A DNA stretch of 49,753 nucleotides from Alistipes sp. (GTDB lineage Bacteria; Bacteroidota; Bacteroidia; Bacteroidales; Rikenellaceae). This document shows, piece after piece, positions 1 to 49,753 of the stretch (within the stretch, counting starts at the first letter, position 1; the number at the start of each line of letters is the position of its first letter). The position numbers were made by a program, and so were the translations under genes. The stretch spans positions 1 through 49,753 of the forward strand of contig JAFTVW010000028.1 in the NCBI GenBank assembly GCA_017465605.1. Reading direction: 5' to 3'. The notes under the pieces were generated by a model. It was not told where the DNA came from and made no database searches. It worked only from the letters and a program-made list of their open reading frames with translations.

Positions 1-25
1 CCAAAGTCAATACAGTTTGCAAAAC

Positions 26-61
26 AAGGTCGGCAACTCCCTACGCGAGTGCCGACCTTAT
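26..61. terminator. Inverted repeat, probable terminator
   Basis: Arms AAGGTCGGCA (26-35) and TGCCGACCTT (50-59) pair perfectly around a 14-nt loop. The flanking runs are only moderately T-rich on either strand, so direction is unclear. It probably ends a gene lying before the window start, because the next gene inside (343-1725, minus) ends almost 300 bases away. Confidence 0.6.
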
Positions 62-69
62 TTGTGAAT

Positions 70-329
70 GCCAAAAGAGCCACAATCTCTATTACGTATA
101 AAGTTGTATAACAAGAGCTATTTTGAGGCTGCTCGCAGTGCGAGAAACCGCAGCATACTTGGCGCAAATGAGGATTTCGAGCGCAAGGCAGACGCCAAAA
201 GAGCCACAATCTCTATTACATATAAAGTTGTATAGCAAGAGCTATTTTGAGGCTGCTCGCAGTGCGAGAAACCGCAGTTTACCTGACGTAAATGAGGATT
301 TCGAGCGCAAGGCAGACGCCAAAAGAGCC
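70..329. repeat. Tandem 124-bp repeat, two copies plus a 12-bp third start
   Basis: Copies run 70-193 and 194-317, and a third begins at 318 and stops after about 12 bases. The copies differ at only a few positions. Each contains a small hairpin CTCGC-AGT-GCGAG; the second copy also has TTTAC-CTGAC-GTAAA, and in the first that hairpin is degraded. A related core lies inverted downstream of pgk (45361-45425), so this is a dispersed family and not just a local duplication. An open frame of 78 codons crosses it but repeats with the DNA and looks like a shadow. The array fills most of the gap beyond the stop of the aldehyde dehydrogenase gene. Confidence 0.85.
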
Positions 330-342
330 TTGTTAGGCAACT

Positions 343-1725
343 TTACAATATTTTTTTGACGAGCGAAAACATCTTATAAGGCATATATCGGAAAGGCAGG
401 TCGAGCCAAGTGGGAGTCACCACCACCGAGCGACGATGCGAGAAGGCATCGAAACTGAGTCGTCCGTGATAGCTACCCATACCCGAATTACCGACTCCTC
501 CGAAGGGGATATTCTCGTTGGCAATGTGCATAATCGTATCGTTTATGCAGCTACCTCCTGCCGAGGTGCGGCGCACAACACGCCAACCCTCCGACTCGCG
601 GCCAAAGTAGTACAACGCCAACGGTTTCTCGCGGCTGGTGATAAATCTGATGGCATCATCGGTAGAATCAATCGGAATCATAGGCAACACAGGGCCGAAA
701 ATCTCCTCCTGCATAACGGGTGAATCCACATCGACATCGGCCAAAAGCGTGGGCTCGATATATCGCTCGGCAGCATCTACTGCGCCACCCGCAACCACTC
801 GACCACACTCCAAATAAGAGCTTACACGCCCGAATGCCTTATCGCTTACCATACGCACAAAGTGCTTGCTCTTTTTGATATCCTTTCCGTGAAGTTTGCG
901 AAGTTCTCGCTTAAAAGCCTCCACAAAACGCTCCCAAAGAGCCGAATGTATAAGCAGATAGTCGGGCGCGATGCAGGTCTGACCCGCATTGAGAGTCTTG
1001 CCCCACGCAATACGTCGAGCCGCCATCTCAACATCGGCACCAGCATCAACCACGCAAGGGCTCTTGCCACCAAGCTCCAACACTACGGGAGTGAGGTTTC
1101 GCGATGCTGCCTCCATAACCTTACGACCCAGCGCAGGACTTCCCGTAAAGAAGATTACATCGAAGCGGTGCAACAGCAGCTGCTGATTCACCTCGCGGTT
1201 TCCCTGCACGACATAGATATATCGCTCATCGAAGGTCGAACATATCATCTTCTCCAACACCTGCGACGCGTGCGGAACATAGGGCGAAGGTTTCAACAAC
1301 GCAGTACAACCAGCCGAGATAGCTCCCACCAAAGGATTGAGCAGCAACTGAACGGGGTAGTTCCACGGAGCGATAATGAGCGACGAGCCCAATGGCTCAC
1401 TCACCACATAACTGCGTGAAGGGAACATTTTGAGCGGTGTGGAGTGACTCTCTCGCTTAATCCACTTGTGCAGATGACGCAGGTGATTGCGCACTTCACC
1501 CTCGACGATGCTAAGTTCGGTGAGGATAGCCTCCTGCTCCGACTTATGCAAATCCTCCCACAAGGCTTTGCATAGTGGCTCCTGCCACTCTTTCAAGGCT
1601 CGTTGCAGGCGTAGCAACTGCTCACGACGAAACTCATAATCGAGTGTTGCACCCGATGCAAAATACTCTCTCTGAGCCGCGACCACAAGGTCAATGCGCT
1701 CGGCCGATGTATTGACTATTGACAT
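343..1725 (-). CDS. NAD(P)-dependent aldehyde dehydrogenase (ALDH3-like)
   Basis: A 460-residue aldehyde dehydrogenase, oxidising an aldehyde to the acid with NAD(P)+. Visible motifs are PWNYP near 120, the ELGGKSP block with general base Glu217, the NAGQTC block with catalytic Cys251, and EEIFGP near 341. The short length, the lack of the long N-terminal arm of ALDH1/2 enzymes and the hydrophobic/basic C-terminal tail resemble the ALDH3/fatty-aldehyde group (family knowledge). It starts 5 bases after the SDR gene stops, so the two are almost certainly co-transcribed; the pair could turn an alcohol into an acid by way of an aldehyde (inference). Substrate is not visible. Confidence 0.9.
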   Translation of the reverse strand: MSIVNTSAERIDLVVAAQREYFASGATLDYEFRREQLLRLQRALKEWQEPLCKALWEDLHKSEQEAILTELSIVEGEVRNHLRHLHKWIKRESHSTPLKMFPSRSYVVSEPLGSSLIIAPWNYPVQLLLNPLVGAISAGCTALLKPSPYVPHASQVLEKMICSTFDERYIYVVQGNREVNQQLLLHRFDVIFFTGSPALGRKVMEAASRNLTPVVLELGGKSPCVVDAGADVEMAARRIAWGKTLNAGQTCIAPDYLLIHSALWERFVEAFKRELRKLHGKDIKKSKHFVRMVSDKAFGRVSSYLECGRVVAGGAVDAAERYIEPTLLADVDVDSPVMQEEIFGPVLPMIPIDSTDDAIRFITSREKPLALYYFGRESEGWRVVRRTSAGGSCINDTIMHIANENIPFGGVGNSGMGSYHGRLSFDAFSHRRSVVVTPTWLDLPFRYMPYKMFSLVKKIL

Positions 1726-1730
1726 ATGAA

Positions 1731-2702
1731 CTATTTTTTACGACCAGTAAAATGGTCCATTGTAGAATATATACCTATCCAGCGACCCAAAATCACATCA
1801 AACCACGATGTTGGCAACAAGGCCTGACAGGCTCTTATGAAGTGAAAACTGAACGGTATTCCTCTAAAATCGCGGTTGCGCTCAATAGCATTTAGTATCT
1901 TACGCGAAGTACGCTCAGGGTCCAAAATCGGGAAGAAGCGTGAACGCACGCCATCGAACATACCTGTATTTATATAATAAGGGGCTACCGTTGTAAAACG
2001 CACCTTGCTACGAGCCTCTTTGAGTTCGATACGCACCGAATCCGACCAACCGATAACGGCCCACTTGCTCGCCGCATATACCGACATCTTGGGATTGGAG
2101 AGCATACCTGCCGCCGAGGCGATATTGCAGATATGACCGTGATTGCGGCGTTTCATATCGGGCAGAGCCTGCAACGCAACAACCATAGGAGCTATGGAGT
2201 TGATGGCCATCGTGCGCTCGATATCCTTTATAGTCTGCTGCTCGAAGGTCTTATTGCTGGTGACTATTCCAGCGCAATTAATTACAATATCCACATCGCC
2301 ACACTCCTTGCAAGTGGCGCGATAGGCCTGCTCGACGGCCGCGTGGTCTGAAATATCGACCTTATAACCCTTTACATTTCCCAATTTCGACAGCTCGGCA
2401 ACGGTATCGGCTATACCCTTTTCGTTGATATCCCAAATAACCAATTGGCGAGCTCCTCGTTCTAACGACATACGACCCATAATGCGGCCTATGCCCGATG
2501 CACCACCCGTAATGAGTAGGCAACTTGCTTTTATCTTTGTCATCTTTCTCAAATTTATTCCATCGGCTCGCGACATACCGAAAGAAGTATAACACGCAAA
2601 ATTATAAAATAAATTCGAGACCGCACCCGACAAAAAACCAAGCAGGGACCAAATTAACCTAAACAGGTGCGATATGTGGCGTAATCGACTATTTATCGAC
2701 AT
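1731..2702 (-). CDS. Short-chain dehydrogenase/reductase (SDR16C/RDH-like)
   Basis: Classical SDR fold: the nucleotide motif TGGASGIG is at 65-72, NCAG near 142, and the catalytic triad is Ser196, Tyr209 and Lys213 (YAASK). The WDIN acidic segment after beta-2 suggests NAD preference. The first 50 residues are an extra hydrophobic stretch; internal starts at Met43 or Met54 are possible. The sequence style (GHI-x-IASAAG, long C-terminal part) resembles eukaryotic retinol and 17-beta-hydroxysteroid dehydrogenases of the SDR16C group, which act on lipophilic alcohols at membranes (family knowledge). It lies 53 bases after the GH2 gene and 5 bases before the aldehyde dehydrogenase. Substrate unknown; a membrane-lipid alcohol is a guess. 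Confidence 0.85.
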   Translation of the reverse strand: MSINSRLRHISHLFRLIWSLLGFLSGAVSNLFYNFACYTSFGMSRADGINLRKMTKIKASCLLITGGASGIGRIMGRMSLERGARQLVIWDINEKGIADTVAELSKLGNVKGYKVDISDHAAVEQAYRATCKECGDVDIVINCAGIVTSNKTFEQQTIKDIERTMAINSIAPMVVALQALPDMKRRNHGHICNIASAAGMLSNPKMSVYAASKWAVIGWSDSVRIELKEARSKVRFTTVAPYYINTGMFDGVRSRFFPILDPERTSRKILNAIERNRDFRGIPFSFHFIRACQALLPTSWFDVILGRWIGIYSTMDHFTGRKK

Positions 2703-2755
2703 ACAACACCTATCGCACCCGCCAAATTACTCTGCTGCAACCCGCCCTACACGGC

Positions 2756-5700
2756 CTACTCCTTGATTAACTCAAACTCCGCGCCCGAGCCAAAGTCGTG
2801 ACCCGCCTGCGAACTGAGCGCAGTGAATCTTACATAACGGGTCTTCACGGACTTATCGAAGATTACGGTCTGCAACTTATTTGAACGCTCAAACTCGCCC
2901 TGCGCCACAGGTTCGCTCCACGACTTGCCGTCTTGGCTTGTTTGAATCTTATAAGCCTTGATGTTACCGTTGGTGCTTCCGTCTTGACGGGGCAGATACT
3001 TGAATCCCTTGATGCTTACCTGCTCGCTCGCGTCGAAGTCGATATAGTGGGGATAGCTCGCCACTGTAACCGAGTACATAGTGTGCCAAATTGTGGTGGC
3101 ATCACCGTCCAACATACGCTCTGCGCCCTCGCCTGTCTCCTGACTTGAACAGAAGCTCACCGTAAGCGGAATAGAGGTAATCTCCGAATAATTATATGTG
3201 GCGGCCAATTCAGGCACTGATGCCTCCCAAACCACCAATTCACCACCCTCGCGCATATCAACGGGTGAGGTGTAGAGCGTAGGCTTACCCTTCTGCCCCA
3301 ACTTATAATAAATCTGGGCACCCGCCTTACGGCAAGTCATCGTGACCTCGCCACGAATATTGCGTGACACCATAACGGGAGTAGCTCCTGCGGCCGAAAC
3401 ATCGGCCTTCTCGGCATAGTTGTCGCCCTTCTTTACAGGACGCAAGATAAATCCTACGGTATTTTCGCCAGCCTTTACCATATCCTCGGCAAGAGGAGTT
3501 GGGCCGCAACTGCTTCCGCCCAAACCATTGACCTTCGAGTCGATATTGACCCAAGTAGCCGACGATGTTGGCAACTGATAGGGGTGAGCCGCTTCGGTAA
3601 GCTCAACCGCATTCCACGGCAGCGCCGAGCAAGACATATTGTCGGTAGCCACAATCATCACTCCATTGCCCGACTTATTTGTGAGAGTAGCCCAACGCAC
3701 CTGCTCACGATTGGCCATCTCCTGAGGTTTGGGGAAGTGAACAAACTGCTCGGCTACGGTGCTTCGATACTGCTCTACAAATGAGCCTGTCGAGCGGTCA
3801 TTATAGTTACACCAAGGGCCACGTCCATAGTAGGTGTAGTCGGTAAGCGCGCTCGAAAGTTGCATCTCAAATCCCATACGCGCCAAATTGACCGAAGTCT
3901 CGCTACCCGACACCACACTATTAAGCTCCACCGAGCCATCGGGATAGATTGTCCATATACGATTCGATATGAAGTGGAAGTCCTCCTCGCCCATAGGTTT
4001 TCCATCGCTCAGGAGCGAGAAGTTGTTATCCTCGTGTTTAACTCTTCGACCTGCTGCCTTAGCCTGCGTGCGTACCAGATATTGAATCACCACCGAGCCA
4101 TCGGCCTGCACCTCAGAGGTCTGCATCGAAAGCACCTTATCCTCGGTATCGAATAGGCCGAGCGCAAACCAGCGATTATAGGCCCAATTATCGTTATCGA
4201 CAGGGGCGCGATAGGTGTAGAGACGCATTTGGCGACCCTCTTCGAGAATTGGGGTATTGTTATAGGTTACTGCCGACAACACTCCACGCTCGTTGTCAAG
4301 CGATATGGTGAACTGCCCACTACCACCCGTAATTGTGGTCTTGCCAGCGGTGGTCGAGATATTGAGCTGACCACTACCTGCCGCAGCCTCCGAGATAGTA
4401 CGGCTCTTAATGGCAGCCTTCAATGGCAACTGCTCCTCCATCTGCACATAGCCCTTCTTAGCCCAAGGCATATCCTCGTTAAGCAGCAACTGCACTTTCA
4501 CAAAATACTCCTTATTTGCAGCCAACTCACTACCCGAAAAACGATGCTTGAAACCGATGCTTTGGCGTGGCGCAATCGAGCCTGCCTGCTCGATATAGCT
4601 CTGCTTCTCGCGACCATCTTCCCACAACGAAACACGAATCTGCATATCGTCGAGTGGCATAAAGTATCGCTTATTGAAGATTTTGATTTCACCCGCCTCG
4701 TTCATCGTGATTCCCACATTCTGATAGACCTTCTTCACCTCGTAGTATTGAGGTTTGGGAGAGTGGTCGGGGAATACGATTCCATTCATACAGAAGGTAT
4801 GGTCGTTGGGACGGTCACCAAAGTCACCACCATAGCCCATATATCGCTCACCAGTCTTTGCGTCGTAGTTCCAGAAGGCTTGGTCGGCCCAATCCCAAAT
4901 AGCACCGCCCATAAAGAAGTTGGTGCTCTCCATTGCGTCCCAATAATCCTGCAAATTGCCAACTGCATTACCCATCGAGTGAGCGTACTCCGAGATATGG
5001 AACGGATATTTGATTGGGGCTTTACCCGTAACGGCATTTTGAGTCCAACCGATTGAGGGATACTGATTTGAGCCCATATCGACGATGTTGTTGTTGCGCT
5101 CATACTGCACAGGGCGAGTATTGTCGAAGGTCTTTAACGCCTTGTACGCTGCAACAAACGTATCGCCTGGGCCAGCCTCGTTACCGAGCGACCAAATGAC
5201 AATCGATGGGTGGTTAACCGTCGCGTGAGCCATCTCCATCACACGCGCAACGTGAGCGTCCAAAAACTCAGGAACGTGCGAGAGTGATGCGGCTCCATAG
5301 TAGTATTGATGGCTCTCGATATTGGCCTCGTTCTCCAACATAATACCATACTTGTCACATAGGTAGTACCAATAGGGGGCATCGGGATAGTGGGCGCAAC
5401 GGACGTGATTGATATTACCACGCAACATAATCATCACCTCCTCTTGCATCTGCTCGCGGGTGATGGCGTGGCCTCGCACCAAATTGTTTTCGTGGCGATT
5501 CACACCCTTCATCTTCACGGTCTTGCCATTGAGATAGTAGTAACGACCCGCCAAGCCAAACTCATCGTCCTCGGCCTTTGTGTCACGAATCTCCACCTCA
5601 CGGAATCCCATATATGTAGAGGCACGCTCCACAACGCGACCCTTCTTATCGAGAAGGCTGACGACCAACGTATAGCGGTTAGGTTGCTCGGCACTCCACT

Positions 5701-6790
5701 TCGCAGGATTCTTCACCTGCATAGCCATTCTGACCGATGTTGTAGCTTGCGGCTCAACGAGAGCTACCTCGCCCTCAATAGCGGCATCGCCTACAATAGT
5801 GTTTTCGTCGCTAAACAACTTATTCTTATAGAGTTGCGCCTTGACTTTATAACCCTTTGCGACCTTCTTCGAGAGGTTGCGCACATCAATAGCGATATTT
5901 GCCACAGCATCGCGGTACTCGCCATCAAGGTCGGTGGTAACTCTCACGTCGCGCAACTCAACAGGATTGGTTGCTGTCAGCGATACGGTACGGAAGATAC
6001 CAGGCAAACGGAACATATCCTGCGACTCCAAGAACGACGCATCGCTATTACGATAGACCTCGACAGCCACCACATTCTCGCCCTCGACCAGATATTTGGT
6101 GATGTTGAATGCCGCCAAATTGCGAGAGTTCTTCGAGAATCCCACATAGCGGCCATTAATCCAGAGGTAGAAGAACGAATCCACGCCATCGAAGTTGATA
6201 TAAATCTCGCGACCCTCCCAAGCATCGGGAATCGAGAATGTGCGGCGATAAGAGCCCACCTCGTTACGGTGCTTGTAGGTTGTATGGTGCGGAGCTGGCT
6301 CACGCATCACACCACCCTTCCAATCGCCAACTGCAACCGAGTGCTTGAAGATAACGGGCTGGTTGACATAGATGGGTGTGCCGTATTTCTGCGAGCCATC
6401 TTTTTGCAGGCCATAGACATTCCAGTTCATCGGCACCTCCACATCGTCCCACGCCGAGACATCGAACTCGGTCTTGTAAAAATCGGCAGGACGCTCCTCG
6501 GGGTGCTTCACCCAATTGAACTTCCAAGTGCCATCAAGCGAGAGATAGTAGGCACTATTCTCGGGCAACACCTTGCGGGCACTCTCCTCTGAATCGAATA
6601 AGAAAAACCACGCTTTGGGTTGCTCCTTGTTGAGCGAGAGTTCAGTGGGGGACTCCCACTCGGCTCTGCCCGATTCGTAACCTCGGGGTGCAGCCTGCTC
6701 CCCATAGGCATAACCTTTAAGATTTTGGCCAACTGCAACTGCCGATATGGCAAGGGTCGCCAACAATGATAAAAGAGTTAGTCGTTTCAT
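2756..6790 (-). CDS. Secreted GH2 beta-galactosidase with C-terminal F5/8C domain
   Basis: A 1344-residue LacZ-type glycoside hydrolase family 2 enzyme. The signal peptide (first ~21 residues) indicates export, probably to the periplasm. The order is GH2 sugar-binding domain (~80-270), immunoglobulin-like domain (~280-400), TIM barrel (~400-700), then the Bgal_small_N beta-sandwich. Acid/base Glu538 lies in WSLGNE and nucleophile Glu601 in SEYAHSMGN. After about residue 1130 comes a chitobiase-C-like module and then a discoidin/F5/8C domain, which usually binds sugars. It hydrolyses terminal beta-galactosides. No SusC/SusD pair is adjacent, so it is not in a typical polysaccharide utilisation locus here; the next gene upstream is a sugar permease behind its own terminator. 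Confidence 0.93.
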   Translation of the reverse strand: MKRLTLLSLLATLAISAVAVGQNLKGYAYGEQAAPRGYESGRAEWESPTELSLNKEQPKAWFFLFDSEESARKVLPENSAYYLSLDGTWKFNWVKHPEERPADFYKTEFDVSAWDDVEVPMNWNVYGLQKDGSQKYGTPIYVNQPVIFKHSVAVGDWKGGVMREPAPHHTTYKHRNEVGSYRRTFSIPDAWEGREIYINFDGVDSFFYLWINGRYVGFSKNSRNLAAFNITKYLVEGENVVAVEVYRNSDASFLESQDMFRLPGIFRTVSLTATNPVELRDVRVTTDLDGEYRDAVANIAIDVRNLSKKVAKGYKVKAQLYKNKLFSDENTIVGDAAIEGEVALVEPQATTSVRMAMQVKNPAKWSAEQPNRYTLVVSLLDKKGRVVERASTYMGFREVEIRDTKAEDDEFGLAGRYYYLNGKTVKMKGVNRHENNLVRGHAITREQMQEEVMIMLRGNINHVRCAHYPDAPYWYYLCDKYGIMLENEANIESHQYYYGAASLSHVPEFLDAHVARVMEMAHATVNHPSIVIWSLGNEAGPGDTFVAAYKALKTFDNTRPVQYERNNNIVDMGSNQYPSIGWTQNAVTGKAPIKYPFHISEYAHSMGNAVGNLQDYWDAMESTNFFMGGAIWDWADQAFWNYDAKTGERYMGYGGDFGDRPNDHTFCMNGIVFPDHSPKPQYYEVKKVYQNVGITMNEAGEIKIFNKRYFMPLDDMQIRVSLWEDGREKQSYIEQAGSIAPRQSIGFKHRFSGSELAANKEYFVKVQLLLNEDMPWAKKGYVQMEEQLPLKAAIKSRTISEAAAGSGQLNISTTAGKTTITGGSGQFTISLDNERGVLSAVTYNNTPILEEGRQMRLYTYRAPVDNDNWAYNRWFALGLFDTEDKVLSMQTSEVQADGSVVIQYLVRTQAKAAGRRVKHEDNNFSLLSDGKPMGEEDFHFISNRIWTIYPDGSVELNSVVSGSETSVNLARMGFEMQLSSALTDYTYYGRGPWCNYNDRSTGSFVEQYRSTVAEQFVHFPKPQEMANREQVRWATLTNKSGNGVMIVATDNMSCSALPWNAVELTEAAHPYQLPTSSATWVNIDSKVNGLGGSSCGPTPLAEDMVKAGENTVGFILRPVKKGDNYAEKADVSAAGATPVMVSRNIRGEVTMTCRKAGAQIYYKLGQKGKPTLYTSPVDMREGGELVVWEASVPELAATYNYSEITSIPLTVSFCSSQETGEGAERMLDGDATTIWHTMYSVTVASYPHYIDFDASEQVSIKGFKYLPRQDGSTNGNIKAYKIQTSQDGKSWSEPVAQGEFERSNKLQTVIFDKSVKTRYVRFTALSSQAGHDFGSGAEFELIKE

Positions 6791-7094
6791 AGTTATCTGT
6801 TTTTCGTTTATTGTCGTTTAATCACTTATGCATTTCCCTCTTGCATTTTCTTCCTGTATTTCACTCCGCAAAGCCTACATAATAGGAAACATACGAAATT
6901 AACGATTTATCTGCAAAAAAACAAGCACATACTTATATTTATTTATTATTGGCTAAACTTACACGTCATTCTATCATTGCAAAAAGAGAGAAGATAACAT
7001 AAAAAAGGTGCCGCCCGAGGCGACACCTTAACTGCTTTGTGGGAATCCCCCTTTGAGAATTCGCTCACAAAATTGGAATATTGTAGATTATTGA
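6791..7094. other. Gene-free spacer between GH2 and permease genes
   Basis: 304 bases, AT-rich. Apart from the minus-strand terminator of the permease gene (7001-7029), nothing recognisable is present. It must hold the promoter of the GH2 gene on the minus strand, but no clear TAnnTTTG box was found. Confidence 0.6.
7001..7029 (-). terminator. Terminator of the sugar permease gene
   Basis: Read on the minus strand, AAGGTGTCGCC pairs with GGCGGCACCTT (one G-T wobble) across a 3-base loop and is followed by a run of T. It lies about 65 bases beyond the permease stop codon and separates that gene from the downstream GH2 gene. Confidence 0.85.
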
Positions 7095-8369
7095 TTACTC
7101 TACGGGAATATCCTTGTTTACATTCTTTGTACCTACCAAGCCGTAAAGAAGCATATAAACCAAGCCCAATACTACTACCCAGTAGCTGTTGATAAAGCCA
7201 GCTGCGTCAGCAACCAAACCCTGCAAGAAAGGCATAATACCACCACCGCAAATCAAGGCCATAAAGATACCTGATGCAACGGGAGTATATTTACCCAAGC
7301 CCTCAGTAGCGAGGTTGAAGATTGAACCGAACATTACCGATGTGCAAAGACCGCACAAGAACATAAATACCATTGATACAGGAACCTGAGCGTCAACAAC
7401 GGGAACAGTCATCTTAACTGACTCGGGGATAAACATAATGCAACCTACGAATATCAATGCCAAAACGCAAGCGAATGTAAGCATAGCCTTAGAAGATACC
7501 TTAGCACCTACTGCACCACCGAACAAACGACCGAGCATCATACAGAACCAGTAGAAACCTACAACAGTACCTGCGATAGCTGGACCTACGCCCTCCAAAC
7601 CTGACATATAGATATTAGCTGTGTTAGGAATACCTACCTCAACACCTACATAGAAGAAGATAGCGATTGCGCCCAATACAAAGTGACGGAACGACATAGG
7701 ACCGTGAGGATCCTTCTTCGCTGTACCGCTCAAACGAGCTGCCTTCTCCTCTGCTGTCTCCATATGAGGCTCAGGAATTGCAGACAAAGCGATGATTACG
7801 AATGCCAAAGCAAAGATAGCCATAGCTGCAATCATTGCGGGAGCTGCGTCACCTACCTGAGTGTTCTCGGTGATAGCACCACCGATAAGGTAACCCAAAA
7901 GGATAGGAGCGATAGTACCACCGACTGAGTTGCAAGAGCCACCGAGCTGGATAAGCTGGTTACCCTTGTTACCTCCACCACCCAAAGTGTTAAGCATAGG
8001 GTTAACAACGATGTTGAGCATTGTCATTGAAAGACCTGCGATGAACGCACCCAACACATAAACACCGAATGACTCTACATAACCTGACAAGAACTGGATA
8101 CCTACACCAACGAAACCTACTGTAACAGCAGCCAATGATGTAAACTTGTAACCCTTACGCTTCAAGATATGACCTGCGGGGATACCCATAAATGCGTAAG
8201 CGATAAAGTTGGCCAAAGTACCCAACTGAGCCATCGCGTTAGATGCACCAAACTGACCCTTAACGATAACACCCATTGAACCAGCGAAGTTGGTAACGAA
8301 TGCAATCATAAATAATAGCAAGAACATCACACCAATTGCAAAAACATTGCTTTTCTGATTGTTTGCCAT
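7095..8369 (-). CDS. MFS sugar transporter, FucP/GluP-like
   Basis: A 424-residue inner-membrane permease with about 12 hydrophobic segments, matching the FHS (fucose-galactose-glucose:H+ symporter) branch of the major facilitator superfamily. Typical signs are an N-terminal helix with FVTNFAGSMG, the GIPAGHILKRKGYK loop after helix 2 and an LGGGGNKGNQL segment near the middle. Members import a monosaccharide with protons. The neighbouring secreted beta-galactosidase makes galactose or glucose plausible substrates (context inference), but a terminator separates the genes. Upstream is an unusual ~110-base purine-rich (minus strand) tract. Confidence 0.88.
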   Translation of the reverse strand: MANNQKSNVFAIGVMFLLLFMIAFVTNFAGSMGVIVKGQFGASNAMAQLGTLANFIAYAFMGIPAGHILKRKGYKFTSLAAVTVGFVGVGIQFLSGYVESFGVYVLGAFIAGLSMTMLNIVVNPMLNTLGGGGNKGNQLIQLGGSCNSVGGTIAPILLGYLIGGAITENTQVGDAAPAMIAAMAIFALAFVIIALSAIPEPHMETAEEKAARLSGTAKKDPHGPMSFRHFVLGAIAIFFYVGVEVGIPNTANIYMSGLEGVGPAIAGTVVGFYWFCMMLGRLFGGAVGAKVSSKAMLTFACVLALIFVGCIMFIPESVKMTVPVVDAQVPVSMVFMFLCGLCTSVMFGSIFNLATEGLGKYTPVASGIFMALICGGGIMPFLQGLVADAAGFINSYWVVVLGLVYMLLYGLVGTKNVNKDIPVE

Positions 8370-8454
8370 AAATGATTTTTTTAAGATTAATAATTGGTTA
8401 TAAATTGTTTACAATATGTTTCTTGGGTTAAGTATGTTTTGGTTGCCTCGCAAC

Positions 8455-8566
8455 ACTCGTTTCTACTTCTTGCTCTTTCTATCTCTCTTCTCTCTCTTCT
8501 CTCTCTTACTCTCTATTCCTCTCTCTTCTCTTCATTTATCTTTATCTCCCCCCCCTCTACTTCTTC
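8455..8566. repeat. Polypyrimidine (CT-rich) tract with C8 run
   Basis: About 110 bases made almost entirely of C and T on the plus strand, ending in a run of eight C at 8548-8555. It lies in the presumed 5' leader or promoter region of the sugar permease (minus strand, where it reads purine-rich) and directly after the stop of the prenyl synthase gene. Confidence 0.85.
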
Positions 8567-9577
8567 TTAACAATCTCTTTGCGCAACGAATGCACACAGA
8601 TTAATCAAGGCTGCGCGGTAGGGCGAATCCTCATAACGCGACAAAATCGACGTTGCCTTAGTGATGTAGTTATTCATCGTGCGAGCCGCCAATGCCATTC
8701 CACCTGTATTCTCCACAACGGCTTGCAAGTAATCCACCGCCGACTCATCGTGAGCGCACTCCGAGAGCTTTTCAATCAATCGCTTGCGCTCATCAGAGGT
8801 ACACTGCTCCAACACCTCGATAAGTGGCAGGGTGATTTTACCCTCACGCAAATCGTTGTTCGACGGCTTGCCCGTTTTGGCCGAGCGTGAAAAATCGAGT
8901 ATATCGTCCTGAATCTGGAACGCCATACCCAACGCCTCGCCAAAGCGACGCATCTGCTCTACATCATCACGCGAAGCCATCACCGACACCGCACCTGCCG
9001 AGGCACTGATACTAAGAAGGCTGGCCGTCTTTTTGTAGATGATATCGAGGTAATCCTGACGTGTGGTATCCTTGTCGGCGGCGTGCTGGCTCTGCAACAC
9101 TTCGCCCTCGCAAAGAGTGGCCACCGAGCCTATTATGTGCGAAACCAAGTCGTACTGCGCACTCTCCATACCTGCGCTCATAGTGCGAGCCAACAGGTAG
9201 TCGCCCAATATCACAGCGTTGCGTGACTGCCACAAAGCATTGGCCGAGGGGCGACCTCGACGCATATCGGCATTGTCAATCACATCGTCGTGGATTAAAG
9301 AGACCGTATGTAACATCTCGACCATCATCGCAGCCAGATAGGTGCGCTTGGTACAGTTGCGCTCGCCCGCCACCCACTGACGATTGTTAGCCGATGAGGT
9401 GAGAGCCGAAGTGAGCATTACCACTATGGGGCGAATGCTCTTGCCTCGCGACGACAAAACGTGAGTAAGCATCTCCGACATAAGTTTGCCGTCAGATGAA
9501 TACTGTCCTCGCAAAAACTCCTCGAAAGCCTCCAAATCGGACGCTATGGGGGTGCGTATTGAGTCAAGATTTATCAT
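8567..9577 (-). CDS. Long-chain polyprenyl diphosphate synthase
   Basis: A 336-residue trans-isoprenyl diphosphate synthase. The first aspartate-rich motif reads DDVIDNADMRRGRP and the second DDILDF; both bind Mg2+-diphosphate. Small residues upstream of the first motif and the length fit the octaprenyl/solanesyl type (IspB-like) that builds the quinone side chain, rather than a farnesyl synthase; chain length cannot be fixed from sequence alone. It acts in the cytoplasm on IPP and an allylic primer. It is divergent from the YfhO gene, with a TATATTTG -7-like box on the minus strand at 9609-9616. Confidence 0.9.
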   Translation of the reverse strand: MINLDSIRTPIASDLEAFEEFLRGQYSSDGKLMSEMLTHVLSSRGKSIRPIVVMLTSALTSSANNRQWVAGERNCTKRTYLAAMMVEMLHTVSLIHDDVIDNADMRRGRPSANALWQSRNAVILGDYLLARTMSAGMESAQYDLVSHIIGSVATLCEGEVLQSQHAADKDTTRQDYLDIIYKKTASLLSISASAGAVSVMASRDDVEQMRRFGEALGMAFQIQDDILDFSRSAKTGKPSNNDLREGKITLPLIEVLEQCTSDERKRLIEKLSECAHDESAVDYLQAVVENTGGMALAARTMNNYITKATSILSRYEDSPYRAALINLCAFVAQRDC

Positions 9578-9608
9578 ATTTTGTCTTTACATAAGGCCGT
9601 TAACATTG

Positions 9609-9616
9609 CAAATATA
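9609..9616 (-). promoter_or_regulatory. Candidate -7 box of prenyl synthase gene
   Basis: TATATTTG on the minus strand, 31 bases before the ATG, matches the Bacteroidota -7 consensus TAnnTTTG. No TTTG -33 box is present at 19-base spacing. Confidence 0.5.
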
Positions 9617-9658
9617 GTAAATTTTCGCAATTACTCACCGAAAAAAGAATGTTTTTCG

Positions 9659-9666
9659 TAACTTTG
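9659..9666 (+). promoter_or_regulatory. Candidate -7 box of the yfhO gene
   Basis: TAACTTTG fits the Bacteroidota -7 consensus and would give an untranslated leader of roughly 20 bases. The -33 box is not evident. Confidence 0.5.
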
Positions 9667-9689
9667 ACGCATTAACTAACGATATTAAG

Positions 9690-12185
9690 ATGACATTTGG
9701 CTCAAAAACTATCAGCAATACGCTCATCGCACTCGGGGCGATAGCTCTTTTCTTCGTATTATCGGCACTCTACTTTGCTCCGCAATATGGTGGTAAAGTG
9801 CTCGCCCAGCACGACGTGCAGCAATACGAAGGAATGTGCAAAGATATTCTCGACAATCGCGCAGCTACGGGCGAAGATGCCCAATGGACTGGCAATATGT
9901 TTGGCGGAATGCCCGCCTACCTGATTAACGTCAAATATCCGGGGCAGGCTGTAAAAGGGACTATCGGCAAGTGCGTGACTTTGATTGATATGCCCACATC
10001 GCTACTATTCTTCGCTATGCTGGCTATGTGGCTGGCGGCCCTGCTCTTTGGACTTGGCCCCTGGGTGGCGTTGGTGGCGGCTTTGGCATATGGTTTCTCG
10101 ACCTACTTCCTGCTAATCATCGGAGCGGGCCACATAACCAAAATGTGGGCTCTGGTATATGCACCGCTGATGATGGGCGCAACCTATTGCACGCTGCGTC
10201 GCAATATGTGGGCAGGAGCAGCCCTTACGGCACTCTTCACATCGCTCGAAATTGGAGCTAACCACCCTCAGATAACCTACTACTTCGCAATCGCTATGGC
10301 GGCGTTGTGGATTAGCGAGGGAATATATGCCTACCGCGAAAAGCGAATGGGCGATTGGGGCAAACGCACGGCTCTGCTCATAGTGGCGGGAGTGATGGCA
10401 GTAGGCTCGAACCTATCGCCACTTTGGTACACTATGAAGCACTCGTCGGAGACCACTCGTGGCGGTTCGGAGCTTGTGAGTGAGGAGGCTAAAAGCGGCA
10501 CAGATGGTTTGGATTTGGAGTATGCTACGGCGTGGAGCTATGGCAAGGCCGAGAGCTTCAATCTGCTTGTCCCCGACTTTATGGGCGGTGCATCGAGCGA
10601 CACATTTGCCAAAGATGGTGAGGTTGCCAAATCGCTCAGTCAATATGGTTTGCAGGATATGGCTCAATATCTCTCGCGCTATCGTGGTGAGCAACCCTAT
10701 ACGGCAGGCCCGACATACTTGGGAGCCGCGGCTATTGTACTGGCTATCATAGGATTGATTCTACTTCCTAATCGTCAACGCTGGTGGATTTTAGCCGCTA
10801 CGGTTATCACCCTGCTGATGTCGTGGGGCAACCACCTGATGTGGTTCACCGAGTTATTGTTTGACTATCTGCCCGGATATAATAAATTCCGCACACTCTC
10901 GATGTCACAGGTGGTGGTGCAATGGAGCGTTCCGCTCTTGGCCGCTATGGGTGTGGGATTGATTATCTCGAAAACGGCCGACAGCCGAAAGATTCAGCGT
11001 GCACTGATTTATGGAGGTGGAGCTACACTATTCGTACTGTTGGTTATGATTCTGGGAGGCCGAGCTTTGGGCGACTTCGGAATGGAGCAGAGCGGCGAGA
11101 TGCTGGGCGGACAATTCTATCAGATGCTACAACAACAAGGGGCGCAGGATTGGATAAAGAAGGGTATGCACGAGCAGATGGCGTGGGGTACGGCCTCGGC
11201 TATGGCCGATGAGCGTGCCGCCGCAATGACTGCCGATGCGTGGCGTTCACTGCTCTTTGTGATGCTCACGCTGGGTGTGCTGTGGCTCTACAACAAGCGA
11301 AAGTTGATTACCAACCCGATAACTCTATGTGTGGTTCTTGCCATTGTGGTTGGTATCGACCTTGTGAATGTTGACACTCGTTACCTCGGCCACAAAAACT
11401 TTGTCGAGGAGCGTAGCGCAAAGATTCTGCCGACAGCCGCCGACAAGCAGATTATGGCCGACAAGGATTTGGGTTACAGGGTACTCAACCTCACCGTTTC
11501 ACCTTTCAACGATGCTACAACCAGCTACTTCCATCGCTCGGTGGGAGGTTATCACGGAGCAAAGCTATCGCGTTATCAGGATATTATCGACCGCTACCTC
11601 TCGAAAATTGACGAGGGAGTGATGGATATGCTCAATGTGCGTTACGTCATCACCGAAGACGAGAGTGGCAAGCCAGCGGTGGTTACCCGCCCCTCGGCAA
11701 ATGGTGCAGCGTGGAGCGTCAAGGAGGTGGTGAGAGCTTCAACGCCACAGCAGGAGATTGAGCTCTTGGGTCGCATCGACTCTAAGCGCGAGGCGGTGAT
11801 GAGCGAGGAGTTTCTACCCGAAAACTTCAATTTGACCGATGCCGAGGTGAAGCTTGTGGAGTATCGCCCCAACTACCTGCGCTACGAGAGCAAGTCGGAG
11901 GGCAAGAGCCTAATTGTCTTCTCGGAAATTTTCACTCGCGAGGGTTGGAGCGTGAAGATTGATGGCCAAACAGCTACTCCTCTTCGTGCCAACTATATCC
12001 TGCGTGCAGTGGAGTGCCCTGATGGAGAGCACACCATCGAGTGGCAATATCGCGCTCCGAAGTGGGCTTTGATTGATGGAATAACAATGGCATTCTCGCT
12101 GGCCGTTTTGGCAGCATTTGCCGCAACAATAATACTCTATTTGCGAAATTTGCGTAATGAAAAACGACAAGAGAATAAAGCGTAA
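9690..12185 (+). CDS. YfhO family multi-pass membrane protein
   Basis: An 831-residue integral membrane protein of the YfhO family. About a dozen hydrophobic segments run from an N-terminal helix (~10-30) to ~570, followed by a soluble extracytoplasmic part (~580-800) and a last helix near 800. The family has a GT-C-like fold; Gram-positive members add sugars to lipoteichoic acid at the outer face of the membrane (family knowledge). The role in Bacteroidota is unknown. It overlaps the ftsX start by 29 bases, so the two genes are translationally linked. Confidence 0.85.
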   Translation: MTFGSKTISNTLIALGAIALFFVLSALYFAPQYGGKVLAQHDVQQYEGMCKDILDNRAATGEDAQWTGNMFGGMPAYLINVKYPGQAVKGTIGKCVTLIDMPTSLLFFAMLAMWLAALLFGLGPWVALVAALAYGFSTYFLLIIGAGHITKMWALVYAPLMMGATYCTLRRNMWAGAALTALFTSLEIGANHPQITYYFAIAMAALWISEGIYAYREKRMGDWGKRTALLIVAGVMAVGSNLSPLWYTMKHSSETTRGGSELVSEEAKSGTDGLDLEYATAWSYGKAESFNLLVPDFMGGASSDTFAKDGEVAKSLSQYGLQDMAQYLSRYRGEQPYTAGPTYLGAAAIVLAIIGLILLPNRQRWWILAATVITLLMSWGNHLMWFTELLFDYLPGYNKFRTLSMSQVVVQWSVPLLAAMGVGLIISKTADSRKIQRALIYGGGATLFVLLVMILGGRALGDFGMEQSGEMLGGQFYQMLQQQGAQDWIKKGMHEQMAWGTASAMADERAAAMTADAWRSLLFVMLTLGVLWLYNKRKLITNPITLCVVLAIVVGIDLVNVDTRYLGHKNFVEERSAKILPTAADKQIMADKDLGYRVLNLTVSPFNDATTSYFHRSVGGYHGAKLSRYQDIIDRYLSKIDEGVMDMLNVRYVITEDESGKPAVVTRPSANGAAWSVKEVVRASTPQQEIELLGRIDSKREAVMSEEFLPENFNLTDAEVKLVEYRPNYLRYESKSEGKSLIVFSEIFTREGWSVKIDGQTATPLRANYILRAVECPDGEHTIEWQYRAPKWALIDGITMAFSLAVLAAFAATIILYLRNLRNEKRQENKA

Positions 12186-13032
12186 GGTACTACGCTCATA
12201 CATCGTATCGACGGTCAGCATATCGCTGGTACTCTTTCTGTTAGGTTCGGTGGGATATATGCTCACTGCCGCCATCGGCACGGCCTTCACACTGCGCGAG
12301 AATATCACCATATCGGCCGAACTCGACAATTCGCTCACGCAGGAGCAGAAGGATAACATCTCGGCCTCACTCCAAAAGATGGAAGGAATAAGAAAGGTGG
12401 AGTATGTCGATAAAAACACAAAAATAGAAGATGCAGAGTTCCGTCGTATGTTTGCCGCCGAGATAGAGGAGATATTGTCGGAAAATCCTCTGCGAAACAG
12501 TTTCGAAGTGGCTGTTGTAAGCGATGAACGTCAGCAGATGGACGCTTTGGTTGATGAGATTTCAGCCATCGAGGGAGTGGTATATGTGGCCTATCCCGCC
12601 GCAACAATCGAGCGTCTGCACTCGACAATCAACAAAATCACAATCCTGCTCGCAGCCTTTGGAGGTGCGTTGCTTGTGATTTCGCTCATTCTGCTCAACA
12701 ACACCATACGTTTGGCCATCTACTCACGCCGCTACCTTATCAATACATTGAAGTTGGTGGGTGCAACAAAGGGCTACATTATGCGCCCCTTCTTGGCTAC
12801 TGCCGCAAAGCAGGGAATCTGGGCAGGAGTGCTGGCGAGTCTGCTTTTCGGAGGTGCTTTGGCGGCTCTGAGCGGAGCGATGCCCGAGATTGTATCGATG
12901 TCGGAGCTGATGAAAATTGGTATAACCATCGGAGCGATGATACTTTTGGGCTTGCTCATTTCGTTGTTGTTCACGACCATTGCCGTAAACAAATTTGTCA
13001 ATATGAAATCCAACAAGATTTTCCTCTATTAG
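12157..13032 (+). CDS. ftsX: Cell division protein FtsX
   Basis: A 291-residue ABC-type membrane protein with one N-terminal helix (~20-42), an extracytoplasmic domain (~43-165) and three further helices near 165, 220 and 265, the standard FtsX layout. With the ATPase FtsE (not in this window) it links the divisome to peptidoglycan hydrolases. The first 29 bases overlap the 3' end of the YfhO gene in another frame. The order ftsX-DUF3098-uppP-truB-queA that follows is a conserved Bacteroidota cluster (recalled, not searched). Confidence 0.92.
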   Translation: MKNDKRIKRKVLRSYIVSTVSISLVLFLLGSVGYMLTAAIGTAFTLRENITISAELDNSLTQEQKDNISASLQKMEGIRKVEYVDKNTKIEDAEFRRMFAAEIEEILSENPLRNSFEVAVVSDERQQMDALVDEISAIEGVVYVAYPAATIERLHSTINKITILLAAFGGALLVISLILLNNTIRLAIYSRRYLINTLKLVGATKGYIMRPFLATAAKQGIWAGVLASLLFGGALAALSGAMPEIVSMSELMKIGITIGAMILLGLLISLLFTTIAVNKFVNMKSNKIFLY

Positions 13033-13118
13033 CGATTTGTTCGCCACATTAGGATTTACAACAAGCCGCTTCCCACCTGAGCGGCACAAAGATTACGATA
13101 ATTAAAACAAGTGATAAT

Positions 13119-13391
13119 ATGAAACAATTTTTACAACGTCTGCGCGAGCGTTTTGCTGCGCTCAGCGATAAGAACGATGCCGAAATGCCACTCACGATGC
13201 GCAACTATGTGCTTATGGGCGTGGGCCTCATAGCCATTATTTTGGGTATGGTACTAATGTGTGGCGGCGGAAGCGAAGACCCCAACCAATTCAACTACGA
13301 GATGTTCTCGTGGCGACGTATCACGTTGGCCCCGATTATTATCGTGGGAGGTTTCGTGTTTGAGATTTACGCCTTGATGAAGAAATTTTAG
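13119..13391 (+). CDS. DUF3098 small membrane protein
   Basis: A 90-residue protein with two hydrophobic helices (~30-47 and ~70-87) joined by a short loop, matching the DUF3098 family common beside ftsX and uppP in Bacteroidota. Function is unknown; the context suggests a role near the divisome or envelope synthesis (inference). A perfect stem CTTCTTAA/TTAAGAAG with a TAAG loop follows at 13410-13429, without a strong T-run. Confidence 0.8.
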   Translation: MKQFLQRLRERFAALSDKNDAEMPLTMRNYVLMGVGLIAIILGMVLMCGGGSEDPNQFNYEMFSWRRITLAPIIIVGGFVFEIYALMKKF

Positions 13392-13495
13392 CGATTTTCC
13401 GCTAGGATACTTCTTAATAAGTTAAGAAGGCATATTCTTTAATGACGCATACTTTTTTAACAAAAATTCAAACAGTTTCAAAATAACCCAAACAA

Positions 13496-14290
13496 ATGAC
13501 AGTTTTAGAATCAATAATTCTCGGTGCAGTACAGGGTCTCACCGAATTTTTACCCGTTTCAAGTAGTGGTCACCTGCAAATCGCTAAGGCTCTGCTGGGT
13601 GTCGAAATCGAGGAGAATCTCGTGTTTGATGTGACACTCCACGCCGCAACGGTGCTTAGTACAATTTTTATCCTATGGCCCGAAGTGAAGCGTCTCATCG
13701 TGGGACTCTTCTCGCGCCACTTCAACGAGGAGCAGGCATACGTCTTGAAGATTATACTTTCGATGATTCCCATCGGAATCGTAGGATTCGCATTCAAGGA
13801 TTACCTCAACGCAATGCTCGAATCGCCATATATCCTCACAATCGTTGGTTGTATGTTGCTCCTGACGGCCGTTCTGCTCTCGTTTGCATACTACGCACGT
13901 CCACGACAGAAGGAGCAAATCTCATATCGCGATGCATTCATCATCGGTCTGTCGCAGGCTGTGGCAGCTATGCCCGGACTCTCACGCTCAGGCACGACAA
14001 TCGCTACGGGTATCATCTTGGGTAACAACAAAGGTGCTGTGGCGCAGTTCTCGTTCCTGATGGTATTGGTGCCAATTTTGGGCGAGATGTTCCTCAATGT
14101 AGTGAAGGGTGAGTTGGTGCTTGGCTCAATCGGTACGCTACCTTTGGTATGCGGATTCATCACATCGTTTGTGGTGGGTTGCTTGGCCTGCAAATTTATG
14201 ATTGGTATCGTCAAGCGTGGTAAACTCATCTGGTTTGCCGCCTACTGCGCAGTGGCAGGTGTGGTGTCTATCGTATGCAATCTTATATAA
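13496..14290 (+). CDS. uppP: Undecaprenyl-diphosphatase
   Basis: A 264-residue membrane enzyme (UppP/BacA) that dephosphorylates undecaprenyl diphosphate to recycle the lipid carrier of peptidoglycan and surface glycans. Both signature regions are present: [11 protein letters not shown] near the N-terminus and [10 protein letters not shown] in the second half. The hydrophobic profile fits the family, and the length is typical. It lies between the DUF3098 gene and truB. Confidence 0.96.
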
Positions 14291-14347
14291 GACGTAGGCA
14301 AGGCACATACTATATTATAATTATATATCACCTACATAATTTAAGCA

Positions 14348-15067
14348 ATGGCTAATACAGAAGCACTTACGGGAATAGATTTCCGCGAGGGTTATATTGC
14401 CGTCATCGACAAGCCCTTGGAGTGGACCTCTACCGATGTGGTGCGTAAAATAAAATATGCCCTGAGCAATAAGCTCGGATATAAGAAAATCAAAGTCGGC
14501 CACGCTGGCACACTCGACCCGCTGGCTACGGGAGTGCTATTGGTCTGCATAGGCAAGGCAACAAAGATGGTTGATGCGCTGCAAGCCGAGGAGAAGGAGT
14601 ATGTGGCCGAGTTGGAGTTGGGAGCATCGACCCCCAGCTTCGATATGGAGCACCCCATCGACAAGCGATACCCAACCGAACACATCACGCGCGAGATGAT
14701 AGAGAAGGCCCTCTCCGACCTTTCGGGAGAGCGACTGCAAGCACCTCCAATCTATTCGGCAAAGAAGGTTGAAGGTGTCCGCGCCTACGAATTTGCCCGC
14801 GCAGGTGAGCAGGTGGAGTTACGCAAAGCACTCATCAACATCTACGAGATGGAGATTCTCTCGTTGGAGATGCCTATTTTGAAGATTCGTGTGCGTTGCA
14901 GCAAAGGCACATATATCCGTTCACTCGCTGCCGAGATTGGTGAAGCAGTTGGTAGTGGAGCCTACTTGCGTTCGCTCCGAAGAACCCGAAGTGGCGGTTT
15001 TACAGCCGAAAATGGCTACGAATTGAATTTTTTTATGGAAAAGTTGGCCGAGTGTGAAACAAAATAG
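14348..15067 (+). CDS. truB: tRNA pseudouridine(55) synthase
   Basis: A 239-residue TruB, forming pseudouridine at position 55 of the tRNA T-loop. The catalytic aspartate is Asp57 within GHAGTLDPLATG; the KxxVGH region and the C-terminal GTYIRSLA block are conserved. It lacks a PUA extension, as is common in Bacteroidota. It starts 57 bases after uppP and is followed 65 bases later by queA, another tRNA-modification gene. Confidence 0.96.
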   Translation: MANTEALTGIDFREGYIAVIDKPLEWTSTDVVRKIKYALSNKLGYKKIKVGHAGTLDPLATGVLLVCIGKATKMVDALQAEEKEYVAELELGASTPSFDMEHPIDKRYPTEHITREMIEKALSDLSGERLQAPPIYSAKKVEGVRAYEFARAGEQVELRKALINIYEMEILSLEMPILKIRVRCSKGTYIRSLAAEIGEAVGSGAYLRSLRRTRSGGFTAENGYELNFFMEKLAECETK

Positions 15068-15132
15068 CGAAAATATCGTATTATTTTTGATATTTGTGTC
15101 TTTCACACCTCAAATTATAAGAAAAACAATTT

Positions 15133-16182
15133 ATGAAGTTATCTCAGTACGGTTACGACTTTAAGACCGAAATGCTGGCTCAATACCCCGTTGAGAATCG
15201 CGACGAATCGCGTTTGATGGTGGTAAATAGGGCCAACGGGACTATCGAACACAGAATTTTCAAGGAGATAATCGAGTATTTCGACGAGAAGGACCTCTTC
15301 CTTTTCAACGACACCAAAGTATTCCCCGCTCGCCTATATGGTAACAAGGAGAAGACCGGTGCCGAAATCGAGATATTTTTATTGCGCGAGTTGAATCGCG
15401 AGTTGCGCTTGTGGGACGTTCTGGTTGACCCAGCACGCAAAATCCGTATCGGTAATAAGCTCTACTTCGGTGAGGACGATATGATGGGTGCCGAGGTTAT
15501 CGACAACACCACTTCGCGTGGTCGTACCCTCCGTTTCCTCTTCGATGGCTCATACGAGGAGTTCAAAGAGGCTCTCTATCGTTTGGGCGAGACTCCGCTG
15601 CCACGTTGGGTACGCGACAAGGTCGAGGAGCAGGACGCCGAGCGTTATCAGACAATCTACGCCAAGCACGAGGGTGCAGTGGCTGCTCCAACGGCCGGTA
15701 TGCACTTCTCGAAGCATCTGCTCAAACGAATGGAAATCAAGGGCATTGATTCGGCCTTCATTACTCTGCACGCTGGATTGGGGAACTTCCGTACGGTAGA
15801 TGTGGAGGATCTCTCGAAGCACAAGATGGATTCAGAGCAGTTCATCGTATCGGAGGAGGCAGCTCAGAGCGTAAACGCAGCTAAGCGCGAGGGTCACAAG
15901 GTTGTGGCTATCGGTACAACCGTTATGCGAACAATCGAGACAGCTGTTTCGACAGGCGGAATGATTAAGCCTATGGAGGGCTGGACCAATAAATTCATCT
16001 TCTGCCCATACGACTTCACCGTTGCAAATGCTATGGTATCGAACTTCCATCTCCCTTACTCAACACAGCTTATGATGGTAGCTGCATTTGGTGGCTACGA
16101 TTGTGTGATGAACGCCTACAAGGTGGCTACTGAGGAGGGATACCGATTCGGTACTTACGGCGATGCTATGCTGATTTTATAG
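15133..16182 (+). CDS. queA: S-adenosylmethionine:tRNA ribosyltransferase-isomerase
   Basis: A 349-residue QueA. It transfers and isomerises the ribosyl part of S-adenosylmethionine onto preQ1-modified tRNA to give epoxyqueuosine. Family blocks are visible: [14 protein letters not shown] near 60, the APTAGMHFS segment near 185, the [11 protein letters not shown] block and the C-terminal [12 protein letters not shown] segment. Another queuosine gene, queD, lies at 38973-39425, so the genome makes preQ1 or queuosine but the genes are not in one operon. Confidence 0.96.
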
Positions 16183-16193
16183 AAAAATTTTAT

Positions 16194-16201
16194 TATATTT
16201 G
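16194..16201 (+). promoter_or_regulatory. Candidate -7 box before the GT5-domain gene
   Basis: TATATTTG starts 12 bases after the queA stop codon and ends 22 bases before the next ATG, a good position for a -7 box. A -33 TTTG is not visible, as that region lies in the queA coding sequence. Confidence 0.5.
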
Positions 16202-16223
16202 CACTTTGTAAAAACCCAAAACA

Positions 16224-17030
16224 ATGGCTTCACGCAAGATACTCTACGTTTGTCAGGAGATTATGCCTTACTTGCCAGAGAGCGAACTTTCGAGTCTTAG
16301 CCGCCACCTCGCACAAGCTATGCAAGAGCGTGGTAACGAGATTCGTACGTTTATGCCCCGCTATGGCTGCATCAACGAGCGTCGCAATCAGTTGCACGAA
16401 GTAATCCGTTTGTCGGGAATGAATCTTATCATCGACGACAACGACCACCAGCTCATTATCAAGGTTGCCTCGATTCCGTCGGCACGAATCCAGATATATT
16501 TTATCGATAACGACGATTTCTTCTCTCGCAAGGCCACACTGACCGATGCCGAGGGCAAGGAGTTCGCCGACAACGACGAGCGTGCAATATTTTTCGCACG
16601 CGGCGTGTTGGAGACTGTTCGTAAACTCAACTGGACCCCAACTGTGGTTCACTGTATGGGTTGGATGTCGGCTATCACTCCAATCTACTTGAAGAAGGTC
16701 TTTAACGATGACCCTCTATTCCGCGATGTGAAGGTTGTTGTGACACTCTGTAACGACCGCTTCGAGCAGAATTTGAGCGAGGAATTTGACCAGAAGATAG
16801 CAAATGAGGGCGTAAAAGATGAAAATCTTGCCAATTTATCGTCTGCATCATACGAAAATCTCTATCGCTTCGTTATTGATTATGCCGATGGTATAGTCGT
16901 TGCGTCAGAGCAGGCCGACACATCGCTGGTGGAGTATGCCCGCCAGAGTGGCAAGCCAATGCTCGAATACCAGCAACCCGAAGGCGATGAGTTTTTCGAT
17001 AATTACAACAACTTTTATGAAAAATTATAA
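16224..17030 (+). CDS. Half-length glycogen/starch synthase (GT5) domain protein
   Basis: A 268-residue cytoplasmic protein matching only the N-terminal Rossmann half of GT5 glycogen synthases, which are ~480 residues or more. The opening block reads QEIMPYLPESELSSLSRHLA, in the place where true GT5 enzymes carry the ADP-glucose-binding Lys-x-Gly-Gly loop; that loop is absent. The C-terminal nucleotide-binding half is also missing, and the gene ends normally, so this is a family-specific short form and not a truncation. It probably has lost catalysis and could bind or regulate (inference). Its end overlaps the DUF4270 gene by 14 bases. Confidence 0.8.
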   Translation: MASRKILYVCQEIMPYLPESELSSLSRHLAQAMQERGNEIRTFMPRYGCINERRNQLHEVIRLSGMNLIIDDNDHQLIIKVASIPSARIQIYFIDNDDFFSRKATLTDAEGKEFADNDERAIFFARGVLETVRKLNWTPTVVHCMGWMSAITPIYLKKVFNDDPLFRDVKVVVTLCNDRFEQNLSEEFDQKIANEGVKDENLANLSSASYENLYRFVIDYADGIVVASEQADTSLVEYARQSGKPMLEYQQPEGDEFFDNYNNFYEKL

Positions 17031-18633
17031 CAGAATATACTCTCTGATTGCAAGTTGCGCAATAGTGGTTACAACCTTGTTCGCCACCCTCACGGGCTGT
17101 ACGACTAAGGCTGATTACTCGTTGGGAGAGGAGCTCGTACCCGGAAACCAGCAGATGTCGGTTCACTACCGTCTCTATCGCGACGGAGTATTGAGCGAGG
17201 CTAATCAGGAGGATAAACCCTGTAAGATTTTCGAGACACGTCTGTTTATGACCGACTCGGTTATGTCGCACAAACTCGGAGAGTTTTACTTGGGAGTACA
17301 GAACGATGAGCGTTTCGGAGAGCGACGTTTGAGCTTTTCGAGCCAATACCTCTTTATGAGTGGCATCGACGACTCGACAGGTTTCGGTTATCGCCCAATC
17401 TACGATTCGATGATGTTCCGCTTTAAGGTCGATACCTTCTCTGGCGATACCACCAAGCCCATCAAGTACAACGTCTATGCGTTGGTTGACGATATTGTAG
17501 ATGAGAACTCAAAGGATAGTGTGTTCTTCATCTCATACGACCCCGTAAAGGAGGGTCACTTGACAGCCGATGCAAAGCCAATCTTTACATTCGAGTTCCC
17601 CAACCCTGCCAAAGGTGTATATACAACCTCTGATGCAGTGCGTATGCAGGAGACCGAGGCATCGAGAGCTTTCATCAAAAAGCTCTTGTGTATGGAGCAG
17701 TTGGACGCCAACGGATTGGCAAACCACAACATCGAATACTACCTCTCGGATTCGACTTTCATTCGTAACTTTATGGGATTGTATATCGAGGCCGACCGCG
17801 AGCAGGTAATCGATGGCATAGGTTCGGCATTCTCATTCGACCCCACGCTCACAGGTATCAGCGTACACGGACGTACACGCAACCCGGGTGCCGATGCCGA
17901 TATTGTTATCGACACAATCAATATGTCGTACTACTTTGCCGATACATACGCTCAGGGTTATGGAAATATCCACGCACAGCGTGTGGAGTACGATTACAGC
18001 CAAACCGAGTTTGCAGACCTCCCAATGAACGAGAGCGATGTGAACCGTGCAGAGGTTACGAAGGGTTATGTAGATGCGTGTGGAGGTGTGATTACCGAGT
18101 TGCGTCTGACCGACGACTTCCTCTACTCGTTGCGTAACATCAACACTACGGGTGACGCCGAGTACTCGTCGGCTGCAATCAATCAGGCCGAGATTAGCGT
18201 ATATGTCGAGGGCGCAGAGTATGATTATCACCTGATGGACCCAATCAAAACGGGTGAGTTGATGAACAAGTCGCTTCCTCGATTGGGTATGTACCTCAAT
18301 TATAAGAACTTGACCCCAATCACCGACTATATGTACACCAACGAGCAGTCGGGCGGTGTGCTGGCCTATAACGGCTATATGAATAGAAGTTTGGCCTGCT
18401 ACCAGATGAACGTAACGTCTTATTTCCAAGCCTTGATGAACGATGTGCTGGAACTTAAACCCGAAGCCGACGGTTCGCTCGATTTCAGCAAGATGAGACT
18501 TCCGCGAACAATCTTCCTTGGGCCCGATGCGCTGGATAACTTCTCGTTTAACCGCTCGGTGATTCAAGGCGGAAACAGCGAACTCAATCCAGCAAGTATA
18601 GATATCAAGCTGACATACACATTGATAAAGTAG
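17017..18633 (+). CDS. DUF4270 lipoprotein
   Basis: A 538-residue protein when started at the ATG at 17017, which overlaps the previous gene by 14 bases and places a lipoprotein signal at the N-terminus, with lipobox TLTGC and lipidated Cys28. Longer starts in frame (from 16900) would bury the signal and were rejected. The rest is beta-rich and fits DUF4270, a Bacteroidota family of unknown function. A strong terminator follows. Confidence 0.87.
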   Translation: MKNYNRIYSLIASCAIVVTTLFATLTGCTTKADYSLGEELVPGNQQMSVHYRLYRDGVLSEANQEDKPCKIFETRLFMTDSVMSHKLGEFYLGVQNDERFGERRLSFSSQYLFMSGIDDSTGFGYRPIYDSMMFRFKVDTFSGDTTKPIKYNVYALVDDIVDENSKDSVFFISYDPVKEGHLTADAKPIFTFEFPNPAKGVYTTSDAVRMQETEASRAFIKKLLCMEQLDANGLANHNIEYYLSDSTFIRNFMGLYIEADREQVIDGIGSAFSFDPTLTGISVHGRTRNPGADADIVIDTINMSYYFADTYAQGYGNIHAQRVEYDYSQTEFADLPMNESDVNRAEVTKGYVDACGGVITELRLTDDFLYSLRNINTTGDAEYSSAAINQAEISVYVEGAEYDYHLMDPIKTGELMNKSLPRLGMYLNYKNLTPITDYMYTNEQSGGVLAYNGYMNRSLACYQMNVTSYFQALMNDVLELKPEADGSLDFSKMRLPRTIFLGPDALDNFSFNRSVIQGGNSELNPASIDIKLTYTLIK

Positions 18634-18646
18634 CAATTAGTATAAC

Positions 18647-18682
18647 ACGACAAACCTAAGTGACCACTTAGGTTTTTGTCGT
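18647..18682 (+). terminator. Terminator after DUF4270 gene
   Basis: Stem ACGACAAACCTAAGTG / ACTTAGGTTTTTGTCGT with an ACC loop (one extra T in the right arm), directly before the topA start. The A and T runs within the stem allow it to work on both strands. Confidence 0.85.
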
Positions 18683-18700
18683 ATTAGAAGAAGAAATAAA

Positions 18701-21007
18701 ATGCAGGAAAATTTAGTTATCGTAGAGTCCCCCGCTAAGGCCAAGACCATCGAAAAATTCTTGGGCAAGGATTATATAGTAAAATCGAGTTTCGGTCATA
18801 TCCGCGACCTCTCGAAGAAGGGACTCGGCATTGATATACAGGCAGAATTCACCCCTAATTACGAGATTCTCGGCGACAAGAAAAAGGTGGTCGAGGAGCT
18901 ATCGAAATTGGCCGAAAAGGCAAATACCGTATGGTTGGCGTCCGATGAAGACCGCGAGGGAGAGGCCATTGCCTGGCACTTGGCCGAGGTACTGGAACTG
19001 CCTGTGGATAAAACAAAGCGCATTGTATTTCACGAGATTACAAAGAGTGCTATTCTCAACGCGATTGAGAATCCTCGCACCATCGACCTCAATTTGGTGA
19101 ATGCCCAGCAGGCTCGTCGCGTGTTGGACCGCATCGTAGGTTTCGAGCTTTCGCCCGTACTTTGGAAGAAGGTGAGACCATCGCTCTCGGCAGGTCGTGT
19201 GCAGAGTGTGGCCGTTAGACTTATCGTGGAGCGTGAGCGAGAGATTATCTCATTCAACTCGACTCCTTACTATCGCGTGGTGGCTCACTTCTATCCCGCT
19301 GCTGACGAAAATCGCACGCTCTTCAAGGCCGAACTTTCACATCGTTTCGAGACTAAGGAGCAGGCCGAGGAGTTCCTGCGCAGTTGCATAGGAGCTTCGT
19401 TTACCGTGGCAAAGGCCGAGGAGAAGCCTATGAAACGTTACCCCGCAGCTCCGTTCACCACTTCGACCTTACAGCAGGAGGCTGGTCGTAAGTTGGGTAT
19501 GTCGGTGGCACAAACAATGTCGGTGGCACAACGACTCTACGAGCAGGGACTTATTACATATATGCGTACCGACTCTGTAAACCTCTCGGCTCAGGCCATC
19601 GCGCAGTGTAAGCAGGAGATTGAGCTTCACTTCGGCAAGGATTACTCGTCGGCACATAACTACAAGACAAAGACTAAGGGCGCACAGGAGGCTCACGAGG
19701 CCATTCGTCCATCATATATCAACCGCACTGAGATTGAGGGTACTACTGCCGAGAAGAGGCTATACGACCTGATTTGGAAACGCACGGTAGCTTCGCAGAT
19801 GGTGGCAGCCGACGTGGACCGCACAACGATTGTAATTGATATTGACGGTACGACTTGGCAGTTTGTTGCAACGGGTGAGGTGGTTCGTTTCGACGGATTC
19901 CTGCGTCTCTACTCAGAGTCAACCGACGAGGAGCCAGCAGAGAGCAGCGAGGCAATACTTCCAAAGATGCAGGTGGGAGAGAAGGTCTCTTCATCGCAGA
20001 TTGTAGCTACCGAGCGTTTCACCGTAGCACCCCCACGCTATAACGAGGCATCGCTCGTAAAGCGTTTGGAGGAGCTTGGTATTGGCCGACCATCTACTTA
20101 TGCCCCCACAATCACCACAATCATCAATCGTGGCTATGTGGTTAAGCAGAACAAGGAGGCTCAGAAGCGTAACTACACGACCTTGACCCTCTCGGCTACG
20201 GGTAAGCTAAGCGAGAAGGTACTCAGCGAGAGCTACGGCAAGGAGAAGAACCGTTTGGCTCCGACCGATATCGGTATGGTTGTGAACGACTACTTGGAGT
20301 CGCAGTTCGAGCAGATTATGGACTACAACTTTACGGCCAGCGTAGAGAAGGAGTTTGACCGCATCGCCGAGGGCAACATCACTTGGAACGAGATGATTAC
20401 TCGTTTCTACTCACCTTTCCACGACTTGGTAGATAAGGCCATTGAGACTCAGACCGACAAGAACAACCAAATCCGCGTTCTCGGCATCGACCCTGAGTCG
20501 GGTAAGCAGGTGAAAGCCCGCATTGGCCGTTATGGCCCTATGGTGGAGATAGAGGCTGAGGAGGGTGAAAAGAGTCGCTTCGCATCGCTCAAAAAGGGTC
20601 AGCTCATCGAGTCTATCACATTGGAGGAGGCTTTGGAGTTGTTCGCGCTACCTCGCAACTTGGGTAAGTACGAGGGTCAGGATTTGATGGTCGGCATCGG
20701 CCGCTTTGGTGCTTATGTACGCTACGGCAACTCGTTTGCATCGCTGGCAAAGAGCGACGACCCATACACTATTCAGTATGAGCGTGCAGTGGAGCTTATC
20801 GCACAGCAAAAGGCAAGTGCCGCAGCTGCCGCAGCTCCAATCAAGACCTTTGCGGAGGATAAGGATATGCTTATCAAGAATGGCCGCTACGGTGCGTACA
20901 TCGCATACAAGGGTAAGAACTATCGTCTGCCCCACAACCGCAAGGCCGAGCAGATGACCTACGAGGAGTGCGTGAAGGTGGTCAATACGCCCAAAAAGAG
21001 CAAATAA
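18701..21007 (+). CDS. topA: DNA topoisomerase I
   Basis: A 768-residue type IA topoisomerase that relaxes negative supercoils. The Toprim domain holds SPAKAKTIEKFLG and the metal site DEDREGEAIAW; the active tyrosine is Tyr287 in TYMRTDSVNLS. Instead of the four-cysteine zinc fingers of E. coli, the C-terminus has glycine/tyrosine-rich topo-C repeats (IGRYGPMVEI, IGRFGAYVRYG, NGRYGAYIAY), the usual form in Bacteroidota. It is preceded by a terminator, so it has its own promoter. Confidence 0.97.
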   Translation: MQENLVIVESPAKAKTIEKFLGKDYIVKSSFGHIRDLSKKGLGIDIQAEFTPNYEILGDKKKVVEELSKLAEKANTVWLASDEDREGEAIAWHLAEVLELPVDKTKRIVFHEITKSAILNAIENPRTIDLNLVNAQQARRVLDRIVGFELSPVLWKKVRPSLSAGRVQSVAVRLIVEREREIISFNSTPYYRVVAHFYPAADENRTLFKAELSHRFETKEQAEEFLRSCIGASFTVAKAEEKPMKRYPAAPFTTSTLQQEAGRKLGMSVAQTMSVAQRLYEQGLITYMRTDSVNLSAQAIAQCKQEIELHFGKDYSSAHNYKTKTKGAQEAHEAIRPSYINRTEIEGTTAEKRLYDLIWKRTVASQMVAADVDRTTIVIDIDGTTWQFVATGEVVRFDGFLRLYSESTDEEPAESSEAILPKMQVGEKVSSSQIVATERFTVAPPRYNEASLVKRLEELGIGRPSTYAPTITTIINRGYVVKQNKEAQKRNYTTLTLSATGKLSEKVLSESYGKEKNRLAPTDIGMVVNDYLESQFEQIMDYNFTASVEKEFDRIAEGNITWNEMITRFYSPFHDLVDKAIETQTDKNNQIRVLGIDPESGKQVKARIGRYGPMVEIEAEEGEKSRFASLKKGQLIESITLEEALELFALPRNLGKYEGQDLMVGIGRFGAYVRYGNSFASLAKSDDPYTIQYERAVELIAQQKASAAAAAAPIKTFAEDKDMLIKNGRYGAYIAYKGKNYRLPHNRKAEQMTYEECVKVVNTPKKSK

Positions 21008-21051
21008 TTGACAAACAAAGATAAATTATTACCTTAAACTTATTTGATACT

Positions 21052-22230
21052 ATGAAGAAATTGATTGTTTTGGCCGTTGCAATGCTCGGTCTTACAGTAT
21101 CGGCAGCAGCTCAGGAGGGCTATAAGTTCACCGATACAAAGGTACTCAAAACTGTGCCTATCACTAACCAGTATCGTAGCGGTACTTGCTGGTGCTTCTC
21201 GACTCTTTCATTCTTGGAGGAGGAGATTTTGGCAAAGGGCGGCGAGCAGGTCACTCTCTCGCAGATGTGGATTGTGCGTAACGCATATTTCGACAAGGCT
21301 GTGAAGTATGTTCGTTTGCACGGTAACCTAAACTTTGCGGTTGGTGGCGCAGCTCACGACGTTACTGAGATGATTAAGAAGTATGGTGCAGTGCCTTTGG
21401 AGGCTTACCCGGGCTACAACTACGGTACAGAGATGCCTGAGTTTGGTGAGATTGACGCTGTGTTGTTGGCATACGTTGAGGCAATCATCAAGAATAAGAA
21501 CGGCAAGCTCACAACCGCTTGGCAGGAGGGTTTGAACGGTATCCTCGATGCTTATTTCGGCAAGCGTCCTGAGAAGTTCACTTACAAGGGCAAGGAGTAC
21601 ACTCCAAAGTCATTCGCAGAGTCACTTCCTATCAATATGGACGACTACATTGAGTTCACTTCTTACACTCACTACCCATTCTACACTACATTCGCTTTGG
21701 AGGTTCCCGACAACTGGATGTGGCACGAGATGTACAATATCCCAATGGAGGAGATGATGCAGTGCGTTGACGCAGCATTGGAGGCTGGTCACCCAGTAGC
21801 TTGGGGTACCGACGTGAGCGAGAAGAGCTTCGTAGGCTCTAAGGCTATCGGTATCATTCCAGAGGAGGTTGAGAAGAATATCGTTGGTTCAGATGCCGAG
21901 AAATGGGGCAAGCTCACCGAGGCTGAGAAGCAGAGCAAAATCAACAACTTGGAGAGCCCAATGAAGGAGAAGACCATCACACAGCAGATGCGTCAGGAGG
22001 CTTACGACAACTACCAGAACACCGATGACCACGGTATGGTTATCATCGGTACTGCCGTTGACCAGCAGGGTAACCCCTTCTTCAAGGTTCAGAACTCTTG
22101 GGGCGACAAGGGCCCTTACAAGGGATTCTACTACTTCTCACGTCCTTTCGTAGAGTATAAGACTATGGATATTATGGTCAACAAGAACGTAGTTCCAAAG
22201 GAGATTCTCAAAAAGATTGGTTTGAAATAA
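21052..22230 (+). CDS. C1B family cysteine peptidase (PepC/bleomycin hydrolase-like)
   Basis: A 392-residue papain-fold peptidase with a signal peptide (first ~21 residues), so exported. Gln40 and catalytic Cys46 (GTCWCFS), a histidine in DDHGMVI and the asparagine in QNSWGD form the active site. Intracellular PepC is ~440 residues; exported forms like this one are widespread in Bacteroidota. It probably acts as an aminopeptidase on small peptides in the periplasm. It starts 44 bases after topA and ends in a clear terminator. Confidence 0.92.
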   Translation: MKKLIVLAVAMLGLTVSAAAQEGYKFTDTKVLKTVPITNQYRSGTCWCFSTLSFLEEEILAKGGEQVTLSQMWIVRNAYFDKAVKYVRLHGNLNFAVGGAAHDVTEMIKKYGAVPLEAYPGYNYGTEMPEFGEIDAVLLAYVEAIIKNKNGKLTTAWQEGLNGILDAYFGKRPEKFTYKGKEYTPKSFAESLPINMDDYIEFTSYTHYPFYTTFALEVPDNWMWHEMYNIPMEEMMQCVDAALEAGHPVAWGTDVSEKSFVGSKAIGIIPEEVEKNIVGSDAEKWGKLTEAEKQSKINNLESPMKEKTITQQMRQEAYDNYQNTDDHGMVIIGTAVDQQGNPFFKVQNSWGDKGPYKGFYYFSRPFVEYKTMDIMVNKNVVPKEILKKIGLK

Positions 22231-22266
22231 TCCAAGTATTAAGTTTCGATAACCCGCAAGGGTGGG

Positions 22267-22298
22267 GCCGTCAAGTTGAAAAACCTGACGGCTTTTTC
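22267..22298 (+). terminator. Terminator of the C1B peptidase gene
   Basis: GCCGTCA (22267-22273) pairs with TGACGGC (22286-22292), followed by TTTTTCTTT. Confidence 0.9.
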
Positions 22299-22339
22299 TT
22301 TAATGCAAGATGGGTGGCAGGAGGAAATTATGTTTCTAA

Positions 22340-23035
22340 GATAGACTTTGCAGATAGACACACTCCCTCCCCTTCGGGGACTCCCTCTTGCCTTAGAGGG
22401 AGAGTTTTTTATGTCATTCTCTGAAAGGTCTTTAATAAGCGGTAGATTAATCCGCTTTGCGGCTTTTGGTTGCTACGGTTCGGCAAAGTGTGTAAACACA
22501 CTCTGCTCTCACCTTAATCGCAACCTTCCAACATTTTTACATATACCCTGATATTATCACCGCTGGTTAGTTGATGTAAAAATGAGGAATGACGTTTTAT
22601 AATAAAAAAACGCACCGATGAATTTTAGGAAACAGGGCAGGCGGTGAAATTTCCGTTAAAAAACAGAGACCTTTTGATTGCTTCAAAAGTGCGAAGCATC
22701 TGTTTTAGGAAATTTTATTGACTGACCCCTAAAATTTATCATTGCGCCGCTTTTTGCCCCACTTTTTACGGCTAAAAAGTGGGATAAAACATAAAACCTT
22801 GCTCCCAAAAAAGACATTGCAGCAAAGACACACTCCCTCCCCTTCGGGGACTCCCTCTTGCCTTAGAGGGAGAGTTTTGACTGTTCTTTGGAAGGCCGTA
22901 AATAAAAGGTCGATTTCAACATTTTTACATATACCCTGATACTATCATCGCAGGTCGGTTGATGCGAAAATATGAAATGACGTATCTGATATGAATACCC
23001 TGCCTAACTTGATGTTAGACAGAGTATTTAGTCAA
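22340..23035. repeat. Composite repeat island 1 (modules A-B-C-D-A-B-T)
   Basis: Fills the gap between the convergent peptidase and transposase genes. Module A (22361-22408 and 22829-22878) is a CCTTCGGG hairpin followed by CTCCCTC/GAGGGAG and a T-run. Module B has arms CATTTTTACAT/ATGTAAAAATG at 22532-22542 and 22574-22584, with a second, hybrid copy at 22918-22983. Module C (22603-22722) folds into one long interrupted stem: AAATTTCC/GGAAATTT, AAACAGA/TCTGTTT and CTTTTGA/TCAAAAG. Module D (22736-22800) has CCCACTTTTT/AAAAAGTGGG. The minus-strand terminator T overlaps the transposase stop. Two short open frames in it are repeat shadows. Confidence 0.85.
22995..23027 (-). terminator. T-module terminator overlapping transposase stop codon
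   Basis: On the minus strand CTGTCTAAC pairs with GTTAGGCAG (one wobble), a variant of the stem repeated after polA and fabI. The TAA stop of the transposase (23015-23017) lies inside it, so the last codons are repeat-derived. Confidence 0.7.
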
Positions 23036-24028
23036 TTGTGAATTCCCAAGATGCATCTGATGGCGGAAATGGAGATACCACCTCACATACTCCTCGCTAT
23101 GGCGACGTGAAAGACCTCGATGCAGCGATATATTCTCTTTGAGCTGGCCGAAAAATGCCTCCAATGCCGAGGTTGTACGCGGCATACCGGCGTGGTCAAC
23201 AAAGTTGAACATATTGGGCAAGGCGCGCCTAAGCTGGGTGTATGCCTTACACACCATACGATGCTCCTTCCATTCGACTCCCGACACAAAAGGACCACTC
23301 TTGCGACAAACATACTCCTTGTGCTTAATGCACCACGCATCGAATGCCGCAACCCACTCGGCCCTATCAGTTGCACTGCGCACCGTACAGATACGACCTA
23401 CCAACCGACGTAGCTCTTTGGCTGCGTCGCTATGCGGAAAACGAGTAATCCAGTTTAGGCATTCGCGTTGTATGTGAGCCACACAACGTTGCCGCACCAC
23501 ATCGGGACAAGCCTGTTCGACAGCTCTGATAATGGCAGGGCTGCCGTCCGTTGTGATGCTTTTAATTTTTACTCCGATGGCCCTGATAGTGTTCAGGTCT
23601 TCAACTATCTCACACGCTCTCTCATCATCGGTGATTCTATAAAAGAGAGTTGTTTTTGCAGTTTCGTCTCTGTACAACACAAGACACAAATTGTTGGGGA
23701 ACCAGGTACCGTCAATCAAAAGGTTAATGTCCTTCTCACTTTTTTTAATCTCCCACTCGGGATATGAGCGCAAGTAGGAGTCGAACCATCTCGACAACTG
23801 ACGACTGCTATGACCACTCATCTGCGAAATCTCGGCCACAGTCTGCTTACGCAATATCCACCACTTAAACCATATAAATCGATTGGCACTACTTACATCC
23901 TTTCTTCGCGATGTGAAACAAGTATCACAATTTTTGCACTTGTATCGCTGATGCCCACCCTGTCTTCCCCATTTAATCGTCTCCAAAAAACCACAGTGAG
24001 GGCACCTTTTTCGCCTGGGTGCTGCCAT
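23015..24028 (-). mobile_element. IS256-family transposase, zinc-binding variant
   Basis: A complete 337-residue transposase when started at the ATG at 24028 (MAAPRRKRC); a longer in-frame start at 24154 adds 42 residues with no family look. The N-terminus has a zinc ribbon with two Cys-x-x-Cys pairs (CPHCG and CKNC). The catalytic DDE core is Asp in LLIDGTW, Asp in TTDGSP and Glu in SALEAFFG, with the RCVAHIQRE segment typical of IS256-like enzymes. No stop or frameshift interrupts it. Clear terminal inverted repeats or target duplications were not found by eye, so element limits are unknown; the 3' end runs into a chromosomal terminator repeat. Confidence 0.88.
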
Positions 24029-24465
24029 AAAAAACCTCTTTCGGTATAAAGTGTATTCAAATATACGAAATATTTGTCGGTAAAATAGCATAAAAAGCTC
24101 TTGCCGATGAGAATTTCCTGCGTAATGTTGGCCGTTTTTAGTTGGTGATTCCACTTTTACGGGGGTTAATTATTGTGGGGACAAAACACCTGCATTCACC
24201 TCTTGGAGCCGCTCTACAAATGCTATTCGGCCAACCGCTCAACCCTATGACGCGCAATAATTTGAAGAGTCGGCAAAAAAACTTGAAAAAAAATGTAGCT
24301 TTTCGCCCATTTTTGCGACTATATTAACAAAGAGATATTGTCAAAAGCGATTTTAATATTTATTTTTGTATAATATTTACCGAGTTGGCCCCGTTTAGGG
24401 CATACGAGCAGGGCTTGATTGAGGCTCGGTAAAAAATGTTAAAATTGATAAATATTAATAATAAG
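24029..24465. other. AT-rich spacer with a long-range stem
   Basis: About 435 bases without a convincing gene. A stem TTTACCGAG (24376-24384) / CTCGGTAAA (24425-24433) encloses a smaller GCCCC/GGGC hairpin just before the lipoprotein gene and could be a structured leader. Nothing else is recognisable. Confidence 0.5.
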
Positions 24466-25086
24466 ATGGAATTTTTGAGATTTACAAAACTATTTGCGCT
24501 ATGCATCGTTTGCTGCTTTGCGATGGCAGCTTGTTCAGACGACAAAGAGGAGTCACAGCCCGAACAGCCTGAGGTTGAGCGTGACCCATACTACTTGATG
24601 GAAACGTTGAAAACATCGTTCTTTGTTTACCCAAATGCCGAGTTAAGAGAAATCGCAACCATTACTTGCGATATCACCGACCACAACGGTAACAAGAAAA
24701 CCTACAAACTCAATAAGAACAATGTTGTTGAGGTAGAGATCATATCTAATCAACCCGATGACCCCAATTTGTTTGGCGGTATGACTCGCGCACCGTGGAT
24801 TAACTTACCTGTGACGGCTTCTATGACTGTAAACGCTACATTAAAATCGGACTTTACACCAGACCCAGAGCGTGATTACAATATCGAAATTCAAATCGAC
24901 GGTATGATGACCGCTTACAGCAGCTACGGCAACGAACTCAGCGAGAAGAGAGCTCCTATGACCATCACAAAGAGTTTCAAAGCAGGTGAGGGCCTGACTG
25001 AATGGGTCGGCGAGACTTTCCCCTACATTGTGGAGTTTAAGTGTGAATTTGTGAATAACAAATTCCAAGTTACGCAGGTAAAGTAG
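24466..25086 (+). CDS. Hypothetical lipoprotein
   Basis: A 206-residue protein from the ATG at 24466 (an in-frame ATG at 24436 would add 10 residues). It has a type II signal with lipobox AMAAC, lipid attachment at Cys23 and an acidic SDDKEES tether, so it is a membrane-anchored, probably outer-membrane lipoprotein. The remainder is beta-rich with no motif recognised. It lies between an IS transposase and sppA in an AT-rich stretch. Function unknown. Confidence 0.8.
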   Translation: MEFLRFTKLFALCIVCCFAMAACSDDKEESQPEQPEVERDPYYLMETLKTSFFVYPNAELREIATITCDITDHNGNKKTYKLNKNNVVEVEIISNQPDDPNLFGGMTRAPWINLPVTASMTVNATLKSDFTPDPERDYNIEIQIDGMMTAYSSYGNELSEKRAPMTITKSFKAGEGLTEWVGETFPYIVEFKCEFVNNKFQVTQVK

Positions 25087-25107
25087 GCATAGAATCCAAA
25101 CAAGCTA

Positions 25108-25155
25108 TTCTATGGTCTTTGCCAGCAAAACAATGGCAAGGAAATAGCCATAGAA
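25108..25155. other. Two-tier stem-loop between lipoprotein and sppA
   Basis: Outer arms TTCTATGG (25108-25115) / CCATAGAA (25148-25155) enclose CTTTGCCA / TGGCAAG. No T-run follows, so it is not a typical terminator; it could be a processing or stability element in the sppA leader. Confidence 0.5.
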
Positions 25156-25202
25156 GATTGGAAATGCCATACAACAGATTAGGAACAAGAAAATAAATTA
25201 AT

Positions 25203-27269
25203 ATGGAAGAGAACAAGAACACTCAATCAAACGAGCCACAGGCTCCACAAAACGGAGCAGAACAAGTGGTCGAGCCTACCGCCCCAGCAACAACCGAAGG
25301 GGCAACCGAGGCAACAAATGAAGGAACAAATGAAGCTACGACAGAAAACACAAACGAGGTTGCGACAAATAAAGTAGCAGAGGTTGCTGTCGAAACCGCA
25401 ATACCAGCACCTGCCGAGCCTGTGGCAGATGCTACACCCGTAGCCCCCGTTACTCCTGCCGCAAAGACAAAGGGCAAGAAGAGCAAAGGTGGTAAGACAT
25501 CGTTTGGCAAGATTTTCTTGGCAGCATTGCTGGCCGTTATGGCAGGTAGCGTGTTGTCGATGCTCTTCTGGGGTATCCTCTTTTCGGGATTCTCATCAAT
25601 GATGCAACCTAAGCAAACAACTATTCCAGAGAGTGCAATATTGCGTATTGATCTAAGCGAGAACTTGGTTGAGGCACCCTCAAAAGACCCAATGGCGATG
25701 TTCAACTTCGCATCGATGACTACCAACGGAGAGCTTACACTCTATAACGCCCTGCGTGCAATCGAGAAGGCATCGACCGACGAGCGTATCAAGGGTATCT
25801 ATATCAATCTAAACGGTGCTGGCTCGGTATCAATAACCTCTTTGGAGGAGTTGCGTGCCGCAATCGAGGCATTCAAGCAGAGTGGCAAATTTGTAGTTTC
25901 ATACAACGAGGTTTATTCCCAGATTGCATACTACTTCTGCTCGGTGGCAGACAAAATCTATATCCAGCCCGAAGGCTCAATCGAGTGGAAGGGTTTGTCG
26001 GTTGACAATATGTTCTTTAAGGGCTTAATCGATAAGTTGGGTATCGAGGTTAGCATCTTACGCCCCACAGTTTGTAAGTATAAGAGTGCCGTTGAGCCAT
26101 TCTTCCTGACAAAGATGTCTGACGCCAACCGCGCACAAAACCAGCAACTGGCCAACACTATGTGGGGTATTATTACAGAGGCCGTATCGAAATCACGTGG
26201 CATAAGCGTCGAGGCTCTCAATCAGTTGGCCGACGATTTGGCTATAACTCTGCCTTCGGAGGCTGTTGAGCATAAGTTTGCCGATGCTACATTGTATGCC
26301 GACCAAGTAGAGGAGCTCTTCAAGAGCGAGTATGGCATCGAGAAGCCCGAGTACGTATCGCTGGGCGAATACGCTTCATCGCTCGTACCAAATGCCGCGA
26401 AAGCCGCAGCTCCAAAGGTGGCTATCGTCTATGCACAGGGTGATATTGTCGATGGTAGTGGTAGCGACGATAAAATCTATGGCTACACACTCGCCAAGAC
26501 CATCAAAGGTGTAGCCGAAGACGACGACGTGAAGGCTGTTGTATTGCGTGTCAATTCACCCGGTGGTAGTGCTTTGGCATCGGATATCATTTGGCGCGAG
26601 ATAAAGCTCTTGCAGCAGAAGAAGCCTATTATCGTATCGATGGGTCACACTGCAGCCAGCGGTGGTTACTACATTTCAGCTCCTGCCGATGCAATCGTTG
26701 CCGACAAGTTCACGATCACAGGTTCAATCGGTGTGTTTGGTATGTTGCCAAGCTTTGGTGCAGCTTTGGAGAAGAATTTGGGCGTTACAATCGACGGTGT
26801 TACAACCAACAAATATTCAAGTATGGGCAATGGATTCTCGCCCCTCGCAGCTCAGGAGCATCAGGCACTTATGCGCGGTGTGGATAGAGTATATGAGCGT
26901 TTCACTTCGCTCGTAGCTGAGGGTCGTAACCTCAAAATCGAGAAGGTATTGGAGATTGCCGAGGGTCGCGCTTGGACAGGTGTCGAGGCGCAGCAGAACG
27001 GTTTGGTTGACACTTGCGGAGGCATTACTGCCGCATTGGCAATTGCAGTAGAGAAGTCGGGCTTGGGCGATAACTTCCAAATCGTAGAGGTTAAGGAGGA
27101 GCTCACAGGCTTTATGGCAATGTTGGAGAGCCTCAACGTGAGGATTCGCGCAGCATTTGCCCCACAAGGCGAGATTGGCGAATTCTATAAACAATACAAA
27201 CGAATCGAGAATATGCTCTCGAAGAAGGATATCTACACATATTGCCCCTATGTGTATCAGATTGAGTAA
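25203..27269 (+). CDS. sppA: Signal peptide peptidase SppA, 67K type
   Basis: A 688-residue membrane-bound serine protease that digests leftover signal peptides. The catalytic dyad is Lys294 (YKSAVEPF) in the first half and Ser486 (AASGGYY) in the second, as in the tandem-domain E. coli enzyme. One transmembrane helix lies at ~103-130. It is preceded by an unusual ~95-residue cytoplasmic extension that is low in complexity and rich in Thr, Glu, Ala and Asn, then Lys-rich. A strong terminator follows the gene. Confidence 0.94.
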   Translation: MEENKNTQSNEPQAPQNGAEQVVEPTAPATTEGATEATNEGTNEATTENTNEVATNKVAEVAVETAIPAPAEPVADATPVAPVTPAAKTKGKKSKGGKTSFGKIFLAALLAVMAGSVLSMLFWGILFSGFSSMMQPKQTTIPESAILRIDLSENLVEAPSKDPMAMFNFASMTTNGELTLYNALRAIEKASTDERIKGIYINLNGAGSVSITSLEELRAAIEAFKQSGKFVVSYNEVYSQIAYYFCSVADKIYIQPEGSIEWKGLSVDNMFFKGLIDKLGIEVSILRPTVCKYKSAVEPFFLTKMSDANRAQNQQLANTMWGIITEAVSKSRGISVEALNQLADDLAITLPSEAVEHKFADATLYADQVEELFKSEYGIEKPEYVSLGEYASSLVPNAAKAAAPKVAIVYAQGDIVDGSGSDDKIYGYTLAKTIKGVAEDDDVKAVVLRVNSPGGSALASDIIWREIKLLQQKKPIIVSMGHTAASGGYYISAPADAIVADKFTITGSIGVFGMLPSFGAALEKNLGVTIDGVTTNKYSSMGNGFSPLAAQEHQALMRGVDRVYERFTSLVAEGRNLKIEKVLEIAEGRAWTGVEAQQNGLVDTCGGITAALAIAVEKSGLGDNFQIVEVKEELTGFMAMLESLNVRIRAAFAPQGEIGEFYKQYKRIENMLSKKDIYTYCPYVYQIE

Positions 27270-27300
27270 ATCCCAACCATAAAACAAATAGCATTAGTGA

Positions 27301-27341
27301 ACCCGAGGCGTCCCGCGATGGCAACCTCGGGTATTTTTTTT
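27301..27341 (+). terminator. sppA terminator
   Basis: ACCCGAGG (27301-27308) pairs with CCTCGGGT (27325-27332) and is followed by A and eight T. Confidence 0.93.
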
Positions 27342-27512
27342 GCAAAGGAAGAGGCGTTTCAAAAGGAAAAAATGGTTTTCGGGCTATTGTGTAGGCTAAA
27401 CTTAACAATTTGTTAATATAGGTGTAAGATGCTGAAAATCAAAGCAAAAGATGAATAAAATTCATATTTATTCAAAATTTTAAGCAATTTATTAATTTTT
27501 CTTATTAAATTA

Positions 27513-27544
27513 TTTGCACGGTATTGTTTTTCGCCTTATCTTTG
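27513..27544 (+). promoter_or_regulatory. Bacteroidota-type promoter
   Basis: TTTG (27513-27516), a 20-base spacer, then TATCTTTG (27537-27544), one base from the ideal spacing. No protein gene begins soon after, so it points to an RNA or a long leader. Confidence 0.65.
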
Positions 27545-27550
27545 CAGTGA

Positions 27551-27706
27551 AGTTTTAAGGTTCATTTAGGTTAGTAGTTTTAGGTTGGTAGAGGATATCG
27601 GAAGGTTGTAACCTCAGAGTTGTGTTTCTGTGGCACAGATGGTTACTAAGACAAAAAGCGGTGCTCGCTTTGCGTCGAATACCTCCGAGACCTCGGTTTT
27701 TTTTGC
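27551..27706 (+). ncRNA. Candidate small RNA or long leader
   Basis: Predicted from a strong promoter immediately upstream, an internal stem GTAACC (27609-27614) / GGTTAC (27641-27646) that encloses GTG/CAC pairing, and a CCGA-GACC-TCGG stem followed by eight T at 27697-27704. It does not show SRP RNA, RNase P or tmRNA signatures. The terminal stem is short, so the end is uncertain. Confidence 0.3.
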
Positions 27707-28065
27707 CCAATCGCGAACAACACCAGCTCTTTTTTCGCGACATTTACTTTGCATTTACAAAGCGATTTCATCTCCAAACAATCTTAATTTCTCAGCCACA
27801 AAGGATTTTTACCCCACTTTGAGTAGCCAATATTGTATCTTTTTTCTTATATTTGCATTACGCACAATGGGTTTAAGAATTATGATGCATATCATATCTA
27901 AATATCAAATCTTGCCAGAGGGAATTACCCCCCCCCATTTCATTGCGTAAATAGCTATAAATCAATAGATTACCCCCCCCCTAAAAGGTCGTATATCCTA
28001 CGACCCGTATCGTCGTGTGCATATCACATTTAACAGCATAACAAACTACTAAAATCAAATTGACT

Positions 28066-28176
28066 ATGGAAAAGAGTAAAGATTATGTATCTCCGCAAAT
28101 TGAAATTATGGAGATAAAAATTGAAAAAGGCTTCGCTAATTCTTACACAGAAGATACAGAAGGTATCTGGGATTAA
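28066..28176 (+). CDS. 36-residue peptide upstream of fimbrillin-like gene
   Basis: A short open frame starting MEKSKDYVSPQIEIMEIKIE and ending in TEGIWD. The layout (basic start, aromatic-x-x-Pro, Ile/Glu alternation, then Gly-Phe-Ala-x-Ser) is like small peptides often seen in Bacteroidales next to fimbrial or surface-protein genes (recalled; function unknown). It ends 22 bases before the lipoprotein start and was probably missed by length cutoffs. Confidence 0.6.
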   Translation: MEKSKDYVSPQIEIMEIKIEKGFANSYTEDTEGIWD

Positions 28177-28198
28177 ACAAATAAAAACAACGACAATT

Positions 28199-29827
28199 AT
28201 GAGAAAACTAATATTTTTACTCGCGACCACAATATTGGCAATTGGTTGCGAGGCTAATAAAGAAGACTATACAAGTGTTAACTCACACCAAATCAATAGT
28301 TTCAATGTCACAATAGAGGATATTTCCAATAATAGCACAACGAAAGCCCATCTTGAAGGGTTGAAAGTTGCTTTTGACAATGACGATAAAATTGCCATCT
28401 TTGACAACAACACAGCAAAGAGCGAATACTCATATTCCGCTGCAACTGGCAAATTCACGGGAGAGTCATTAACGACAGGAGAGGAATTGAATGGTATATA
28501 CGCCCTATATCCATCATCTGCCTGCACATCGTGCAACTCCGAAAAAATCACAGGTACATTGCCCGCAAAACAAATATACAAGGCTAATTCCTTTGCCACT
28601 AACTCCCACATTATGTATGCGAAATGCGATGCAACGGCTGATGAGATTGAGCTAAAAAATATGGTGTCGTATGTCCGACTACATCTTTACACCGCAGAAG
28701 ATGAAAATATCGTTGTAAAAGAAATATCTCTCACAACAAATAAGGGAGAGAGAATCTCAGGAGATTTTTATATTGACAATACCACAACTAAAACTCCAAA
28801 ATTAATAATGAGCGATGTTGCATCGGATTCAGATGAGGTGAATTATTCGAGCGTCACTTTGGATTGCTCGGCAGAAGAAGGTGGTGGTGTTAAATTATCA
28901 AATTCTTCCGATGAGCCCACCGTATTCTATATATGTATGCCCGTTCAAAATTACGAAGAGGGTTTTACAATCAACGTAACTGATGTTTCGGGAAATATAT
29001 TCACAAAAAGCGCATCGACACCATTGGATCTAAAACGGAATATAATTAAGCCTATGGCAGAACTTAAAATATTTAATATGATAAATGAATTCCAATCAGA
29101 TGCCACAGTAGAAAACAAAACGTATATCCTTGGCAATTTAGAGAATAGCGTCGAATACGGAGTAACGAAAGGTAACACCTTAACAATAAAAGATGTTACA
29201 TACGAAGGCCAAATAGGATACATTTCATTTGGCATATATCTATATGGCAGAGATCCAGACAAAGGACACGGCAATTATTCGTTAGAAAATGTAACAATAA
29301 AAGACCTTACGGTAAATAGCAAATGGGGCATTACAAACAATGGTAGAGTAATCAGCATTGGCGCATATATCTATGGAGGAAATAGCATTCTGAAAAATTG
29401 CACTATGACTGGGACAAAACTTGTCGGCCCAAAGAATAGTGATGGCAAATTTGTAAATCAAAGTAATCTAGTTATTGACGATGTGTACGATTGTGCAATA
29501 GTAAATTCCGTAAGTGCTACCATAGACGGCGGAGAATACGGAAAGCTATACACATACGAACACGCTAAAACAACGATAAAGGGCGATGTGAAAATTAACA
29601 CATTAACAACGGCCACAATAACAAACGCTGGTGGTTACCTAAAAATAGATGGTGGTACTATTGAAAAAATTGTTGTTATTCCAGTACGCGCAGACCTTCC
29701 TCCAACAATAGAGATAAATGAAGGTGCCACTGTCAAGGAAATTGATTTTAGCGGAAGCAAAACAACCAATTTCGTAAACAATAGCGGTAAGGAGATTACA
29801 ATAGTAAATGCCGCCACAACAGAATAA
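28199..29827 (+). CDS. Fimbrillin-like (Mfa-like) lipoprotein
   Basis: A 542-residue protein from the ATG at 28199; the longer frame from 28121 overlaps the 36-aa peptide gene and lacks a signal. Lipobox AIGC gives lipidated Cys17. Residues ~20-300 follow the Mfa-like/fimbrillin plan (a STTKAHLEG block, then DKIAIFDN, YALYPSS and later LKRNIIKPM), a family of subunits or tip adhesins of Bacteroidales fimbriae. From ~330 onward, repeated Gly/Asn/Thr-rich strands (such as SATIDGG, LKIDGGTIEK, IEINEGATVKEID) suggest a right-handed beta-helix. The coding sequence is AT-rich compared with its neighbours, a sign of transfer. No other fimbrial genes are adjacent. Confidence 0.75.
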   Translation: MRKLIFLLATTILAIGCEANKEDYTSVNSHQINSFNVTIEDISNNSTTKAHLEGLKVAFDNDDKIAIFDNNTAKSEYSYSAATGKFTGESLTTGEELNGIYALYPSSACTSCNSEKITGTLPAKQIYKANSFATNSHIMYAKCDATADEIELKNMVSYVRLHLYTAEDENIVVKEISLTTNKGERISGDFYIDNTTTKTPKLIMSDVASDSDEVNYSSVTLDCSAEEGGGVKLSNSSDEPTVFYICMPVQNYEEGFTINVTDVSGNIFTKSASTPLDLKRNIIKPMAELKIFNMINEFQSDATVENKTYILGNLENSVEYGVTKGNTLTIKDVTYEGQIGYISFGIYLYGRDPDKGHGNYSLENVTIKDLTVNSKWGITNNGRVISIGAYIYGGNSILKNCTMTGTKLVGPKNSDGKFVNQSNLVIDDVYDCAIVNSVSATIDGGEYGKLYTYEHAKTTIKGDVKINTLTTATITNAGGYLKIDGGTIEKIVVIPVRADLPPTIEINEGATVKEIDFSGSKTTNFVNNSGKEITIVNAATTE

Positions 29828-29930
29828 TTCCTAAAATGATTTGATGAAATAAATCATCGCAAAAGTAATCAATCATAAATAAAGGAATCCACATTACTGT
29901 CATTCGATAGTAGTAGTCACAAAACGTTAT

Positions 29931-29970
29931 AAGGGGTTGCCCAACATACTTGTTGGACAGCCCCTATGTT
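29931..29970 (+). terminator. Terminator (AAGGGGTTG family) after fimbrillin-like gene
   Basis: AAGGGGTTGCCCAACA pairs imperfectly with TGTTGGACAGCCCCT around a short loop, then TATGTTTT. The sequence closely resembles the pgk terminator at 45490-45531. Confidence 0.8.
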
Positions 29971-30132
29971 TTCAGAACATAGCCAGCAAAGTGTGAAAAG
30001 AGAGGTTTTCCTCCGTATATAAGCATTTTGAGAGCAAACATAACATAGTAATCACCTCGTTAGACATATTATCATTTTAATTTGCACAACTATATTTAAC
30101 GGTCAAAAAATATTATCTTCCAATAATTTTTG

Positions 30133-30140
30133 TATCTTTG
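30133..30140 (+). promoter_or_regulatory. Candidate -7 box of the antiporter gene
   Basis: TATCTTTG lies 66 bases before the ATG and matches the Bacteroidota -7 consensus; no TTTG at the -33 position. Confidence 0.5.
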
Positions 30141-30206
30141 TGTGATTTGTGGCCCTGCTAATAGGGGCTGACCGACGACGGACTAATTCAAATATACAAT
30201 ATTACT

Positions 30207-31667
30207 ATGACTACTGAACAGGCAAAAAGTTTTAAGTACTGGCAGTATCGCACCATCATCGCAACGATGATTGGCTACGCGCTATTCTACTTCGTACGCA
30301 AAAACTTCTCATTCGCCATTCCCGGCCTTGCTGCCGAGTACGGCATCTCGAACACCAGCTTTGGTTTGATTATGACCATCGTAGGTCTTATCTACGGATT
30401 TTCGCGCTTCCTGAACGGTCTGCTGGCCGACCGAGTAAATGGCCGCTGGCATATGTCGCTCGGACTGCTATTGTGCGTATTGGCAAGCTTCGCATTCGGA
30501 TTCAGCCCCACAATCTTGGGCGTTAAGTTGGGTGTTGCTCCCCACTCGCTCGTAGTATTGTTTGGTGTGTTATTGGTCTTGAACAACATCTTTCAGGGTA
30601 GTGGATTCCCTCCCTGCGCACGACTGCTGACACACTGGATTCCACCTCAGGAGCTGGCGACAAAGATGTCGGTATGGAACACCTCGCACTCAATCGGAGC
30701 GAGCCTTTTGGCTATCCTCTGCGGATATATTATGGGTACGCTGGGTAGCGATATGACGGGCGACGCCGCCACAGTCGAGGCTATCCGCCAAAACCTTGTT
30801 ACGCTGAATCCAGCCCTTGCCGATGACCCCGCCGCACTGAGCGAGAAGGTGGCTGCATCGGCCGCTCACGTTGGAGCTTGGCAGTGGTGTTTCTGGATTC
30901 CTGCACTCTTCGCATTGGCAGGCGCGGCAGGCTTGGCCTTCTTCTTGCGCGACACTCCAAAGTCGGTAGGTCTGCCTGAGTTGGAGGTTGCACACACCAA
31001 AGTTGAGAACAACGCAAACTCGGCCGAGTATAAGGCATTCCTCCGCGAGAAGGTATTCCGTAATCCGCTTATTTGGATTTTGGCCTTCGCTAACTTCTTT
31101 GTATATGTGGTGCGCTTTGCGGTTCTCGACTGGGGCCCAAAGTTCTTGCAGGAGGCTCGTGGTCTCGACCCAATGGAGGCTGGTTGGATTATCTCAATCT
31201 CGGAGATTATGGGTATTATAGGTATGCTCGTAGCTGGCTGGGCAACCGATAAACTCTTCAAGAGCAAGGCTCACCGCACCTGCGTATTCTGTATGTTGGG
31301 CGCAGCCGTATTTATGGCAATATTCTACTTTATGCCCGGTAGTGCCCCCGCACCACTATTGGCTGGTGTTTTGGGTATGGTAGGATTCTTTATCTATGGC
31401 CCTCAGGCACTTATCGGCATCGCTGCCGCTAATCAGGCAACCAAGAGTGCCGCTGCAACGGCTAACGGCGTAACTGGAATCTTCGGCTACCTCAGCACAT
31501 TCGTTTCGGGATTGGGTATCGGAGCTATGGTCGATTGGGTTAACCGAGTGAATCCGGGTCAGGGCTGGAACTACGTCTTCCTGATGATGATTGCAATGGC
31601 TGTGGTTGGTATGCTTATCTTCCTTCTGATGTGGCGCGCCAAAGCCGACGGCTACGATGAGAAATAA
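30207..31667 (+). CDS. MFS organophosphate:phosphate antiporter (GlpT/UhpC-like)
   Basis: A 486-residue inner-membrane protein with about 12 hydrophobic segments. The N-terminus carries RKNFS at 31-35, the position of the phosphate-binding arginine of GlpT and UhpT. The loop with LADRVNGR after helix 2 and the N-terminal KYWQYR are typical of the family, which exchanges glycerol-3-phosphate or hexose phosphates for phosphate (family knowledge). A ~50-residue, Ala-rich loop in the middle (~165-225) is longer than in E. coli GlpT. Substrate cannot be assigned; UhpC-type sensors are not excluded, although no histidine kinase is nearby. Confidence 0.85.
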   Translation: MTTEQAKSFKYWQYRTIIATMIGYALFYFVRKNFSFAIPGLAAEYGISNTSFGLIMTIVGLIYGFSRFLNGLLADRVNGRWHMSLGLLLCVLASFAFGFSPTILGVKLGVAPHSLVVLFGVLLVLNNIFQGSGFPPCARLLTHWIPPQELATKMSVWNTSHSIGASLLAILCGYIMGTLGSDMTGDAATVEAIRQNLVTLNPALADDPAALSEKVAASAAHVGAWQWCFWIPALFALAGAAGLAFFLRDTPKSVGLPELEVAHTKVENNANSAEYKAFLREKVFRNPLIWILAFANFFVYVVRFAVLDWGPKFLQEARGLDPMEAGWIISISEIMGIIGMLVAGWATDKLFKSKAHRTCVFCMLGAAVFMAIFYFMPGSAPAPLLAGVLGMVGFFIYGPQALIGIAAANQATKSAAATANGVTGIFGYLSTFVSGLGIGAMVDWVNRVNPGQGWNYVFLMMIAMAVVGMLIFLLMWRAKADGYDEK

Positions 31668-31672
31668 TATCA

Positions 31673-31681
31673 GGGGGGGGG
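31673..31681. repeat. G9 homopolymer tract
   Basis: Nine G directly after the antiporter stop codon. It has the same length as the two C9 runs before the fimbrillin-like locus. Confidence 0.8.
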
Positions 31682-31698
31682 AATACCGCACAAAAAAA

Positions 31699-31729
31699 AG
31701 AGCAGTCAGTTTTGACTGCTCTATTTTTC
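31699..31729 (+). terminator. Terminator after the antiporter gene; degenerate copy of the tRNA-Leu terminator
   Basis: AGAGCAGTCA / TGACTGCTCT with a 4-base loop, then ATTTTTCT. It is part of a decayed copy of the tRNA-Leu 3' end (see 31737-31751). Confidence 0.85.
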
Positions 31730-31736
31730 TATACAA

Positions 31737-31751
31737 ATAAAGGGACTCGAA
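31737..31751 (-). pseudogene. Fragment of a tRNA-Leu 3' end
   Basis: ATAAAGGGACTCGAA is identical to the T-arm/acceptor part of the intact tRNA-Leu at 31950-31964. It is preceded by the same A-rich/GAGCAGT terminator and an A(T/C)CCGCAC-like remnant. The rest of the tRNA is gone. Confidence 0.65.
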
Positions 31752-31899
31752 TGGCGAACAATAGCGAGGTGAAACGGGAATACCCTTGAAAATAAAATAC
31801 CATTTTATCCCGAAATAACCTCCGCCGCAATTTAGCAGAATATTTATAGTCTCCCTTTCTCAAAGGGAGGTTGGAGGGAATGTTAATATAGTTGCGGAG

Positions 31900-31952
31900 T
31901 ATCCGCACAAAAAAAGAGCAGTCTTTCGAACTGCTCTTTTTTTGTGCGGATA
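31900..31952 (-). terminator. tRNA-Leu terminator forming a 23-bp perfect palindrome
   Basis: Arms 31900-31922 and 31930-31952 pair without mismatch around a 7-base loop. The outer part of the right arm is the tRNA acceptor 3' strand (TATCCGCA on the minus strand); the inner part is A7/GAGCAGT with ACTGCTC/T7, a strong bidirectional terminator. Confidence 0.9.
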
Positions 31953-32026
31953 AAGGGACTCGAACCCCCACGCCTCTCGGCATCAGATCCTAAGTCTGAC
32001 GTGGCTACCAATTACACCATATCCGC
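31945..32026 (-). tRNA. tRNA-Leu(TAG)
   Basis: 82 bases. Acceptor GCGGATA pairs with TATCCGC and the discriminator is A. The anticodon stem TCAGA/TCTGA holds loop CTTAGGA, anticodon TAG. A long variable arm (TGCCGAGAGGCGT) marks a class II tRNA, and the T-loop is TTCGAGT. The CCA end is not encoded. A -7-like box TACCTTTG lies upstream on the minus strand (32092-32099). Confidence 0.95.
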
Positions 32027-32091
32027 ATCGGTCGTGTGCTTTTGGGTGATTTTCCAACGTTTATCGCGGTAAATCAACCCGAAATGCTCCG

Positions 32092-32099
32092 CAAAGGTA
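32092..32099 (-). promoter_or_regulatory. Candidate -7 box of tRNA-Leu
   Basis: TACCTTTG on the minus strand, 66 bases before the mature 5' end, with GTTG upstream at a spacing shorter than usual. Confidence 0.45.
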
Positions 32100-32198
32100 A
32101 TAAAAATATCTACAACAACGAGTAATTGGCCGAGAAAATGATGTTTTTTTAGCGATTTATCTTTTTTTTGCTAATTTTGTATAAATTATAGCGATTAT

Positions 32199-33755
32199 AT
32201 GCCCGTTACAACGACTCTACAACTTTCGCCCAAGCAGTCGGCCGATGCCGAACTCTACACTGCTCTTGCCGCACGCCAAGTGGGGGTGCGCAGGAGTGAT
32301 GTGGCTATGGCGAGGGTTATAAAGCGTTCCATAGATGCACGTCGCAGTCCTGTAAAGGTAAATCTCACATTGGAGCTATTCGTTGACAACGAGCCGCAAC
32401 CGGCCCCTCTGCACTTCGATTATCCCGACGTGAGCCACTCTACCGAGGTGGTTGTCGTGGGTTCGGGCCCTGCGGGCTTGTTCGCATCGCTCAGGCTTAT
32501 AGAGTTGGGTTTGAAGCCGATACTTTTGGAGCGAGGCAAGCAAGTCCTGCCGCGCAAGCAAGATATCGCGCTCATCAACCGCAATCTCGACATCGACCCC
32601 GATTCTAACTACGCTTTCGGTGCAGGTGGCGCGGGCACATTCTCCGATGGTAAGCTCTTCACGCGCAGCAAGAAACGAGGCAACTACAACAAAGCCTTGC
32701 AGACGCTTGTTTTTCACGGTGCTACGCCTGAAATTCTCTACGAGGCTCACCCTCACATCGGTACCGACAAACTTCCGCGCATCATCAGCAACATCTGCGA
32801 CACTATCACTCGCTGCGGTGGTCAGATTCACTTCCGTAGCCGAGTTACAGGCTTCGAGATTCGTGGCCAGCGGCTATGTGGGGTATGGGTGGGCGATAAT
32901 CTCATCGAGGGCGCAGCTGTGGTGTTAGCCACAGGCCACTCGGCCAAAGATATCTACTACACGCTCCATCGTGACGGAGTTCGTTTGGAGGCGAAGGCAT
33001 TGGCTATGGGTGTGCGTATCGAGCACCCGCAACATCTGATAGATTCGATTCAATATCATACTCCCGAAAGGGGTGAGTATCTGCCTGCGGCATCATATTC
33101 GCTTGTCAATCAGATTGATGGGCGAGGAGTATATTCGTTCTGTATGTGCCCGGGTGGATTTATCGTGCCTGCGATGACCGACTCCTCACAGTCGGTTGTG
33201 AATGGTATGTCGCCCAGCTCACGCAATTCACGCTGGGCCAATTCGGGCTTAGTGACGGAGGTGCGTCCCGAGGATTACGCCTTTTTGGAGGCCGATTATG
33301 GGCCACTTGCAGGATTGGCGTTCCAGCAACAGGTTGAGGAGGCTGCCCGCCTGAATGGTGGCGATAGACAGATTGCTCCCGCTCAACGTGTGTCGGATTT
33401 TGTGGCAGGTCGAGCCTCAACTTCGCTCCCCTCCACATCGTATATCCCCGGACTTTGTTGCTCGCGATTGGATAAGTGGCTACCCGACTTTATGTCGTCG
33501 GCCCTACGCAAGGGCATAGCATCGTTTGACAGGAAGATGCGTGGCTATGTGACCTCGGAAGCTATTGTTGTGGGTGTGGAGTCGCGTACTTCAACGCCTG
33601 TGCGTATCCCCCGCAACGATGAAACGCTTATGCACCCCGAACTTGGAGGTCTGTTCCCCGCAGGTGAGGGCGCGGGATATGCGGGAGGAATCATCTCGGC
33701 AGCCCTTGATGGTGAGCGTGTGGCCGAAGCTGTTGCCCGCTACGTTATGCAGTAA
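32199..33755 (+). CDS. FAD-dependent dehydrogenase (COG2509-like)
   Basis: A 518-residue flavoprotein. After an N-terminal ~80 residues without a Rossmann motif comes the FAD-binding VVGSGPAG (GSGPAG at 88-93), then a GAGGAGTFSDGKL block and a C-terminal FPAGEGAGYAGGI segment that contacts FAD. This is the layout of COG2509, uncharacterised NAD(P)/FAD-dependent dehydrogenases in many bacteria. The reaction is unknown. It sits alone between tRNA-Leu (opposite strand) and a glycosyltransferase gene 48 bases downstream. Confidence 0.87.
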   Translation: MPVTTTLQLSPKQSADAELYTALAARQVGVRRSDVAMARVIKRSIDARRSPVKVNLTLELFVDNEPQPAPLHFDYPDVSHSTEVVVVGSGPAGLFASLRLIELGLKPILLERGKQVLPRKQDIALINRNLDIDPDSNYAFGAGGAGTFSDGKLFTRSKKRGNYNKALQTLVFHGATPEILYEAHPHIGTDKLPRIISNICDTITRCGGQIHFRSRVTGFEIRGQRLCGVWVGDNLIEGAAVVLATGHSAKDIYYTLHRDGVRLEAKALAMGVRIEHPQHLIDSIQYHTPERGEYLPAASYSLVNQIDGRGVYSFCMCPGGFIVPAMTDSSQSVVNGMSPSSRNSRWANSGLVTEVRPEDYAFLEADYGPLAGLAFQQQVEEAARLNGGDRQIAPAQRVSDFVAGRASTSLPSTSYIPGLCCSRLDKWLPDFMSSALRKGIASFDRKMRGYVTSEAIVVGVESRTSTPVRIPRNDETLMHPELGGLFPAGEGAGYAGGIISAALDGERVAEAVARYVMQ

Positions 33756-33803
33756 CTGCCGCATATAGACGAAAACAACCAAAACAAAATAGTTTCAATT
33801 ATA

Positions 33804-34688
33804 GTGTTTACCATTATTTGCTGCTCTGTGCGCCCCGAAAGGGTGGCAAAACTCAGCGAAAACATTGCTCAAACGATAGGTGACGTGGAGTACCAAATGA
33901 TTGCATTCGACAATCGTGAGGTAGGCGATGGCATTTGTCGTATATATAATAAATGTGCCGAGCAGGCCCGTTATCCATATCTCTGCTTTGTCCACGAGGA
34001 CGTCGAGTTCCTCACCCCAAATTGGGGTCGTGTGATTGCCGAGAAACTCCGCGAGGAGAGTTGCGGAGTGGTGGGATTTGCTGGAAGTATTATCAAGACC
34101 GACTGCCCGATTGGGTGGCGTTTGGGCCGACGCGATACACGCTCACACTATGTGCAGTTTATGCGTGGCAAGTTCCACAAGAAGCATAGCGAGAGCTCGT
34201 CAAAGGAGGATTACTCGCAGGTGGTAACACTCGATGGAATGTGCCTGTTTGTAAGGCGCGAGGTATGGGCCGAGCATCGTTTCGACGAGGTGTTGTTAGA
34301 CGGATTTCACGGCTACGACATCGACTTTACGCTGTCGGTTGCGCAGAGCCATAAGAATTGGGTTTGCAACTTGGTTGATATTGTTCACTACTCCGAAGGA
34401 GCATATTCGGCTGCGTGGTTCGAGACTATGCAGCAGTTGTGCGACAAGTGGCGTAAACATCTGCCAATCGTGGCCTACCCGATGGGCGAGGCCGAACTTA
34501 GGCGTTTTCAGCAAGATAGCGACTATGCCTATATACGTTTTATGTGGCAAAAGGGATTTTTCGACAAGCGGAGTTTTTGTGACGGATTACGCCACATTGT
34601 CCGCTATCCCACTCGGGGCTCGTCGTGGGCGTTGCCGTTTAAGTATTTGAGTTATAGGTTACGAGCTGCCCGCCGCAAAAGCAAATAG
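33804..34688 (+). CDS. StrF-like glycosyltransferase family 2 protein
   Basis: A 294-residue cytoplasmic protein with a GT-A-type start (TIICCSVRPER), a conserved VHEDVEF segment holding the probable metal-binding acidic residues, GFAGS, and GFHGYDIDFTL near the catalytic end. It matches the StrF/Glyco_tranf_2_5 domain. Donor and acceptor are not known. The start is GTG at 33804; no ATG lies upstream in frame. It pairs with the next gene, another glycosyltransferase-like protein, 76 bases later. Confidence 0.78.
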   Translation: MFTIICCSVRPERVAKLSENIAQTIGDVEYQMIAFDNREVGDGICRIYNKCAEQARYPYLCFVHEDVEFLTPNWGRVIAEKLREESCGVVGFAGSIIKTDCPIGWRLGRRDTRSHYVQFMRGKFHKKHSESSSKEDYSQVVTLDGMCLFVRREVWAEHRFDEVLLDGFHGYDIDFTLSVAQSHKNWVCNLVDIVHYSEGAYSAAWFETMQQLCDKWRKHLPIVAYPMGEAELRRFQQDSDYAYIRFMWQKGFFDKRSFCDGLRHIVRYPTRGSSWALPFKYLSYRLRAARRKSK

Positions 34689-34764
34689 AGTCGGACAAAT
34701 TAAGCCGACTGTCTGACACAATGCTAAACAAAAGTAGCAATATTGTAGAGTAGAAGAGAAGATA

Positions 34765-35532
34765 ATGAAGACCATAGTTATAATTCCCATATATCGCCGT
34801 CCCACGCCCGATGAGGCGCGTGCTATGCGCCATAACCGCGAGGTGCTTGGAGCGTGGCCTCACGCAATTGTTGCCCCCGAAGATTTGGATTTGGAGGGAA
34901 TTGAACAGATATGCCCTGCAACAGAAATTATCCGCGTGAGCGATGAGTGGCTGGGCCGTCGCAACGGCATTGCAGGCTATAATAAGATGATGCTTTCGGA
35001 GAAGTTTTACCGAATGTTCGAGGAGTATGATTATATGCTTATTTGCCACAACGATGCTTGGATTTTCCGCGACGAGCTGAGCGAGTGGACCGCCAAAGGT
35101 TACGACTGCGTGGCTGCTCCGTGGGTGCGACGTGCGGTTTACGACTTGCCGATTATTAAGCAATATATGGACCTCAGAGCTTGGGCCAAACACCGCAAGG
35201 GCGAGCCTTGCCGCTCCGATTTGTATGATCGCGTGGGTAATGGAGGATTGACACTGCGTCGAGTGGATAGTTTTATCAAGGCTTGCAGGGAGTACAGCAC
35301 ACAGATAGAACAATATAACAATACATCGGGGCACTTCTTCAACGAAGATGTCTTTTGGGCCACCGTACCTCAACATTTCCGCTATCCAGAGTGGCGTGAG
35401 GCTTTGGATTTCGCATTCGACACCAACCCCGCCTATTGCTATAAATTGTGTAACAAACAGTTGCCTATGGGTTGCCATAGCTGGACCAAACCCCGTATGT
35501 GGCGATTTTGGAAAGATATAATCGGGGAGTAG
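34765..35532 (+). CDS. DUF5672 glycosyltransferase-like protein
   Basis: A 255-residue protein of the DUF5672 type: KTIVIIPIYRR start, a YMLICHNDAW block resembling the DxD region of GT-A enzymes, and GNGGLTLRR followed by NEDVFW, typical of sugar transferases that modify surface glycans. The activity is inferred from these motifs only. It stops before repeat island 2, which separates it from polA. Confidence 0.78.
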   Translation: MKTIVIIPIYRRPTPDEARAMRHNREVLGAWPHAIVAPEDLDLEGIEQICPATEIIRVSDEWLGRRNGIAGYNKMMLSEKFYRMFEEYDYMLICHNDAWIFRDELSEWTAKGYDCVAAPWVRRAVYDLPIIKQYMDLRAWAKHRKGEPCRSDLYDRVGNGGLTLRRVDSFIKACREYSTQIEQYNNTSGHFFNEDVFWATVPQHFRYPEWREALDFAFDTNPAYCYKLCNKQLPMGCHSWTKPRMWRFWKDIIGE

Positions 35533-35599
35533 AATTTCAAATCAGGTTTTGAGATTTTGGATTAGAGAGATAAAAAACTTTATTCCGACAAGAAACCTC

Positions 35600-35866
35600 G
35601 TTTCAAAGAAAGACTTTGCGGCAAAGACGCACTCCCTCCCCTTCGGGTACTCCCTCTTGCCTTAGAGGGAGAGTTTTTGGTTGTTCTTAGGAAGGTTTTT
35701 AATAAGCGGTTGATTCCAACATTTTTACATAGAACCTAATACCATCACAGTAGGTTAATTAATGTAAAAATGAGGAATGACATGTATATAAAAAATACTC
35801 TATCTAACTCGATGTTAGATAGAGCAATAACTCAATTTTGAATTTTGAATTCTGAATTTTGAATTC
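35600..35866. repeat. Composite repeat island 2 (modules A-B-T-E)
   Basis: Lies between the convergent DUF5672 and polA genes. Module A (35626-35676) has CTCCCTC/GAGGGAG then five T on the plus strand. Module B has arms at 35720-35730 and 35762-35772 (CATTTTTACAT/ATGTAAAAATG). T is the polA terminator, followed by a heptamer-like run of TTTGAAT units (module E) that touches the polA stop codon. Confidence 0.85.
35790..35826 (-). terminator. T-module terminator of polA
   Basis: CTCTATCTAAC / GTTAGATAGAG with loop TCGAT; on the minus strand it is followed by TATTTTTTATATA. The same stem occurs after fabI and after the outer-membrane protein gene. Confidence 0.9.
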
Positions 35867-38800
35867 CTAATGCGCTTCCAGCCAATTACGGCCAATACCC
35901 ATATCCGAGACTAATGGGATTCGCAACTTCGCTACGCCCTCCATCGACTCTCGAACGATACGCTCAACGGCCTCACGCTCCGATGCAATCAAATCGATAA
36001 TAACCTCATCGTGCACCTGCAAAATCATCTTCGAGCGGATACCCTCCTCACGCATACGGCGGCGAATCTCAATCATCGCCAACTTCATTATGTCGGCTGC
36101 ACTACCCTGAATAGGGGCATTTATGGCGTTACGCTCAGCCACACCTCGTGCCACCGCATTGCGCGATGCTATGTCGCGCAGTGTGCGACGACGACCAAAT
36201 GCAGTCTCAACATAACCCTTCTCGCGTGCATCAACAATAGCATTATCCATATACTCCTTCACCTTTGGATATGTGGCAAAGTAGCCATCAATCAACTCCT
36301 TAGCCTCCTTGCGTGGTATATCCAGACGCTGGCTCAGGCCAAAGGCCGAGATGCCATATATTATACCGAAATTGGCAGTCTTGGCTCGGCGACGCTCCTC
36401 CGAGGTCACCTCGGCAATACCCTTGTGGAAGAGTTTGGCGGCAGTCGAAGAGTGAATATCCTCACCCTGAGTGAAAGCCTCGATGAGCGACTCATCACCG
36501 CTCAGGTGCGCCATCAATCTTAGCTCCACCTGACTATAATCGGCCGAAAGCAACATATGCTGCCCATCGGCAGGTACAAAGGCTTCGCGGATACGACGGC
36601 CCAACTCATCACGGACTGGTATGTTTTGTAAGTTTGGATTAGTAGATGACAATCGGCCCGTAGCAGTCACAGCCTGATTGAACGAGGTGTGAATACGGCC
36701 CGTTGTACGGTTGACCAATAGCGGCAGAGCCTCGACATAGGTCGATAGCAGCTTCTTCACACCACGATATTGCAGAATCAACTCCACGATGCGGTGCGAA
36801 TGTGCAAAGCCTTGCAGGTACTCCTCATCGGTGCTGAATTGGCGGGTCTTGGTCATCTTGGGCTTGTCGGTGATGCGCAACTTGGCAAACAACACCTCGC
36901 CTAATTGGCGGGCCGAGTTGACGTTGAGCGTGGGCTCATCGGCAATTTCGCGAATCTCACGCTCCAACTCTTCGAGCATAGCCGTAAGTTCGACAGAGTA
37001 GTCAGCCAGAATTTGCGAGTCAATCTTCACTCCCGCAAGCTCCATATCGACCAAAACATCAATCATCGGCTCCTCAACCTTCAAATACAACTCTTCGAGC
37101 CCCTGCGCCACCACCTCGGGCCACAACACCTCTTTGAGTTGCATTGTGATATCGGCATCTTCGGCAGCGTACTCCTTGACACTCATTATATTGACTTGAT
37201 CCATAGTGAGTTGTCGCGAGCCTTTGCCGATGAGGGTTTCGATGGCTATGGGCGAGTAATTGAGGTAACGCTCGGCAAGGAAATTCATATTGTGGCGCGA
37301 CTCGGCATCGAACAGGTAGTGCAGAATCATAGTGTCGATTTTACGGCCACGAACCTCGATGCCCAAACGCGAGAGCACCATAATATCGAACTTTATATTT
37401 TGTGCCACCTTAGCGATATGCTCCGCCTCAAAGAGCGGACGTACCACCTCGGCAAAAGCAGTGCTATTTTCGGGAGTGAAACTCACATACCACGCCTCGT
37501 GAGGCTCGATGGCAAACGACATACCCACGATGCGGTCGTTGAAGATGTCGAATCCCGTAGTCTCGGTATCGAAACAGAACTCATCGCGCTGCATCAGTCG
37601 CTTGACGAGTGCCTGCAAATCGGCAATCTCAGTTATAAGGTGGTATGTGTGGGGAGTGGTTGCAGCCGTAGCCATAGGTTGTGGCTCGGAATCGGCACCC
37701 TCCATATCGGGAGTTTTGGCATCGGAAGTTGTTACATCATCGGATAGCTCAATCGGCTGGGCCTTTTGCATTGGCTCAGGCATTGGCTCAGGCGTAAGCG
37801 TTGGCTCTGAACCCTCGCTACCGAATAGGCTCTGCTGTGGACGGGCTGATTGCGTAAGCCGGGCTGATTGTGCAGATTGCAGTGGTTGTGCAGGTTGCAG
37901 TGGTTGTGCAGGTTGTGCATCGAAAGCGGCAAATAAATCGCCCTGCCCCATCATTGCCTGACGCTTTTTCTCCGCCGACTTGGCTTGTGCCATCTCGGTC
38001 AGTTGGCGTTGCGGAGCTTGCTTTGGAGCGGTACTATCTTCAATGGGTGCGAGATTGTGAATATCGCGCAAGAATGAAGTGAAATCGAGCTCGGCATATA
38101 GGGCTTTGAGTTCGTCTATATTGGGTGGGCAGATAGCCAAATCGTCGGGATTGAACTCAACGGGAACATCGGTGCAGATGGTTGTCAACCGCTTCGCGAG
38201 GAGCAACTTATCGCCCCACGCAGCAATCTTTTCACCCTGTTTGCCCTTGATGTTCTGGATATTGGCAAGGATTGTCTCCACATCGCCCCACTCGCCAACC
38301 AATTTGCAGGCTCCCTTTTCGCCAATACCCGGAACTCCCGGGATATTATCCGACGCATCACCCCAAATTGCCAAAATATCGCGTACCAAAATGGGGTCAG
38401 AGATGCCGTATTTCTCGCAGATGGCTTCCGAATCAATAATCTCCACCCCTTCGCCCTTCTGCTTGTAGAGTTTGCGATTTGGGCCAACGAGCTGACCATA
38501 ATCCTTATCGGGAGTGACCATATAGACATCGTATCCCGCCTCCGAGCCACGATAAGCCAGTGTACCGATAACATCGTCGGCCTCGTAACCCTCAATCTCA
38601 TAAACGGGAATACGCATTGCCCTAAGCAGACGGCATAGATAGGGAACAGAGGCAATGATATCTTCGGGTGTTTCGGGTCGGTTGGCCTTGTAGTCGGCAA
38701 ACATCTGATTGCGGAATGAGCCACCCTTTGGGTCGAGTGCCACGCCCAACAAATCGGGCGATTCGCGCTTCTGAATATCGCGCAGGAACTTTGTGAAACC

Positions 38801-38911
38801 AAACAGAATTGAGGTGTTCATTCCGTGACGATTGCGCATAGGTCGCCCCATAAAGGCGTAGTAGTATTTGAATACGAGCGCGTAGGCATCGATTAGAAAA
38901 AGTCGTTTCAA
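35867..38911 (-). CDS. polA: DNA polymerase I
   Basis: A 1014-residue Pol I with the three usual domains: 5'-3' exonuclease (~1-290), 3'-5' exonuclease (~430-620) and polymerase (~640-1014). The proofreading site looks intact (FDTETTG, then EYAAEDADITM). Polymerase motif A is DYSQVELR, the O-helix has KTANFGIIYG, and motif C is VHDEV. The ~130-residue linker between the first two domains is expanded and of low complexity (Pro, Gln, Ala, Ser), partly coded by 18-bp tandem repeats at 37869-37920; this explains the length above the usual ~930. It follows queD by 61 bases and is probably co-transcribed. Confidence 0.97.
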   Translation of the reverse strand: MKRLFLIDAYALVFKYYYAFMGRPMRNRHGMNTSILFGFTKFLRDIQKRESPDLLGVALDPKGGSFRNQMFADYKANRPETPEDIIASVPYLCRLLRAMRIPVYEIEGYEADDVIGTLAYRGSEAGYDVYMVTPDKDYGQLVGPNRKLYKQKGEGVEIIDSEAICEKYGISDPILVRDILAIWGDASDNIPGVPGIGEKGACKLVGEWGDVETILANIQNIKGKQGEKIAAWGDKLLLAKRLTTICTDVPVEFNPDDLAICPPNIDELKALYAELDFTSFLRDIHNLAPIEDSTAPKQAPQRQLTEMAQAKSAEKKRQAMMGQGDLFAAFDAQPAQPLQPAQPLQSAQSARLTQSARPQQSLFGSEGSEPTLTPEPMPEPMQKAQPIELSDDVTTSDAKTPDMEGADSEPQPMATAATTPHTYHLITEIADLQALVKRLMQRDEFCFDTETTGFDIFNDRIVGMSFAIEPHEAWYVSFTPENSTAFAEVVRPLFEAEHIAKVAQNIKFDIMVLSRLGIEVRGRKIDTMILHYLFDAESRHNMNFLAERYLNYSPIAIETLIGKGSRQLTMDQVNIMSVKEYAAEDADITMQLKEVLWPEVVAQGLEELYLKVEEPMIDVLVDMELAGVKIDSQILADYSVELTAMLEELEREIREIADEPTLNVNSARQLGEVLFAKLRITDKPKMTKTRQFSTDEEYLQGFAHSHRIVELILQYRGVKKLLSTYVEALPLLVNRTTGRIHTSFNQAVTATGRLSSTNPNLQNIPVRDELGRRIREAFVPADGQHMLLSADYSQVELRLMAHLSGDESLIEAFTQGEDIHSSTAAKLFHKGIAEVTSEERRRAKTANFGIIYGISAFGLSQRLDIPRKEAKELIDGYFATYPKVKEYMDNAIVDAREKGYVETAFGRRRTLRDIASRNAVARGVAERNAINAPIQGSAADIMKLAMIEIRRRMREEGIRSKMILQVHDEVIIDLIASEREAVERIVRESMEGVAKLRIPLVSDMGIGRNWLEAH
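37869..37920. repeat. 18-bp tandem repeat inside polA linker
   Basis: An imperfect unit TGCAGTGGTTGTGCAGGT is repeated two to three times (plus strand). It codes for Gln-Pro-Ala-Gln-Pro-Leu-type residues in the interdomain linker and stays in frame. Confidence 0.75.
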
Positions 38912-38972
38912 TGCAGTGCTTTTTAGCGGTTAAGAGACTGCGCAGATTGCTGTCAGTCGCTATGTAAGTTTC

Positions 38973-39425
38973 TTAAAGATTATCCTCGGCGTACCACTCG
39001 GCATACGATGTGGCCGTTTCGTGCAGGCGTAGAGAATAGAGCTCCACCTCGTCGGGCAGAGATTCCAACAATCGCTCGGCAAAGTCGGCCAGCAGATTTT
39101 CGCACGTAGGCTGGTAATCCACCATCACCAAGTTGCTGTAATGCTCCGAAAGCATATCCCTTAGAACCAAGCCCTGCTGGGTGCGACGCACAATAAACGA
39201 ATGGTCAAACTGCGACACAATCTGCTCTCCCACAATGCGTTTGAGCAGGCCAAAATCCATCACCATACCCTGCTTTGGGTCGTATGAATCTTGCGAAGGC
39301 TCACCCTTGACGGTGACCATCAGACGGTACGAGTGACCGTGTATCTCGCGGCACGCGCCATCGTATCCCTCCAACGAATGAGCGGCCTCGAATGTGAACT
39401 CTTTGGTAAGTCGAATTGTAGCCAT
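38973..39425 (-). CDS. queD: 6-carboxytetrahydropterin synthase (QueD-like)
   Basis: A 150-residue PTPS-family enzyme. The zinc histidines are in FEAAHSL and IHGHSY, with the catalytic cysteine in GACREIHGH. It makes 6-carboxytetrahydropterin from dihydroneopterin triphosphate, an early step to preQ0/queuosine. A 6-pyruvoyltetrahydropterin synthase role is the main alternative, but the Cys-x3-His layout and queA in the same window favour QueD. A -7-like TAACTTTG lies on the minus strand at 39473-39480. Confidence 0.92.
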   Translation of the reverse strand: MATIRLTKEFTFEAAHSLEGYDGACREIHGHSYRLMVTVKGEPSQDSYDPKQGMVMDFGLLKRIVGEQIVSQFDHSFIVRRTQQGLVLRDMLSEHYSNLVMVDYQPTCENLLADFAERLLESLPDEVELYSLRLHETATSYAEWYAEDNL

Positions 39426-39472
39426 AATTCAAAAATATTGTCGGCATAGTCATTGCAACAATACGCCAACGA

Positions 39473-39480
39473 CAAAGTTA
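39473..39480 (-). promoter_or_regulatory. Candidate -7 box of queD-polA
   Basis: TAACTTTG on the minus strand, 48 bases before the queD ATG; an upstream TTTG is 16 bases away, shorter than the usual 19. Confidence 0.45.
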
Positions 39481-39523
39481 ACATTTTTTCACACTTCAAA
39501 GAACACTTTTGCAAAAAAGATAC

Positions 39524-39531
39524 TACCTTTG
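39524..39531 (+). promoter_or_regulatory. Candidate -7 box of tRNA-Ser
   Basis: TACCTTTG, 60 bases before the tRNA start and divergent from the queD box; no -33 TTTG at the standard spacing. Confidence 0.45.
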
Positions 39532-39591
39532 CCTCGGTCAATGCATCATTGTTGACGCAAAAGCGCAATATATGGAGCGTTTGACAAACAA

Positions 39592-39678
39592 GGAAAAATG
39601 CCGGAGTGGTCGATCGGGCCGCACTCGAAATGCGGTGAACGGGCAACTGTTCCGGGGGTTCGAATCCCTCTTTTTCCG
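39592..39678 (+). tRNA. tRNA-Ser(CGA)
   Basis: 87 bases. Acceptor GGAAAAA pairs with TTTTTCC and the discriminator is G. Anticodon stem CCGCA/TGCGG with loop CTCGAAA gives anticodon CGA. The long variable arm (TGAACGGGCAACTGTTCC) marks class II. The T-loop is TTCGAAT. The CCA end is not encoded. Confidence 0.96.
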
Positions 39679-39694
39679 CGGAAACGCAGCAAGA

Positions 39695-39720
39695 AAGTGC
39701 CGAAAATTCGGCACTTTTTG
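39695..39720 (+). terminator. tRNA-Ser terminator
   Basis: AAGTGCCGAA / TTCGGCACTT followed by TTTG, 17 bases after the tRNA. Confidence 0.93.
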
Positions 39721-39903
39721 TTTTTCGATGCCCAGCAAACTTGTTTGTAAGGAGCATAAGAAAAAATAACAAAAGTTTTAACTTTTCTTGCGAAGTTTTT
39801 GCAAGAGCCCTCGCGGCAAGCGGAAGGGAAAGGCGTTAAGCGGAGCAGACCATTGTCTGCGTAGTAGCCAATCCCACTTTTTCCGCAAAATATGGGTTGA
39901 GCC

Positions 39904-39947
39904 AAAAAAATATCCTCAAAGGCCCGATAAAGACCTTTGGGGATATT
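39904..39947 (-). terminator. Terminator of the GlsB-like gene
   Basis: AATATCCTCAAAGG (39909-39922) / CCTTTGGGGATATT (39934-39947), with a run of T on the minus strand. Confidence 0.88.
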
Positions 39948-39994
39948 AGGCATCAATCTGTTTTGCTTTGATTATGGTTGTTGCAAGTTCCGCG

Positions 39995-40264
39995 TTATTC
40001 GGCAGAGGAGTGGCGGCTATTCGTGAAGAGCGACAAAATGCAGAGCAGAACAATTGCTCCGATGACCGATGCAATAAGCGAAGAGAACGTACCTATCGGA
40101 TACCACCCGAAGAGCGATACCAGCCAGCCGCCCAGCAATCCACCGATAATTCCAACAACGATGTTGACAAAGAACCCTGAGCCGCGTCCTCTGACAACGA
40201 GGCTTGCCAGCCAACCAGCCACCAAGCCTATGAGTAGATACCACAAGAAAAACATATCAATCAA
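39995..40264 (-). CDS. GlsB/YeaQ/YmgE family membrane protein
   Basis: An 89-residue, very hydrophobic protein with three membrane segments and the glycine-rich GLVAGWLAS and GIIGGLLGGWL blocks of the GlsB/YeaQ/YmgE (transglycosylase-associated) family. Members are small inner-membrane proteins linked to general stress, with no known enzymatic role. An in-frame ATG three codons later is an alternative start. It is a single-gene unit ending in its own terminator. Confidence 0.9.
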   Translation of the reverse strand: MIDMFFLWYLLIGLVAGWLASLVVRGRGSGFFVNIVVGIIGGLLGGWLVSLFGWYPIGTFSSLIASVIGAIVLLCILSLFTNSRHSSAE

Positions 40265-40385
40265 ATTTTAGAGTTTCACACCATTGACGGTGCAAATTCT
40301 GTACCTTGATGGCTCTTTTGCGCTGATAAATATGCTCGGCAGAGACTCCGAGTGGGCTCTTTAAGAGCGAAATATGGCGAATTGC

Positions 40386-40416
40386 TTTGCAACTTCGCGG
40401 CTTTTGTGTATCTTTG
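40386..40416 (+). promoter_or_regulatory. galE promoter
   Basis: TTTG (40386-40389), a 19-base spacer and TATCTTTG (40409-40416): an exact match to the Bacteroidota consensus. The leader to the galE ATG (40497) is about 75 bases. Confidence 0.85.
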
Positions 40417-40436
40417 GCAGATAAAACAGATTATAG

Positions 40437-40475
40437 TCGAGTTGCCGAGCCGCTTTGTGGCGAGGCCGACTCGCA
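40437..40475 (+). other. Hairpin in the galE leader
   Basis: GAGTTGCC...CCGC and GCG...GGCCGACTC pair into a long interrupted stem in the transcribed leader, about 20 bases before the start codon. It could influence translation; no known riboswitch is recognised. Confidence 0.5.
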
Positions 40476-40496
40476 TAACAATAAATCAAAACAACT

Positions 40497-41522
40497 ATGA
40501 AAGAGATGGTATTGGTTTCGGGTGGAGCTGGTTATATCGGTTCTCACACAGCAGTAGAGTTGATTAATGCAGGTTACGACGTTGTTGTAGCCGACAACCT
40601 CTCAAACTCCGATATGAGCGGAGTGGAGGGTGTTCGTAAAATCACTGGTGTAGATGTGCCGTTTGTCAATGTTGACTGCTGCGACAAGGAGGCATTCCGC
40701 AAGGTTTTCGAGCAGTATAACTTCAACTCGGTAATCCACTTTGCAGCCTTCAAGGCTGTGGGTGAGTCGGTGAGCGACCCTATGAAGTACTATCGCAACA
40801 ATCTGCTCTCGTTTATGAACGTCGTGGATTTGATGCGTGAGTTTGGCCGTCCCAATATCGTGTTCTCTTCGTCGGCTACCGTTTATGGCGAGGCCGATGA
40901 GTTGCCCGTAACCGAGCTTACTCCCCGCAAACCTGCCACTTCGTCTTATGGCAATACCAAGCAGATGTGCGAGGATATCTTGCGTGACTCAACTGCGGCA
41001 TACGACGGTTTGAAGGGTATAGCATTGCGCTACTTCAACCCTATCGGAGCGCACCCCTCGGCTCTTATCGGTGAGCTTCCTCGTGGCGTTCCGCAGAATC
41101 TTGTACCGTTCATCACTCAGACTGCCGCAGGTGTTCGCGAGTGCCTGAGCGTCTTTGGCGACGACTACAACACTCCTGATGGTTCGTGCTTGCGCGACTA
41201 TATCGACGTTGTCGATTTGGCAAAGGCCCACGTTGTGGCTATTACCCGTATGGTTGAGTCGAAGAACAAGCAGGCATACGAGATTTTCAACGTAGGTACA
41301 GGCAACGGCGTATCGGTGTTGGAGTTGGTTGGTAGCTTCGAGCGTGTGAACGAGCTTAAACTCAACTACAAGATTGCTCCTCGCCGTCCGGGCGATGTGG
41401 TGGCTATTTGGGCCGACACCACTTTGGCAAACGAGGAACTCGGCTGGAAGGCAGAACGCTCGCTCGATGATACACTCCGCTCGGCGTGGGCGTGGGAGAA
41501 AAATGTGCGTGGCATAAAATAA
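40497..41522 (+). CDS. galE: UDP-glucose 4-epimerase
   Basis: A 341-residue extended SDR converting UDP-glucose and UDP-galactose into each other with bound NAD+. The nucleotide motif GGAGYIGS is at the N-terminus; the catalytic Ser/Tyr/Lys lie in FSSSATVYGE and SYGNTKQ. Length and the C-terminal PRRPGDV block are typical. It has an excellent promoter of its own. It supplies UDP-galactose for glycans and channels galactose from beta-galactosidase action into the cell. Confidence 0.96.
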   Translation: MKEMVLVSGGAGYIGSHTAVELINAGYDVVVADNLSNSDMSGVEGVRKITGVDVPFVNVDCCDKEAFRKVFEQYNFNSVIHFAAFKAVGESVSDPMKYYRNNLLSFMNVVDLMREFGRPNIVFSSSATVYGEADELPVTELTPRKPATSSYGNTKQMCEDILRDSTAAYDGLKGIALRYFNPIGAHPSALIGELPRGVPQNLVPFITQTAAGVRECLSVFGDDYNTPDGSCLRDYIDVVDLAKAHVVAITRMVESKNKQAYEIFNVGTGNGVSVLELVGSFERVNELKLNYKIAPRRPGDVVAIWADTTLANEELGWKAERSLDDTLRSAWAWEKNVRGIK

Positions 41523-41603
41523 ATGCTCGGTTGTAACGTTATTATAAGGCACACATATTGTGTTGAGTAAGAATCGTTATTGACCAATAGCAAAACATAT
41601 AGT

Positions 41604-42269
41604 ATGATGAAAAAATTGATGATGCTCTTGGTGTTGCTCTCGATGTGCGGAACTATGGCACAGGCGCAGAACTACATTCCCAAGTATAAGCGAAAGAAAG
41701 AGGTGCGCGACTACGACCTTGCCAAACCCAATCGCAAGATTGAAATTTCGATTGGCGGTAGCTACAATATGGCTATGGGTCAGTTAGACCGCATCAAGTA
41801 CACCAAGCAGGGATATACAACCAAATACGATGTGAATCCCGAAATTATGGGTGGAAGCCTATTGGTAGGTGCAAGTTATAAGTTGGGTGACCATATCACA
41901 ACAGGTCTTGAAACGGGTGTATTGTTTCAGGATAATGGCTACGCAATGCCCTTGTATGGTACTTTCAACTACTACTATGGCAAACCTACAATGCAACAGC
42001 GTTACCGCTGGTTCAACTATGCGCATTTGGGCCCACAGATTTATATGAGCAACCGCGCCAAGACTATGGGAGCTATGGCTGCTGTGGGTGGAGGTCTGCG
42101 TTTCTTGGCTCGCAAAACGGTGCGTTTCGATCTCTTTGCTGGCTACCAGATTAATATGCGCCGTCCCGAAATCAATCACGCGGGAGCATACGACCTACCC
42201 GACAACTGCGCAAACTTCAAGCAGTATATGCACGTTATTGAAGTCGGATTGAAGATGTACATCTTCTAA
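41604..42269 (+). CDS. Putative outer-membrane beta-barrel protein
   Basis: A 221-residue exported protein (signal MMKKLMMLLVLLSMCGTMAQAQ, start at the ATG 41604 and not the upstream TTG). The mature part has alternating aromatic and glycine-rich strands (ISIGGSYNMAM, SLLVGASYKLGDH, TTGLETGVLF, LFAGYQINM) and ends in a strand with terminal Phe (VIEVGLKMYIF), as in outer-membrane barrels. No closer family was recognised. It follows galE by 81 bases without a visible terminator and could be co-transcribed. Its stop codon touches a repeat-derived terminator. Confidence 0.72.
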   Translation: MMKKLMMLLVLLSMCGTMAQAQNYIPKYKRKKEVRDYDLAKPNRKIEISIGGSYNMAMGQLDRIKYTKQGYTTKYDVNPEIMGGSLLVGASYKLGDHITTGLETGVLFQDNGYAMPLYGTFNYYYGKPTMQQRYRWFNYAHLGPQIYMSNRAKTMGAMAAVGGGLRFLARKTVRFDLFAGYQINMRRPEINHAGAYDLPDNCANFKQYMHVIEVGLKMYIF

Positions 42270-42303
42270 TTCAAGATTCAAAATTCAAAATTCAAAATTG
42301 ACT

Positions 42304-42343
42304 AAATGCTCTATCTAACATCGAGTTAGATAGAGCATTTTTA
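42304..42343 (+). terminator. T-module terminator after outer-membrane protein gene
   Basis: A perfect 16-bp stem AAATGCTCTATCTAAC / GTTAGATAGAGCATTT with loop ATCGA, then TTATT. It lies 34 bases after the stop. Confidence 0.93.
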
Positions 42344-42828
42344 TTACTTTGACACAAGAAATAATTAAAAAAACGCACCGATGAATTTCGGGAAACAGGG
42401 CAGACAGTGAAATTTCCGTTAAAAAACAGAGACCTTTTGATTGCTTTCAAAAGTGCGAAGCATCTGTTTTAGGAAATTTTATTGACAAAAATTAATTGAT
42501 GGATAAAGTCACATAAAAGAGTCGTAAGACTCCCCGAAACTTATCATTGCGCCGCTTTTTGCTCCACTTTTTACGGTTAAAAAGTGGAATAAAACATAAA
42601 ACCGTCATTCTGACATTTTTGTATTGGGGAGGGTAGATGATGCAATTAGTAGCTATACAAAAATGTAAGAATCTACCTTATAAGAAGTGCGTTGCATAAA
42701 GTGACTTTGCGACAAAGACTGTTCTTTGGAAGGCATTTAATAAGCGGTAGATTTCAACATTTTCGCATAGATGTTTATTCTATCACCGCTGGCCGATGAT
42801 GCGAAAATATGAAATGACGTGTATATAA

Positions 42829-42864
42829 AATACTCTATCTAACTCGATGTTAGATAGAGCATTT
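42829..42864 (-). terminator. T-module terminator of fabI
   Basis: CTCTATCTAAC / GTTAGATAGAG with loop TCGAT; TATTTTATA follows on the minus strand. An inverted copy of the terminator at 42304. Confidence 0.9.
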
Positions 42865-42884
42865 AGTCAATTTTGAATCTTGAA

Positions 42885-43715
42885 TTATGAATTCTCCTTG
42901 ATTCCTTTCTCGAAGATCTCCATCAATTCGGGGCTCATCACAATCGACGAGAAGCCGCCATCGTGGTAGAGATTCTGCATTGTAACCTTACGGGTGAAAT
43001 CCGAGAAGAGCGTGAGGATATAGTCGGCGCAATCCTCAGCCGAGGCGTTACCCAACGGAGAGAGTGTCTCGCCATACTCCAATAGGTTGCTGAATCCCGA
43101 TATACCGCCACCAGCAGTGGTAGGTGTAGGAGACTGCGATACGGTGTTGATACGCACATTGCGCTCACGGCCGTAGATGCAACCGAATGAGCGTGCGATA
43201 GACTCCAACAAAGCCTTAGCGTCGGCCATATCGTTGTAGCCGTAGAGTGTACGCTGAGCCGCAAGATACGACAAAGCCACAATCGAGCCCCACTCGTTGA
43301 GAGCATCTTTCTGATAAGCTACTTTGATAACTTTGTGGAACGAGATAGCCGAAATATCGAGCGTCTTCGAGAGATACTCATAGTTTAGATTGTCGTAGGT
43401 GATACCCTTACGCACGTTGGGCGACATACCAACCGAGTGAAGGATAAAATCGAACTTGCCGCCGAAGTGTTCCATTGTCTTGTCGAAGAGCTGCTCCAAA
43501 TCCTCCACTGATGTAGCATCGGCAGGAATAACGATTGTGTTGCACTTCTTCGCAAGTTCGTTGATTGTTCCCATACGCAGAGATATGGGAGTGTTGGTAA
43601 GAACAATTTCAGCACCTTCGGCCACAGCACGCTCGGCTGTTTTCCACGCGATTGAGTTCTCGTTCAGCGCGCCGAAGATAAGACCTTTCTTTCCTTTTAG
43701 CAGATTATTTGCCAT
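42885..43715 (-). CDS. fabI: Enoyl-[acyl-carrier-protein] reductase (NADH)
   Basis: A 276-residue FabI that reduces enoyl-ACP in the last step of each fatty-acid elongation cycle. The modified SDR nucleotide motif GALNENSIAW is near 15-25 and the Tyr-x6-Lys active site is YNDMADAK. Length is typical. The last codons (Asn-Ser-stop) are built from the GAATTC-rich start of the adjoining repeat. It has a TATATTTG -7-like box far upstream on the minus strand (43844-43851), giving a leader of about 125 bases. Confidence 0.95.
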   Translation of the reverse strand: MANNLLKGKKGLIFGALNENSIAWKTAERAVAEGAEIVLTNTPISLRMGTINELAKKCNTIVIPADATSVEDLEQLFDKTMEHFGGKFDFILHSVGMSPNVRKGITYDNLNYEYLSKTLDISAISFHKVIKVAYQKDALNEWGSIVALSYLAAQRTLYGYNDMADAKALLESIARSFGCIYGRERNVRINTVSQSPTPTTAGGGISGFSNLLEYGETLSPLGNASAEDCADYILTLFSDFTRKVTMQNLYHDGGFSSIVMSPELMEIFEKGIKENS

Positions 43716-44065
43716 AACATTGAGTTTTTAGCAGAGACCCCCGCGAGGGCCTCGTGTTGTGTAAAAAATTGTGTTACGAATCCTATTAATCGAGTCGCGA
43801 CCCTCGGGCTAATAATCTTCAAACAACATAAATATTGTCGTGACAAATATAACCTTTTTTTCAAAAACGGCCATATCATTTCTTATTATATCAAACTATT
43901 CGCCGCAAAATGACCTCAAATAGAAATTTTTTTGTTATATTTGTGGCAATTGTAGCCTTATGGTAGGCTCTTAGGTTTGTGCCACTTTGGGCGCAAAAAT
44001 AGATGTGAGATTGAAACAGAGATAATAGACAACAAACAATAAGTTAAACAAAAACAATTCAGACT
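43716..44065. other. Divergent fabI/pgk promoter region
   Basis: 350 bases with -7-like TATATTTG boxes on the minus strand (43844-43851, fabI) and plus strand (43936-43943, pgk), neither with a clear -33. The pgk leader has two hairpins: AGCCT/AGGCT near 43953-43968 and TTTGTGCC/GGCGCAAA near 43976-43998. Confidence 0.55.
43936..43943 (+). promoter_or_regulatory. Candidate -7 box of pgk
   Basis: TATATTTG, about 120 bases before the start codon. The -33 region has no TTTG. Confidence 0.5.
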
Positions 44066-45328
44066 ATGTTCGCAATTGACAATTACGATTTCACGGGCAA
44101 ACGTGCAATCATTCGCGTTGATTTCAACGTACCCCTCAATGGTGAGGGTCAGGTAACTGACGACACTCGTATTCGTGCCGCTATTCCTACCATCAAGAAG
44201 GTATTGGAGAAGGGTGGTTCAGTGATTTTGATGTCACACTTGGGTCGTCCCAAGAAGAATCCCGATCCAAAGTTCTCGTTGGAGCAGATTATCCCTGCTA
44301 TCGAGGCTCGTTTGGGCGAGAAGATTCAGTTCGCAGGTGACTGTATGGGCGAGAAGGCTGCCGAGATGGCTGCTGCATTGAAGCCCGGAGAGGTTATGTT
44401 GTTGGAGAACTTGCGTTTCTATGCTGAGGAGGAGGGTAAGCCTCGTGGCTTGGCTGAGGACGCAACAGACGAGGAGAAGAAGGCCGCAAAGAAGGCTCTC
44501 AAAGAGGGTCCTCAGAAGGAGTTTGTAAAGAAGCTCGCTTCGTATGCTGACTGCTACATCAACGACGCATTTGGTACAGCTCACCGCGCTCACTCGTCAA
44601 CAGCTCTTATCGCCGAGTACTTCCCCGAGGATAAGATGTTCGGTTATGTGATGGAGAACGAGTTGAAGGCTATCGATGGCGTGATGTCTAACCCACAGCG
44701 TCCATTCGTTGCTATCGTAGGTGGCTCGAAGGTTTCTACAAAGATTACTATCATCGAGAAGTTGATGGAGAAGTGCGACAAGATTATCATCGGTGGCGGT
44801 ATGACCTATACCTTCGCAGCTGCTTTGGGTGGCAAGGTAGGTAAGTCAATCTGCGAGCCCGATATGTTCCCCGTAGCTTTGGATATTTTGAAGAAGGCTG
44901 AGGAGAAGGGTATCAAGATTGTTACATCACCCGATGCTCTTATCGCTGACGATTTCTCTCAGGAGGCTAACACCGAGGAGGCTTCTGCAAGCAATATCCC
45001 CGACGCATGGGAGGGTGTTGACATCGCTTCTGAGGGTAAGGAGCTCTTCGCTAAGGAGATTATGGAGTGCAAGACTATCCTCTGGAATGGCCCTGTTGGC
45101 GTATTCGAAATTGATAAGTTTGCAACTGGCTCTAAGGCTGTGGCTGACGCTATTGCTGAGGCTACTGCTAACGGCGCATTCTCACTTATCGGTGGTGGTG
45201 ACTCTGTGGCTTGTATCAACAAGTTCGGTTTGGCCGACAAGGTATCGTATGTTTCAACAGGCGGTGGTGCATTGTTGGAGTATATGGAGGGTAAGGAGTT
45301 GCCAGGTGTAGCTGCAATCCGCAAGTAA
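44066..45328 (+). CDS. pgk: Phosphoglycerate kinase
   Basis: A 420-residue cytoplasmic glycolytic enzyme that makes ATP from 1,3-bisphosphoglycerate. Visible blocks are RVDFNVPL near 18, SHLGRPK near 60, the arginine of [16 protein letters not shown] in the hinge region and the C-terminal LIGGGDSVA. Length is typical. tpiA lies convergently 300 bases on, so two glycolytic genes are neighbours but not co-transcribed. A perfect terminator follows at 45490. Confidence 0.97.
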
Positions 45329-45360
45329 GATTGTTTCTTGTGGCAGCATTGGTGGCCAGC

Positions 45361-45425
45361 TCGTTTGCAAAAACCTCATTTACGCCAAGTAAACTGCGGT
45401 TTCTCGGCCTTCGACAGCGAACCAA
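45361..45425 (-). repeat. Diverged copy of the 124-bp repeat family
   Basis: On the minus strand a core beginning CGAGAAACCGCAGTTTAC and ending near CGTAAATGAGG is nearly identical to the repeat at 194-317, including the TTTAC/GTAAA hairpin. The flanking match is weaker. It lies in the pgk 3' region before its terminator. A further short match (AGTTGTATAACAAG) lies at 45537-45550. Confidence 0.75.
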
Positions 45426-45489
45426 ATCTGCTCACGATAAAAGAATTTTCAATAAATGTAATTTCTGAATAAGAGATTCAAAATCATTC

Positions 45490-45531
45490 AAGGGGTTGTC
45501 CAACAATATTGTCGGGCAACCCCTTTTGTTT
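45490..45531 (+). terminator. pgk terminator (AAGGGGTTG family)
   Basis: AAGGGGTTGTCCAACA (45490-45505) / TGTCGGGCAACCCCTT (45510-45525), then TTGTTT. A near copy of the terminator at 29931. Confidence 0.9.
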
Positions 45532-45573
45532 GAGAAGTTGTATAACAAGGCTTCATCTTATATAAAAATAACA

Positions 45574-45607
45574 AAATAGCCGCTACGCAAAAGCATAGCG
45601 GCTATTT
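45574..45607 (-). terminator. tpiA terminator, bidirectional
   Basis: AAATAGCCGCTA (45574-45585) / TAGCGGCTATTT (45596-45607), with T-rich sequence on both strands. It ends 19 bases before the tpiA stop. Confidence 0.88.
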
Positions 45608-45626
45608 ATTATTTGTGGGGAAGTGA

Positions 45627-46379
45627 TTAGAAACCCTTACCGATAGCGAGGAAGTCCTCAGCCTTCAAAGCTGCGCCTCCGATAAGACCACCGTCAACGT
45701 CCTCCTTAGCGAAGATCTCGGCTGCGTTTGAAGGCTTGCAAGAGCCACCATACAAGATAGGGCACTCAGCAGCTGCTGCGCCGAACTTAGATGCCAATAC
45801 CTCGCGGATATAAGCGTGAATCTCCTGTGCCTGCTCTGCGGTAGCTGTCTCGCCTGTACCGATTGCCCAAACTGGCTCGTAAGCGATTACAAGATTCTTA
45901 AACTGCTCCTCTGTAAGGTTGAATACAACCTCCTCAATCTGAGCCTTGCAAACGTCGAAGTGCTTGCCTGCCTTACGCTCCTCCAAGCTCTCACCTACAC
46001 AGTAGATAGGCTTCAAACCGTTGGCGTAAGCCTGAGCCATCTTCTTGTTCAAAGTCTCTGATGTCTCACCGTAGTACTGGCGACGCTCTGAGTGACCCAA
46101 GATAACGTACTCACAACCCAAAGCTGCAATCATCTGAGCTGCAACCTCACCTGTGTAAGCACCCTTAGCCTCAGTTGCGCAATCCTGCGCACCAACAGCG
46201 ATGTCAGAACCCTTAACTGCCTCAACAACCTGAGAGATGTGAGTGAAAGGAGGGCATACGATGAAGTTTACGCACTCGCAAACCTCGCCACGACCAGCCA
46301 CTACATTCTTTGCCAACTCAACGCCCTCAGCGGGGAGAGTGTTCATCTTCCAGTTACCTGCTACAATCTTTTTTCTCAT
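45627..46379 (-). CDS. tpiA: Triosephosphate isomerase
   Basis: A 250-residue TIM-barrel enzyme interconverting dihydroxyacetone phosphate and glyceraldehyde-3-phosphate. Active-site residues are Lys11 (AGNWKMN), His in ILGHSERRQY and Glu in AYEPVWAIGTG; the phosphate-gripping GGSCKPSN and GLIGGAAL blocks are at the end. It starts 35 bases after the RhuM-Fic gene stops on the same strand, so it may be read from that promoter or from its own in the gap. Confidence 0.97.
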   Translation of the reverse strand: MRKKIVAGNWKMNTLPAEGVELAKNVVAGRGEVCECVNFIVCPPFTHISQVVEAVKGSDIAVGAQDCATEAKGAYTGEVAAQMIAALGCEYVILGHSERRQYYGETSETLNKKMAQAYANGLKPIYCVGESLEERKAGKHFDVCKAQIEEVVFNLTEEQFKNLVIAYEPVWAIGTGETATAEQAQEIHAYIREVLASKFGAAAAECPILYGGSCKPSNAAEIFAKEDVDGGLIGGAALKAEDFLAIGKGF

Positions 46380-46414
46380 TTTTCTTTAAGTTTTATTGTT
46401 TGTAAATTGTTATG

Positions 46415-47398
46415 TTAATTTCTCTTGTTAATAAGATTCACAACCACTTTGGTCATAATGTCTTTCTCCTCGGTACGACTCTCAGCAATCATCAGAGTTA
46501 ATGCCACAAGAGTATTATTGTCTATCAATCGCGAGCCATCTTCGCGGTACAAGATGCCGTTCTTCTCCATAAACCACAAAAACAAGAACGCTGCAATACG
46601 CTTGTTGCCATCACTGAACGAATGGTTTTTTGTAGTCAAATAGAGCAGGTTTGCAGCTTTCTCCTCAACACTTGGATAAAGATCACGACCTCCAAAGGTT
46701 TGATATATAGCCCCCATAGTGCTATGGAATGAACCATCTTTTTCACGAGCAAACAAATCGCTTGCTCCGAATTGGGCTTTCAGCACTTGCAAAGCCTCCA
46801 TCGCACTTTCATATGTTGCACGAAACGGCTCATCTGCGGTGGTATCGGTGATTTCCAACTGCTGGTAATCATATCTGTCAAGCGTATCGAGGCCATAGGC
46901 AAAATCGCTGATGACTCGCAACAACCCGATAGCTTCATCTTTCGTTACCGATTTAGCCGCCAACACCTCGTTCATTATCGCAATCGTTCGTTTCAGTTCA
47001 TCTAACTGTTCTGCCTTGACATTGCGATTGATGGCGTATCCCTGAATCAAATACTCTTTAAGAACTCTATTTGCCCAAATGCGGAACTGGGTACCGCGCA
47101 TCGATTTAACCCTATAACCAACCGATATGATAACATCGAGGTTATAAAATTTTATCTTTCGACTAATTAGCCTACCTCCTTCATCTTGAACTTGTAAAAA
47201 ATCCTTACAAGTTAACGTTCGCTCCAACTCCCCTTCCTTATATACATTACGAATATGCATCGTAATATTCTGAGGTCGAACTTGTAATAACTGCGCCATC
47301 TGCGCCTGCGATAACCACACACTATCACCCTCCAAACGGACATCTAATTCTGTTTGTCCGTCGGAGGATTGATATATGATTATCTCGCCTTTGTTCAT
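46415..47398 (-). CDS. RhuM-type N-terminus fused to a Fic/Doc domain
   Basis: A 327-residue cytoplasmic protein. Residues ~1-120 match the RhuM/virulence-protein domain (a start like IIYQSSDGQTELDVRLE, then WLSQAQMAQLLQV and the IISVGYRVKS and WANRVLKEYL segments), and ~200-320 a Fic domain with motif HSFSDGNKR at 259-267. The motif has Lys where AMP-transferring Fic proteins have Gly; Doc-type kinases also carry Lys there, so phosphorylation or another modification is possible (family knowledge plus inference). No inhibitory antitoxin gene is adjacent. It lies between two housekeeping genes, lysS and tpiA. Confidence 0.87.
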   Translation of the reverse strand: MNKGEIIIYQSSDGQTELDVRLEGDSVWLSQAQMAQLLQVRPQNITMHIRNVYKEGELERTLTCKDFLQVQDEGGRLISRKIKFYNLDVIISVGYRVKSMRGTQFRIWANRVLKEYLIQGYAINRNVKAEQLDELKRTIAIMNEVLAAKSVTKDEAIGLLRVISDFAYGLDTLDRYDYQQLEITDTTADEPFRATYESAMEALQVLKAQFGASDLFAREKDGSFHSTMGAIYQTFGGRDLYPSVEEKAANLLYLTTKNHSFSDGNKRIAAFLFLWFMEKNGILYREDGSRLIDNNTLVALTLMIAESRTEEKDIMTKVVVNLINKRN

Positions 47399-47506
47399 AG
47401 TTATTTATATACCTATGCACAATTATATCTTGTTATCCTAAATCGTATAAGTCGAGCGACATTAAGGCTACTCGCAAATGGGAAAGAGCTGCATCAGAAG
47501 ATTTTA

Positions 47507-49243
47507 CTACTCGGCCTTCTGCGCATCAATCCAAGCCTTCACCTCGGCAGTAGCCAAGCCCAACTTGTTCTTCTTATTGAAGCCGCAGAGGTCGTTGAAG
47601 AGCTTACCGCCACCATTTGCCGCTGTGTTTTGGAACGACTCTACGGTGATATAACCCATCTTCTGGATTGCCTCAACCCACTCGGCGGGGATACCTGCCT
47701 CGACATACTTCTCGGCATCGTCGGCCACAACCTTCTTCTCGGGACGCATAGTTGGGAAGAACAACACGTCCTGAATAGATGGCTGGTTGAGCATAAACAT
47801 CGTAAGGCGGTCGATACCGATACCCATACCTGAGCAAGAAGGCATACCGTACTCCAATGCACGCACAAAATCCATATCGATAAACATCGCCTCGTCGTCG
47901 CCCTTCTCCGAGAGCTTCAACTGCTCTTGGAAACGCTCCAATTGGTCGATAGGGTCGTTCAACTCCGAATAAGCGTTACAGAGCTCCTTACCGTTAACGA
48001 ACAACTCGAAACGCTCGGTCAAATCCTGATTGTCGCGGTGACGCTTGCACAATGGCGACATCTCGCGTGGATAGTCGCAGATGAATGTAGGCTGAATCAA
48101 ATCGCCCTCGCAATACTGGCCAAAGATAGCATCGATAAGCTTACCCTTACCCATCGTATCGTCAATCTCGACATTCAAACGCTGGCACGCCTCACGAAGC
48201 TGCTCCTCCGACTGGCCTGTGATATCGTAGCCTGTCTTTTCGAGGATTGCATCGGTCATAGTAAGGCGGCGGAACGGAGCCTTGAACGAAATCTGCTTGC
48301 CATCAATCTCCAACTCGGTGGTGCCGTTTGTTGCCATCGCTACACGCTCCAACATCTTCTCCGTAAACTCCATCATCCACTTGTAGTCCTTGTAGGCAAC
48401 ATAAATCTCCATACAAGTAAACTCTGGGTTGTGGGTGCGATCCATACCCTCGTTGCGGAAGTTCTTACCGAACTCATACACACCGTCGAACCCACCCACG
48501 ATAAGACGCTTCAAATAGAGCTCCGTAGCGATTCGCATATAGAAATCGGTATCCAAAGCGTTGTGGTGAGTGATAAAAGGACGTGCCGACGCACCTCCGG
48601 GGATAGGCTGCAAGATTGGGGTCTCAACCTCCACATAGCCGTGCTCGTTGAAGAACTCACGCATTGTGGCCATAATCTTTGCACGCTTAACAAACACCTC
48701 GCGCACCTGTGGATTTACAACCAAATCGACATAACGCTGACGATAACGCACCTCGGGGTCGGTCAAGGCATCAAACTGCTTGCCGTCCTTCTCCTTGACG
48801 ATAGGCAGAGGACGAATTGACTTCGAGATAACGGTAAACTGCTGGCAGTGTACCGACTTCTCGCCCGAATTGGTGATGAATGCAAAACCCTCGACACCTA
48901 CAAAGTCACCAATATCCAACAACTTCTTGAATACGGTGTTGTAGAGCGTTGGGTCGCCCTCGGGACAGATGTCGTCGCGGCGGATATATACCTGAATACG
49001 ACCCGTGTGGTCCTGCAACTCGAAAAATGATGCACTACCCATAATTCGGCGGCTCATAATACGACCTGCGATACGCACCTTAGCGTACTGCTCCTTGTTC
49101 TCCTCGGTGAGGTTTTGTGAAATCTCGGCAGCTGTGGCCGTCACATCGTACATTTGGGCTGGATAAGGTTCAATGCCCAACTCGCGCAGCGCGGTAAGCG
49201 ACTTACGGCGCAAAACTTCTTGTTCGCTGAGTTCCAAGCTCAT
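47507..49243 (-). CDS. lysS: Lysine--tRNA ligase (class II)
   Basis: A 578-residue class II synthetase charging tRNA-Lys. The N-terminal OB-fold anticodon-binding domain (~55-170) is followed by the catalytic core with FRNEGMDRTHNPEFT (motif 2) and GMGIGIDRL (motif 3). A C-terminal extension of ~75 residues, after motif 3, is not present in the E. coli enzyme (~505 residues) but is usual in Bacteroidota. A clear promoter lies 80-115 bases upstream, with its -33 box in repeat DNA. Confidence 0.96.
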   Translation of the reverse strand: MSLELSEQEVLRRKSLTALRELGIEPYPAQMYDVTATAAEISQNLTEENKEQYAKVRIAGRIMSRRIMGSASFFELQDHTGRIQVYIRRDDICPEGDPTLYNTVFKKLLDIGDFVGVEGFAFITNSGEKSVHCQQFTVISKSIRPLPIVKEKDGKQFDALTDPEVRYRQRYVDLVVNPQVREVFVKRAKIMATMREFFNEHGYVEVETPILQPIPGGASARPFITHHNALDTDFYMRIATELYLKRLIVGGFDGVYEFGKNFRNEGMDRTHNPEFTCMEIYVAYKDYKWMMEFTEKMLERVAMATNGTTELEIDGKQISFKAPFRRLTMTDAILEKTGYDITGQSEEQLREACQRLNVEIDDTMGKGKLIDAIFGQYCEGDLIQPTFICDYPREMSPLCKRHRDNQDLTERFELFVNGKELCNAYSELNDPIDQLERFQEQLKLSEKGDDEAMFIDMDFVRALEYGMPSCSGMGIGIDRLTMFMLNQPSIQDVLFFPTMRPEKKVVADDAEKYVEAGIPAEWVEAIQKMGYITVESFQNTAANGGGKLFNDLCGFNKKNKLGLATAEVKAWIDAQKAE

Positions 49244-49324
49244 ATATTTCTCTATTTATAAATTTTGCAATGGTAAAAACTCCAAAAAAGGCTTATTACC
49301 TTTGGGTAAATGCGCTTTTCAGCG

Positions 49325-49355
49325 CAAAGTTACCTATTGTAATTCAAAATTCAAA
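49325..49355 (-). promoter_or_regulatory. lysS promoter, -33 box inside repeat
   Basis: On the minus strand TTTG (49355-49352), a 19-base spacer, then TAACTTTG (49332-49325): an exact consensus match. The TTTG belongs to the TTCAAAA-type heptamer run (module E) of repeat island 4. Confidence 0.8.
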
Positions 49356-49753
49356 ATTCAAAATTAAAAATTGGCTAAATAGATATACGTCATTCCTCAT
49401 TTTTACATCAACTAACCAACGGTGATAATATCAGGGTATATGTAAAAATGTAGGAAGGTTGCGATTAAGGTGAGAGCAGAGTGTGCTTGCACACTTTGCC
49501 GAACCGTAGCAACCAAAAGCCGCAAAGCGGATTAATCAACCGCTTATTTACGACCTTGCAGTGTGCGACAACAAAATACTCTCCTTCTAAGGCAAGAGTG
49601 AGCACCCGAAGGGGAGGGAGTGTGTCTTGCCACAAAGGTTATTCTTTGCAACGTGGGTTACTATCAGAATGACGGTTTTATGTTTTATTCCACTTTTTAG
49701 CCGTAAAAAGTGGAGCAAAAAGCGGCGCAATGATAAATTTTAGGGGTCAGCCA
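49335..49753. repeat. Composite repeat island 4 (inverted, modules E-B-A-D), cut by window end
   Basis: Read on the minus strand, module order is D-A-B-E. B has arms 49398-49408 and 49440-49450 and differs from the copy at 22530 at a single core position. The stretch with the ACACACT/AGTGTGT-type motif and the CGGTTC-GCAACC region match 22440-22530. A (49577-49630) has lost part of its stem. D has arms TCCACTTTTT (49689-49698) / AAAAAGTGGA (49705-49714). The island continues beyond the window; there is no T module in this copy. Confidence 0.85.

Follow-up and report, generated by a model that had tools for sequence, protein, structure and literature searches.

In Escherichia coli, BIMEs consist of two unlike inverted hairpins that are linked into intergenic mosaics. 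Another group of short palindromes, the CGTC-tagged REPs, is known from Bacteroidetes and is described, in the accessible part of the work of Di Nocera et al. 2013 (PMC3733652), as having no dedicated transposase. In the accessible account of NIME arrays (PMC3898611), these measure 200-2700 bp and are linked to rearrangement.

Here we analysed a 49,753-nucleotide stretch of DNA from an Alistipes-related gut bacterium, Alistipes sp. (the window), one complete contig of a 2.3-Mb draft genome, which carries four repeat islands. The islands are probably BIME-like mosaic intergenic arrays whose core is a paired-hairpin element that is non-autonomous and represents a long-stemmed variant of the CGTC-tagged REPs. 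Like the REPs in the accessible text of PMC3733652, the element has a CGTC tag beside the stem with A-T and T-A as the first stem pairs, is mostly intergenic, mainly in codirectional and convergent gaps, and occurs predominantly as head-to-head pairs, whose partners are unlike in some of the families described there. Some pairs in that account lie inside flanking palindromes (H. neapolitanus), a further likeness to the islands. In contrast, each hairpin here has a 16-pair stem with a bulge and a loop of ~34 nt, as against 8-9 and 4-5 in the same text, the tail is CTACC where CCA prevails there, extra modules (A and F) are nested in the pair, and the large mosaic clusters seen here are called rare for CGTC repeats in that source. 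Because its stem and loop fall outside the dimensions of CGTC-tagged REPs, the hairpin is classed here as a variant of these repeats, outside the four described families.

Like NIME and dRS3 as portrayed in the available portion of PMC3898611, the islands combine a short CGTC-class palindrome with other repeat blocks in intergenic arrays, and the outer stem ATTCC/GGAAT resembles ATTCCC(N8)GGGAAT. However, the hairpins measure ~75 nt rather than 20 bp and form a fixed two-hairpin unit, and the 20-bp dRS3 repeat was not found as a feature of them. With E. coli BIMEs and REPINs, as far as the accessible part of PMC6006769 describes them, the islands share unlike inverted hairpins, linkers and intergenic mosaics, but no RAYT was found here, CGTC instead of GTAG stands outside, and the loops are much longer. 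The islands probably work like BIME and NIME mosaics.

Layout of the islands

All four islands of the preliminary description are present, and the sharing of modules among them was confirmed far beyond chance (Table 1), as were the genome-wide matches of island 1 (70) and island 3 (130). The earlier module list stood as regards the reuse of A, B, C, D, T and E, but it had missed module F, found in islands 1 and 4, and its module B proved to be one arm of a two-hairpin unit. Both arms are found in island 3, while one-arm hairpins occur in islands 1 (twice), 2 and 4. Island 4 is truncated by the contig end and has no right neighbour in the sequence; on the + strand its order is E, hairpin, F, A, D and the first bases of C. 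Module boundaries are approximate and were set by seeds chosen for each module.

Table 1. Features of the four islands (positions in the window)
Feature	Positions	Strand	Basis or remark
Island 1, module A (terminator-like double hairpin)	22345..22410	+	fold -21.4 kcal/mol; listed in terminator scan
Island 1, module F (insertion at hairpin's inner edge)	22441..22526	+	insertion point from alignment
Island 1, CGTC-tagged hairpin, one dimer arm	22515..22594	-	covariance model R1; inner end merges with F
Island 1, module C	22603..22723	+	matches in related genomes
Island 1, module D (hairpin, CCACTTTTTACGGCTAAAAAGTGG type)	22727..22798	+	seed match and fold
Island 1, module A, second copy	22812..22878	+	listed in terminator scan
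Island 1, CGTC-tagged hairpin, second copy	22903..22982	-	covariance model R1
Island 1, module T (palindrome)	23004..23033	-	right-hand gene end (23015) inside
Island 2, module A	35611..35678	+	terminator-like in scan
Island 2, CGTC-tagged hairpin	35703..35782	-	covariance model R1
Island 2, module T	35791..35826	-	terminator scan
Island 2, border tract E	35832..35865	-	adjoins right-hand gene's stop codon
Island 3, border tract E, left edge	42268..42305	+	overlaps left-hand gene's stop codon
Island 3, left module T (terminator-like palindrome)	42300..42345	+	terminator scan and fold
Island 3, module C	42366..42486	+	seed match
Island 3, module D	42537..42603	+	seed match
Island 3, complete CGTC heterodimer, 217 bp	42603..42819	.	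alignment and covariance model R1; spacer without A
Island 3, left hairpin of the dimer	42603..42682	+	
Island 3, right hairpin of the dimer	42741..42819	-	
Island 3, right module T	42827..42868	-	seed match
Island 3, border tract E, right edge	42863..42893	-	right-hand gene end (42885) inside
Island 4, border tract E, left edge	49340..49378	+	seed match
Island 4, CGTC-tagged hairpin	49388..49467	+	covariance model R1; inner end merges with F
Island 4, module F	49456..49541	-	seed match
Island 4, module A	49573..49627	-	seed match
Island 4, remnant AGAATGACGG, outer end of lost second hairpin of dimer	49666..49675	-	by eye against dimer alignment
Island 4, module D, then first bases of C at contig end	49674..49745	-	seed match

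In all, 51 islands were counted, 23 of them classifiable by gene orientation and 28 at stretch edges; the genome is a metagenome assembly in which many islands stand at the ends of contigs, so that repeats may have been misjoined. An Rfam scan of the window at gathering thresholds returned two tRNAs only. Plasmid, phage and viral-contig origins were each rejected, as island 1 had no match in plasmids, island 3 none in phages and the exact right-hairpin pattern none in viral contigs.

The hairpin pair and its accessory modules

In the core element, two hairpins of ~75 nt stand head to head over ~217 bp, with CGTC tags outside and CTACC inside; the ends of the element are inverted (CGTCATTC/GAATGACG) and it has no coding capacity. 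At least 92 copies of the core hairpin were found genome-wide with covariance model R1 (E <= 0.001; 150 of 1464 first-look candidates scored). The hairpin tail is mostly CTACC or CAACC, and the inner end is mostly GGTAG or GGTTG beside the stem, with CGTC at the outer end. Unpaired CGTC adjoining the stem is near-invariant in hairpin alignment A1 and invariant in alignment A2, whose members were picked by patterns containing CGTCAT. The A-T and T-A first pairs were present in 36/36 copies of the source genome and in 25/25 hairpins from this and related genomes, a set whose selection pattern partly fixes them.

The folding of the hairpin is kept by compensatory changes, both within and between species, and between species the stem sequence turns over while the fold is compensated. 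In the 36-copy alignment from the source genome 98.4% of pair cells hold standard pairs and 61 cells show a double change, compared to 16.6 in shuffles; for the 25 hairpins, which come from this and seven related genomes, the values are 93.3% and 84 against 20.4. Within the 36-copy alignment there was no excess in the number of pairs with a double change (7 vs 5.9 in shuffles) or in further pair types (12 vs 13.8). As RNA, the island 3 hairpin folded modestly better than shuffles (z = -1.6).

Facing hairpins were sought within 400 bp, and the sequence stretches retrieved contained 30 such pairs. Their spacers form four size classes that add up according to the modules inserted: 58-64 bp in the ten pairs with neither A nor F, 100-118 bp in the 15 with A, 150-151 bp in the two with F and 200-206 bp in the three with both. 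A and F are optional insertions at fixed places inside the pair, and in complete units the alignment places A in the spacer between the arms. Besides the 30 head-to-head neighbours at this distance, five were in reverse and six in the same orientation. Homodimers were absent from the 26 scored pairs (of 30), where 4.6 were expected (P = 0.004), and other congeners likewise carry head-to-head pairs of unlike hairpins (189-219 bp). C-D adjoins the pair, T is a terminator-like palindrome, and the heptad tract E occurs in 34 of the 51 islands, its runs being outermost and inward-facing in 41/41 cases (left E+ 21/21, right E- 20/20). Island contents recur in blocks.

Gene context, turnover and taxonomic range

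Gene positions bear out that islands 1-3 lie between convergent genes. Convergent placement is enriched in general: it applies to 9 of the 23 islands that could be classed, compared to 16 of the 213 gaps free of islands (p = 1e-4, or p = 0.006 once the three islands of the window are left out). It is no rule, however, as 11 islands are codirectional and three divergent. Outer ends with E or T did not significantly mark gene 3' ends (34 vs 22, p = 0.14); of the other island ends 18 faced gene 3' ends vs 6.

It was also proposed that modules A and T are intrinsic terminators. Both fold strongly (-21 and -22 kcal/mol), and a terminator scan listed both copies of A in island 1, A and T of island 2 and, on both strands, the left T of island 3. 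Against this, T of island 1, right T of island 3 and A of island 4 were absent from the list, and terminator-like sites were at shuffle level in 35500-49753 (14 vs 13.9), with 3 vs 1.4 in 21800-23500. The predicted termination by island modules is plausible.

The suggestion that the islands are mobile gained support from the comparison with a related species (G146), since 4 of the 11 collinear sites carry an island in one species and lack it in the other; four more differ in content and three are shared. One dimer is missing in all three relatives that had both flanks, and 6/6 relatives lack one of the islands. At L092:5692, a single complete dimer is accompanied by none of the modules A, C, D, F and T and has only a short E-like stretch beside it, and the gap in three relatives holds no module. 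At L091 the hairpin arms differ between species at one site. Synteny breaks at island 3 and at L061:2551, and the flanks of L062 lie on separate contigs in 6/6 relatives; misassembly is possible in these cases.

The three shared islands are 95-98.6% identical, which points to retention in addition to movement. In shared copies, hairpins are 93.6% and other modules 94.0% identical, compared to 70.8% for third codon positions; other aligned intergenic DNA is 85.7% identical. Exceptional conservation of island DNA was rejected, as some other gaps were as conserved (p = 0.08; two module-bearing gaps fully within the alignments).

Among named genomes, those sharing module D were Alistipes/Rikenellaceae metagenome assemblies. 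Under strict filters, which left no more than 39 candidates to be scored in any genome, R1 matched at least four of the 120 genomes of the family, the source and one genome from another genus (G109) among them. In a phylum sample, which held five same-order genomes besides the source and none else of the family, a stem-agnostic pattern matched in 46/395 genomes, with 39 matches in the source and 1-4 in each of the others. By eye, most matches outside the source genome resemble ordinary sequence, and a reversed control pattern matched in many phylum genomes too. These phylum matches give no demonstration of spread beyond the genus; the hairpin may still be present near it.

How the hairpin pair may spread

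For the mode of spread, we infer that the hairpins would form on single-stranded DNA and be copied or moved by some enzyme acting in trans, and that new units would come to rest where their presence costs least, close to the ends of genes and in many cases next to E tracts. A long, perfect palindrome would be destroyed, so that the surviving pairs would be those whose stems are unlike. Transcription from the flanking genes could be ended as a by-product by the A, D and T hairpins, while recombination between repeat copies would remodel islands and perhaps move gene blocks.

The search for a mobilising enzyme, which covered one transposase family (Y1), found none. Y1_Tnp (IS200/RAYT-type) had no match in the source genome, which is 96% complete, so that a missing gene is possible. 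It matched in 2/180 genomes of the genus, once at full length, in a genome for which the hairpin pattern gave no match, and once over a fragment of 24 positions at the edge of a contig; neither is among the nine hairpin-rich genomes (at least five pattern matches). Target duplication was likewise not detected in the 24 facing pairs tested (of 30), in which the longest flanking direct match averaged 0.75 bp; with shuffled partners the mean was 1.05 (P = 0.89). Any such duplication may have been lost from old insertions.

The near absence of Y1 largely refutes the idea of a RAYT-mobilised REPIN/BIME family as in gamma-proteobacteria, in which a Y1 (HUH) transposase recognises a GTAG-like end (GGTWG beside the stem) and spreads the pair. 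Despite the paired inverted hairpins with GGTAG/GGTTG at the inner end, and the intergenic, mosaic arrangement without target duplication that recalls the accessible REPIN literature (PMC6006769), it is highly improbable. A classical MITE, mobilised by a DDE transposase and bounded by the 8-bp inverted end CGTCATTC, would match the inverted ends, length and non-coding nature of the element; however, it would be expected to leave the target duplications missing from the tested pairs, and recognition of linear ends would not need a fold that is compensated despite stem turnover, making this very unlikely. Spread and change solely by homologous recombination or gene conversion between islands and E tracts, with no transposition, would accommodate the differing L091 arms, the synteny breaks, the block-wise content and the lack of target duplication. 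The lone dimer at L092:5692, in a gap empty of modules in three relatives, leaves that explanation doubtful.

The islands might also be functional terminator or insulator cassettes selected at gene ends, their mobility being incidental and old. The convergent enrichment, the strong A and T folds and the better conservation of shared copies than of third codon positions are in line with this, but 14/23 islands are not convergent, four of the 11 comparable sites lack an island in one of the two species and some island-free gaps are equally conserved. Moreover, at L092:10405 relatives carry, by eye, just a short terminator-like hairpin, and the source genome has such a hairpin too, besides its island. 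We consider selected cassettes unlikely. Within the favoured reading of BIME-like arrays around a paired-hairpin element, we tentatively raise the possibility that, in an Alistipes-like lineage, hairpins with CGTC and GTAG-like ends owe their mobility to a non-Y1 enzyme of an undescribed kind, which would recognise shape and unpaired ends. As such an enzyme would ignore stem sequence, stems of almost constant length would be free to change entirely from one species to the next; each pair would require unlike stems, and the inward-facing E tracts would be a landing palindrome.

The accessible part of PMC3733652 leaves open how CGTC-tagged REPs spread, and the clade studied here is a tractable test case, since islands turn over among its related species, the unit is precise and its ends are known, empty sites are at hand for comparison and hardly any Y1 (IS200/RAYT) transposases are there to confound the analysis. 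Mosaic hairpin islands also break metagenome assemblies, which matters for gene order read from drafts.

Hairpin pairs and their modules

Each hairpin of the islands reads CGTC, then a 5 + 11-pair stem around a loop of ~34 nt and then mostly CTACC or CAACC, and two such hairpins oppose each other with their CGTC tags outward, complete units without module A or F measuring 217-221 bp. In the preliminary description this hairpin was a module of its own, B; in our unit alignment, built from 33 stretches fetched around matches in the same genome (365,056 bases including the window), B held up as a real repeat, though as one hairpin of a facing two-hairpin unit and not as a stand-alone element. Facing pairs were sought within 400 bp, and the spacers of the 30 found in the fetched stretches fell into four additive size classes: 58-64 bp with neither A nor F (10 pairs), 100-118 bp with A (15), 150-151 bp with F (2) and 200-206 bp with both (3). 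Thus A lengthens the spacer by ~55 bp and F, at the inner edge of one of the two hairpins, by ~90 bp. The pair in stretch L088 had an empty alignment row and was classed on length alone, two were truncated by contig ends, and in stretch L072 A was inverted relative to the other pairs. Modules C-D adjoin units; near the edges stands T, a palindrome of 16 pairs, and E is made up of a repeated 7-bp motif. Of the window islands, island 1 (twice) and island 2 carry a single half with A, one of these halves having F as well.

The two hairpins of a unit are not alike. None of 26 scored pairs had the same stem in both hairpins against 4.6 expected (P = 0.004), the other four of the 30 having one unrecognised stem. 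The edges are also ordered: 34 of 51 module-bearing islands had at least one E run, and the fetched stretches had 51 E runs, of which the 41 within such islands were all outermost, on the plus strand at the left edge (21/21) and on the minus strand at the right (20/20). By eye, an E tract also stood ahead of the hairpin in stretches of two other genomes, G142 and G174. According to PMC3733652, some CGTC and GTAG REP pairs sit inserted in flanking palindromes, which the E edges resemble.

Positions of the islands, of sites compared between genomes and of other repeats (L-handles are fetched genome stretches, followed by the position in the stretch)
Feature	Position	Observation
Island 1	window 22340-23035	
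Island 2	window 35600-35866	345 bp in this genome, 44 in G146 (present/absent)
Island 3	window 42270-42884	one complete unit; synteny broken, repeat misassembly possible
Island 4	window 49335-49753	one half and a remnant of the other; truncated by contig end
Single dimer	L092:5692-5910	absent from G146, G116 and G174; left flank not found in G190
Island	L092:10405-10810	absent from all six relatives searched
Island site	L084:5760	E alone in this genome; 305-bp island in G146
Sites with differing content	L072:5968, L076:5891, L082:4841, L091:5691	
Shared island	L079	351/356 aligned bases identical, 1 gap column; flanks 92.6%
Shared island	L084:3460	268/273 aligned bases identical, 1 gap column; flanks 89.0%
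Shared island	L087	277/291 aligned bases identical, 15 gap columns; flanks 88.2%
Island	L061:2551	synteny broken, repeat misassembly possible
Two islands	L062	flanks on separate contigs in 6/6 relatives, repeat misassembly possible
Second dispersed repeat	window 70-317, 45338-45414; L062:9938, L089:84, L091:88, L117:7842, L177:1095, L178:4473, L181:3591	124-bp tandem pair at window 70-317
Inverted hairpin copies	window 29931-29965, 45491-45525	AAGGGGTTGCCCAACA...GGACAGCCCCT, 86% complementary
Promoter-like matches	window 22580-22551 (-), 49402-49431 (+)	TTTACA, 16 or 18 nt, GATAAT/TAATAT, within TTTTTACAT-type hairpins
Shorter G146 hairpin	L115 near 4900, L124 near 9600, L126 near 8950	by eye

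Abundance, conservation and turnover

The genome (G000) comprises 2,315,824 bases in 64 contigs and is 96% complete, the window being all of contig C25. A sequence search of it gave 70 matches with island 1 and 130 with island 3, and a covariance model of the hairpin found 92 copies at E <= 0.001. As 11 contigs have an island 1 match beginning at base 1 and the window ends at 49753 within island 4, the islands are assembly break points. Contig starts or ends inside islands are common in this draft genome.

Among 36 distinct copies from this genome, 98.4% of pair cells were standard pairs and double-change cells numbered 61 against a shuffled mean of 16.6; neither the pairs with a double change (7 vs 5.9 shuffled) nor further pair types (12 vs 13.8) were in excess. 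An alignment of 25 hairpins from this genome and G142, G204, G174, G150, G225, G215 and G146 was 93.3% paired, with double changes at 13 of 16 pairs and a double-change cell count of 84 where shuffles gave 20.4. Judged from these alignments, hairpin folding is kept. Folded as RNA, the island 3 hairpin was only modestly better than its shuffles (z = -1.6).

A stem-agnostic pattern (CGTCATT, 45-75 bases, then AATCTACC) matched 32 of 180 genomes of the genus, this one included, and its reversed control 3. Nine genomes had at least five matches, most in this one (39), followed by G142 and G204 (14 each) and G174 (12); several single matches resemble ordinary coding sequence. Palindromic-looking matches were mostly 74-78 nt long, the pattern permitting 60-90, with stems wholly different between species; a separate tandem type accounts for some matches of 86-90 nt in G089, G204 and G226. 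A strict search of 20 stretches fetched from other congeners yielded head-to-head pairs in five, measuring 189-219 bp and in every case with unlike stems; by eye, several of the remaining stretches had diverged or shorter partners and some had none visible. The shorter hairpin in G146 islands, CGTCATAC(T/C)CCG(G/A)AGGCG...GGGTATCTACC, has the same tags and another stem type. A module-D pattern run over named genomes matched Alistipes and Rikenellaceae metagenome assemblies, in five stretches from three isolates. Some part of island 1 matched in 79 of 180 genomes of the genus, this one included, with at most three candidates scored per genome. Since C and F, whole or in pieces, are present in many of the genus's genomes, each module may have a history of its own.

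The islands had been proposed to spread as non-autonomous mobile elements, and empty sites were indeed found in relatives. Eleven sites, drawn from fetched G146 stretches and flank searches of relatives, were comparable, having collinear flanks in both G000 and G146 and a module in one or both; four were present in one species and absent in the other, four were filled differently and three were shared. A profile scan of stretches from the six relatives detected no A, F, C, D, T or hairpin. At L092:10405, by eye, a short terminator-like hairpin stands in the relatives, and this genome has one too in addition to its island; in G226 an E tract is present but no island. At one and the same site, L091:5691-6013 here and L125 near 4578-4657 in the other species, the right hairpin stem differs and its outer flank is conserved, a pattern suggestive of the exchange of a single arm. 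Target duplication was not seen in the 24 facing pairs, of 30, whose ends could be read (mean longest direct match 0.75 bp vs 1.05 for shuffled partners, P = 0.89).

The second dispersed intergenic repeat, with a core near CGTAAATGAGGATTTTGAG often preceded by GAAACCGCAGTTTAC, gave 8 fuzzy matches in 365 kb of this genome and 5 in G146, G116, G190 and G142. The inverted hairpin copies may represent a further small family of repeats or terminators.

Gene context and transcription signals

With genes called by a simple codon-usage caller, 28 of the 51 module-bearing islands adjoined the edge of a stretch; the other 23, which had both neighbours, were in convergent (9), codirectional (11) and divergent (3) gaps. 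Convergent gaps made up 16 of 213 island-free gaps (p = 1.2e-4) and 8 of 106 of those of at least 100 bases (p = 4e-4), these background gaps coming from stretches picked around islands and not from a random genome sample; leaving out the three window islands gave p = 0.006 and 0.010, respectively. Avoidance of divergent gaps was not significant (3/23 vs 28/106, p = 0.28). The islands had been described as filling convergent gaps, which survives as a bias but not as a rule. PMC3733652 describes a similar codirectional and convergent bias for REPs.

A second proposal was that the islands are bidirectional terminators. Modules A (-21.4 kcal/mol) and T (-22.1 and -23.2 on its two strands) fold strongly, and a terminator scan listed, in the direction leading out of the left-hand gene, A of island 1 (twice) and of island 2; in the direction leading out of the right-hand gene, T of island 2; and, on both strands, the left T of island 3. 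This makes termination from both sides plausible in islands 1-3. The scan did not list island 1 T, island 3 right T or island 4 A. Terminator-like sites numbered 3 against 1.4 in shuffles at 21800-23500 and 14 against 13.9 at 35500-49753, and island ends faced gene 3' ends by 34 to 22 when bearing E or T (p = 0.14) and by 18 to 6 otherwise. These site counts and the facing of the island ends speak against termination as what chiefly explains the islands. Shared modules were 93.6-94.0% conserved within aligned regions, against 70.8% for third codon positions and 85.7% for other aligned intergenic DNA. Promoter-like sites were overall near shuffle level.

Mobilisation and classification

The search for a mobiliser covered the Y1 (IS200/RAYT) transposase family alone; it found none in this genome and gave a match in 5 of 14 control genomes. 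Two of 180 genomes of the genus matched: G060, full-length and with no hairpin by the stem-agnostic pattern, and G120, with a 24-position piece at a contig edge. According to PMC3733652, CGTC REPs have no dedicated transposase, with which our result agrees.

Searches of open-licence papers turned up no account of this form. As arrays, the islands work like E. coli BIMEs. They also work like the neisserial NIME arrays described in PMC3898611. With the CGTC-tagged REPs of PMC3733652 the unit shares the tag, the first stem pairs and the head-to-head arrangement, and it is unlike them in the sizes of stem, loop and tail (Table 1 of that paper). Because the tag and pairing features agree and these sizes do not, we class the unit as a long-stemmed variant of CGTC-tagged REPs, outside the four described families. 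Its distinct details are a double-length hairpin of near-constant length, stem turnover, nested A/F insertions, proliferation in a genome in which no Y1 transposase was found, unlike pairing and inward E edges.
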